Position numbers and translations under genes: made by a program | Shown: positions 1 to 64,000 of the stretch, in pieces | Layout: each line of letters opens with the position of its first letter | Numbering within the stretch: position 1 is the stretch's first letter | The notes under the pieces: generated by a model | What the model was told of the DNA's origin: nothing | Databases searched by the model: none | What the model saw: only the letters and a program-made list of their open reading frames with translations | NCBI GenBank assembly: GCA_947650365.1 | Contig: OX393553.1 | Location: 41,587,949 to 41,651,948, forward strand | Length of the DNA: 64,000 bases | Direction: 5' to 3' | Origin: Chamaelirium japonicum | Taxonomy: Eukaryota; Streptophyta; Magnoliopsida; Liliales; Melanthiaceae

Positions 1-692
1 ATTCGCACGAATGTATCCATTCTAATTCATTCATATGATCCATTCTAATTCATTCGTATGATCCATTCTAATTCATTCGTACGATCCATTCTAATTCCTT
101 CGTACGATCCATTCTAATTCATTCGTACGATCCATTCTAATTCATTAGCACGATCCATTCTAATTCATTCATAGGATCCATTCTAATTCATTTGTATGAT
201 CCATTCTAATTCATTCGCATGATCCATTCTAATTCATTCATACGATCCAGTGTAATTCATTCGTACAATCCATTCTAATTCATTCGCACGATCCATTCAA
301 ATTCACTCATACGATCCATTCTAATTCATTCATACGATCCATTCTAATTCATTCGTACGATCCATTCTAATTCATTCTTACGATATCCACTCTAATTCAT
401 TCATACGATCCATTCTAATTCATTCGTACGATCCATTTTAATTCATCATACGATCCATTCTAATTCATTTGTATGATCCATTCTAATTCATTCGCACGAT
501 CCATTCTAATTCATTTATACGATCCATTCTAATTCATTCATACGATCTATTCTAATTCTTTCGCACGAATGTATCCATTCTAATTCATTCGCACGAATGT
601 ATCCATTCTAATTCATTCATACGATCAATTCTAATTCATTCGCACAATCTATTCTAATTCATTCGTATGATCCATTCTAATTCATTCGTATG
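1..692 (+). repeat. F block
   Basis: This block opens within unit A1. It holds a shortened unit (TTCATCATACG near 444) also present at 19,930 and 39,890. It ends at the turn CATTCGTATG|CAAATGAATTA, conserved as a junction in all four A copies (692, 11,678, 20,181, 40,129). Confidence 0.9.
567..622 (+). repeat. Two consecutive 28-bp long-form monomers
   Basis: Units 567-594 and 595-622 begin GAATGTATCC in place of GATCC and so are 5 bp longer than the standard monomer. The long form usually follows a unit ending CGCAC. Its boundary CATTCG-CA-CGAATG is a short inverted repeat: the last six bases of an F unit are followed by their own reverse complement before the F sequence resumes. Confidence 0.9.
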
Positions 693-1610
693 CAAATGAA
701 TTATAATGGATCGTACGAATGAGTAAGAATGGATCGTACGAATGAATTAGAATGGATCGTACGAATGAATTAGAATAGATCGTACGAATGAATTAGAATG
801 GATCGTACGAATGAATTAGAATGGATCGTACGTACGAATGAATTAGAATGGATCATACGAATGAATTAGAATTGATACATTCGTGCGAATGAATTAGAAT
901 GGATCGTACGAATGAGTTAGAATGGATCGTACGAATGAATTTGAATGGATCGTGCAAATGAATTAGAATGGATCGTACGAATGAATTAGAATGGATCGTA
1001 CGAATGAATTAGAATGGATCGTATAAATGAATTAGAATAGATCGTACGAAGGAATTAGAATGGATCGTACGAATGAATTAGAATGGATATATTCGAGCAA
1101 ATGAATTAGAATGGATCGTATGAATGAATTAGAATGGATCATACAAAGGAATTTGAATGGATCATAAGAATGAAATATAATGGGTCATATAAAGGAATTA
1201 GAATGGATCGTACGAATGAATTAGAATGGATCGTGCGAATGAATTAGAATGGATCCGTATGAATGAGATAGAATGGATCGTATGAATTAGAATGGATCGT
1301 ACGAATGAATTAGAATGGATCGTGTGAAAGAATTAGAATGGATCGTATGAATGAATTAGAATGGATCGTGCGAATGAATTAGAATGGATCGTACGAATGA
1401 ATTAGAATGGATACATTCGTGCGATTGAATTAGAATGGATTGTACGAATGAGTAAGAATAGATCATACGAATGAAATAGAATGGATCATACGAATGAATT
1501 AGAATGGATCGTGCGAATGAATTAGAATGGATCGTACGAATGAATTAGAGTGGATACATTCGTACGAATGAATTGGAATGGATCATACGATTGAGTATGA
1601 ATGGATTGTA
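693..1610 (-). repeat. R block
   Basis: Reverse-complement monomers with a doubled CGTACGTACG near 828 and a shortened GGATCCGTATGAATGAG pair near 1,251. It ends where GGATTGTA meets CTCTAATTC, a turn found in each A copy. Confidence 0.9.
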
Positions 1611-2009
1611 CTCTAATTCATTCGCACGAATGTATCCATTCTAATTCATACGTACGATCCATTCTAATTCATTCGCACGATCCATTCTAATTCATTCATA
1701 CAATCAATTCTAATTCTTTTGCATGAATGTATCCATTCTAATTCATTCGTACGATCCATTCTAATTCATTCGTATGATCCATTCTAATTCATTCGCACGA
1801 TCTATTCTAATTCATTCATACGATCCAATCTAATTCATTCATACGATCCATTCTTACTCATTCGTATGATCTATTCTAATTGATTCGTACGATCCATTCT
1901 AATTCATTTGTATGATCCATTCTAATTCATTCGTACGATCCATTCTAATTCATTCATACGATCCATTCTAATTCATTTGCACGAATATATCCATTCTAAC
2001 TCATTCGTA

Positions 2010-2140
2010 CGATCCATTCTTATTCATTCCCATGAATGTATCCATTCTAATTCATACGTACGATCCATTCTAATTCATTTATACGATCCAATCTAATTCA
2101 TTCATACAATCCATCCTAATTCATTCGTTCGAATTTATCC
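2010..2140 (+). repeat. Cassette W, reference copy
   Basis: A linked string of rare variants: CATTCTTATTCATTCCCATG, then AATGTATCC, CATACGTACG, CATTTATACGATCCAATC, CATACAATCC and GAATTTATCC. It recurs in F orientation near 13,025, 21,505, 27,860, 41,505, 48,790 and 63,660. Its first part recurs as the reverse complement near 3,290, 5,680, 15,045, 22,780, 25,150, 32,625, 42,770, 57,360 and 60,905. Confidence 0.85.
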
Positions 2141-2176
2141 ATTCTAATTCATTCGTACGATCCATTCTAATTCATT

Positions 2177-2280
2177 CGCATAATCTATTCTAATTCATTC
2201 GTACGTTCCATTCTAATTCATTAGCACGATCCATGCTAATTCATTCGTACGATCCATTCTATTTCATTCGTACGATCCAT
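2177..2280 (+). repeat. Cassette V, reference F copy
   Basis: Linked variants CGCATAATCTATTC, CGTACGTTCC, CATTAGCACG, CCATGCTAATTC and CTATTTCATTCG. F copies lie near 13,188, 21,660 and 41,650. The exact reverse-complement order lies near 28,520, 48,597 and 57,742. Confidence 0.85.
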
Positions 2281-3130
2281 TCTAATTCATACGATCCATT
2301 CTATTTTATTCATACGATCCATTCTAATTCATTCGCATGATCCATTCTAATTCATTAATACGATTCATTCTAATTCATTCGTATAATCCATTCTAATTCA
2401 TTCGCACGATCCATTCTAATTCATTCATATAATCCAATCTAATTCATTCATACGATCCATTCTAATTCATTCACACAATCTATTCTAATTCATTCGTACG
2501 ATCCATTCTAATTCATTCGTACGATCCATTCTAATTCATTCGTACGATCTGTTCTAATTCATTAATACGATCCAATCTAATTCATTCATACGATCCATTC
2601 TAATTCCTTCGTACGATCCATTCTAATTCATACGATCCCTTCTATTTCATTCATACGATCCATTCTAATTCATTCGCACGATCCATTCTAATTCATTCAT
2701 ACGATCCATTCTAATTCATTCGTACGATCCATTCTAATTCATTCGCACGATCCATTCTAATTCATTCGCAAGATCCATTCTAATTCATTCGTACGATCCA
2801 TTCTAATTCATTCGTACGATCCATTCTAATTCATTCGTACGATCCATTCTAATTCATTCACACGATCCATTCTAATTCATTTATACGATCCATTTTAATT
2901 CATTCATAACACGAATGTATCTATTCTAATTCATTAACACGAATGTATCTATTCTAATTCATTCGTACGATTCATTCTAATTCATTCGCACGATCCATTC
3001 TTATTCATTCATACGATCCATTCTAATTCATTCGCACGATCCATTCTAATTCATTCATACGATCCATTCTAATTCATTCGTACGATCCATTCTAATTCAT
3101 TCGCACGATCCATTCTAATTCATTCGCATG

Positions 3131-3484
3131 AATGGATCGTACGAATGAATTAGAATGGATACATTCGTGTGAATGAAGTAGAATGGATCATACGAATGAG
3201 TAAGAATAGATCGTACGAATGTATTAGAAGGGAATGGATTGTACGAATGAATTAGAATGGATCGTGGGAATGAATTAGAATGGATCGTACGTATGAATTA
3301 GAATGGATACGTTCATGGGAATGAATAAGAATGGATCGTACAAATGAATTAGAATAGATCGTACGAATGAATTAGAATGGATATATTTGTGCAAATGAAT
3401 TAGAATGGATCGTATGAATGAATTAGAATGGATCGTACGAATGAATTAGAATGGATCGTACGAATGAATTAGAATGGATCATAC
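3131..3484 (-). repeat. R block, 354 bp
   Basis: It includes the insertion GAAGGGAATGG (near 3,227) and the R form of the CATGGGAATG cassette (near 3,300). The right end is an inverted repeat of 20-nt arms with one mismatch (3,463-3,502) centred on ATAC. Confidence 0.9.
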
Positions 3485-4867
3485 GATCCATTCTAATTCA
3501 TTTGCATGAATGTATCCATTCTAATTCATTCGTACGATCCATTCTAATTCATTTATATGATCCAATCTAATTTATTCATACAATCCATTCTAATTCATTC
3601 GCACGAATGTACGATCCATTCTTACTCATTCGTACAATCCATTCTAATTCATTCGCACGAATGTATCCATTCTAATTCATTCGTACAATCCATTCTAATT
3701 CATTCGCACAATCCATTCTATTTCATTCGTACGATCCATTCTAATACATTCGCACGAATGTATCCATTCTAATTCATTCGTACGATCCATTCTAATTCCT
3801 TCGTACGATCCATTCTTATTCATTCGCACGATCCATTCTAATTCCTTCATTCTAATTCATTCGCACGAATGTATCCATTCTAATTCATTCGTACGGTCCA
3901 TTCTAATTCATTCGCACAATCTATTCTAATTCATTCGTACGATCCATTCTAATTCATTAACACGATCCATTCTAATTCATTCATACAATCCATTCTAATT
4001 CTTTTGCATGAATGTATCCATTCTACTTCATTCGTACGATCCATTCTAATTCATTTGTACGATCCATTCTAATTCATTCACACGATCCATTCTAGTTCAT
4101 TCATACGATCCAATCTAATTCATTCGTACGATCCATTCTAATTCATTCGCATAATCTATTCTAATTCATTCGCACAATCCATTCTAATTCATTAATACAA
4201 TCCATTCTATTTCATTCGTACGATCCATTCTAATTCATTCGTACGATCCATTCTAATTTATTTGTATGATCCATTCTATTTCATTCGTACGATCTATTCT
4301 AATTCATTCATACGATCCATTCTAATTCATTCGCACGAATGTATCCATTCTAATTCATTCGTACGATCCATTCTAATTCATTCGTACGATCCATTCTAAT
4401 TCACTCATACGATCCATTCTAATTCATTCGCACGAATGTATCCATTCTAATTCCTTCGTACGATCCATTCTAATTCCTTCGTACGATCTATTCTAATTCA
4501 TTCGTACGATCCATTCTAATTCATTCATACGATCCAACCTAATTCATTCGTACGATCCATTCTAATTCATTCGCACGATCCATTCTAATTCATTCACACG
4601 ATCCATTCTAATTCATTCATTCTAATGTATCCATTCTAATTCATTCGTACGATCCATTCTAATTCATTCATACGATCCAACCTAATTCATTCGTACGATC
4701 CATTCTAATTCATTCGCACGATCCATTCTAATTCGTTCATACGATCCATTCTTATTCATTCATTCGAATGTATCCATTCTAATTCATTCGTATGATCCAT
4801 TCTAATTCATTCGTACGATCCATTCTAATTCATTAGCAGGATCCATTCTAATTCATTCGTACGATCC
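3485..4867 (+). repeat. F block
   Basis: It contains a 71-codon open frame at 3,557-3,772 that is a repeat by-product, and irregular units CCTTCATTCTAATTC near 3,842 and CATTCATTCTAATG near 4,614. It closes at GATCCGTACGAATG, where an F head abuts an R tail. Confidence 0.9.
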
Positions 4868-6109
4868 GTACGAATGAAATAGAATGGATCGTACGAATGA
4901 ATTAGAGTTGATACATTCGTGCGAATGAATTAGAATGGATCGTACGAATGAGTAAGAAAGGATCCTACGAATGAATTAGAATGGATTGTATAAATGAATT
5001 AGAATGGATCGTACGAATGAATTAGAATGGATCGTATGAATGAATTAGAATGGATCGTGCAAATGAATTAGAATAGAATGAATCGTATGAATGAATTAGA
5101 ATAGATTGTGCGAATGAATTAGAATGGATCGTACGAATGAAATAGAATGGATCGGTAAGAATGGATTGTACGAATGAATTAGAATGGATCGTGCGAATGA
5201 ATTAGAATGGATCGTACGAATGAATTAGAATGGATCGTATGAATGAGCAAGAATGGATCGTACGAATGAAATAGAATAGATTCTACGAATGAATTAGAAT
5301 AGATTGTGCGAATGAATTAGAATAGATCGTACGAATGAATTAGAATGGATACATTCGTGCGAATGAATTAGAATGGAACGTACGAATGAATTAGAATGGA
5401 TACATTCATGCAAAAGAATAAGAATGGATCGTATGAATGAATTAGATTGGATCGTATGAATGAATTAGAATGGATCGTGCGAATGAATTAGAATGGATCG
5501 TATGAATGAATTAGAATGGATCGTATGAATGAATTAGAATGGATTGTGCGAATGAATTAGAATGGATCGTATGAATGAATTAGAATGGATAAATTCGTGC
5601 GAATGAATTAGAATGGATTGTATGAATGAATTAGATTGGATCGTATAAATGAATTAGAATGGATCGTACGTATGAATTAGAATGGATACAGTCATGGGAA
5701 TGAATAAGAATGGATCGTACGAAGGAATTAGAATGGATCGTGCGAATGAATTAGAATAGATCGTATGAATGAATTAGAATCGATCGTACGAATGAATTAG
5801 AATGTATCATACGAATGAATTAGAGTGGATCGTGTGAAAGAATTAGAATAGATTATATGAATGAATTAGAATGGATCGTATGAATGAATTAGAATGGATC
5901 GTGCGAATGAATTCGAATGGATCGTGCGAATGAAATAGAATGGATACAAATGAATTAGAATGGATCATACGAATGAATTAGAATGGATCGTATGAGTGAA
6001 TTCGAATGGATCATGCGAATGAATTAGAATGGACTGTACAAATGAATTAGAATGGATTATGCTAATGAGTAAGAATGGATCGTACGAATGAAATAGAATG
6101 GATTGTACG
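4868..6109 (-). repeat. R block
   Basis: Markers are GGATCCTACG near 4,972, GAATAGAATGAATCG near 5,070 and the shortened unit GATCGGTAAGAATGG near 5,151. The first 360 bp belong to unit A and the rest to part B. It ends at GTACGC|GATCC. Confidence 0.9.
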
Positions 6110-7654
6110 CGATCCATTCTAATTCCTTCGTACGATCCATTCTAATTCCTTCATACGATCCATTCTAATTCCTTTGTTCTAATTCATTCATACGATCCAT
6201 TCTAATTCATTCGTACGATCCATTCTTACTCATTAGCACGATCCATTCTAATTCATTCGTACAATCCATTCTAATTCATTCGCACGATCCATTCGAATTC
6301 ACTCATACGATCCATTCTAATTCATTCGTATGATTCATTCAAATTCATTTGTATCCATTCTATTTCATTCGCACGATCCATTCGAATTCATTCGCACGAT
6401 CCATTCTAATTCATTCATACGATCCATTCTAATTCATTCATATGATCCATTCTAATTCATTCGTACGATCCATTCTAATTTATAAGTATGATCCATTCTA
6501 ATTCATTCGTACGATCCATTCTAATTCATTCGTACGATCCATTCTAATTAATTCGCACGAATGTATCCATTCTAATTCATTCGTACGCCCATTCTAACTC
6601 ATTCGCACAATGTATTCAAATTCATTCGTACGATCCATTCTAATTCATTCGCACGATCCATTCTAATTTATTTGCACGATCCATTCTAATTCATTCATAC
6701 AATCCATTCTAATTCTTTTGCACGAATGTATCCATTCTAATTCATTCGTACGATCCACTCTAATTCATTCGCACGATCCATTCTAATTCCTTCGTACGAT
6801 CCATTCTAATTCTTTTGTACGACCCATTATATTTCATTCGTATGATCCATTCTAATTCCTTTGTAAGATGCATTCTAATTCATTCCCATGAATGTATCCA
6901 TTCCATTCTAATTCATTCGCACGATCCATTCTAATTCATTTATACGATCCAATCTAATTCATTCATACGATCCATTCTAATTCTTTCGTACGAATGTATC
7001 CATTCTAATTTATTCGTACGTTCCATTCTAATTCATTCGCACGAATGTATGCATTCTAATTCATTCGTACGATCTATTCTAATTCATTCGCACAATCTAT
7101 TCTAATTCATTCGTACAATCCATTCTATTTCATTCATACGATCCATTCTTACTCATTTGTACGATCCATTCTAATTCAATCGTACGATCCATTCTAATTC
7201 ATTCGCACGATCCATTCTTATTCATTCGTACAATCCATTCTTATCGATCCATTCTATTTCATTCGTACGATCCATTCTAATTCATTCGCACAATCTATTC
7301 TAATTCATTCGTACGATCCATTCTAATTCATTCGCACGATCCATTCTAATTCATTTGCACGATCCATTCTAATTCATTCATACAATCCATTCTAATTCTT
7401 TTGCACGAGCACGATCCATTCTAATTCATTCGCACGAATGAATCCATTCTAATTCATTCGTACAATCCATTCTATTTCATTCGTACGATCCATTCTTACA
7501 CATTCGTACGATCCATTCTAATTCATTCGCACGAATGTATCCATTCTAATTCATTTGTACGATCAATTCTAATTCATTCGCACAATCTATTATAATTCAT
7601 TCGTACAATCCATTCTAATTCATTCATACGATCCATTCTAATTCATTCGTACAA
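6110..7654 (+). repeat. F block
   Basis: It holds the GACCCATTATATTTC cassette near 6,828, a CATTCCCATGAATG cassette near 6,883, and truncated units TTATCGATCC near 7,241 and CACGAGCACGATCC near 7,404. It switches at CAATCAATT|AGAATGG. Confidence 0.9.
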
Positions 7655-7920
7655 TCAATTAGAATGGATCATACGATTGAGTAAGAATGGATCGTACGAA
7701 TGAAATAGAATAGATCGTACGAATGAATTAGAATGGATCGTGTAAAAGAATTAGAATGGATTGTATGAATGAATTAGAATAGATCGTATGAATGAATTAG
7801 AATGGATCGTACGAATGAATTAGAATAGATTGTACGAATGAATTAGAATGGATCGTACGAAGGAATTAGAATGCATCATACGAATGAAATAGAATGGATC
7901 ATACGAAGGAATTAGAATGG
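7655..7920 (-). repeat. R block, 266 bp
   Basis: Eleven or so R units ending in the abrupt turn AGAATGG|CGTACGATC, which is preserved at 27,398. Confidence 0.88.
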
Positions 7921-8499
7921 CGTACGATCTATTCTATTTCATTCGTACAATCCATTCTTACTCAATCGTATGGTCCATTCTAATTCATTCGTACGATCCA
8001 TTCCATTCTAATTCATTCGCATCCATTCTAATTCCTTTGTACGATCCATTCTAATTCATTCCCATGAATGTATGCATTCTAATTCATACGTACGATCCAT
8101 TCTAATTCATTTAAACGATCCAATCTAATTCATTTGCACGAATATATCCATTCTAATTCATTCGTACGATCCTTTCTAATTCATTCGCACGATCTATTCT
8201 AATTCCTTCGTACGATCCATTCTAATTCATTCGCACAAATGTATCCATTCTTATTCATTCATACGATCCATTTTAATTCATTCGCACAAATGTATCCATT
8301 CTAATTCATTCGTACGATCAATTCTAATTCATAAGTACGATCCATTCTAATTCATTCATACGATCCATTCTAATTCATTTGGACGATCCTTTCTAATTCA
8401 TTCATACGATCCATTCTAATTCATTCGTACGATCCATTCTAATCCCTTTGTACGATCCATTCTTATTCATTCGTACAATCTATTCTAATTCATTCATAC
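7921..8499 (+). repeat. F block spanning the end of B1 and module S
   Basis: The left half matches 27,399-27,693. The right half, from about 8,261, matches 18,244-18,453. The change of partner near 8,213-8,260 marks a recombination point within a uniform F run. Confidence 0.85.
8261..8470 (+). repeat. Module S, copy 1
   Basis: A run of F monomers with linked oddities (CATTTTAATTC, CGCACAAATGTATCC, GATCAATTC, CATAAGTACG, TTTGGACGATCCTTTC, TAATCCCTTTG) that recurs in the same order at 18,244-18,453. Here it precedes module T; at the second locus it follows T, so the two loci are not collinear. Confidence 0.82.
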
Positions 8500-10568
8500 G
8501 AATTAATTAGAATGGATCGTACGAATGAATTAGAATTGATCACATGAATGAATTAGAATGGATCATGCGAATGAATTAGAATGGATTATACGAATGAAAT
8601 AGAATGGAACATACGAATGAAATAGAATGGATCGTACGAAGGAATTAGAATGGATCGTATGAATGAATTAGAGTGGATACATTCGTGCAAATGAATTAGA
8701 ATGGATCGTACAAATGAATTAGAATGGAATGGATACATTCATGGGAATGAATTAGAATGGATCGTACAAAGGAATTAGAATGGATCATACGAATGAAATA
8801 TAATGGGTCGTACAAAGGAATTAGAATGGATCGTACGAAGGAATTAGAATGGATCGTACGAAGGAATTAGAATGGATCGTACGAATAAATTAGAATGGAT
8901 ACATTCGTGCAAAAGAATTAGAATGGATTGTATGACTGAATTAGAATGGATCGTGCAAATGAATTAGAATGGATTGTGCGAATGAATTAGAATGGATCGT
9001 ACGAATGAATTAGAATAGATTGTGCGAATGAATTAGAATGGATCGTACGAATGAATTAGAATGGATACATTCGTGCGAATGAATTAGAATGGATACATTC
9101 GTGCGAATGAATTAGAATCGATCGTATGAATGAGTTAGAATGGATCGTATGAGTGAATTCGAATGGATCGTGCGAATGAATTAGAATAGATTGTATGAAT
9201 GAATTAGAATGGATCGTACGAATGAATTAGAATAGATACATTTGTGTGAATCCATTCTATTTCATTCGTACGATCCATTCTAATTCATTCGTACGATCCA
9301 TTCTTACTCATTCGTACGATCCATTCTTCCTCATACGTACGATCCATTCTAATTCATTCGCATACGAATGAATTAGAATGAATAATACGAATGAATTAGA
9401 ATAGATTGTGTGAATGAATTAGAATGGATCGTACAAAATGAGTAGGAATGGATCGTATGAATGAAATAGAATGGATTGTACGAATGAATTAGAATGGATT
9501 CATTCGTGCGAATGAATTAGAATGGATCGTGCGAATGAATTAGAATGGATCGTACGAATGAATTAGAATGGATCGTATGAATGAATTAGAATGGATACAT
9601 TCGTGCGAATGAATTAGAATGGATCGTACGAATGAGTAAGAATGGATCGTACGAATGAAATAGAATGGATTGTGCGAATGAATGAGAATGGATCGTACGA
9701 ATGAATTAGAATGGATCATGTGAAAGAATTAGAATGGATTGTATGAATGAATTAGAGTGGATCGTATGAATGAATTAGAATGGATCATGCGAATGAATTA
9801 GAGTGGATCGTACGAATGAATTAGAATGGATCGTATGAATGAATTAGAATGGATCGTGCGAATGAATTAGAATGGATCGTACGAATGAATTAGAATGGAT
9901 CGTACGAATGAATTAGAATGGATCGTATGAATGAATTAGATTGGATTGTATGAATGAATTAGATTGGATCGTATAAATGAATTAGAATGGATCGTGCAAA
10001 TGAATTAGAATGGATCGTACAAAGGAATTAGAATGGATCGTACGAATGAATTAGAATGGATCGTATGACGTGTGAAAGAATTAGAATGGATTGTATGAAT
10101 GAATTAGAATCGTACGAATGAATTAGAATGGATACATTCGTGCGAATGAATTAGAATGGATCGTATGAATGAATTAGATTGGATCGTATTAATGAATTAG
10201 AATGGATCGTGCGAATGAATTAGAATGGATCGTACGAATGAATTAGAAGGATACATTCGTGCGAATGAATTAGAATGGATCGTATGAATGAATTAGAATG
10301 GATTGTATGAGTGAATTCGAATGGATCGTACGAATGAATTAGAATAGATTGTGTGAATGAGTAAGAATGGATCGTACGAAGGAATTAAATTGGATCGTAT
10401 GAATGAATTAGAATGGATCGTGTGAATGAATTAGAATGGATCATACGAATGAATTAGAATGGATCGTATGAATGAATTAGAATGGATCGTACAAAGGAAT
10501 TAGAATGGTTCGTACGAATGAATTAGAATGGATCGTATGAATGAATTAGAATGGATCGTAAGAATGGA
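8500..10568 (-). repeat. Module T, copy 1
   Basis: Mostly R monomers with a small F island at 9,248-9,361. Landmarks shared with 16,260-18,179 are the doubled GAATGGAATGG near 8,725, GAATAAATTAG near 8,883, the abrupt GAATCCATTCTATTTC switch at 9,248, and GTATGACGTGTGAAAG near 10,055. It ends at a perfect palindrome centred on GGATCC (10,561-10,576). Confidence 0.85.
9248..9361 (+). repeat. Small F island inside module T
   Basis: About five F units, including CATTCTTCCTCATACG, sit between R runs. The island is entered through GTGTGAATCCATTC and left through CGCATACGAATG. Its counterpart is 16,919-17,043. Confidence 0.87.
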
Positions 10569-11677
10569 TCCATTCTAATTCATTCGTACGATCCATTCTA
10601 ATTCATTCGCACGATCCATTCTAATTCATTCATACGATCCATTCTAATTCATTCATACAATCCATTCTAATTCTTTCACACGATCCATTCTAATTCGTTC
10701 ATACGATCCATTCTAATTCATTCGTACTATCCATTCTATTTTATTCGTATGATCCATTCTTACTCATTCGTACGATCCATTCTAATTTATTCGCACGAAT
10801 GTATCCATTCTAATTCATTCGTACGATCCATTCTAATTCATTCGTACGATCCATTATAATTCTTTCACACGATCCATTCTTACTCATTCGTATTATCCAT
10901 TTTAATTCATTCGTACAATCCATTCTATTTCATTCATACGATCCATTCTAATTCATTCGTACGATCCATTCTAATTCATTCTTACACGTGCACGATCCAT
11001 TGTAATTCATTCGCACAAATGTATCCATTCTAATTCATTCATACGATCTATTCTAATTCATTCGTACGATCCATTCTAATTCCTTCGTACGATCCATTCT
11101 AATTCATTCATACGATCCATTCTAATTCATTCATACGATCCATTCTAATTCATTCGCACGATCCATTCTAATTCATTCATATGATCCATTCTAATTCATT
11201 TGTATGATCCATTCTAATTCATTCGCACGATCCTTTCTAATTCATTCATACGATCCATTCTAATTCATTCGTACAATTCATTCTAATTCATTCGCACGAT
11301 CCATTCGAATTCACTTATACGATCCATTCTAATTCATTCATTCGATCCATTCTAATTTATTCGTACGATCCATTCTAATTCATTCTTATGATATCCACTC
11401 TAATTCATTCATACGATCAATTCTAATTCATTCGTACGATCCATTCTAATTCCTTCGTACGATCCATTCTAATTCATTCGCACGATCCATTCTAATTCAT
11501 TCATACGATCCATTCTAATTCATTTATATGATCTATTCTAATTCTTTTGCACGAATGTATCCATTCTAATTCATTCGCATGAATGCATCCATTCTAATTC
11601 ATTCGTACGATCCATTCTAATTCATTCGCACAATCTACTCTAATTCATTCGTACGATCCATTCTAATTCATTCGTAT
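10569..11677 (+). repeat. F block, start of A2
   Basis: It opens at the 16-bp palindrome AGAATGGATCCATTCT and carries the CTTACACGTGCACG marker at 10,981. The ATTCTTTCACACGATCC units near 10,670 and 10,860 are typical of unit A starts (also near 19,170 and 39,120). Confidence 0.88.
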
Positions 11678-12643
11678 GCGAATGAATTAGAAAGGATCGT
11701 ACGAATGAGTAAGAATGGATCGTACGAATGAATTAGAATGGATCGTACGAATGAATTAGAATAGATCGTACGAATGAATTAGAATGGATCGTATGAATGA
11801 ATTAGAATGGATCGTACGTACGAATTAATTAGAATGGATCGCACGAATGAATTAGAATGGATTATACGAATGAATTAAAATGGATACAATCCTGCGAATG
11901 AATTAGAATGGATCGTACGAATGAGTTAGAATGGATCGTACGAATGAATTAGAATGGATCGTGCGAATGAATTACAATGGATCGTACAAATGAATTAGAA
12001 TGGATCGTATGAATGAATTTGAATGGATCGTACGAAAGAATTAGAATGGATCGTACGAATGAATTAGAATGGATTGTACGAATGAATTAGAATGGATATA
12101 TTCGTGCAAATAAATTAGAATGGATCGTATGAATGAATTAGAATGGATCGTACAAAGGAATTAGAATGGATCATACGAATGAAATATAATGGGTCGTACA
12201 AAGGAATTAGAATGGATCGTACGAATGAACTAAATTGGATCATGCGAATGAATTAGAATGGATCCATATGAATGAAATAGAATGGATCGTATGAATTAGA
12301 ATGGATCGTACGAATGAATTAGAATGGATCGTGTGAAAGAATTAGAATGGATTGTATGAATGAATTAGAATGGATCGTATGAATGAATTAGAATGGATCG
12401 TGCAAATGAATTAGAATGGATCGTACGAATGAATTAGAATGGATACATTCGAGCGAATGAATTAGAATGGATCGTACGAATGAGTAAGAATGGATCGTAC
12501 GAATGAAATAGAATGGATCATACGAATGAATTAGAATGGATCGTGCGAAGGAATTAGAATGGATCGTACGAATGAATTAGAGTGGATACATTCGTACGAA
12601 TGAATTAGAATGGATCATACGAATGAGTAAGAATGGATCGTAC
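11678..12643 (-). repeat. R block of A2
   Basis: Counterpart of 693-1,610, with the same doubled CGTACGTACG near 11,816 and GGATCCATATGAATG near 12,261. It ends at GTAC|TGTAATTC. Confidence 0.88.
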
Positions 12644-13290
12644 TGTAATTCATTCGCACGAATGTATCCATTCTAATTCATTCGTACGATCCATTCTAAT
12701 TCATTCGCACGATCCATTCTAATTCATTCATACAATCCATTCTAATTCTTTTGCACGAATGTATCCATTCTAATTCATTTCTACGATCCATTCTAATTCA
12801 TTCATATGATCCATTCTAATTCGTTCGCATGATCCATTCTAATTCATTCATACGATCCAATCTAATTCATTCATATCATCCATTCTTACTCATTCGTATG
12901 ATCCAATCTAATTCATTTGTACGATCCATTCTAATTCATTTGTACGATCCATTCTAATTCATTCATACGATCCATTCTAATTCATTTGCACGAATATATC
13001 CATTCTAATTCATTCGTACGATCCATTCTTATTCATTCCCATGAATGTATCCATTTTAATTCAAATTTACGATCCATTCTAATTCATTTATACGATCCAA
13101 TCTAATTCATTCGTACAATCCATTCTAATTCATTCGCGCGAATTTATCCATTCTAATTCATTCCTACGATCCATTCTAATTCATTCGCACAATCTATTCT
13201 AATTCATTCGTACGTTCCATTCTAATTCATTAGCACGATCCGTGCTAATTCATTCGTACGATCCATTCAATTTCATTCGTACGATCCATT

Positions 13291-14069
13291 CTAATTCATA
13301 CGATCCATTCTATTTTATTCATACGATCCATTCTAATTCATTCGCACGATCCATTCTAATTCATTCATACGATCCATTCTAATTCATTCGTATGATCCAT
13401 TCTAATTCATTCGCACGATCCATTCTAATTCATTCATATGATCCAATCTAATTCATTCATACGATCCATTCTAATTCATTCGCACAATATATTCTAATTT
13501 ATTCGTACGATCCATTCTAATTCATTCGTACGATCCATTCTAATTCATTCGTACGATCCATTCTAATTCAATAATATGATCCATTCTAATTCATTCATAC
13601 GATCTATTCTAATTCCTTCGTACGATCCATTCTAATTCATATGATCCCTTCTATTTCATTCATACGATCCATTCTAATTCATTCGCACGATCCATTCTAA
13701 TTCATTCATACGATCCATTCTAATTCATTCGCACGATCCATTCTAATTCATTCACACGATCCATTCTAATTCATTCGTATGATCCATTCTAATTTATTCG
13801 TACGATCCATTCTAATTCATTCGCACGATCCATTCTAATTCATTCATACGATCCATTTTAATTCATTCATACAATCCATTCTAATTCATTCACACGAATG
13901 TATCCATTCTAATTCATTCGTACGATCCATTCTAATTCAGTCGCACGATCCATTCTAATTCATTCGCACGATCCATTGCAATTCATTTATACGATCCATT
14001 CTAATTCATTCGTACGATCCATATGAATTCATTCGTACGATCCATTCTAATTCATTCGTACGATCCATT
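13291..14069 (+). repeat. 779-bp local tandem duplication, first copy
   Basis: The rare 19-bp units CTAATTCATACGATCC at 13,291 and CTAATTCATATGATCC at 13,632 recur at 14,070 and 14,411, both 779 bp away, with similar units between. The other A copies hold this region once (2,286-2,640; 21,775-22,130; 41,768-42,100), so the duplication is specific to A2. The edges are approximate. Confidence 0.75.
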
Positions 14070-14848
14070 CTAATTCATACGATCCATTCTATTTTATTCA
14101 TACGATCTATTCTAATTCATTCGCACGATCCATTCTAATTCATTCATACGATCCATTCTAATTCATTCGTATGATCCATTCTAATTCATTCACACGATCC
14201 ATTCTAATTCATTCATATGATCCAATCTAATTTATTCAAACGATCCATTCTAATTCATTCGCAAAATCTATTCTAATTTATTCGTACGATCCATTCTAAT
14301 TCATTCGTACGATCCATTCTAATTCATTCGTACGATCCATTCTAATTCATTCATACGATCCAATCTAATTCATTCATACGATCTATTCTAATTCCTTCGT
14401 AGGATCCATTCTAATTCATACGATCCCTTCTATTTCATTCATACGATCCATTCTAATTCATTCGCACGATCCATTCTAATTCATTCATACAATCTATTCT
14501 AATTCATTCGTACGATCCATTCTAATTCATTCGCACGATCCATTCTAATTCATTCGCACGATCCATTCTATTTCATTTTTATGATCCATTCTAATTCATT
14601 CGTACGATCCATTCTAATTCATTCGCACGATCCATTCTAATTCATTCATACGATCCATTTTAATTCATTCATACAATCCATTCTAATTCATTCACACGAA
14701 TGTATCCATTCTAATTCATTCGTACGATCCATTCTAATTCATTCGCACAATCCATTCTAATTTATTCATACGATCCATTCTAATTCATTCGCACGATCCA
14801 TTCTAATTCATTCATACGATCCATTCTAATTCATTCGTACGATCCATT
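14070..14848 (+). repeat. 779-bp local tandem duplication, second copy
   Basis: This is the second copy of 13,291-14,069. Both 19-bp marker units and the neighbouring GATCCCTTCTATTTC unit are retained; several single-base differences show that the duplication is not brand new. Confidence 0.75.
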
Positions 14849-14886
14849 CTAATTCATTCGCACGATCCATTCTAATTCATTCGCAT

Positions 14887-15263
14887 GAATGGATCATACG
14901 AATGAATTAGAATGGATACATTCGTGCGAATGAATTAGAATGGATCATACGAATGAGTAAGATTGGATTGTACGAATGAATTAGAAGGGAATAGATTGTA
15001 CGAATGAATTAGAATGGATCGTACGAATGAATTAGAATGGATCGTACGTATGAATTAGAATGGATACATTCATGGGAATGAATAAGAATGGATCGTACGA
15101 ATGAATTAGAATGGATCGTACGAATGAATTAGAATTGATAGATTCGTGCAAATGAATTAGAATGGATCGTATGAATGAATTAGAATGGATCGTACGAATG
15201 AATAAGAATGGATCGTACGAATGAATTAGAATGGATCGTACGAATGAATTAGAATGGATCATA
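14887..15263 (-). repeat. R block of A2
   Basis: Counterpart of 3,131-3,484, one monomer longer. A 79-codon open frame on the - strand (15,032-15,271) is the repeat motif, not a gene. It ends in the same ATAC-centred inverted repeat. Confidence 0.88.
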
Positions 15264-15608
15264 CGATCCATTCTAATTCATTCGCACGAATGTATCCATT
15301 CTAATTCATTCGTACGATCCATTTGAATTCATTCGTACGATCCATTCTAATTCATTCGTACGATCCATTCTAATTCATTCGCACAATCTATTCTAATTCA
15401 CTCATACGATCCATTCTAATTCATTCATACAATCCATTCTAATTCTTTCACATGCACGAATACATTCGTACGATCCATTCTTACTCATTCGTACGATCCA
15501 TTCTAATTCATTCGTACGTTCCATTCTAATTCCTTCGTACGATCCATTCTAATTCATTCGTACGATCCATTCTAATTCATTCGCTCAATCTATTCTAATT
15601 CATTCATA
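15264..15608 (+). repeat. F block
   Basis: Its first 50-60 bp still resemble unit A; the rest does not match part B. A partial unit CACATGCACGAATACATTCG lies near 15,449. It turns at CATTCATATGGATACATTCG. Confidence 0.85.
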
Positions 15609-16918
15609 TGGATACATTCGTGCGAATGAATTAGAATGGATCGTATGAATGAATTAGAATGGATCGTACGAAGGAATTAGAATGGAACGTACGAATGAAT
15701 TAGAATAGATTGTGCGAATGAATTAGAATGGATTGTACAAAGGAATTAGAATGGATCATACGAATGAATTAGAATGGATATATTCGTGCAAATGAATTAG
15801 AATGGATCGTATGAATGAATTAGAATGGATCGTACAAATGAATTAGAATGGATACATTCGTGCGAATGAATTAGAATGGATACATTCATGGGAATGAATT
15901 AGAATCGATCGTACAAAGGAATTAGAATGGATCATACGAATGAAATATAATGGGTCATACAAAGGAATTAGAATGGATCGTACGAAGGAATTAGAATGGA
16001 TCGTACGAAGGAATTAGAATGGATCGTACGAATGAATTAGAATGCATACATTCGTGCGAATGAATTAGAATGGATCGTACGAATGAGTAAGAATGGATCG
16101 TACGAATGAAATAGAATGGATCGTACGAATGAATTAGAATGGATCATGCAAATGAATTAGAATGGATCGTACGAATGAGTAAGAATGGATCGTATGAATG
16201 AATTAGAATGGATCGTGCTAATGAATTAGAATGGATCGTACGAATGAATTAGAATGGATCGTACGAATGAATTAGAATGGATCGTATGAATGAATTAGAA
16301 TGGATCGTGCGAATGAATTAGAATGGATTATACGGATGAAATAGAATAAATCATACGAATGAAATAGAATGGATCGTACGAAGGAATTAGAATGGATCGT
16401 ATGAATGAATTAGAGTGGATACATTCGTGCAAATGAATTAGAATGGATCGTACGAATGAATTAGAATGGAATGGATACATTCATGGGAATGAATTAGAAT
16501 GGATCGTACAAAGGAATTAGAATGGATCATACGAATGAAATATAATGGGTCGTACAAAGGAATTAGAATGGATCGTATGAAGGAATTAGAATGGATCGTA
16601 CGAAGGAATTAGAATGGATCATACGAATAAATTAGAATGGATACATTCGTGCAAAAGAATTAGAATGGATTGTATGATTGAATTAGAATGGATCGTGCAA
16701 ATGAATTAGAATGGATCGTGCGAATGAATTAGAATGGATCGTACAAATGAATTAGAATGGATACATTCGTGCGAATGAATTAGAATGGATCGTATGAATG
16801 AATTAGAATGGATCGTATGAGTGAATTCGAATGGATCGTGCGAGTGAATTAGAATAGATTGTACGAATGAATTAGAATGGATCGTACGAATGAATTAGAA
16901 TAGATACATTTGTGCGAA
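15609..16918 (-). repeat. R block leading into module T copy 2
   Basis: It includes the R form of the TATAATGGGTC cassette twice (near 15,945 and 16,540) and GAATGGAATGG near 16,466. It is left through GTGCGAATC|CATTC. Confidence 0.87.
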
Positions 16919-17043
16919 TCCATTCTATTTCATTCGTACGATCCATTCTAATTCATTCGTACGATCCATTCTTACTCATTCGTACGATCCATTCTTACTC
17001 ATACGTACGATCCATTCTAATTCATCCATTCTAATTCATTCGC
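16919..17043 (+). repeat. Small F island inside module T copy 2
   Basis: Five to six F units equivalent to 9,248-9,361, with an extra shortened CATCCATTCTAATTC near 17,024. Confidence 0.87.
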
Positions 17044-18179
17044 ATACGAATGAATTAGAATGGATCATATGAATGAATTAGAATAGATTGTGCGAATGAA
17101 TTAGAATGGATCGTACGACATGAGTAAGAATGGATCGTACGAATGAAATAGAATGGATTGTACGAATGAATTAGAATAGATTCATTCGTGCGAATGAATT
17201 AGAATAGGTCGTGCGAATGAATTAGAATGGATCGTACGAATGAATTAGAATGGATCGTACGAATGAATTAGAATGGATACATTCGTGCGAATGAATTAGA
17301 ATGGATCGTACGAATGAGTAAGAATGGATCGTACGAATGAAATAGAATAGATTGTGCGAATGAATTAGAATGGATCGTACGAATGAATTAGAATGGATCG
17401 TGTGAAAGAATTAGAATGGATTGTATGAATGAATTAGAATGGATCGTGCGAATGAATTAGAATGGATCGTGCGAATGAATTAGAATGGATCATACGAATG
17501 AATTAGAATGGATCGTATGAATAAATTAGAATGGATCGTGTGAATGAATTAGAATGGATCGTACGAATGAATTAGAATGGATCGTATGAATGAATTAGAT
17601 TGGATTGTATGAATGAATTAGATTGGATCGTATAAATGAATTAGAATGGACCATGCAAATTAATTAGAATGGATCGTACGAATGAATTAAAATGGATCGT
17701 ACGAATGAATTAGAATGGATCGTATGACGTGTGAAAGAATTAGAATGGATTGTATGAATGAATTAGAATCGATACATTCGTGCGAATGAATTAGAATGGA
17801 TCGTATGAATGAATTAGATTGGATCTTATTAATGAATTAGAATGGATCGTGCGAATGAATTAGAATGGATCGTACGAATGAATTAGAATGGATACATTCG
17901 TGCGAATGAATTGGAATGGATCGTATGAATGAATTAGAATGGATAGTATGAGTGAATTTGAATGGATCGTACAAATGAATTAGAATAGATTGTGTGAATG
18001 AGTAAGAATGGATTGTACGAAGGAATTAGATTGGATCGTATGAATGAATTAGAATGGATCGTGCGAATGAATTAGAATGGATCGTACGATTGAATTAGAA
18101 TGGATCGTATGAATGAATTAGATTGGATCGTACAAAGGAATTAGAATGGATCGTATGAATGAATTAGAATGGATCGTGT
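17044..18179 (-). repeat. R block, right half of module T copy 2
   Basis: It carries the GTACGACATGAG irregularity near 17,112 and the GTATGACGTGTG truncation near 17,722. It ends at ATCGTGTA|TCCATTC. Confidence 0.87.
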
Positions 18180-20181
18180 ATCCATTCTAATTCATTCGTA
18201 CGATCCATTCTAATTCATTCACACGATCCATTCTAATTCATTCATACGATCCATTTTAATTCATTCGCACAAATGTATCCATTCTAATTCATTCGTACGA
18301 TCAATTCTAATTCATAAGTACGATCCATTCTAATTCATTCATACGATCCATTCTAATTCATTTGGACGATCCTTTCTAATTCATTCATACGATCCATTCT
18401 AATTCATTCGTATGATCCATTCTAATCCCTTTGTACGATCCATTCTTATTCATTCATACGATCCATTCTAATTCATTCGTACAATCCATTCTAATTCATT
18501 CGCACGATCCATTCTAATTCATTCATACGATCCAATCTAATTCCGTCATATGATCCATTCTTACTCATTCGCACAATCTATTCTAATTCATTCATACGAT
18601 CCATTCGAATTCACTCATACGATCCATTCTAATTCATTCATACGATCCATTCTAATTCATTCGCATGAATGTATCCATTCTTATTCATTCGTACGATCCA
18701 TTCAAATTCATTCGCACGGTCCATTCTAATTCATTAATACGATCCAATCTAATTCATTCATACGATCCATTCTAATTCATACGCACGAATGTATCCATTC
18801 TAATTCATTCGTACGATTCTAATTCATTTCTACAATCCATTCTAATTCTTTCATACGTCATATGATCCATTCTATTTCATTTGTACGATCCATTCTAATT
18901 CCTTCGTACGATCCATTCTAATTCATTTGCACGATCCATTCTAATTCATTTATACGATCGAATCTAATTCATTCATACAATCCAATCTAATTCATTCATA
19001 CGATCCATTCTAATTCATTCGTACGATCCATTCTAATTCATTCGCACGATCCATTCTGATTCATTCATACGATCCATTCTAATTCATTCGTACGATCCAT
19101 TTTAATTCATTCGCACGATCCATTCTAATTCATTCATACGATCCATTTTAATTCATTCATACAATCCATTCTAATTCTTTCACACGATCCATTCTAATTC
19201 ATTCGTACGATCCATTCTAATTCATTCATACAATCCATTCTATTTTATTCGTACGATCCATTCTTACTCATTCATACGATCCATTCTAATTCATTCGCAC
19301 GAATGTATCCATTCTAAATCATTCGTACGATCCATTCTAATTCATTCGTACGATCCATTCTAATTCTTTCACATGATCCATTCTTACTCATTCGTATGAT
19401 CCATTCTAATTCATTCGTACAATCCATTCTATTTCATTCATACGATCCATGCTAATTCATTCGTATGATCCATTCTAATTCATTCTTACACGTGCACGAT
19501 CCATTCTAATTCATTCGCACGAATGTATCCATTCTAATTCATTCGTATGATCCATTCTAATTCATTCGTATGATCCATTCTAATTCCTTCGTACGATCCA
19601 TTCTAATTCATTCATACGATCCATTCTAATTCATTCGCACGATCCATTCTAATTCATTCATAGGATCCATTCTAATTCATTTGTATGATCCATTCTAATT
19701 CATTCGCATGATCCATTCTAATTCATTCATACGATCCAGTCTAATTCATTCGTACAATCCATTCTAATTCATTCGCACGATCCATTCAAATTCACTCATA
19801 CGATCCATTCTAATTCATTCATACGATCCATTCTAATTCATTCGTACGATCCATTCTAATTCATTCTTACGATATCCACTCTAATTCATTCATACGATCC
19901 ATTCTAATTCATTCGTACGATCCATTTTAATTCATCATACGATCCATTCTAATTCATTCGTATGATCCATTCTAATTCATTCGCACGATCCATTCTAATT
20001 CATTTATACGATCCATTCTAATTCATTCATACGATCTATTCTAATTCTTTCGCACGAATGTATCCATTCTAATTCATTCGCACGAATGTATCCATTCTAA
20101 TTCATTCATACGATCAATTCTAATTCATTCGCACAATCTATTCTAATTCATTCGTATGATCCATTCTAATTCATTCGTATG
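18180..20181 (+). repeat. F block: module S, link, start of A3
   Basis: About 650 bp of link sequence (18,454-19,110) separate module S from unit A3. The link holds irregular units near 18,817-18,860 (GTACGATTCTAATTC, CATACGTCATATGATCC). The CTTACACGTGCACG marker is at 19,485. Confidence 0.88.
18244..18453 (+). repeat. Module S, copy 2
   Basis: This is the second copy of the 210-bp variant string seen at 8,261-8,470, at offset 9,983. It lies just after module T (16,260-18,179), the reverse of the order at the first locus. Confidence 0.82.
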
Positions 20182-21100
20182 CAAATGAATTATAATGGAT
20201 CGTACGAATGAGTAAGAATGGATCGTACGAATGAATTAGAATGGATCGTACGAATGAATTAGAATAGATCGTACGAATGAATTAGAATGGATCGTACGAA
20301 TGAATTAGAATGGATCGTACGTACGAATGAATTAGAATGGATCATACGAATGAATTAGAATTGATACATTCGTGCGAATGAATTAGAATGGATCGTACGG
20401 ATTAGTTAGAATGGATCGTACGAATGAATTAGAATGGATCGTGCAAATGAATTAGAATGGATCGTACGAATGAATTAGAATGGATCGTACGAATGAATTA
20501 GAATGGATCGTATAAATGAATTAGAATGGATCGTACGAAGGAATTAGAATGGATCGTACGAATGAATTAGAATGGATATATTCGAGCAAATGAATTAGAA
20601 TGGATCGTATGAATGAATTAGAATGGATCATACAAAGGAATTTGAATGGATCATACGAATGAAATATAATGGGTCATATAAAGGAATTAGAATGGATCGT
20701 ACGAATGAATTAGAATGGATCGTGCGAATGAATTAGAATGGATCCGTATGAATGAGATAGAATGGATCGTATGAATTAGAATGGATCGTACGAATGAATT
20801 AGAATGGATCGTGTGAAAGAATTAGAATGGATCGTATGAATGAATTAGAATGGATCGTGCGAATGAATTAGAATGGATCGTACGAATGAATTAGAATGGA
20901 TACATTCGTGCGATTGAATTAGAATGGATTGTACGAATGAGTAAGAATAGATCATACGAATGAAATAGAATGGATCATACGAATGAATTAGAATGGATCG
21001 TGCGAATGAATTAGAATGGATCGTACGAATGAATTAGAGTGGATACATTCGTACGAATGAATTGGAATGGATCATACGATTGAGTAAGAATGGATTGTAC
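20182..21100 (-). repeat. R block of A3
   Basis: Near-identical to 693-1,610; a visible private difference is CGTACGGATTAG near 20,394. Confidence 0.9.
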
Positions 21101-22609
21101 TCTAATTCATTCGCACGAATGTATCCATTCTAATTCATACGTACGATCCATTCTAATTCATTCGCACGATCCATTCTAATTCATTCATACAATCAATTCT
21201 AATTCTTTTGCACGAATGTATCCATTCTAATTCATTCGTTCGATCCATTCTAATTCATTCGTATGATCCATTCTAATTCATTCGCACGATCTATTCTAAT
21301 TCATTCATACGATCCAATCTAATTCATTCATACGATCCATTCTTACTCATTCGTATGATCTATTCTAATTGATTCGTACGATCCATTCTAATTCATTTGT
21401 ACGATCCATTCTAATTCATTCGTACGATCCATTCTAATTCATTCATACGATCCATTCTAATTCATTTGCACGAATATATCCATTCTAACTCATTCGTACG
21501 ATCCATTCTTATTCATTCCCATGAATGTATCCATTCTAATTCATACGTACGATCCATTCTAATTCATTTATACGATCCAATCTAATTCATTCATACAATC
21601 CATCCTAATTCATTCGTTCGAATTTATCCATTCTAATTCATTCGTACGATCCATTCTAATTCATTTGCATAATCTATTCTAATTCATTCGTACGTTCCAT
21701 TCTAATTCATTAGCACGATCCATGCTAATTCATTCGTACGATCCATTCTATTTCATTCGTACGATCCATTCTAATTCATACGATCCATTCTATTTTATTC
21801 ATACGATCCATTCTAATTCATTCGCATGATCCATTCTAATTCATTAATACGATTCATTCTAATTCATTCGTATAACCATTCTAATTCATTCGCACGATCC
21901 ATTCTAATTCAATCATATAATCCAATCTAATTCATTCATACGATCCATTCTAATTCATTCACACAATCTATTCTAATTCATTCGTACGATCCATTCTAAT
22001 TCATTCGTACGATCCATTCTAATTCATTCGTACGATCCGTTCTAATTCATTAATACGATCCAATCTAATTCATTCATACGATCCATTCTAATTCCTTCGT
22101 ACGATCCATTCTAATTCATACGATCCCTTCTATTTCATTCATACGATCCATTCTAATTCATTCGCACGATCCATTCTAATTCATTCATACGATCCATTCT
22201 AATTCATTCGTACGATCCATTCTAATTCATTCGCACGATCCATTCTAATTCATTCGCATGATCCATTCTAATTCATTCGTACGATCCATTCTAATTCATT
22301 CGTACGATCCATTCTAATTCATTCGTACGATCCATTCTAATTCATTCACACGATCCATTCTAATTCATTTATACGATCCATTTTAATTCATTCATACAAT
22401 CCATTCTAATTCATTAACACGAATGTATCTATTCTAATTCATTCGTACGATTCATTCTAATTCATTCGCACGATCCATTCTTATTCATTCATACGATCCA
22501 TTCTAATTCATTCGCACGATCCATTCTAATTCATTCATACGATCCATTCTAATTCATTCGTACGATCCATTCTAATTCATTCGCACGATCCATTCTAATT
22601 CATTCGCAT
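21101..22609 (+). repeat. F block of A3
   Basis: Near-identical to 1,611-3,130, with cassettes W (near 21,505-21,625) and V (21,660-21,770). A 1-bp loss gives GTATAACCATTC near 21,869, and one 28-bp unit is absent near 22,410 relative to 2,910. Confidence 0.9.
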
Positions 22610-22963
22610 GAATGGATCGTACGAATGAATTAGAATGGATACATTCGTGTGAATGAAGTAGAATGGATCATACGAATGAGTAAGAATGGATCGTACGAAT
22701 GTATTAGAAGGGAATGGATTGTACGAATGAATTAGAATGGATCGTGGGAATGAATTAGAATGGATCGTACGTATGAATTAGAATGGATACGTTCATGGGA
22801 ATGAATAAGAATGGATCGTACAAATGAATTAGATTAGATCGTACGAATGAATTAGAATGGATATATTTGTGCAAATGAATTAGAATGGATCGTATGAATG
22901 AATTAGAATGGATCGTACGAATGAATTAGAATGGATCGTACGAATGAATTAGAATGGATCATA
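22610..22963 (-). repeat. R block of A3
   Basis: Same length (354 bp) and same variants as 3,131-3,484, including the GAAGGGAATGG insertion. Confidence 0.9.
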
Positions 22964-24347
22964 CGATCCATTCTAATTCATTCGCATGAATGTATCCATT
23001 CTAATTCATTCGTACGATCCATTCTAATTCATTTATATGATCCAATCTAATTTATTCATACAATCCATTCTAATTCATTCGCACGAATGTACGATCCATT
23101 CTTACTCATTCGTACAATCCATTCTAATTCATTCGCACGAATGTATCCATTCTAATTCATTCGTACAATCCATTCTAATTCATTCGCACAATCCATTCTA
23201 TTTCATTCGTACGATCCATTCTAATACATTCGCACGAATGTATCCATTCTAATTCATTCGTACGATCCATTCTAATTCCTTCGTACGATCCATTCTTATT
23301 CATTCGCACGATCCATTCTAATTCCTTCATTCTAATTCATTCGCACGAATGTATCCATTCTAATTCATTCGTACGGTCCATTCTAATTCATTCGCACAAT
23401 CTATTCTAATTCATTCGTACGATCCATTCTAATTCATTAACACGATCCATTCTAATTCATTCATACAATCCATTCTAATTCTTTTGCATGAATGTATCCA
23501 TTCTACTTCATTCGTACGATCCATTCTAATTCATTCGTACGATCCATTCTAATTCATTCACACGATCCATTCTAGTTCATTCATACGATCCAATCTAATT
23601 CATTCGTACGATCCATTCTAATTCATTCGCATAATCTATTCTAATTCATTTGCACAATCCATTCTAATTCATTAATACAATCCATTCTATTTCATTCGTA
23701 CGATCCATTCTAATTCATTCGTACGATCCATTCTAATTTATTCGTATGATCCATTCTATTTCATTCGTACGATCTATTCTAATTCATTCATACGATCCAT
23801 TCTAATTCATTCGCACGAATGTATCCATTCTAATTCATTCGTACGATCCATTCTAATTCATTCGTACGATCCATTCTAATTCACTCATACGATCCATTCT
23901 AATTCATTCGCACGAATGTATCCATTCTAATTCCTTCGTACGATCCATTCTAATTCCTTCGTACGATCTATTCTAATTCATTCGTACGATCCATTCTAAT
24001 TCATTCATACGATCCAACCTAATTCATTCGTACGATCCATTCTAATTCATTCGCACGATCCAGTCTAATTCATTCACACGATCCATTCTAATTCATTCAT
24101 TCTAATGTATCCATTCTAATTCATTCGTACGATCCATTCTAATTCATTCATACGATCCAACCTAATTCATTCGTACGATCCATTCTAATTCATTCGCACG
24201 ATCCATTCTAATTCGTTCATACGATCCATTCTTATTCATTCATTCGAATGTATCCATTCTAATTCATTCGTATGATCCATTCTAATTCATTCGTACGATC
24301 CATTCTAATTCATTAGCAGGATCCATTCTAATTCATTCGTACGATCC
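22964..24347 (+). repeat. F block of A3
   Basis: Near-identical to 3,485-4,867. The chance open frame 23,037-23,252 translates identically to 3,557-3,772, a measure of how similar the two copies are. Confidence 0.9.
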
Positions 24348-25589
24348 GTACGAATGAAATAGAATGGATCGTACGAATGAATTAGAGTTAATACATTCGT
24401 GCGAATGAATTAGAATGGATCGTACGAATGAGTAAGAAAGGATCCTACGAATGAATTAGAATGGATCGTATAAATGAATTAGAATGGATCGTACGAATGA
24501 ATTAGAATGGATCGTATGAATGAATTAGAATGGATCGTGCAAATGAATTAGAATAGAATGAATCGTATGAATGAATTAGAATAGATTGTGCGAATGAATT
24601 AGAATGGATCGTACGAATGAAATAGAATGGATCGGTAAGAATGGATTGTACGAATGAATTAGAATGGATCGTGCGAATGAATTAGAATGGATCGTACGAA
24701 TGAATTAGAATGGATCGTATGATGAGCAAGAATGGATCGTACGAATGAAATAGAATAGATTCTACGAATGAATTAGAATAGATTGTGCGAATGAATTAGA
24801 ATAGATCGTACGAATGAATTAGAATGGATACATTCGTGCGAATGAATTAGAATGGAACGTACGAATGAATTAGAATGGATACATTCATGCAAAAGAATTA
24901 GAATGGATCGTATGAATGAATTAGATTGGATCGTATGAATGAATTAGAATGGATCGTGCGAATGAATTAGAATGGATCGTATGAATGAATTAGAATGGAT
25001 CGTATGAATGAATTAGAATGGATTGTGCGAATGAATTAGAATGGATCGTATGAATGAATTAGAATGGATAAATTCGTGCGAATGAATTAGAATGGATTGT
25101 ATGAATGAATTAGATTGGATCGTATAAATGAATTAGAATGGATCGTACGTATGAAATAGAATGGATACAGTCATGGGAATGAATAAGAATGGATCGTACG
25201 AAGGAATTAGAATGGATCGTGCGAATGAATTAGAATAGATCGTATGAATGAATTAGAATCGATCGTACGAATGAATTAGAATGTATCATACGAATGAATT
25301 AGAGTGGATCGTGTGAAAGAATTAGAATAGATTATATGAATGAATTAGAATGGATCGTATGAATGAATTAGAATGGATCGTGCGAATGAATTCGAATGGA
25401 TCGTGCGAATGAAATAGAATGGATACAAATGAATTAGAATGGATCATACGAATGAATTAGAATGGATCGTATGAGTGAATTCGAATGGATCATGCGAATG
25501 AATTAGAATGGACTGTACAAATGAATTAGAATGGATTATGCTAATGAGTAAGAATTGATCGTACGAATGAAATAGAATGGATTGTACGC
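24348..25589 (-). repeat. R block of A3/B2
   Basis: Near-identical to 4,868-6,109. A 1-bp loss near 24,721 (GTATGATGAGC against GTATGAATGAGC) distinguishes it. Confidence 0.9.
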
Positions 25590-27134
25590 GATCCATTGTA
25601 ATTCCTTCGTACGATCCATTCTAATTCCTTCATACGATCCATTCTAATTCCTTTGTTCTAATTCATTCATACGATCCATTCTAATTCATTCGTACGATCC
25701 ATTCTTACTCATTAGCACGATCCATTCTAATTCATTCGTACAATCCATTCTAATTCATTCACACGATCCATTCGAATTCACTCATACGATCCATTCTAAT
25801 TCATTCGTATGATTCATTCAAATTCATTTGTATCCATTCTATTTCATTCGCACGATCCATTCGAATTCATTCGCACGATCCATTCTAATTCATTCATACG
25901 ATCCATTCTAATTCATTCATATGATCCAATCTAATTCATTCGTACGATCCATTCTAATTTATAAGTATGATCCATTCTAATTCATTCGTACGATCCATTC
26001 TAATTCATTCGTACGATCCATTCTAATTAATTCGCACGAATGTATCCATTCTAATTCATTCGTACGTCGATTCTAACTCATTCGCACAATGTATTCAAAT
26101 TCATTCGTATGATCCATTCTAATTCATTCGCACGATCCATTCTAATTTATTTGCACGATCCATTCTAATTCATTCATACAATCCATTCTAATTCTTTTGC
26201 ACGAATGTATCCATTCTAATTCATTCGTACGATCCACTCTAATTCATTCGCACGATCCATTCTAATTCCTTCGTACGATCCATTCTAATCCTTTTGTACG
26301 ACCCATTATATTTCATTCGTATGATCCATTCTAATTCCTTTGTAAGATGCATTCTAATTCATTCCCATGAATGTATCCATTCCATCCTAATTCATTCGCA
26401 CGATCCATTCTAATTCATTTATACGATCCAATCTAATTCATTCATACGATCCATTCTAATTCTTTCGTACGAATGTATCCATTCTAATTTATTCGTACGT
26501 TCTATTCTAATTCATTCGCACGAATGTATGCATTCTAATTCATTCGTACGATCTATTCTAATTCATTCGCACAATCTATTCTAATTCATTCGTACAATCC
26601 ATTCTATTTCATTCATACGATCCATTCTTACTCATTTGTACGATCCATTCTAATTCATTCGTACGATCCATTCTAATTCATTCGCACGATCCATTCTTAT
26701 TCATTCGTACAATCCATTCTTATCGATCCATTCTATTTCATTCGTACGATCCATTCTAATTCATTCGCACAATCTATTCTAATTCATTCGTACGATCCAT
26801 TCTAATTCATTCGCACGATCCATTCTAATTCATTTGCACGATCCATTCTAATTCATTCATACAATCCATTCTAATTCTTTTGCACGAGCACGATCCATTC
26901 TAATTCATTCGCACGAATGAATCCATTCTAATTCATTCGTACAATCCATTCTATTTCATTCGTACGATCCATTCTTACACATTCGTACGATCCATTCTAA
27001 TTCATTCGCACGAATGTATCCATTCTAATTCATTCGTACGATCAATTCTAATTCATTCGCACAATCTATTATAATTCATTCGTACAATCCATTCTAATTC
27101 ATTCATACGATCCATTCTAATTCATTCGTACAAT
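25590..27134 (+). repeat. F block of B2
   Basis: Near-identical to 6,110-7,654, with the same truncated units TTATCGATCC (near 26,721) and CACGAGCACG (near 26,883). Confidence 0.9.
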
Positions 27135-27398
27135 CAATTAGAATGGATCATACGATTGAGTAAGAATGGATCGTACGAATGAAATAGAATAGATCGTACG
27201 AATGAATTAGAATGGATCGTGTAAAAGAATTAGAATGGATTGTATGAATGAATTAGAATAGATCGTATGAATGAATTAGAATGGATCGTACGAATGAATT
27301 AGAATAGATTGTACGAATGAATTAGAATGGATCGTACGAAGGAATTAGAATGCATCATACGAATGAAATAGAATGGATCATACGAAGGAATTAGAATG
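27135..27398 (-). repeat. R block of B2
   Basis: Counterpart of 7,655-7,920 with the same end junction. Confidence 0.88.
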
Positions 27399-28062
27399 GC
27401 GTACGATCTATTCTATTTCATTCGTACAATCCATTCTTACTCAATCGTATGGTCCATTCTAATTCATTCGTACGATCCATTCCATTCTAATTCATTCGCA
27501 TCCATTCTAATTCCTTTGTACGATCCATTCTAATTCATTCCCATGAATGTATGCATTCTAATTCATACGTACGATCCATTCTAATTCATTTAAACGATCC
27601 AATCTAATTCATTTGCACGAATATATCCATTCTAATTCATTCGTACGATCCTTTCTAATTCATTCGCACGATCTATTCTAATTCCTTCGTACGATCCATA
27701 CCAATTCATTCGCACGATCCATTCTAATTCATTCATACGATCCATTCTAATTCATTCGTACGATCCATTATAATTCCTTCATACGATCCATTCTAATTCA
27801 TTCATACGATCCATTCTAATTTCATTCATATGATCCATTCTAATTCCTTCGTACGATCCATTCTTATTCATTCCCATGAATGTATCCATTCTAATTCATA
27901 CGTACAATCCATTCTAATTAATTTATACGATCCGATCTAATTTATTCATACAATCCATTCTAATTCATTCGCACGAATTTATCCATTCTAATTCATTCAT
28001 ACGATCCATTCTAATTCATTCGCACGAATGTATCCATTCTAATTCATTCGTACGATCCATTC
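27399..28062 (+). repeat. F block: end of B2, then cassette W
   Basis: Part B homology stops near 27,693. A 24-bp unit (CTAATTTCATTC, one extra T) near 27,818 and cassette W (27,860-27,985) follow. It ends in a truncated unit, CGATCCATTC|CGTGCGAATG. Confidence 0.86.
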
Positions 28063-28759
28063 CGTGCGAATGAATTAGAATATATTGTACGAAAGAATTA
28101 GAATGGATCGTATGAATGAATTAGAATGGATCGTACAAAGGAATTAGAATGGATCGTATGAATGAATTAGAATGTATCGTGCGAATGAATTAGAATGGAT
28201 CGTACGAATGAATTAGAATGGATCCTACGAATGAATTAGAATGGATACATTCGTGCAAAAGAATTAGAAAGGATTGTATGAATGAATTAGAATGGATCAT
28301 GCGAATGAATTAGAATGGATCGTACGAATGAATTAGAATGGATCGTACGAATGAATTAGAATGGATACATTCGTGCAAAAGAATTAGAATGGATTGTATG
28401 AATGAATTAGAATGGATCGTGCTAATGAATTAGAATGGATCGTACGAATGAATTAGAATTAATTGTGCGAATAAATTAGAATGGATCGTAGGAATGAATT
28501 AGAATGGATCGTAATAATGGATCGTACGAATGAAATAGAATGGATCGTACGAATGAATTAGCATGGATCGTGCTAATGAATTAGAATGGAACGTACAAAT
28601 GAATTAGAATAGATTGTGTGAATTAATTAGAATGGATCGTACGAATGAATTAGAATGGATAAATTCGTGCGAATGAATTAGAATGGATTGTATGAATGAA
28701 TTAGATTGGATCGTATAAATGAATTAGAATGGATCGTACGTATGAATTAGAATGGATAC
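28063..28759 (-). repeat. R block with cassette V
   Basis: It carries the V cassette in R orientation (about 28,511-28,625: GTAATAATGG, GCATGG, GCTAATG, GGAACG), matching 48,587-48,700 and 57,734-57,845. The end GGATACATTC|TAATTC lacks most of the CATGGGAATG cassette that follows this string elsewhere. Confidence 0.86.
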
Positions 28760-29095
28760 ATTCTAATTCATTCATACAATCCATTCTAATTCTTTCACAC
28801 GATCCATTCTAATTCATTCGTACGATCCATTCTAATTCATTCGTACGATCCATTCTAAGTCATTCCCATGAATGTATCCATTCTAATTTATATGTACGAT
28901 CCATTCTAATTCATTCGCACAATCTATTCTAATTCATTCATATGATCCATTCTAATTCATTCGCACGAAGGAATTAGAATGGATCGTACGAAGGAATTAG
29001 AATGGATTATATGAATGAATTAGAATGAATTCGTACGATCAATTCGAATTCATTCATACGATCCATTCTAATTCATTCGTACGATCCATTCTAAT
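28760..29095. repeat. Cluster of three short blocks (F, R, F)
   Basis: F 28,760-28,967, R 28,968-29,029 (about three units) and F 29,030-29,095 (about three units). Joints are CACGAAGGAATTAG, GAATGAATTCGTACG (GAATTC-centred dyad) and CTAATACGAATAAATTAG. Confidence 0.84.
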
Positions 29096-32027
29096 ACGAA
29101 TAAATTAGAATGGATCGTGTGAAATAATTAGAATGGATTGTATGAATGAATTAGAATGGATCGTATGAATGAATTAAATTGGATCGTATTAGTGAATTAG
29201 AATGGATCGTGCGAATTAATTAGAATGGATCGTACGAATGAATTAGAATGGATCGAATGAATGAATTAGAATGCATCGTGCGAATGAATTAGAATGGATC
29301 GTACCATACGAATGAAATATAATGGGTCGTACAAAGGAATTAGAATGGATCATACGAAGGAATTAGAATGGATCGTACGAAGGAATTAGAATGGATACAT
29401 TCGTGTGAATGAAATAGAATTGATCGTACAAATAAGTAAGAATGGATCGTACGAATAAAATAGAATGGATCGTACGAATGAATTAGAATGGATCATGCAA
29501 ATGAATTAGAATGGATCGTATGAATGAATTAGAGTGGATACATTCGTACGAAGGAATTAGAATGGATCGTACGAATGAATTAGAATGGATACATTCGTGC
29601 GAATGAATTAGAACGGATCGTATGAATGAATTAGAATGGATTGTATGAATGAATTAGAATGGATCGTACGAATGAATTAAAATGGATCGTACGAATGAAT
29701 TAAAATAGATACATTCGTGCGAATGAATTAGAATGGATCATACGAATGAGTAAGAATGGATCGTACGAATGAATTTGAATGGATTGTGCGAATGAAATAT
29801 AATGGGTCGTACAAAGGAATTAGAATGGATCGTGCGTGAATTAGAATGGATCGTACGTATAAATTAGAATGGATTCATTCGTGCGAATGAATTAGAATGG
29901 ATCGTGCGAATGAATTAGAATGGATCATACGAATGAATTAGAATGGATTGTACGAATGAATTAGAATGGATTGTACGAATGAATTAGAATGGATCGTACG
30001 AATGAATTAGAAAGGATCGTACGAATGAAATAGAATGGATTGTACGATTGAATTAGAATGGATCGTATGAATGAATTAGAATGGATACATTCGTGCGAAT
30101 GAATTAGAATGGATCGTACGAATGAATTAGACTGAATTGTGCGAATGAATTAGAATGGATCGTACGAATGAATTAGAATGCATCGTACGAATGAATTAGA
30201 ATGGATCGTACGAATGAATTAGAATGGATCGTACGAATGAATTAGAATGGATCGTACAAATGAATTAGAATGGATCGTACAAATGAATTAGAATGGATCG
30301 TACGAATGAATTAAAATGGATCGTACGAATGAAATAGAATGGATTGTACGAATGAATTAGAATGGATCGTACGAATGAATTAGAATGGATACATTCGTGC
30401 GAATGAATTAGAATGGATCGTACGAATGAATTAGACTGAATTGTGCGAATGAATTAGAATGGATCGTACGAATGAATTAGAATGGATCGTACGAATGAAT
30501 TAGAATGGATCATACAAATGAATTAGAATGGATCGTACAAATGAATTAGAATGGATCGTACGAACGAATTAGAATGGATCGTGCGAATGAACTAGAATGG
30601 ATCATACGAATGAGTAAGAATGGATCGTATGAATGAAATAGAATAGATTGTACGAATGAAATAGAATGGATCGTACGAATGAATTAGAATGGATCGTATG
30701 AATGAATTAGAATGGATCGTATGAATGAATTAGATTGGATCGTATGAATGAATTAGAATGGATCATGCGAATGAATTAGAATGGATCGTATGAATGAATT
30801 AGAATGGATACATTCGTGCGAAAGAATTAGAATAGATCGTATGAATGAATTAGAATGGATCGTATGAATGAATTAGAATGGTTCGTACGAATGAATAAGA
30901 ATGGATCGTACGAATGAATTAGAATGGATCATACGAATGAATAAGAATGGATCGTACGAATGAAATAGAATGGATAGTACGAATGAATTAGAATGGATCG
31001 TACGAATGAATTAGAATGGATCGTATGAATGAATTAGAATGGATCGTGCGAATGAATTAGATTGGATCGTATGAATGAATTAGATTGGATTGTATTAATG
31101 AATTAGAATGGATCGTACGAATGAATTAGAATGGATCGTACGAATGAATTAGAATGGATACATTCATGTGAATGAATTAGAATGGATCGTACGAAAGAAT
31201 TAGAATGGATCGTACGAATAAATTAGAATGGATATATTCGTGCAAATGAATTAGAATGGATCGTACGAATGAGTAAGAATGGATCGTACGAAAGAAATAG
31301 AATGGATCGTACGAATGAATTAGAATGGATCGAATTAGAATGGATCGTACGAAGGAATTAGAATGGATTGTACGAATGAATTAGAATAGATCATACGAAT
31401 GAATTAGAATGGATACATTCGTGCGAATGAATTAGAATGGATCGTGCGAATGAATTAGAATGGATCATGCGAATGAATTAGAATGGATACATTCGTGCGA
31501 ATGAATTAGAATGGATCGTATAAAGGAATTTGAATGGACGCGAATGAATTAGAATGGAATGGTTCGTACGTATGAATTAGAATGGATCGTACGAATGAAT
31601 TAGAATGGAATGGATCGTATGTATGAATTAGAATGGATCGTACTAATGAATTAGAATGGATACATTCGTGCGAATGAAATAGAATGGATCGTATGTATGT
31701 ATTAGAATGGATCATACGAATGAATTAGAATGGATCGTATGAATGAATTAGAATGGATCGTATGAGTGAATTCGAATGGATCGTGCGAATAAATTAGAAT
31801 GGATCGTATGAATGAATTAGAATGGAGACATTCATCCGAATGAATTAGAATGGATCATACGAATGAATTAGAATGGATCGTACGAATGAATTAGAGTGGA
31901 TACATTCGTGCGAATGAATTAGAATGGATCATACGAATGAGTAAAAATGGATTGTACAAATGAAATAGAATGGATTGTACGTATGAATTAGAATGGATCG
32001 TACGAATGAATTAGAATAGATTGTGCG
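29096..32027 (-). repeat. Long R block, 2.9 kb
   Basis: Unbroken R orientation. It contains the 304-bp local duplication (30,131 and 30,435) and runs of close-to-consensus units at 30,150-30,330. A cluster of shortened units lies at 31,330-31,620 (GGATCGAATTAG, GGACGCGAATG, doubled GAATGGAATGG). It ends at TTGTGCGAC|GAATGTATCC. Confidence 0.88.
30111..30719 (-). repeat. Local 304-bp higher-order repeat, two copies
   Basis: The rare unit TTAGACTGAATTGTGCG occurs at 30,131 and again 304 bp later at 30,435, each time one unit after a GGATACATTCGTGCG long-form unit. The length equals twelve 23-bp units plus one 28-bp unit. The edges are approximate. Confidence 0.7.
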
Positions 32028-33372
32028 ACGAATGTATCCATTCTAATTCATTCGTACGATCCATTCTAATTCATTCTTACGATCCATTCTAATTCCTTCA
32101 TACGATCAATTCTTACTCATTCATACGATCCAATCTAATTCATTCATACGATCCATTCTAATTCATTCGTATGATCCATTCTAATTCATTCGTACGATCC
32201 ATTCTAATTCATTCATACGATCCATTCTAATTCATTCGCACGATCCATTCTAATTCATTCACGGGATCCATTCTATTTCATTCGCACGATCCATTCTATT
32301 TCATTCGTACGATCCATTCTAATTCCATTCTAATTCCTTCGTACGATCCATTCTAATTCATTCACACGATCCATTCTAATTCATTCGCACGAATGTATCC
32401 ATTCTAATTCCTTCGTATGATCCATTCTAATTCATTCATACGATCCATTCTAATTCATTCGCACGATCCATTCTAATTCATTCTCACGAATGTATCCATT
32501 CGTACGAATGAAATAGAATGGATCGTACGAATGAATTAGAATGGATAAATTCGTGCGAATGAATTAGAATGGATTGTATGAATGAATTAGATTGGATCGT
32601 ATAAATGAATTAGAATGGATCGTACGTATGAATTAGAATGGATACATTCATGGGAATGAATAAGAATGGATCGTACGAAGGAATTAGAATGGATCATACG
32701 AATGAAATAGAATGGATCCGTATGATCCATTCTAATTCATTCGCACGATCCATTCTAATTCATTAATACGATCTAATCTAATTCATTCATACGATCCAGT
32801 CTAATTCATTCATACAATCCATTCTAATTCTTTCACACGATCCATTCTAATTCATTCATACGATCCATTCTAATTCATTCGTACGATTAGAATGGATCAT
32901 ACGAATGAATTAGAATGGATACATTCTTGTGAATGAATTAGAATGAAGGATATAGATTGGATCGAGCGAATGAATAAGAATGGATCGTACGAAGGAATTA
33001 GAATGGATCGTACGAATGAATTAGAATGGATACATTCGTGCGAATGAATTAGAATGGATCGTACGAATGAATTAGAATGGATTGTGCAAATGAATAAGAA
33101 TGGAACGTACGAATGAATTAGAATGGATACGATCCATTCTAATTCATTCATACAATCCATTCTATTTCATTCGTATGATCCATTCTTACTCATTCGTACG
33201 ATCCATTCTAATTCATTCGCACGAATGTATCTATTCTAATTCATTCATACGATCCATTCTAATTCATTCGTACGATCCATTCTAATTCATTCGTATAATA
33301 CATTCCAATTCATTCGCACGATCCATTCTAATTCATTCGCACGAATGTATCCATTCTAATTCCTTCGTACGA
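32028..33372. repeat. Cluster of five short blocks (F, R, F, R, F)
   Basis: F 32,028-32,499; R 32,500-32,721; F 32,722-32,886; R 32,887-33,129; F 33,130-33,372. The R piece 32,500-32,721 repeats the GATAAATTCGTGCG to CATGGGAATG string of 5,588-5,700 and 25,070-25,180. An irregular GAAGGATATAGATTGG lies near 32,944. Two opposite-strand chance frames overlap here (32,897-33,160 and 33,100-33,285), both the repeat motif. Confidence 0.85.
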
Positions 33373-34061
33373 CGAATGAATTAGAATGGATCGTGCGAAT
33401 GAATTAGAATGGATTGTACGAATGAATTAGAATGGATCGTGCGAATGATTTAGAATGGATCGTACGAATGAATTAGAATGGATACATTCGTACGAAGGAA
33501 TTAGAATGGATCGTACGAATGAATTAGAATGGATACATTCGTGCGAATGAATTAGAATGGATCGTATGAATGAATTAGAATAGATTGTGCGAATGAATTT
33601 GAATGGATCATGCGAATGAATTAGAATGGATTGTACGAATGAATTATAATGGATCGTACGAATTAATTACAATGGATTCTGCGAATGAATTAGAATGGAT
33701 CGTACGAATGAATTAGATTGGATCGTACGAATGAATTAGAATGGATCATATGAATGAATAAGAATGGATCGTATGAATGAATTAGATTGGATCGTATGAG
33801 TGAATTAGAATGGATCGTGCGAATGAATTAGAATGAATCGTACGAATGAATTAGAATGGATCGTACGAATGAATTAGAATGCATACATTCGTGCAAAAGA
33901 ATTAGAATGGATTGTATGAATGAATTAGAATGGATCGTGCAAATGAATTAGAATGGATCATATGAATGAATTAGATTGGATCGTATGAATGAATTAGAAT
34001 GGATCGTGCGTCGTACGAATGAATTAGAATGGATCGTATTAATGAATTAGAATGGATCGTA
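33373..34061 (-). repeat. R block
   Basis: Ordinary R units with a truncated GTGCGTCGTACG near 34,006. It turns at ATCGTACAATCAATTC. Confidence 0.87.
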
Positions 34062-34735
34062 CAATCAATTCTATTTCATTCGTATGATCCATTCTTACTC
34101 ATTCGTAGTATCCATTCTAATTCATTCGCACAATTGTATCCATTCTAATTCATTTATACGATCCATTCTAATTCATTCGTACGATCCATTCTAATTCATA
34201 CGATCCATTCTATTTGATTCATACAATCCATTCTAATTCATTCATACGATCCAATCTAATTCATTCATACGATCCATTCTAATTCATTCGTACGATCCAT
34301 TCTAATTCATTCGTACGATCCATTCTAATTCATTAGCACGATCCATTCTAATTCATTCGTACAATCCATTCTATTTCATTCGTACGATCTATTTCTAATT
34401 CATTCGTACGATCTATTATATTTCATTCGTACGATCCATTCTAATTCATACGATCCATTCTATTTCATTCATACGATCCATTCTAATTCATTCGTACGAT
34501 CCATTCTAATTCATTCGCACGATCAATTCTAATTCATTCATACAATCCATTCTAATTCTTTCGTACGATCCATTCTTACTCATTCGTACGATCCATTCTA
34601 ATTCATTCGCACGAATGTATCCATTCTAATTCATTCGTACGATCCATTCTAATTCCTTCGTACGATCCATTCTAATTCATTCGTACGATCCATTCTAATT
34701 CATTCGTAAGATCCATTCTAATTCATTCACGATCC
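34062..34735 (+). repeat. F block
   Basis: It holds two 19-bp units (34,195 and 34,442) followed by CATTCTATTT, and a 24-bp unit CTATTTCTAATTC near 34,388. It ends in CATTCACGATCCTGCGAATG. Confidence 0.87.
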
Positions 34736-34874
34736 TGCGAATGAATTAGAATGGATTGTACGAATGAATTAGAATGGATCGTATGAATGAATTAGAATGG
34801 ATCGTGCAAATGAATTAGAATGGATCGTGCAAATGAATTAGAATGGATACAAATGAATTAGAATGGATCATACG
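34736..34874 (-). repeat. Short R block
   Basis: Six R units, one truncated to GGATACAAATGAATTAG (near 34,846), a form also seen near 5,942 and 25,422. Confidence 0.86.
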
Positions 34875-35506
34875 TACGATCCATTCTATTTCATTCATAC
34901 AATCCATTCTTACTCATTCGTATGATCCATTCTAATTCATTTGCATGAATGGATCCATTCTAATTCATCCATACAATCCATTCATACTCATTCGTATGAT
35001 CCATTCTAATTCATTTGCACGAATATATCCATTCTAATTCATTCGTACGATCCATTCTATTTTATTCGTACGATCCATTCTTACTCATTCGTACGATCCA
35101 TTCTATTTCATTCGCACGATCTATTCTAATTCATTCGCACAAATATATCCATTCTAATTCATTCATACGATCCATTCTAATTCATTCATACAATCCATTC
35201 TAATTCTTTCACATGATCCATTCTAATTCATTCGTATGATCCATTCTAATTCATTCATTCGCACGAATGTATCCATTCTAATTCATTCGCACGAATGTAT
35301 CCATTCTAATTCATTCGTACGATCCATTCTAATTCATTCGCACAATCCATTCTAATTCATTTGCACGAATATATCAATTCTAATTCATTCGTATGATCCA
35401 TTCTAATTCATTCGTACGATCCATTCTAATTCATTCGCACAATCTATTCTAATTCATTCGTACAATCAATTCTAATTCATTAGCACGATCCATTCTAATT
35501 CATTCG
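34875..35506 (+). repeat. F block
   Basis: It includes a short local duplication: CATACAATCCATTCTTACTC near 34,900 and CATACAATCCATTCATACTC near 34,972, each followed by a long-form unit. The turn is CATTCGGAATAGATC. Confidence 0.86.
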
Positions 35507-37291
35507 GAATAGATCATACGAATGAATTATAATGGATCGTATGAGTAAATTCGAATGGATCGTGCGAATAAATTAGAATGGATTGTACGAATGAATTAGA
35601 ATGGATCGTATGAATGAATTAGAATGGATCGTACGAATGAATTAGAATGGATTGTACGAATGAATTAGAATGGATCGTGCAAATGAATTAGAATGGATCG
35701 TACGAATGAATTAGAATGGATTGTGCGAATGAATTTGAATGGATCGTACGAATGAATTAAAATGGATACATTCGTGCAAATAAATTAGACTGGATCGTAC
35801 GAATGAGTAAGAATGGATCATACAATTAGAATGGATCGTGCGAATAAATTAGAATGGATCGTATGAATGAATTAGATTGGATCGTACGAATGAATTATAA
35901 TGGATCGTGCTAATGAATTAGAATTGATCGTACGAATGAATTAGAATAGATTGTGCGAATGAATTAGAATGCGTACGAATGAAATAGAATGGATGATACG
36001 AATGAATTAGAATGGATTCATTCGTGCGAATGAATTAGAATCGATTGTGCGAATGAATTAGAATGGATCATACGAATGAATTAGAATGGATAAATTCGTG
36101 CGAATGAATTAGAATGGATTGTATGAATGAATGAGTAAGAATGGATCGTACGAATGAAATAGAATGGATTGAATTAGAATGAATAGTACGAATGAATTAG
36201 AATGGATCGTATGAATGAATTAGAACAAAGGAATTAGAATGGATCGTACGAAGGAATTAGAATGGATCGTACGAAGGAATTAGAATGGATACATTCATGC
36301 GAATGAATTAGAATAGATACATTCGTTCGAAAGAATTAGAATGGATCGTACGAATGAATTAGAATAGATACATTCGTGCGAAAGAATTAGAATGGATCGT
36401 ATGAATGAATTTGAATGGATCGTACGAATGAATTAGAATAGATCGTACGAATGAATTAGAATGGATCGTACGAATGAATTAGAATTGATACATTCGTGCG
36501 AATGAATTAGAATGGATCATACTAATGAGTAAGAATGGATCGTACGAATGAAATAGAATGGATTGTACGAATGAATTAGAATGGATCGTGCGAATGAATT
36601 AGAATGGATCGTACGAATGATTAAGAATGGATCGTACGAATGAAATAGAATGGATCGTACGAATGAATTAGAATGGATTGTAGGAATGAATTAGAATGGA
36701 TAGATTCGTGCGAATGAATTAGAATGGATCGTACGAATGAGTAAGAATGGATCATACATTCGTGCGAATGAAATAGAATGGATTGTACGAATGAATTAGA
36801 ATGGATCGTACGAATGAATTAGAATGGTTACATTCGTGCAAAAGAATTAGAATGGATTGTATGAATGAATTAGAATGGATCGTACGAAGGAATTAGAATG
36901 GATCGTACGAAGGAATTAGAATGGATCGTACGAAGGAATTAGAATGGATCGTGCGAATGAATAAGAATGGATCGTACGAATTAATTAGAATAGATTGTGC
37001 GAATGAATTAGAATGGATCGTACGAATGAATTAGAATGGATCGTACGAATGAATTAGAATGGATCGTGCGAATGAATTAGAATGGATCGTACGAATGAAA
37101 TAGCATCGTATGAATGAATTAGATTGGATCGTACGAATGAATTAGAATAGATCGTACGAATGAATTAGAATGGATCGTATGAATGAATTAGAATGGATCG
37201 TGCGAATGAATTAGAATGGATCGTATGAATGAATTAGAATGGATCGTACGAATGAATTAGAATTGATCGTACGAATGAATTAGAATGGATA
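35507..37291 (-). repeat. R block, 1.8 kb
   Basis: It contains several broken units: GGATCATACAATTAG near 35,816, GAATGCGTACG near 35,969, GATTGAATTAGAATGAATAG near 36,168 and GAATTAGAACAAAGG near 36,223. The last 120 bp already belong to module X. Confidence 0.87.
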
Positions 37292-37316
37292 CACGATCCA
37301 TTCTAATTCATTCATA
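37292..37316 (+). repeat. Single inverted F monomer
   Basis: One F unit between R runs: GGATACAC|GATCCATTC on the left and CATTCATAC|GAATGGATCG on the right. The identical arrangement lies at 44,804-44,832 in the second X copy. Confidence 0.88.
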
Positions 37317-37690
37317 CGAATGGATCGTACGAATGAATTAGAATAGATCGTATGAATGAATTAGAATGGATCGTGCGAATGAATTAGAATAGATCGTACG
37401 ATACGAATGAAATATAATGGGTCGTACAAAGGAATTAGAATGGATCGTACGAAGGAATAAGAATGGATCGTATGAAGGAATTAAAATGGATCGTACGAAT
37501 GAATTAGAATGGATACATTCGTGCGAATGTATTAGAATGGATTGTACGAATGAGTAAAATGGATCGTACGAATGAATTAGAATGGATACATTCGTGCGAA
37601 TGAATTAGAATGGATCGTGCGAATGAATTAGAATGGATCGTACGAATGAGTAAGAATGGATCGTACGAATGAATTAGAATGGATTGTACG
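37317..37690 (-). repeat. R block of module X copy 1
   Basis: It carries GATCGTACGATACGAATG (short unit near 37,393) and the TATAATGGGTC cassette near 37,411. A 69-codon - strand frame (37,504-37,713) is the repeat motif. It turns at GATTGTACGTCTAATTC. Confidence 0.87.
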
Positions 37691-38009
37691 TCTAATTCAT
37701 TGATACGATCCAATCTAATTCATTCATACGATCCATTCTAATTCATTCGTAGATCCATTCTAATTCTTTCGTACGATCCATTCTAATTCATTCATTCGAT
37801 CCATTCTAATTCATTCGCACGAACGTATCCATTCTAATTCATTCGCACAAATGAATCTATTCTAATTCATTCGTACAATCCATTCTAATTCCTTCGTACG
37901 ATCCATTCTATTTCATTCGTATGGTCCATTCTAATTCATTCGTACGATCCATTCTAATTCCTTCGTATGATCCATTCTAATTCATACGATCCATTCTATT
38001 TCATTCGTA
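37691..38009 (+). repeat. F block of module X copy 1
   Basis: About thirteen F units, with GAACGTATCC long forms near 37,811. It ends at CATTCGTATGAATTAG, a near-palindrome. Confidence 0.87.
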
Positions 38010-38830
38010 TGAATTAGAATGGATCGTATGAATGAATTAGAATGGATCGTACGGATAAATTAGATTGGATCGTATGAATGAATTAGAATGGATCGTGCAA
38101 ATGAATTAGAATGGATCGTACGAATGAATTAGAATGGATCGTACAAAGGATGGATACATTCGTGCGAATGAATTAGAATGGATTGTACGAATGAATTAGA
38201 ATGGATCGTATGAATGAATTAAATTGGATTGTCTGAATGAATTAGAATGGATCGTGCGAATGACTTAGAATGGGATCGTACGAATGAATTAGAATGGATA
38301 TATTCGTGAAAATGAATTAGAATGGATCGTATGAATGAATTAGAATGGATCGTACGAATGAATTAGAATGGATCATACGAATGAATTAGAATAAATGGAT
38401 AGTACGAATGAATTAGAATAGATACATTTGTGTGAATGAATTAGAATGGATCATACAAATGAGTAAGAATGGATCGTACGAATGAAATAGAATAGATTGT
38501 ACGAAGGAATTTTAATGGATCGTACGAATGAATTAGAATAGATTATATAATGAATTAGAATGGATCGTATGAATGAATTAGAATGGATTATGCGAATGAA
38601 TTAGAATGGATCGTACGAATGAATTAGAATGGATACATTTGTGCGAATGAATTAGAATGGATCGTATGAATGAGTAAGAATGGATCGTATGAATGAAATA
38701 GAATGGATTGTATGAATGAATTAGAATGGATTCATTCGAATGAATTAGAATGGATCGTACGAATGAATTATAATGGATCGTACGAATGAATTAAAATGGA
38801 CACATTCGTACGAATGAATTAGAATGGATA
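38010..38830 (-). repeat. R block of module X copy 1
   Basis: It holds a 24-bp unit GAATGGGATCG and the truncated CAAAGGATGGATACATTCG near 38,145, a form also found twice near 54,537 and 55,018. It ends at GGATACACGATC. Confidence 0.87.
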
Positions 38831-40129
38831 CACGATCTATTCTAATTCATTCATACGATCCATTCTAATTCATTCATACGATCCATTCTAATTCTTTCAC
38901 ATGATCCATTCTATTTCATTCATACGATCCATTCAAATTCATTCATACGATCCATTCTAATTCATTCGTACGATCCATTCTAATTCATTCGCACGATCCA
39001 TTCTAATTCATTCGCACGATCCATTCTAATTCATAAGTACGATCTATTCTAATTCATTCGCACGATCCATTCTAATTCATTCATACGATCCATTCTAATT
39101 CATTCATACAATCCATTCTAATTCTTTCACACGATCCATTCTAATTCATTCGTACGATCCATTCTAATTCATTCGTACAATCCATTCTATTTTATTCGTA
39201 CGATCCATTCTTACTCATTCGTACGATCCATTCTAATTCATTTGCACGAATGTATCCATTCTAATTCATTCGTACTATCCATTCTAATTCTTTCACATTA
39301 TCCATTCTTACTCATTCGTATGATCCATTCTAATTCATTCGTACAATCCATTCTATTTCATTCATACGATCCATTCTAATTCATTCGTACGATCCATTCT
39401 AATTCATTCTTACACGTGCACGATCCATTCTAATTCATTCGCACGAATGTATCCATTCTAATTCATTTGTACGATCCATTCTAATTCATTCGTACGATCC
39501 ATTCTAATTCATTCGTACGATCCATTCTAATTCCTTCGTACGATCCATTCTAATTCATTCATACGATCCATTCTAATTCATTTGCACGATCCATTCTAAT
39601 TCATTCATACGATCCATTCTAATTCATTTGTATGATCCATTCTAATTCATTCGCACGATCCATTCTAATTCATTCATACGATCGATTCTAATTCATTCAT
39701 ACAATCCATTCTAATTCATTCGCACGATCCATTCGAATTCACTCATACGATCCATTCTAATTCATTCATACGATCCATTCTAATTCATTCGTACGATCCA
39801 TTCTAATTCATTCTTATGATATCCACTCTAATTCATTCATACGATCCATTCTAATTCATTCGTACGATCCATTCTAATTCATCATACGATCCATTCTAAT
39901 TCATTCGTACGATCCATTCTAATTCATTCGCACGATCCATTCTAATTCATTTATACGATCCATTCTAATTCATTCATACGATCTATTCTAATTCTTTTGC
40001 ACGAATGTATCCATTCTAATTCATTCGCACGAATGTATCCATTCTAATTCATTCGTACGATCAATTCTAATTCATTCGCACAATCTATTCTAATTCATTC
40101 GTATGATCCATTCTAATTCATTCGTATGC
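38831..40129 (+). repeat. F block: end of X, start of A4
   Basis: Module X ends near 39,040 after a CATAAGTACG unit, and A4 begins inside the same uninterrupted F run, so this module boundary is not an inversion point. Confidence 0.88.
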
Positions 40130-41093
40130 GAATGAAGTAGAATGGATCGTACGAATGAGTAAGAATGGATCATACGAATGAATTAGAATGGATCGTACGA
40201 ATGAATTAGAATGGATCGTACGAATGAATTAGAATGGATCGTACGTACGAATGAATTAGAATGGATCGTACGAATGAATTAGAATGGATCGTATGAATGA
40301 ATTAGAATGGATACATTCGTGCGAATGAATTGGAATGGATCGTACGAATGAGTTAGAATGGATCGTACAAATGAATTAGAATGGATCGTGCAAATGAATT
40401 AGAATGGATCGTACGAATGAATTAGAATGGATCGTACGAATGAATTAGAATGGATCGTATAAATGAATTAGAATGGATCGTACGAAGGAATTAGAATTGA
40501 TCGTACGAATGAATTAGAATGGATCGTACGAATGAATTAGAATGGATATATTCGTGCAAATGAATTAGAATGGATCGTATGAATGAATTAGAATGGATCA
40601 TACAAAGGAATTTGAATGGATCATATGAATGAAATATAATGGGTCGGATAAAGGAATTAAATTGGATCGTACGAATGAATTAGAATGGATCGTGCGAATG
40701 AATTAGAATGGATCCGTATGAATGAAATAGAATGGATCGTATGAATTAGAATGGATCGTACGAATGAATTAGAATGGATCGTGTGAAAGAACTAGAATGG
40801 ATTGTATGAATGAATTACAATGGATCGTATGAATGAATTAGAATGGATCGTGTGAATGAATTAGAATGGATCGTACGAATGAATTAGAATGGATACATTC
40901 GTGCGAATGAATTAGAATGGATTGTACGAATGAGTAAGAATAGATCATACGAATGAAATAGAATGGATCATACGAATGAATTAGAATGGATCGTGCGAAT
41001 GAATTAGAATGGATCGTACGAATGAATTAGAGTGGATACATTCGTACGAATGAATTGGAATGGATCATACGAATGAGTAAGAATGGATCGTAC
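40130..41093 (-). repeat. R block of A4
   Basis: Counterpart of 693-1,610, about two units longer, with CGTACGTACG near 40,241. Confidence 0.88.
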
Positions 41094-42604
41094 TCTAATT
41101 CATTCGGACGAATGTATCCATTCTAATTCATTCGTATGATCCATTCTAATTCATTCGCATGATCCATTCTAATTCATTCATACAATCCATTCTAATTCTT
41201 TTGCACGAATGTATCCATTCTAATTCATTCGTACGATCCATTCTAATTCATTCGTACGATCCATTCTAATTCATTCGCACGATCCATTCTAATTCATTCA
41301 TACGATCCAATCTAATTCATTCATACGATCCATTCTTACTCATTCGTATGATCCATTCTAATTGATTCGTACGATCCATTCTAATTCATTCGTACGATCC
41401 ATTCTAATTCATTCGTACGATCCATTCTAATTCATTCATACGATCCATTCTAATTCATTAGCATGAATATATCCATTCTAATTCATTCGTACGATCCATT
41501 CTTATTCATTCCAATGAATGTATCCATTCTAATTCATACGTACGATCCATTCTAATTCATTTATACGATCCAATCTAATTCATTCATACAATCCATCCTA
41601 ATTCATTCGTGCGAATTTATCCATTCTAATTCATTCGTACGATCCATTCTAATTCATTCGCATAATCTATTCTAATTCATTCGTACGTTCCATTTTAATT
41701 CATTAGCACGATCCATGCTAATTCATTCGTACGATCCATTCTATTTCATTCGTACGATCCATTCTAATTCATACGATCCATTCTATTTTATTCATACGAT
41801 CCATTCTAATTCATTCGCATGATCCATTCTAATTCATTCATACGATCCATTCTAATTCATTCGTATGATCCATTCTAATTCATTCGCACGATCCATTCTA
41901 ATTCATTCATATGATCCAATCTAATTCATTCATACGATCCATTCTAATTCATTCGCACAATCTATTCTAATTCATTCGTACGATCCATTATAATTCATTC
42001 GTACGATCCATTCTAATTCATTAATACGATCCAATCTAATTCATTCATACGATCCATTCTAATTCCTTCGTACGATCCATTCTAATTCATACGATCCCTT
42101 CTATTTTATTCATACGATCCATTCTAATTCATTCGCACGATCCATTCTAATTCATTCATACGATCCATTCTAATTCATTCGTACGATCCATTCTAATTCA
42201 TTCGCACGATCCATTCTAATTCATTCGCATGATCCATTCTAATTCATTCGTACGATCCATTCTAATTCATTCGCACGATCCATTCTAATTCATTCGCATG
42301 ATCCATTCTAATTCATTCGTACGATCCATTCTAATTCATTCGTACGATCCATTCTCATTCATTCGCACGATCCATTCTAATTCATTCATACGATCCATTT
42401 TAATTCATTTATACAATCCATTCTAATTCATTAACACGAATATATCTATTCTAATTCATTCGTATGATCCATTCTTATTCATTCGCACGATCCATTCTAC
42501 TTCATTCATACGAACCATTCTAATTCATTCATACGATCCATTCTAATTTATTCGTACGATCCATTCTAATTCATTTGCACGATCCATTCTAATTCATTCG
42601 CATG
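41094..42604 (+). repeat. F block of A4
   Basis: It contains W (near 41,505-41,625) and V (41,650-41,763) in F orientation and both 19-bp units (41,768 and 42,088). Confidence 0.88.
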
Positions 42605-42957
42605 AATGGATCGTACGAATGAATTAGAATGGATACATTCGTGCGAATGAATTAGAATGGATCATACGAATGAGTAAGAATGGATCGTACGAATGAATTA
42701 GAAGGGAATGGATTGTACGAATGAATTAGAATGGATCGTGGGAATGAATTAGAATGGATCATACGTATGAATTAGAATGGATATATTCATGGGAATGAAT
42801 AAGAATGGATCGTACGAATGAATTAGAATAGATCGTACGAATGAATTAGAATGGATATATTCGTGCAAATGAATTAGAATGGATCGTATGAATGAATTAG
42901 AATGGATCGTACGAATGAATTAGAATGGATCATACGAGTGAATTAGAATGGATCATA
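42605..42957 (-). repeat. R block of A4
   Basis: 353 bp, with the GAAGGGAATGG insertion near 42,692 and the same ATAC-centred right end as the other A copies. Confidence 0.88.
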
Positions 42958-44319
42958 CGATCCTTTCTAATTCATTCGCATGAATGTATCCATTCTAATT
43001 CATTCGTACGATCCATTCTAATTCATTTATATGATCCAATCTAATTTATTCATACAATCAATTCTAATTCATTCGCACGAATGTACGATCCATTCTTACT
43101 CATTCGTACGATCCATTCTAATTCATTCGCACGAATGTATCCATTCTAATTCATTCGTACGATCCATTCTAATTCATTCGCACAATCCATTCAAATTCAT
43201 TCGTACGATCCGTTCTAATACATTCGCACGAATGTATCCATTCTAATTCATTCGTACGATCCATTCTAATTCCTTCGTACGATCCATTCTTATTCATTCG
43301 CACGATCCATTCTAATTCCATCATTCTAATTCATTCGCACGAATGTATCCATTCTAATTCATTCGTACGGTCCATTCTAATTCATTCGCACAATCTATTC
43401 TAATTCATTCGTACGATCCATTCTAATTCATTAGCATGATCCATTCTAATTCATTCATACAATCCATTCTAATTCTTTTGCATGAATGTATCCATTCTAC
43501 TTCATTCGTACGATCCATTCTAATTCATTCGTACGATCCATTCTAATTCATTCACACGATCCATTCTAATTCATTCATACGATCCAATCTAATTCATTCG
43601 TACGATCCATTCTAATTCATTCGCATAATCTATTCTAATTCATTCGCACAATCCATTCTAATTCATTAATACAATCCATTCTATTTCATTCGTACGATCC
43701 ATTCTAATTCATTCGTACGATCCATTCTAATTCATTCGTACGATCCATTCTATTTCATTCGTACGATCTATTCTAATTCATTCATACGATCCATTCTAAT
43801 TCATTCACACGAATGTATCTATTCTAATTCATTCGTACGATCCATTCTAATTCATTCGTACGATCCATTCTAATTCTCTCATACGATCCATTCTAATTCA
43901 TTCGCACGAATGTATCCATTCTAATTCCTTCGTACGATCCATTCTAATTCCTTCGTACGATCTATTCTAATTCATTCGTACGATCCATTCTAATTCATTC
44001 ATACGATCCAACCTAATTCATTCGTACGATCCATTCTAATTCATTCTCATGATCCATTCTAATTCATTCATTCGAATGTATCTATTCTAATTCATTCGTA
44101 CGATCCATTCTAATTCATTCATACGATCCAACCTAAATCATTCGTACGATCCATTCTAATTCATTCGCACGATCCATTCTAATTCGTTCATACGATCCAT
44201 TCTTATTCATTCATTCGAATGTATCCATTCTAATTCATTCGTATGATCCATTCTAATTCATTCGTACGATCCATTCTAATTCATTAGCACGATCCATTCT
44301 AATTCATTCGTACGATCCG
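42958..44319 (+). repeat. F block of A4
   Basis: Counterpart of 3,485-4,867. The chance frame 43,031-43,246 differs at four of 71 residues from those in A1 and A3, consistent with this copy being the older split. Confidence 0.88.
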
Positions 44320-44803
44320 TACGAATGAAATAGAATGGATCGTACGAATGAATTAGAGAGTTGTTACATTCGTGCGAATGAATTAGAATGGATCGTACGA
44401 ATGAGTAAGAAAGGATCCTACGAATGAATTAGAATGGATCGTATAAATGAATTAGAATGGATCGTACAAATGAATTAGAATGGATCGTATGAATGAATTA
44501 GAATGGATCGTGCAAATGAATTAGAATAATATGAATCGTATGAATGAATTAGAATAGATTGTGCGAATGAATTAGAATGGATCGTACGAATGAAATAGAA
44601 TGGATCGGTAAGAATGGATTGTACGAATGAATTAGAATGGATCGTGCGAATGAATTAGAATGGATCGTACGAATGAATTAGAATGGATCGTATGAATGAA
44701 TTAGAATGGATCATGCGAATGAATTAGAATGGATCGTATGAATGAATTAGAATGGATCGTACGAATGAATTAGAATTGATCGTACGAATGAATTAGAATG
44801 GAT
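44320..44803 (-). repeat. R block, A4 to X switch
   Basis: It holds GAGAGTTGTTACATTCG near 44,355 and GATCGGTAAGAATGG near 44,603. From about 44,690 the units match module X instead of unit A. Confidence 0.86.
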
Positions 44804-44832
44804 ACACGATCCATTCTAATTCATTCATACGA
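44804..44832 (+). repeat. Single inverted F monomer, second X copy
   Basis: Same single-unit inversion as 37,292-37,316, with identical flanks. Confidence 0.87.
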
Positions 44833-45204
44833 ATGGATCGTACGAATGAATTAGAATAGATCGTATGAATGAATTAGAATGGTTCGTGCGAATGAATTAG
44901 AATAGATCGTACGATATGAATGAAATATAATGGGTCGTACAAAGGAATTAGAATGGATCGTACGAAGGAATAAGAATGGATCGTATGAAGGAATTAAAAT
45001 GGATCGTACGAATGAATTAGAATGGATACATTCGTGCGAATGAATTAGAATGGATTGTACGAATGAGTAAGAATGGATCGTACGAATGAATTAGAATGGA
45101 TACATTCGTGCGAATGAATTAGAATGGATCGTGTGAATGAATTAGAATGGATCGTACGAATGAGTAAGAATGGATCGTACGAATGAATTAGAATGGATTG
45201 TACG
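44833..45204 (-). repeat. R block of module X copy 2
   Basis: Counterpart of 37,317-37,690. A 60-codon - strand frame (45,045-45,227) is repeat-derived. Confidence 0.87.
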
Positions 45205-45524
45205 TCTAATTCATTCATACGATCCAATCTAATTCATTCATACGATCCATTCTAATTCATTCGTACGATCCATTCTAATTCTTTCGTACGATCCATTCTA
45301 ATTCATTCATTCGATCCATTCTAATTCATTCGCACGAACGTATCCATTCTAATTCATTCGCACGAATGAATCCATTCTAATTCATTCGTACAATCCATTC
45401 TAATTCCTTCGTACGATCCATTCTATTTCATTCGTATGATCCATTCTAATTCATTCGTACGATCCATTCTAATTCCTTCGTACGATCCATTCTAATTCAT
45501 ACGATCCATTCTATTTCATTCGTA
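45205..45524 (+). repeat. F block of module X copy 2
   Basis: Counterpart of 37,691-38,009, including the GAACGTATCC long form near 45,337. Confidence 0.87.
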
Positions 45525-46396
45525 TGAATTAGAATGGATCGTATGAATGAATTAGAATGGATCGTATGAATGAATTAGAATCGATCGTACGAATAAATTA
45601 GATTGGATCGTATGAATGAATTAGAATGGATCGTGCAAATGAATTAGAATGGATCGTACGAATGAATTAGAATGGATCGTACGAATGAATTAGAATGGAT
45701 CGTATGAATGAATTAGAGTGGATATCATAAGAATGAATTAGAATGGATCGTACGAATGAATTAGAATGGATCGTATGAATGAATTAGATTGGATCGTCTG
45801 AATGAATTAGAATGGATCGTGCGAATGAATTAGAATGGGATCGTACGAATGAATTAGAATGGATATATTCGTGAAAATGAATTAGAATGGATCGTATGAA
45901 TGAATTAGAATGGATCGTACGAATGAATTAGAATGGATCGTACAAATGAATTAGAATAAATGGATCATACGAATGAATTAGAATAGATACATTCGTGCGA
46001 ATGAATTAGAATGGATCATACGAATGAGTAAGAATGGATCGTACGAATGAAATAGAATTGATTGTATGAATGAATTTGAATGGATCGTACGAATGAATTA
46101 GAATAGATTGTATGAATGAATTAGGATGGATCGTACGAATGAATTAGAATGGATTGTGCGAATGAATTAGAATGGATCGTACGAATGAATTAGAATGGAT
46201 ACATTCGTGCGAATGAATTAGAATGGATCGTACGAATGAGTAAGAATGGATCGTATGAATGAAATAGAATGGATTGTATGAATGAATTAGAATGGATTCA
46301 TTCGAATGAATTAGAATGGATCGTACGAATGAATTAGAACGGATCGTACGAATGTATTAGAATGGATACATTCGTACGAATGAATTAGAATGGATA
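45525..46396 (-). repeat. R block of module X copy 2
   Basis: Counterpart of 38,010-38,830. A local irregularity GTGGATATCATAAGAATG near 45,719 replaces the CAAAGGATGGATACATTCG form of the first copy. Confidence 0.87.
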
Positions 46397-48217
46397 CACG
46401 ATCCATTCTAATTCATTCATACGATCCATTCTAATTCATTCGTACGATCCATTATAATTCTTTCACATGATCCATTCTATTTCATTCATACGATCCATTC
46501 AAATTCATTCATACGATCCATTCTAATTCATTCGTACGATCCATTCAAATTCATTCACACGATCCATTCTAATTCATAAGTACGATCCATTCTAATTCAT
46601 TCTAATTCCTTCGTACGATCCAATCTAATTCATTCGTACGATCCATTCTAATTCATTCGCACAATCTATTCTAATTCATTAGCATGATCCATTCTAATTC
46701 ATTCGCACGATCCATTCTATTTCATTCGTACGATCTAGTCTATTTCATTCGTACGATCCATTCTAATTCATTCGTACGATCCATTCTAATTCCTTCGTAC
46801 AATCCATTCTAATTCCTTCGTACGATCCATTCAAATTCATTCGCACGAATGTATCCATTCTAATTCATTCGTACGATCCAATCTAATTCATTCGTACAAT
46901 CCACTCTATTTCATTCGTATGATCCAATCTTACTCATTCGTACGATCCATTCTAATTCATTCGCACGAATGCATCCATTCTAATTCCTTCGTACGATCCA
47001 TTCTAATTTCTTGTAGAATCCCTTCTATTTCATTCGTACGATCCATTCTTACTCATTCGTACGATCCATTCCAATTCATTCGTACGATCCATTCTAATTC
47101 ATTCGCACGATCCATTCTAATTCATTCATACAATCCAATCTAATTCATTCATACGATCCATTCTAATTCAATCGTATGATCCATTCTAACTCCTTCGTAT
47201 GATCCATTCTAATTCATTCATACGATCCATTCTAATTCATTCGTACGATCCATTCTAATTCATTCGCACGATCCATTCTAATTCATTCATACAATCCATT
47301 CTAATTCTTTCACACGATCCATTCTAATTCATTCGCACAATCTATTCTAATTCATTCGTACGGTCCATTCTAATTCATTCGTACGATCCATTCTAATTCA
47401 TTCGTACGATCCATTCTATTTTATTCGCACGATCCATTCTAATTCATTCGCACGATCCATTCTTATTCATTCGCACGATCCATTCTAATTCATTCGTACG
47501 ATCCATTCTAATTCATTCGTACAATCCATTCTATTACATTCGTACGATCCATTCTTACTCATTCGTACGATCCATTCTAATTTATTCGCACGAATGTATC
47601 CATTCTAATTCATTCGTACGATCCATTCTAATTCATTCATACGATCCATTCTAATTTATTCGTACGATCCATTCTAATTCATTCGCACGATCCATTCTAA
47701 TTCATTCGTACGATCCATTCTAATTCATTCGCACGAATGTATCTATTCTAATTCATTCGTACGATCCATTCTAATTCATTCGTACAATCCGTTCTATTTC
47801 ATTCGTACGATCCATTTTACTCATTCGTACGATCCATTCTAATTCATTCGCATGAATGTATCCATTCTAATTCATTCGTACGATCTATTCTAATTCATTC
47901 ATACGATCCATTCTAATTTATTTGCACGAATATATCCATTCTAATTCATTTGTACAATCCATTCTAATTCCTTCGTACGATCCATTCTAATTCCTTCGTA
48001 CAATCCATTCTAATTCATTCGCATGATCCATTCTAATTCATTCGCACGATCCATTCTAATTCATTCATATGATCCAATCTAATTCATTCATACGATCCAT
48101 TCTAATTCCTTCGTACGATCCATTCTATTTCATTCGTATGATCCATTCTAATTCCTTCGTACGATCAATTCTTATTCATTCCCATGAATGTATCCATTCT
48201 AATTCATACGTACAATC
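46397..48217 (+). repeat. F block, 1.8 kb
   Basis: After the end of module X near 46,590 this is a mixed F run. It includes degraded units near 47,007 (CTAATTTCTTGTAGAATCCC) and a 1-bp-short CATTTTACTCATTCG near 47,813. It ends within cassette W at CAATCCATTAGAATG. Confidence 0.87.
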
Positions 48218-48735
48218 CATTAGAATGAATAAGAATGGATCATACGAAGGAATTAGAATGGATCATACGAATGAAATAGAATGGATCGTACGAAGGAATT
48301 AGAATGGATCGTATGAATGAATTAGATTGGATCGTATGAATGAATTAGAATGGATCGTGCGAATGAATTAGAATAGATCGTGCGAATGTATTAGAATGGA
48401 TTGTACGAAGGAATTAGAATGGATCGTACAAAGGAATTAGAATGGATCGTGCAAAAGAATTAGAATGGATTGTATGAATGAATTAGAATGGATCGTGATA
48501 ATGAATTAGAATGGATCGTACGAATGAATTAGAATAGATTGTGCGAATGAATTAGAATGGATCGTACGAATGAATTAGAATGGATCGTAATAATGGATCG
48601 TACGAATGAAATAGAATGGATCGTACGAATGAATTAGCATGGATCGTGCTAATGAATTAGAATGGAACGTACGAATGAATTAGAATAGATTGTGCGAATG
48701 AATTAGAATGGATCGTACGAATGAATTAGAATGGA
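48218..48735 (-). repeat. R block with cassette V
   Basis: The V cassette lies at about 48,587-48,700, matching 28,511-28,625. The right end is an 18-bp perfect palindrome, TAGAATGGATCCATTCTA, at 48,727-48,744. Confidence 0.88.
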
Positions 48736-49911
48736 TCCATTCTATTTCATTCGTATGATCCATTCTAATTCCTTCGTACGATCCATTCTTATTCATTCCC
48801 ATGAATGTGTCCATTCTACTTCATACGTACGATCCATTCTAATTCATTTATACGATCCAATCTAATTTATTCATACAATCCATTCTAATTCATTCGCATG
48901 AATTTATCCATTCTAATTCATTCGTACGATCCATTCTAATTCATTCGTACAATCTATTCTAATTTATTCGTACGTTCTATTCTAATTCATTCGCACAATC
49001 TATTCTAATTCATTCGTACGATCCATTCTAATTCATTCGCACGATCCATTCTAATTCATTCGTACGATCCATTCTATTTCATTCATTCGATCCATTCTAA
49101 TTCATTCGTACGATCCATTCTAATTCATTCGTACGATCCATTCTAATTTATTCATACGATCCATTCTAATTCATTCGCACGAATGTATCCATTCTAATTC
49201 AATCGTGCGATCCATTCTAATTCAATCGTACGGTCCATTCTATTTCATTCGTACGATCCATTCTAATTCATTTGTACGATCCATTTTAATTCCTTCGTAC
49301 GATCCATTCTAATTCATTCGCACGATCCATTCTAATTCATTCGTACGATCCATTCGAATTCATTCGCACGATCCATTCTAATTCATTCGCACAATCTATT
49401 CTAATTCATTCGCACGAATGTATCCATTCTAATTCATTCGTACGATTTCCATTCTAATTCATTCACACGATCCATTCTAATTCATTCGCACGATCCATTC
49501 TAATTCATTAATACGATCCAATCTAATTCATTGATACGATCCATTCTAATTCATTCATACAATCCATTCTAATTCTTTCACACGATCCATTCTAATTTAT
49601 TCATACGATCCATTCTAATTCATTTGTACTATTCATTCTAATTTAATCCATTCTAATTCATTCGTACGATCCATTCTTACTCATTCATACAATCCATTCT
49701 AATTCATTCGCACGAATTTATCCATTCTAATTCATTCGTACGATCCATTCTGATTCATTCGCACAATCTATACTAATTCATTCACACGAATGAATCCATT
49801 CTAATTCATTCGTACAATCCATTCTATTTCATTCGTATGATCTATTCTTACTAATTCGTATGATCCATTCTAATTCATTCGCATGAATATATCCATTCTA
49901 ATTCATTCGTA
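48736..49911 (+). repeat. F block
   Basis: It starts with cassette W (about 48,790-48,915), then mixed units with a 24-bp form (GATTTCCATTC near 49,445) and a short CTAATTTAATCCATTC near 49,638. It turns at CATTCGTATGGATACATTTG. Confidence 0.87.
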
Positions 49912-50187
49912 TGGATACATTTGTGCGAATGAATTAGAATGGATCGTATGAATGAATTAGAATAGATTATGCGAATGAACTAGAATGGATCGTACGAATG
50001 AATTTGAATGGATACATTCGTGCGAATGAATTAGAATGGGTCGTACGAATGAATTAGAATGGATCGTACGAATGAATTAGAATGGATCGTACGAACGAAA
50101 TAGAATGGATTGTACGAATGAATTAAAATGGATCGTACGAATGAATTAGAATGGATATATTCGTGCAAATGAATTAGAATGGATCGT
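49912..50187 (-). repeat. R block ending in a perfect palindrome
   Basis: About twelve R units. The right end forms the left arm of the 40-bp palindrome 50,168-50,207. Confidence 0.88.
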
Positions 50188-50207
50188 ACGATCCATTCTA
50201 ATTCATT
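50168..50207. repeat. 40-bp perfect palindrome at an R-to-F junction
   Basis: The left arm AATGAATTAGAATGGATCGT (50,168-50,187) is followed with no spacer by its exact reverse complement. The centre is GT|AC within GATCGTACGATC. This is the cleanest of the inversion points. Confidence 0.93.
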
Positions 50208-50443
50208 CGTATGATCCATTCTAATTCATTCAGACGATCATAGATCGTACGAAGGAATTAGAATGGATCATACGAATGAATTAGAATGAATGGATCGTAC
50301 GAATGAATTAGAATGGATCATACGAATGAATTAGAATGGATACATTCGTGCGAATGAATTAGAATGGATCGTACGAATGAGTAAGAATGGATCGTACGAA
50401 TGAAATAGAATGGATTGTACGATGGAATTAGAATGGATCATAC
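50188..50443. repeat. Small F island and short R block
   Basis: F 50,188-50,240 (two units, ending CAGACGATCATAGATCG) and R 50,241-50,443 (about nine units). It ends at GGATCATACGACCCATTATA. Confidence 0.84.
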
Positions 50444-51252
50444 GACCCATTATATTTCATTCATACGATCCATTGTAATTCATTAATATGATCCAATCTA
50501 ATTCATTCATATGATCCATTCTAATTCCTTCGTATGATCCATTCTAATTCATACGATCCATTCTATTTCATTCGTACGATCCATTCTAATTCATTCGTAC
50601 GATCCATTCTAATTCATTCGCACAATCTATTCTAATTCATTCGCACGAATGTATCCATTCTAATTCATTCGTACGTATCCATTCTAATTCATTCGCACGA
50701 ATGTATCCATTCTAATTCATTCGCACGATCCATTCTAATTCATTCGCACGATCCATTCTAATTCATTCGTACGATCCATTCTAATTCATTCGTATGATCC
50801 TTTCTAATTCATTCGTACGATCCATTCTAATTCATTCGCACAATCTATTCTAATTCATTCATATGATCCATTCTAATTCATTTGCACGAATGTATCCATT
50901 CTAATTTATTCATAAGATCCATTCTAATTCATTCGTACGATCCATTCTAATTCACTCATACGATCCATTCTAATTCATTCGCACGAATGTATCCATTCTA
51001 ATTCCTTCGTACGATCTATTCTAATTCATTCGTACGATCCATTCTAATTCATTCATACGATCCAATCTAATTCATTCGTACGATCCATTATAATTCATTC
51101 GCACGATCCATTCAAATTCATTCATACAATCCAATCTAGTTCATTCATACGATCCATTCTAATTCATTCGTACAATCCAATCTAATTCATTCGCACGATC
51201 CATTCGAATTCATTCATACGATCTATTCTAATTCATTCGTATGATCCATTCC
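50444..51252 (+). repeat. F block
   Basis: It begins with the F form of the GACCCATTATATTTC cassette. Long-form pairs lie near 50,645 and 50,698. It ends in a truncated GATCCATTC|CGAATG. Confidence 0.86.
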
Positions 51253-51485
51253 GAATGAATTAGAATGGATCGTGCTAATGAATTAGAATTGATCGTACGA
51301 ATGAATTAGAATAGATTGTGCGAATGAATTAGAATGGATCGTACGAATGAATTAGAATGGATCATACGAATAAATTAGATTGGATATATTCGTGCAAATG
51401 AATTAGAATGGATCGTATGAATGAATTAGAATGGATCGTACGAATGAATTAGAATGGATACATTCGTGCGAATGAATTAGAACAT
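51253..51485 (-). repeat. Short R block
   Basis: Ten R units, the first with GTGCTAATG. The turn is TTAGAACATACGATCC. Confidence 0.86.
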
Positions 51486-52740
51486 ACGATCCGTTCTAAT
51501 TCATTCGTACGATCCATTCTAATTCATTCGCACGATCCATTCTAATTCATTCATACGATCCAATCTAATTCATTCATACGATCCATTCTAATTCATTCGC
51601 ACGAATGTATCCATTCTAATTCATTCGCACGATCCATTCTAATTCATTCATACAATCTATTCTAATTCTTTTGCACGAATGTATCCATTTTAATTCATTC
51701 GTACGATCCATTCTAATTCATTCGTACGATCCATTCTAATTCATTCGTACGATCCATTCTAATTCATTCACACAATCTATTCTAATTCATTCGTACGATC
51801 AATTCTAATTCATTAGCACGATCCATTCTAATTCATTCGTACGATCCATTCTAATTCATTCGCACGATCCATTCTAATTCATTCATACAATCCATTCTAA
51901 TTCTTTTGCATGAATGTATCCATTCTAATTCATTCGTACGATCCATTCTAATTCATTTGTACGAACCATTCTAATTCATTCGTACAACATTCTAATTCAT
52001 TCGTACGATCCATTCTAATTCATTCGTACGATCCATTCTAATTCATTTGTATGATCCATTCTAATTCATTCGTACGATCCATTCTAATTCATTCATACGA
52101 TCCATTCTAATTTATTCGCACAATCTATTCTAATTCATTCGTACGATTCATTTTAATTCATTCGCACGATCCATTCTAATTCATTCGCACGAATGTTTCC
52201 ATTCTAATTCATTCGTACGATCCATTCTAATTCCTTCGTACGATCCATTCTAATTCATTCGTACGATCCATTCTAATTCATTCGTACGATCCATTCTAAT
52301 TCATTCGTACGATCCATTCTAATTCATTCACGATCCATTCTAATTCCTTCGTATGATCCATTCTAATTCATACGCACGATCCATTCTAATTCATTCGCAC
52401 GATCCATTCTAATTCATTCGCACGATCCATTCTAATTCATTCGTACAATCCAATCTAATTCATTCGTACAATCCATTCTAATTCATTCGTACAATCCATT
52501 CGAATTCCTTCGTATGATCCATTCTAATTCCTACGTGCGATCCATTCTAATTCAATCGTATGATCTATTCTAATTCATTTGCACGAATATATCCATTCTA
52601 ATTCATTCGTACGATCTATTCTAATTCATTCATACGATCCATTCTAATTCATTCATACGATCCATTCTATTTCATTCGTACGATCCATTCTAATTCCTTT
52701 GTTCTAATTCATTCATACGATCCATTCTAATTCATTCGTA
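51486..52740 (+). repeat. F block with near-consensus core
   Basis: It contains the three perfect consensus units (52,242-52,310), a truncated CGTACAACATTC near 51,983 and CATTCACGATCC near 52,325. It ends by turning into the left arm of a long hairpin. Confidence 0.87.
52242..52310 (+). repeat. Three perfect consensus 23-bp monomers in tandem
   Basis: Units at 52242-52264, 52265-52287 and 52288-52310 are identical and match the consensus I infer by eye. Each carries one GATC and one CGTACG when read across its boundary. They can serve as reference monomers for phasing the rest of the array. Confidence 0.93.
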
Positions 52741-52865
52741 CAAAGGAATTAGAATGGATCATACGAATGAAATATAATGGGTCGTATAAAGGAATTAGAT
52801 TGGATCAAATTCCTTTGTACGACCCATTATATTTCATTCGTATGATCCATTCTAATTCCTTTGTA
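52739..52865. repeat. 58-bp inverted repeat with 11-nt loop
   Basis: The left arm 52,739-52,796 (R orientation, containing TATAATGGGTC) pairs with the right arm 52,808-52,865 (F orientation, containing GACCCATTATA) with a single mismatch. The loop is AGATTGGATCA. Both arms are copies of one rare cassette placed head to head, and could extrude as a cruciform or hairpin. Confidence 0.92.
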
Positions 52866-53733
52866 TGATCCATTCTAATTCATTCCCATGAATGTATCCA
52901 TTCTAATTCATACGTATGATCCATTCTAATTCATTCGCACAATCTATTCTAATTCATTCATACGATCCATTCTAATTCATTCGCACGAATGTATCCATAT
53001 GAATGAAATATAATGGGTCGTACAAAGGAATTAGAATGGATCGTACGAAGGAATAAGAATGGATTGTATGAATGAATTAGAATGAATTCGTACGATCCAT
53101 TCGAATTCATTCATACGATCCATTCTAATTCATTCGTACGATCCATTCTAATTCATTCATACAATCCATTCTAATTCTTTCACACGATCCATTCTAATTC
53201 ATTCATACGATCCATTCTAATTCATTCGTACAATCTATTCTATTTCATTCGTACGATCCATTCTTACTCATTCGTATGATCTATTCTAATTCATTCGCAT
53301 GAATGTATACATTCTAATTCATTCGCATGATCCATTCTAATTCATTCGTACGATCCATTCTAATTCATTCGCACAGATCGTATGAATGAATTAGAATGGA
53401 TCGTTCGACGTATGATCCATTCTAATTCCTTTGTACGACCCATTATATTTCATTCGTATCGTACGATCCATTCTATTTCATTCGCACGATCCATTTTAAT
53501 TCATTCATACAATCCATTCTAATTCTTTCGTACGATCCATTCTAATTCATTCGTACAATCCAATCTAATTCATTCGTATGATCCATTATAATTCATTCGT
53601 ACGATCCATTCTAAATCCTTCGTACGAATGTATGGATAGTACGAATGAATTAGAATGAATCATACGAATGAAATAGAATGGATTGTACGAAGGAATTAGA
53701 ATGGATCATACGAATGAAATAGAATGGATCGTA
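52741..53733. repeat. Densest inversion cluster: eight blocks in 1 kb
   Basis: R 52,741-52,806; F 52,807-52,998; R 52,999-53,086; F 53,087-53,376; R 53,377-53,410; F 53,411-53,631; R 53,632-53,733, then F resumes. Joints include GTATCCATATGAATG, GAATGAATTCGTACG, GCACAGATCGTATG and GTTCGACGTATG. The TATAATGGGTC cassette appears in R near 52,771 and 53,007 and in F near 52,821 and 53,438. Confidence 0.86.
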
Positions 53734-54041
53734 ATCTAATTCATTCATACGATCCAATCTAATTCATTCGCACAATCTATTCTAATTCATTCGTACGATC
53801 CATTCTAATTCATTCGTACGATCCATTCTAATTCATTCGCACGAATGTATCCATTCTAATTCATTCGTACGATCCATTCTAATTCATTCGCACAATCTAT
53901 TCTAATTCATTCGTACGATCAATTCTAATTCATTAGCACGATCCATTCTAATTCATTCGTACGATCTATTCTAATTCATTTGTACGATCCATTCTTACTC
54001 ATTCGTATGATCCATTCTAATTCATTCGCACGAATATATCC
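53734..54041 (+). repeat. F block
   Basis: Thirteen F units, entered at ATCGTAATCTAATTC and left at GAATATATCC|TACGAATG. That exit form is also used near 61,129. Confidence 0.86.
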
Positions 54042-54159
54042 TACGAATGAATTAGAATGGATACATTCGTGCAAATGAATTAGAATGGATCGTATGTATG
54101 AATTAGAATGGATACATTTATGCGAATGAATAAGAATGGATCGTACGAATAAAGTAGAA

Positions 54160-55120
54160 TGGATCGTACGAATGAATTAGAATGGATCGTACGAATGAAT
54201 TAGAATGGATCGTACGAATGAAATAGAATGGATCGTACGTATGAATTAGAATGGATCGTGCGAATGAATTAGAATGGATCGTGCGAATGAATTAGAATGG
54301 ATCGTACGAATGAATTAGAATGGATCGTATGAATGAATTAGAATGGATTGTGCGAATGAATTAGAATGGAACGTACGAATGAATTAGAATGGATCGTATG
54401 AATGAATTAGAATAGATTGTGTGAATGAATTAGAATGGATCATACGAATGAGTAAGAATGGATTGTACGAATGAAATAGAATGGATTATACGAATGAATT
54501 AGAATGGATCGTATGAATGAATTAGAATGGATCGTACAAAGGATGGATACATTCGTGCGAATGAATTAGAATGGATCGTACGAATGAATTAGAATGGATC
54601 GTATGAATGAATTAGAATAGATCGTGCGAATGAATTAGAATGGATCGTATGAATAAATTAGAATAGATCGTGCGAATAAATTAGAATGGATCGTACGAAT
54701 GAAATAGAATGGATCGTACGTGTGAATTAGAATGGATCGTGCGAATGAATTAGAATGGATCGTGCGACTGAATTAGAATGGATCGTACGAATGAATTAAA
54801 ATGGATCGTATGAATGAATTAGAATGGATTGTGCGAATGAATTAGAATGGATCGTACGAATGAATTAGAATGGATCGTATGAATGAATTAGAATAGATTG
54901 TATGAATGAATTAGAATGGATCATACGAATGAGTAAGAATGGATCGTACGAATGAAATAGAATGGATTATACGAATGAATTAGAATGGATCGTATGAATA
55001 AATTAGAATGGATCGTACAAAGGATGGATACATTCGTGCAAATGAATTAGAATGGATCGTACGAATGAATTAGAATGGATCGTAAGAATGAATTAGATTG
55101 GATCGTGCAAATGAATTAGA
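54160..55120 (-). repeat. Local tandem duplication, ~481-bp period
   Basis: The string GATTATACGAATG ... CAAAGGATGGATACATTCG occurs at 54,484-54,556 and again at about 54,964-55,037; the truncated CAAAGGATGG is at 54,537 and 55,018, 481 bp apart. Flanking units (GATCGTACGTATG against GATCGTACGTGTG near 54,233 and 54,717) also correspond. The outer edges are approximate. Confidence 0.75.
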
Positions 55121-55379
55121 ATGGATCGTATGAATGAATTAGAATAGATCGTGCGAATGAATTAGAATGGATCTTACGAATGAATTAGAATGGATCGTAT
55201 GAATGAATTAGAATGGATCGTGCGAATGAATTAGAATGGATCGTGCGAATGAATTAGAATGGATCGTACGAATGAATTAGAATGGATCGTAGGAATGAAT
55301 TAGAATGGATCGTATGAATGAATTAGAATGGATCGTATGAATGAATTAGAATGGATCGTGCGAATGAATTAGAATGGAT

Positions 55380-56750
55380 CGTGCGAATGAATTAGAATGG
55401 ATTGTACGAAGGAATTAGAATGGATCGTACGAAGGAATTAGAATGGATGGTATGAATGAATTAGAATGCATATATTCGTGCAAATGAATTAGAATGGATC
55501 GTATGAATGAATTGGAATGGATCGTATGAATGAATTAGAATGGATCGTGCGAATGAATTAGAATGGATCGTGCGAATGAATTAGAATGGATCGTACGAAT
55601 GAATTAGAATGGATCGTATGAATGAATTAGAATGGATCATACGAATGAATTAGAATGGATCGTACCAATGAATTAGAATGGATCGTATGAATGAATTAGA
55701 TTGGATCGTTTGAATGAATTAGAATGGATCGTGCGAATGAATTAGAATGGATCGTGCGAATGAATTAGAATGGATTGTACGAAGGAATTAGAATGGATCG
55801 TACGAATGAATTAGAATGGATATATTCGTGCAAATGAATTAGAATGGATCGTACGAATGAATTAAAATGGATCGTATGAATGAATTAGAATGGATCGTGC
55901 AAATGAATTAGAATAGATCGTGCGAATGAATTAGAATGGATCGTACGAATGAATTAGAATAGATCGTATGAATGAATTAGAATGGTTCGTTTGAAGGAAT
56001 TAGAATGGATCATACGAATGAATTAGAATGGATCGTATGAATGAATTAGATTGGATCGTATGAATAAATTAGAATGGATCGTGCGAATGAATTAGAATGG
56101 ATCGTGCGAATGAATTAGAATGGATTATACGAAGGAATTAGAATGGATCGTATGAAGTAATTAGAATAGATCGTATGAATGAATTAGAATGGATATATTT
56201 GTGCAAATGAATTAGAATGGATCGTACGAATGAATTAGAATGGATCGTATGAATGAATTAGAATGGATCGTCCGAATGAATTAGAATGGATCGTGCGAAT
56301 GAATTAGAATGGATCGTACGAATGAATTAGAATGGATCGTATGAATGAATTAGAATGGATCGTACGAAGGAATTAGAATGGATCGTACGAATGAATTAGA
56401 ATGGATCGTACGAATGAATTAGAATGGATCGTATGAATTAATTAGATTGGATCGTATGAATGAATTAGAGTGGATCGTGCGAATGAATTAGAATGGATCG
56501 TGCGAATGAATTAGAATGGGTTGTACGAAGGAATTAGAATGGATCATACGAAGGAATTAGAATGGATCGTACGAATGAATTAGAATGGATATATTCATGC
56601 AAATGAATTAGTATGGATCGTACGAAGGAATTAGAATGGATCGTATGAATGAATTAGAATGGATCGTGCGAATGAATTAGAATGGATCGTGCAAATGAAT
56701 TAGAATGGATCGTACGAATGAATTAGAATGGATCGTACGAATGAATTAGA
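55380..56750 (-). repeat. Higher-order repeat, four copies, period 350-397 bp
   Basis: Each copy has two or more GTACGAAGGAATTAG units followed by a long-form TATATTCGTGCAAATG unit. The long form starts at 55,471, 55,821, 56,193 and 56,590, spacings of 350, 372 and 397 bp. These are within 1 bp of 14, 15 and 16 standard units plus one 28-bp unit. Confidence 0.75.
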
Positions 56751-57228
56751 ATGGATGTGTGAATGAATTAGAATGGATCGTGCGAATAAATTAGAATGGA
56801 TTGTACGAAGGAATTGGAATGGATCGTATGAATGAATTAGAATGGATCGTGCGAATGAATTAGAATGGATCGTACGAATGAATTAGAGTTGATACATTCG
56901 TGCGAATGAATTAGAATGGATCGTACGAATGAGTAAGAATGGATTGTATGAATGAATTAGAATGGATCGTATGAATGAATTAGAATGGATCGTACGAATG
57001 AATTAGAATGGATCGTATGAATGAATTAGAATAGATCGTGCAAATAAATTAGAATGGATCGTATGAATGAATTAGAATGGAACATACTTATGAATTAGAA
57101 TGGATCGTACGAATGAATTAGAATGGATACATTCGTGCGAATGAATTAGAATGGATCGTATGAATGAATTAGAATGGATCGTGCGAATGAATTAGAATGA
57201 ATCGTACGAATGAATTAGAATAGATATA

Positions 57229-58517
57229 CGATCCATTCTAATTCATTCATACGATCCATTCTAATTCATTCGTACGATCCTTTCTAATTCCTTTGTACGA
57301 TCCATTCTAATTCATTCATACGATCCATTCTTGTATTAATGAATTAGAATGGATCGTACGTATGAATTAGAATGGATACATTCATGGGAATGAATAAGAA
57401 TGGATCGTACGAATGAATTAGAATGGATCGTACGAATGAATTAGAATGGATCGTACGAATGAATTGGAATGGATCGTGCGAATGAAATAGAATGGATCGT
57501 ACGTATGAATTAGAATGGATCATGCGAATTAATTAGAATGGATCGTACGAATGAATTAGAATGGATCGTACGAAGGAATTAGAATTGATATATTCGTGCA
57601 AATGAATTAGAATGGATCGTACGAATGAATTAGAATGGATCATGCTAATGAATTAGAATGGATCGTACGAATGAATTAGAATAGATTGTGCGAATGAATT
57701 AGAATGGATCGTACGAATGAATTAGAATGGATCGTTATAATGGATCGTGCGAATGAAATAGAATTGATCGTATGATTGAATTAGCATGGATCATGCTAAT
57801 GAATTAGAATGGAACGTACGAATGAATTAGAATAGATTGTGCGAATGAATTAGAATGGATCGTACGAATGAATTAGAATGGATCATGCTAATGAATTAGA
57901 ATGGATCGTAGTTATGAATTAGAATGGATCGTACGTGCGAATGAATTAGAATGGATTATACGAATGAAATAGAATGGATCATACGAATGAAATAGAATGG
58001 ATCGTATGAAGGAATAAGAATGGATCGTATGAATGAATTAGATTGGATCGTATTAATGAATTAGAATGGGTCATACGAATGAATTAGAATGGATCGTGCT
58101 AATGAGTAAGAATGGATTGCATCACGATCCATTCTAATTCATTCATACGATCCAATCTAATTCATTCATGCGATCCATTCTTACTCATTCGTATGATCCA
58201 TTCTAATTCGTTCGTACGATCCATTCTAATTCATTCGTACAATCCATTCTATTTTATTCGTACGATCCATTCTAATTCATTCGTACAATCCATTCAAATT
58301 CATTCGTACGATCCATTCTACGATCCATTCTAATTCATTCGTACGTTCCATTCTAATTCATTAGCATGATCCACGCTAATGAATTAGAATGGATCGTACG
58401 AATGAATCAGAATGGATCGTACGAAGGAATTAGAATGGATCGTACGAAGAAATTAGAATGGATCGTATGAATGAATTAGAATGGATCGTACGAATTAATT
58501 AGAATGGATACATTCGT
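57229..58517. repeat. Cluster of four blocks (F, R, F, R) with cassette V
   Basis: F 57,229-57,332; R 57,333-58,124 with the CATGGGAATG cassette near 57,380 and V near 57,734-57,845; F 58,125-58,376 (a chance 73-codon frame at 58,112-58,333); R 58,377-58,517. The joint near 58,376 is CACGCTAATGAATTAG, turning at the GCTAAT variant. Confidence 0.85.
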
Positions 58518-58912
58518 CGCACAATCTATTCTAATTCATTCATGCGATCCATTCTAATTCATTCGTACGATCCATTCTATTTCATTCGCACGATCCATTC
58601 TAATTTATTCGCACGAATGTATCCATTCTAATTCATTCATACGATCCATTCTAATTCATTCATACAATCCATTCTAATTCTTTCACACGATCCATTCTAA
58701 TTCATTCGTACGATCCATTCTAATTCTTTCGTACAATCCATTCTATTTCATTCGTACGATCCATTCTAATTCATTTGTACGATCCATTATAATTCATTCG
58801 CACGAATGTATCCATTCTAATTCATTCGTACGATCCATTCTAATTCATTCGCACAATCTATTCTAATTCATTCATACGATCCATTCTAATTCATTCACAC
58901 AAATGTATCCAT
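58518..58912 (+). repeat. F block
   Basis: It starts GGATACATTCGT|CGCACAATC and ends GTATCCATACGAATG. Its first 300 bp resemble 59,390-59,700, including the same entry junction. Confidence 0.86.
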
Positions 58913-59389
58913 ACGAATGAATTAGAATGGATACATTTGTGCGAATGAATTAGAATGGATCATACGAATGAGTAAGAATGGATCGTACGAATGAAATAGA
59001 ATGGATTGTACGAATGAATTAGATTGGATCATATGAATGAATTAGAATGGATCGTGTGTCGTACGAATGAATTAGAATGGATCGTATGAATGAATTAGAA
59101 TGGATCGTGCTAATGAATTAGAATAGATTGTGCGAATGAATTAGAATGGATCGTACGAATGAATTAGATTAGATCGTATGAATGAATTAGAATGGATCGT
59201 GCGAATGAATTAGAATGGATCGTACGAATGAATTAGAATGGATCGTACGAATGAATTAGAATAGATCGTACGAAGGAATTAGAATGGATCTTACGAAGGA
59301 ATTAGAATGGTTCGTACGAAGGAATTAGAATGAATTGTATGAATGAATTAGAATGGATCGTATGAATGAATTAGAATGGATACATTCGT
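58913..59389 (-). repeat. R block
   Basis: It holds a truncated GTGTGTCGTACG near 59,053 and a run of four GTACGAAGG or TTACGAAGG units near 59,270-59,320. It ends with the same CATTCGT|CGCACAATC turn as 58,517. Confidence 0.87.
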
Positions 59390-60527
59390 CGCACAATCTA
59401 ATCTAATTCATTCGTACGATCCATTCTAATTCATTCGTACGATCCATTCTATTTCATTCGCATGATCCATTCTAATTCATTCGCACGAATGTATCCATTC
59501 TAATTCATTCATACGATCCATTCTAATTCATTCATACAATCTATTCTAATTCTTTCACACGATCCATTATAATTCATTCGTACGATCCATTCTAATTCAT
59601 TTGCAGGAGCCATTCTAATTCATTCGTACAATCCATTCGTACTCATTCGTACGATCCATTCTAATTCATTCATACAATCCATTCTAATTCTTTTGCACGA
59701 ATGTATCCATTCTAATTCATTCGTACGAATGTATCAATTCTAATTCATTCGTACGATCCATTCTAATTCCTTCGTACGATCCATTCTAAATCCTTCGTAC
59801 GATCCATTCCAATTTATTCCCATGAATGTATCCATTCTAATTGATACGTACGATCCATTCTATTTCATTCGTACGATCCATTCTTACTCTTTCGTACGAT
59901 CCATTCTAATTCATTCGCACGAATGTATCCACTCTAATTTATTCGTACGATCCATTCTATTTCATTCGCACGATCCATTCTAATTCATTCGCACGAATGT
60001 ATCCATTCTAATTCATTCATACGATCCATTCTAATTCATTCATACAATCTATTCTAATTCTTTCACACGATCCATTATAATTCATTCGTACGATCCATTC
60101 TAATTCATTCGCAGGATCCATTCTAATTCATTCGTACAATCCATTCTTACTCATTCGTACGATCCATTCTAATTCATTCATACAATCCATTCTAATTCTT
60201 TTTCACGAATGTATCCATTCTAATTCATTCGTACGAATGTATCCATTCTAATTTATTCATACGATCCATTCTAATTCATTCGTACGATCCATTCTAATTC
60301 CTTCGTACGATCCATTCTAATTCATTCGTATGTATCCATTCTAATTCATTCGCACAATCCATTCTAATTCATTAATACGATCCATTCTAATTCATTCGTA
60401 CGACGCACGATCCATTCTAATTCATTCATACGATCCAATCTAATTCATTCATACGATCCATTCTAATTCATTCGTATGTATCCATTCTAATTCATTCATA
60501 CGATCCATTCTAATTCATTCGTACGAT
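59390..60527 (+). repeat. F block with internal repeat
   Basis: The string from the CGCACGAATG long form near 59,480 to the GTACGAATGTATC unit near 59,730 is repeated near 59,990-60,245, about 510 bp on, with the same CGCAGGA unit. Short GTATGTATCC units lie near 60,330 and 60,475. Confidence 0.85.
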
Positions 60528-61129
60528 TAGAATGGATCGTACGAATGAATTAGAATGGATACATTTGTGCGAGTGAATTAGAATGAAGGAATTAGAATGG
60601 ATCGTGCGAATGAATAAGAATGGATCGTACGAAGGAATTAGAATGGATCGTACAAATGAATTAGAATGGATACCTTCGTGCGAATGAATTAGAATGGATC
60701 GTACGAATGAATTAGAATGGATTGTGCGAATGAATTAGAATGGATCGTACGAATGAATTAGAATGGATACATTCGTGCGAATGAATTAGAATGGATCGTA
60801 CGAATGAGTAAGAATGGATCGTACATTCGTGCGAATGAATTAGAATGGATTGTATGAATGAATTAGATTGGATCGTATAAATGAATTAGAATGGATCGTA
60901 CGTACAAATTAGAATGGATACATTTATAGGAATGAATAAGAATGGATCGTACGAATGAATTAGAATGGATAGTATTCATACGATCCATTCTACTTCCTTT
61001 GTACGATCCATCCTAATTCATTCGTGCGATCCAATCTAATTCATTCATACGATCCATTCTAATTCATTCGCACGATCCATTCTAATTCATTCGTACGATC
61101 AATTCTAATTCATTCGCACGAATGTATCC
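60528..61129. repeat. R block then short F block
   Basis: R 60,528-60,974 repeats the GATTAGAATGG entry and GTGAATTAGAATGAAGG unit of 32,887-32,950, and holds the CATTTATAGGAATG form of the CATGGGAATG cassette near 60,920. F 60,975-61,129 follows. Confidence 0.85.
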
Positions 61130-61384
61130 TACGAATGAATTACAATGGATATATTCGTGCAAATGAATTAGAATGGATCGTATGAATTAATTAGAATGGA
61201 TCGTACGAATGAATTAGAATGGATCGTATGAATGAATTAGAATGGATCATACGAATGAATTAGAAATGGATCGTATGAATGAAATTAGAATGGATCGTAT
61301 GAATGAAATAGAATGGATCGTATGGATTAGAATGGATCGTACGAAGGAATTAGAATGGATCGTATGATTGAATTAGAATGGATA
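61130..61384 (-). repeat. R stretch before module T copy 3
   Basis: R units with frame-changing slips: GAATTAGAAATGG near 61,258, GAATGAAATTAG near 61,279 and GTATGGATTAG near 61,320. Confidence 0.85.
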
Positions 61385-62477
61385 CATTCGTAGCGAATGA
61401 ATTAGAATGGATCGTACGAATGAGTAAGATTGGATCGTACGAATGAAATAGAATGGATTGTACGAATGAATTAGAATGGATTCATTCGTGTGAATGAATT
61501 TGAATGGATCGTGCGAATGAATTAGAATGGATCGTACGAATGAATTAGAATGGATATATTCGTGCGAATGAATTAGAATGGATCGTACGAATGAGTAAGA
61601 ATGGATCGTACGAATAAAATAGAATGGATTGTACGACTAAATTAGAATGGATCATGCGAATGAATTAGAATGGATAGTGTGAAAGAATTAGAATGGATTG
61701 TATGAAGGAATTAGAATGGATCGTATGAATGAATTAGAGTGGATCGTGCGAATGAATTAGAATGGATTGTATGAATAAATTAGAATGGATCGTATGAATG
61801 AATTAGAATGGATCGTGCGAATGAATTAGAATGGATCGTACGAATGAATTAGAATGGATCGTATGAATGAATTAGATTGGATCGTATAAATGAATTAGAA
61901 TGGATCGTGCAAATGAATTAGAATGGATCGTACGAAGGAATTAGAATGGATCGTACGAATGAATTAGAATGGATCGTATGACGTGTGAAAGCATTAGAAT
62001 GGATTGTATGAATGAATTAGAATTGTACGAATGAATTAGAATGGATACATTCGTACGAACGAATTAGAATGGATCGTTTGAATGATTTAGATTGGATCGT
62101 ATTAATGAATTAGAATGGATCATGCGAATGAATTAGAATAGATCGTACGAATTAATTAGAATGGATACATTCGTGCAAATGAATTAGAATGGATCATATG
62201 AATGAATTAGAATGGATCGTATGAGTGAATTTGAATGGATCGTACGAATGAATTAGAATAGATTGTGCGAATGAGTAAGAATGGATCGTACGAAGGAATT
62301 AGATTGGATCGTATGAATGAATTAGAATGGATCGTGCGAATGAATTAGAATGGATCGTATGAATGAATTAGAATGGATCGTATGAATGAATTAGAATGGA
62401 TCGTACAAAAAGAATTAGAATGGATCGTACGAATGAATTAGAATGAATCGTATGAATGAATTAGAATGGATCGTGTA
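61385..62477 (-). repeat. Module T, partial third copy
   Basis: The right half of module T recurs here. GAGTAAG, GAAATAG and GGATTCATTCG units near 61,420-61,480, the GTATGACGTGTGAAAG truncation near 61,976, GATCGTATTAATG near 62,095 and the switch to F orientation at 62,477 occur in the same order as at 9,430-10,568. The left half, including the small F island, is missing. Confidence 0.78.
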
Positions 62478-64000
62478 TGTACGATCCATTCTAATTCCTT
62501 CGTACAATCCATTCTATTTCATTCGTTCAATCCATTCTTATTCATTCGCACAATCTATTCTAATTCATTCGTATGATCCATTCTAATTCATTAGCACGAT
62601 CCATTCTAATTCATTTGTACGATCCATTCTATTTCATTCGTAAGATCCATTTCTAATTCATTCGTACGATCCATTCTAATTCATTCGTACGATCCATTCT
62701 AATTCATTCGCACGAATGTATCCATTCTAATTCATTCGTATGATCCATTCTAATTCCTTCGTACGAATGTATCCACTCTAATTCATTCGTACGATCCATT
62801 CTAATTCATTCGCACGATCTATTCTAATTCATTCATACGATCTATTCTAATTCATTCGCACGATCCATTCTAATTCATTCATACGATCCAATCTAATTCA
62901 TTCGTACGATCCATTCTAATTCATTCGCACGATCCATTCTAAATCATTCGTACAATCCATTCTTACTCATTCGTACGATCCATTCTAATTTATTCATTCA
63001 TACGATCCATTCTAATTCATTCGTATGTATCCATTCTAATTTATTCGTACGATCCATTCTAATTCATTCGTACGATCCATTCTAATTCATTCGTACGATC
63101 CATTCTAATTCATTCGCACGATCCATTCTAATTCATTCGCACGAATGTATCCATTCTAATTCCTTCGCACGATCCATTCTAATTCATTCATACGATCCAA
63201 TCTAATTCATTCATACGATCCATTCTAATTCTTTCGCACGAATGTATCCATTCTAATTCATTCGTACAATCCATTCTAATTTATTACTACGAAAAAACAC
63301 AATACACTCTAATTCGATCATACGATCCATTCTAATTCATTCATACAATCTATTCTAATTCTTTCACACGATCCATTCTAATTTATTCATACGATCCATT
63401 CTAATTCATTCGTATGATCCATTCTAATTCATTCGTACAATCCATTCTATTTCTTTCGTACGATCCATTCTTACTCATTCGTACGATCCATTCTAATTCA
63501 TTCGCACGAATGTATCAATTATTATTCATTCATACGATCCATTCTAATTCATTCGTACGATCCATTCTAATTCCTTCGTACGATCCATTCTAATTCCTTC
63601 GTATGATCCATTCTAATTTCATTCGTATGATCCATTCTAATTCCTTCGTACGATCCATTCTTATTTATTCCCATGAATGTATCCATTCTAATTCATACGT
63701 ACGATCCATTCTAATTGATTTATACGATCCAATCTAATTCATTCATACAATCCATTCTAATTCATTCACACGAATGTACAATCTATTCTAATTCATTCAT
63801 ACGATCCATTCTAATTCATTCGCACGATCCATTCTAATTCATTCGCACGAATGTATCCGTTCTAATTCATTCGTACGATCCATTCTAATTCATTCGCACG
63901 AATGTATCCATTCTAATTCATTCGTACGATCCATTCTAATTCATTCGCACAATCCATTCTAATTCATCCGTACGATCTATTCTAATTCATTCGTACGATC
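62478..64000 (+). repeat. F block, runs off the right edge
   Basis: Mixed F units with a 24-bp CCATTTCTAATTC near 62,647, a W cassette near 63,665-63,780 and the non-satellite patch near 63,290. A 24-bp CTAATTTCATTCG unit near 63,612 and the units that follow match 27,818 onward. Confidence 0.88.
63287..63311. other. Short non-consensus patch, possibly a relict insertion
   Basis: ACTACGAAAAAACACAATAC followed by ACTCTAATTCG interrupts the monomer series. The run of six A and the ACACAATACAC string have no parallel elsewhere in the window. About 20 bases cannot be aligned to the monomer, and the next unit resumes with ATTCGATCATACG. It is too short to assign to any element. Confidence 0.7.

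Follow-up and report, generated by a model that had tools for sequence, protein, structure and literature searches.

Chio1/Chio2, the centromere satellite of the holocentric plant Chionographis japonica, is known to occur as forward and reverse arrays mixed within each centromere unit (Kuo et al., 2023, PMC10264360). It makes up about 16–17% of the genome, its occupancy by CENH3 has been reported, and one cluster, CL73, is named as a Chio higher-order repeat (PMC10264360). The 'frequently alternating orientation' of Chio has been contrasted with the arrays of Chama, a satellite of Chamaelirium luteum in the sister genus, which is likewise centromeric and carries TTCGTACGA, but has a 60-bp monomer and consistently oriented arrays (PMC12722358). 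In human beta satellite and HSat, short monomers also change orientation within arrays, a 'mosaic inversion structure' (PMC9186530) that we compare in arrangement, and HSAT2 is found on both strands (PMC10138405). CUS-TR24 of Cuscuta europaea, also holocentric, has some adjoining arrays in opposite orientation (10–15% at 1–10 kb); it differs in that its monomer is 389 bp, simple repeats and LINEs interrupt its arrays and the same orientation prevails (PMC8091179).

The window analysed here, a stretch of 64,000 bp, consists entirely of a 23-bp satellite, ATCCATTCTAATTCATTCGTACG: 8-mers of the monomer with one mismatch allowed cover 98.7% of its bases, and the longest gap is 19 bp. Read in tandem, the monomer contains both TTCGTACGA and an 8-bp dyad, the palindrome TCGTACGA. 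A 28-bp variant is separated from the dominant 23-bp monomer by a 5-bp indel and one substitution, as defined for Chio1/Chio2, and net +5 shifts number 1,147 in 250 kb. The two monomer lengths, the 5-bp plus one-substitution difference, the shared TTCGTACGA, the 12 large contigs (Chionographis japonica has 12 chromosomes) and the published mixed orientation lead us to identify the satellite as Chio1/Chio2, and the 8-bp dyad is a further likeness (PMC10264360). The window is thus probably part of one centromere unit of this species.

Positions 1–64,000, unstranded: Chio1/Chio2 satellite array of the 23-bp monomer and its 28-bp variant in 87 alternating blocks, within at least 250 kb at C5:41,490,001–41,740,000 (C5 being the contig that holds the window).
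Positions 560–612, + strand: example of the 28-bp Chio2-type monomer (...CATTCGCACGAATGT-ATCC...), that is, the 23-mer plus AATGT with one T to C change, with a period-28 signal.

The initial annotation had described a mosaic of 87 blocks and proposed segmentation by strand with a profile HMM as the check. This did not result in far fewer blocks: the Viterbi path through a circular two-strand profile HMM of the monomer, on the assembled sequence, reproduced the count exactly, with 86 flips. The totals of about 34 kb forward (F) and 30 kb reverse (R) became 33,791 and 30,209 bp, and the range of 25 bp to 3.2 kb became 27 to 3,194 bp (median 485). Chance segmentation was ruled out, as the blocks were the same at switch priors of 1e-3, 1e-4, 1e-6 and 1e-9; a prior of 1e-2 gave 103 blocks, the extra ones as short as 5 bp. 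The high flip density is real and extends over the surrounding 250 kb, where 364 flips fall at 24 to 51 per 25-kb bin, with no bin empty, and the median block is 473 bp. Flips are also present on two other contigs, C143 (49 in 40 kb) and C1 (within 4.5 kb at 1.371 Mb). An array of one orientation on C1, for which only + places were listed, was rejected given a 3,350-bp R block in that DNA. Block lengths are consistent with an exponential distribution (n=365, mean 674, KS p=0.62), as expected of random breakpoints.

Positions 37,291–37,317, + strand: shortest block, about one monomer flipped, called by the HMM; duplicate at 44,804–44,830.
Positions 54,032–57,225, − strand: longest block of the window, 3,194 bp, R, called by the HMM.

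Long stretches of the mosaic are duplicated in direct orientation within the window, so that the flips counted there outnumber independent events.

Positions 1–7,920, + strand: end of the first copy of a 19.5-kb direct higher-order repeat, flips included; the shared run begins upstream at C5:41,577,667.
Positions 9,249–27,399, + strand: second copy of the 19.5-kb repeat, junctions in the same order, from tile identity and shared junction families.
Positions 39,437–44,318, + strand: third, partial copy, 92–98% identity, at offsets of 39,436 to 39,482 (first copy) and 19,947 to 19,994 (second copy).
Positions 37,290–38,829, + strand: segment duplicated at an offset of about 7,513, at 44,803–46,395, with five junctions in common.

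Nineteen consecutive junction families repeat at an offset of 19,530, and tiles of 1 kb with starts from 1 to 7001 match the second copy at 98.4–99.7% identity. At the strict threshold, the 413 junctions (364 on C5, 49 on C143) fall into 158 families, a number that depends on clustering and ranged from 81 to 158 over four settings; looser clustering (threshold 150/165), with a largest family of 61 and mixed phases, was discarded. The 86 junctions of the window represent about 48 families, and 70 of them belong to families with more than one member. The flips are therefore not independent, and much of their number reflects the copying of junctions already present rather than repeated flipping; flip counts should not be taken as counts of inversion events. 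On C143, 48 of the 49 junctions are shared ones; as the assembly is larger than the 1C size, this contig may be the other haplotype of the same centromere unit, and hence no independent locus.

Three junctions were followed across the genome, the best 40 of about 800 to 1,100 candidates being scored for each.

Positions 1,512–1,711, + strand: widespread junction, R to F at 1611/1612; the best 40 scored candidates are all full length (197–200 of 200 bases) at 95–100%.
Positions 51,152–51,351, + strand: second widespread junction, F to R at 51251/51252; the best 40 scored candidates are all full length at 97–100%.
Positions 57,231–57,430, + strand: private junction, F to R at 57330/57331; among the candidates scored, only itself exceeds 90% over the full length.

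All 40 best-scored candidates for junction 1611 are copies, lying on eight chromosomes and six other contigs, and so are all 40 for junction 51251, on seven chromosomes and nine other contigs. For junction 57330, the runner-up among the best 40 candidates matched over its full length at 85%.

Our preferred reading (probability about 0.56) is that the mosaic arose by orientation-blind repair with short homology, followed by amplification and copying between centromere units. An event would begin with a break or stalled fork within the array, and repair would join to, or restart on, a different place in the satellite, needing little homology and taking no account of orientation or monomer register; roughly one join in two would reverse the strand and be seen as a flip, the remainder being same-strand register breaks. 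The pathway may be microhomology-mediated end joining or template switching. Microhomology is in slight excess over the uniform expectation of 2.04 bp in F–R joins (mean 2.86, p=0.0002) and R–F joins (mean 2.54, p=0.006). Part of this derives from the palindrome: without its axis, F–R joins retain 2.19 against 1.77 bp (p=0.0006), and the R–F excess loses significance (1.93 against 1.77, p=0.11). Once corrected for detection, same-strand register breaks roughly equal flips in number: 218 (86 families at the flip thresholds; 55% detectable) become about 396 (156), compared with 364 flips (159 families on C5 alone; 100% detectable). These figures omit shifts of less than 6 bp and of −17 to −19, are inflated by slippage within monomers (shifts of −16 and −9 make up 79 of the 218) and correspond to 103 families, not 86, at a stricter threshold. 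The near match in frequency indicates that the joining process need not reverse the strand, although a 1:1 ratio is also expected of large random inversions.

Among junctions single in the DNA examined, which we take to be younger, TCGTACGA brings a roughly four-fold bias. Under the same repair model, junction-bearing segments would multiply as repeats spaced about 9.5, 19.5 and 75 kb apart, mainly in direct orientation, and would also be copied between centromere units of different chromosomes, so that old junctions accumulate. Sequence identity suggests such copying; the same pattern would be expected if the units had inherited their junctions from one ancestral array that predates their separation. 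A more specific version, to which we give slightly worse than even odds, is that a limited set of founder junctions made by orientation-blind repair was copied both ways into units on most chromosomes while new private ones continue to form, preferentially at the TCGTACGA dyad; the mosaic would then preserve a legible history of how the satellite spread from unit to unit as the holocentromere originated.

From the flip density, the initial annotation had suggested a mechanism that repeatedly inverts or folds back the array, such as template switching at palindromes. In a fold-back, a nascent strand or broken end would bend back on itself, at the TCGTACGA dyad or from one monomer to another, and serve as its own template, reversing the array. 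For the dyad, a hairpin linking adjacent monomers has indeed been predicted (PMC10264360), and the axis of the dyad is over-used. Once the 23 of 413 junctions that touch a block of less than 27 bp (all outside the window) had been excluded, 143 families remained, 70 locally single and 73 multi-copy; the axis is used by 17 of the 143 (6.2 expected), comprising 12 of the single families (3.0 expected, p=5e-5) and five of the multi-copy ones.

Positions 34,060–34,061, unstranded: R to F junction on the TCGTACGA axis, phases R20|F20, GGATCGT|ACAATC, one base short of a perfect palindrome.
Positions 50,187–50,188, unstranded: locally single R to F junction on the TCGTACGA axis, GGATCGT|ACGATCC.

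Perfect palindromes of at least 12 bp occur at 15 of the 158 family representatives, compared with 5% of random joins. Palindromes thus contribute to the flips in part, yet 126 of the 143 families (58 single, 68 multi-copy) lie off the axis. The 28-bp Chio2 monomer, considered as a flip site, was rejected, as it is not enriched by junctions (0.196 versus 0.227 within blocks). Nor are the arms generally mirror images: in the 258 of 364 junctions with at least 100 bp on both sides, mean similarity was 0.824, compared with 0.827 for random F and R stretches, so that there is no sign of local fold-back. Arm similarity is fairly high at a few junctions (4 of the 258 exceed the 99% level, the highest being 0.938 at C5:41,517,799), but the locally single ones do no better, with 1 of 57 at 0.89 or above versus 6 of 252 of the others. 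Fold-back alone makes no same-strand register breaks. We consider it quite unlikely as the general source of the mosaic. The proposed mechanism therefore holds in part: TCGTACGA is over-used and junctions are mostly unlike simple in-place inversions, but most families are off axis, arms are not alike, same-strand breaks are about as frequent as flips once corrected for detection, and most flips of the window belong to multi-copy families.

Reciprocal inversions, small or large, produced by two-break repair or by recombination between inverted copies, are unlikely as the principal source. They would explain why members of one junction family can differ in orientation (of 553 high-scoring junction pairs, 65 are inverted, spread over 17 of 77 multi-copy families) and why copies of the widespread junctions are divided between the strands (20 and 20 of the best 40 candidates for 1611, 17 and 23 for 51251); the exponential block lengths and the 1:1 ratio also fit large random inversions. 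Each inversion should, however, leave two junctions of complementary phase, and adjacent pairs compatible with a single inversion numbered 2 of 110 and 4 of 108, where chance alone would give 4.8 and 4.7. In an all-pairs cross-correlation, the count at the inversion offset was 243 (mean 271, SD 39, z −0.73), where full pairing would give z of about 3.6 and half pairing 2.7; pairing of a quarter of the junctions (z about 1.2) is still compatible with this test. Locally single families alone gave 88 against 71 (SD 13), to which the palindrome axis contributes. At lags of 1, 3, 5, 7, 9, 11 and 15, inversion-compatible pairs numbered 3, 4, 7, 8, 9, 5 and 8, and permutation means were 3.7, 4.1, 5.0, 5.7, 5.3, 4.6 and 5.1; the slight excess at five of the seven lags (sum 44 versus 33.5) is a weak hint of some inversions across several blocks. 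Inverted runs of junction families reach 3 at most, several of them in strings identical in both directions, and simple insertion of inverted fragments fares no better, phase-continuous flanks occurring in 4 of 110 and 5 of 108 cases (4.8 and 4.7 expected). That the flips are an artefact of assembly or of chimeric reads is scarcely credible. Private junctions such as 57330, single-copy among the candidates scored, would fit it, but HiFi reads of 14 to 26 kb mean length at 58.5x each span many flips, given the 473-bp median block; fold-back chimeras need identical arms, and those observed are about 17% apart; and junctions 1611 and 51251 recur at all 40 best-scored places each. The copy number of the 19.5-kb repeat could be wrong in the assembly. 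Highly improbable, too, is mixed orientation maintained by selection, for example if centromeric chromatin needed the dyad or hairpin on both strands. Across the genome, exact 29-mers occur in near-equal numbers on the two strands (853,711 forward, 842,891 reverse) and the dyad also occurs in Chama (PMC12722358), but a neutral process yields equal balance, a palindrome is on both strands in any orientation, and Chama arrays are centromeric yet consistently oriented over hundreds of kb (PMC12722358).

The alternating orientation of the Chio satellite is already published, and what is new here is the picture at the level of junctions: families, duplications, sharing across chromosomes, a private junction and a palindrome excess. 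The accessible text on Chio1/Chio2 (PMC10264360) gives no flip count, junction classes or flip-pattern repeats of 9 to 75 kb, and we found no junction-level study of Chio in the mostly open-access literature searched. Shared junctions provide sequence markers for testing how megabase centromere units spread as the plant became holocentric, a mechanism called still unknown in a 2025 paper (PMC12722358).

A 31-base piece of the monomer had no match in viral_contigs or genome_contigs. Scaling the exact 29-mer count by the density found here gives 363–385 Mb of satellite, about 24–25% of the genome, a share that is too high if other arrays are nearer the consensus than this locus. The assembly contains 12 large contigs, as judged from coordinates, and plant-type telomere repeats, both in agreement with Chionographis japonica.

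The 23-bp monomer satellite fills the whole window, monomer-like 8-mers covering 98.7 % of bases; the longest stretch unlike the monomer is the 19 bp at 63286-63304. An 87-block mosaic with about 34 kb in forward (F) and 30 kb in reverse (R) orientation, and blocks from 25 bp to 3.2 kb, had been described in the initial annotation, and these figures were borne out by segmentation with a circular profile HMM, applied to both strands and trained on the window itself, which gave 87 blocks of 27 to 3,194 bp (median 485) totalling 33,791 bp F and 30,209 bp R. The block count was constant at switch priors of 1e-3, 1e-4, 1e-6 and 1e-9, and was 103 at 1e-2. The window occupies C5:41,587,949-41,651,948, and the 250 kb that includes it (C5:41,490,001-41,740,000) comprises 367 satellite blocks with 364 flips (115,415 bp F, 131,280 bp R); with the two end blocks set aside, the lengths of the remaining 365 fit an exponential distribution (mean 674, KS p=0.62). 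The satellite is interrupted there by just two non-satellite inserts, together 3.3 kb:

C5:41,533,056-41,535,187, insert L013, which may be an LTR element
C5:41,736,580-41,737,752, insert L028, which begins with a T run and by eye is like a plant LINE end

Flips are present also in contig C143 (49 in 750,001-790,000) and within 4.5 kb at C1:1.371 Mb, and the assembly (1,518,659,071 bp, 3,253 contigs) contains 853,711 forward and 842,891 reverse copies of an exact 29-mer from the monomer.

With monomers of 23 and 28 bp that differ by 5 bp plus 1 bp, and with the motif TTCGTACGA, the satellite appears by its sequence to match Chio1/Chio2, the centromere-unit satellite of Chionographis japonica. 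The satellite is already known, as is its mixed orientation, a 2025 paper describing Chio arrays of 'frequently alternating orientation' (PMC12722358). In the portions of the openly accessible running text covered, PMC10264360 and PMC12722358 included, we found no account of recurring junction families, their spread across chromosomes or a junction-level analysis of Chio. Human beta satellite and HSat arrays are described as having a 'mosaic inversion structure' that resembles the Chio mosaic. Variation among window monomers is concentrated in the CGTACG part (positions 18-23, counted from 1), where G19 is replaced by A in 26 % of monomers and C18 by T in 9 %; this looks like CpG decay, although unevenly distributed.

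The flips are not independent events. When 200-bp segments spanning the 413 junctions (364 from C5, 49 from C143) were clustered on both strands, the strict threshold gave 158 families, 81 of them single, and looser thresholds gave 135, 111 and 81; at the strict threshold the 86 junctions of the window fell into 48 families, and 70 of the 86 had at least one further copy. Families recur with order and spacing kept, 19 consecutively at an offset of 19,530, with further ordered runs of 8 at 62.8 kb, 8 at 75.5 kb and two of 9 at about 9.5 kb (those at 9.5 kb and 75 kb are in DNA beyond the window). No inverted run is longer than 3 families, several such runs being part of self-symmetric strings, and high-scoring junction pairs number 488 direct and 65 inverted. 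Exact 100-mers in the window likewise accumulate at offsets of 19,479 to 19,489, 19,994, 39,474 and 7,513, and the tiles of 1 kb that begin between 1 and 7,001 show 98.4-99.7 % identity to 19.5-27.5 kb. A single flipped 27-bp monomer at 37291-37317 is retained at 44804-44830 in the 7.5-kb-offset duplication, so that even the smallest flip of the window is inherited. The long R blocks at 54032-57225 and 29095-32028, in contrast to the 19.5-kb repeat elsewhere, show local homogenisation, with 88-93 % identity between stretches some 300 to 720 bp apart. Under loose clustering, with which strict strings agree, 48 of the 49 C143 junctions belong to families also found in C5, although this contig might represent the second haplotype of the window's unit, the assembly being larger than the 1C value (1,368 Mb).

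Three junctions, named by window position, were searched genome-wide as 200-mers, the best 40 candidates of each being scored. For junction 1611, with 1,087 candidates in the initial screen, each of the best 40 aligned over the entire query (197-200 of 200 bases, without change of length) with 95-100 % identity; these matches lie on C1, C2, C5, C6, C8, C9, C10, C12 and six further contigs (20 plus, 20 minus). For junction 51251, all of the best 40 of 848 matched at 97-100 %, on C2, C4, C5, C6, C8, C10, C12 and nine further contigs (17 plus, 23 minus). Judging from size, C1 to C12 are probably the 12 chromosomes. Junction 57330, which has one copy in the 250 kb, matched itself alone among the best 40 of 805, the next full-length match being at the background level of 85 %; the 104 bases on its left side, taken by themselves, have matches of 93-96 % at other places among the scored candidates. 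Widely copied and private junctions therefore both exist. Two 6-kb pieces at C5:14.8 and 15.0 Mb contain matching junctions, with eight of ten reaching best scores of 165-192 and the remaining two, at 155.5 and 157, staying close to background.

As to how junctions form, each junction has an axis, defined as its two phases added together, that stays constant when the breakpoint slides within microhomology and is therefore usable as a test of mechanism. Our current working hypothesis, to which we assign a probability of roughly 0.56, is that joins would be made by register-blind and orientation-blind repair using short homology, the dyad being preferred about four-fold among junctions single in the examined DNA, and would then be multiplied by direct amplification and by copying between units; the pathway itself is proposed. 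Of 143 families, 17 have an axis coinciding with that of the TCGTACGA palindrome, against 6.2 expected (p=1.7e-4; 23 junctions adjoining blocks <27 bp dropped). This excess is confined to locally single families (12/70, expected 3.0, p=5e-5), in which it persists across three minimum block lengths and three thresholds, and is absent from multi-copy families (5/73, p=0.21); one of the 12 (phases 12|3) does not lie within the palindrome itself. Axis-based microhomology is modestly elevated at junctions. Orientation-blind joining also predicts same-strand register breaks as numerous as flips, and the 250 kb has 218 (at least 6 bp; -17 to -19 excluded) in 86 families at the flip thresholds, or 103 when a stricter threshold is set. 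In simulations, joins were detected at rates of 0.55 (same-strand) and 1.0 (opposite-strand), giving a corrected figure of about 396 breaks (about 156 families) against 364 flips (159 families) in C5. Such parity supports the model, short of proof, because slippage adds register breaks and large random inversions give an equal ratio. For the copying step, interlocus gene conversion was put forward by the Chio authors (PMC10264360). For satellite centromeres generally, PMC8997354 suggests break-induced replication with template switching.

Reciprocal inversion, which predicts paired junctions with an axis difference of 2, seems an unlikely source of the flips. Compatible pairs at lags 1, 3, 5, 7, 9, 11 and 15 number 3, 4, 7, 8, 9, 5 and 8 (permutation means 3.7, 4.1, 5.0, 5.7, 5.3, 4.6 and 5.1; SDs about 2); no lag is remarkable by itself, and summed over the seven lags the pairs slightly exceed expectation (44 against 33.5), weakly in its favour. 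Adjacent pairs show no excess over chance (2/110 and 4/108; chance 4.8 and 4.7), nor do all family pairs (243, mean 271, SD 39, z -0.7), in a test where simulated full, half and quarter pairing gave z of about 3.6, 2.7 and 1.2. Insertion of a fragment predicts phase-continuous block flanks, which were seen at chance frequency (4/110 and 5/108; chance 4.8 and 4.7). Fold-back predicts mirror-image arms, and at the 258 of 364 junctions with at least 100 bp on each side mean arm identity was 0.824, against 0.827 for random F-R pairs, with four above the 99 % level (best 0.938).

Telomere repeats in the genome are of plant type (6,816 exact TTTAGGG 28-mers, 92 TTAGGG 30-mers). An interstitial telomere-repeat array at C1:105,031,000-105,053,000 switches strand between 105,032,124 and 105,032,656, so that orientation change is not confined to Chio in this genome.
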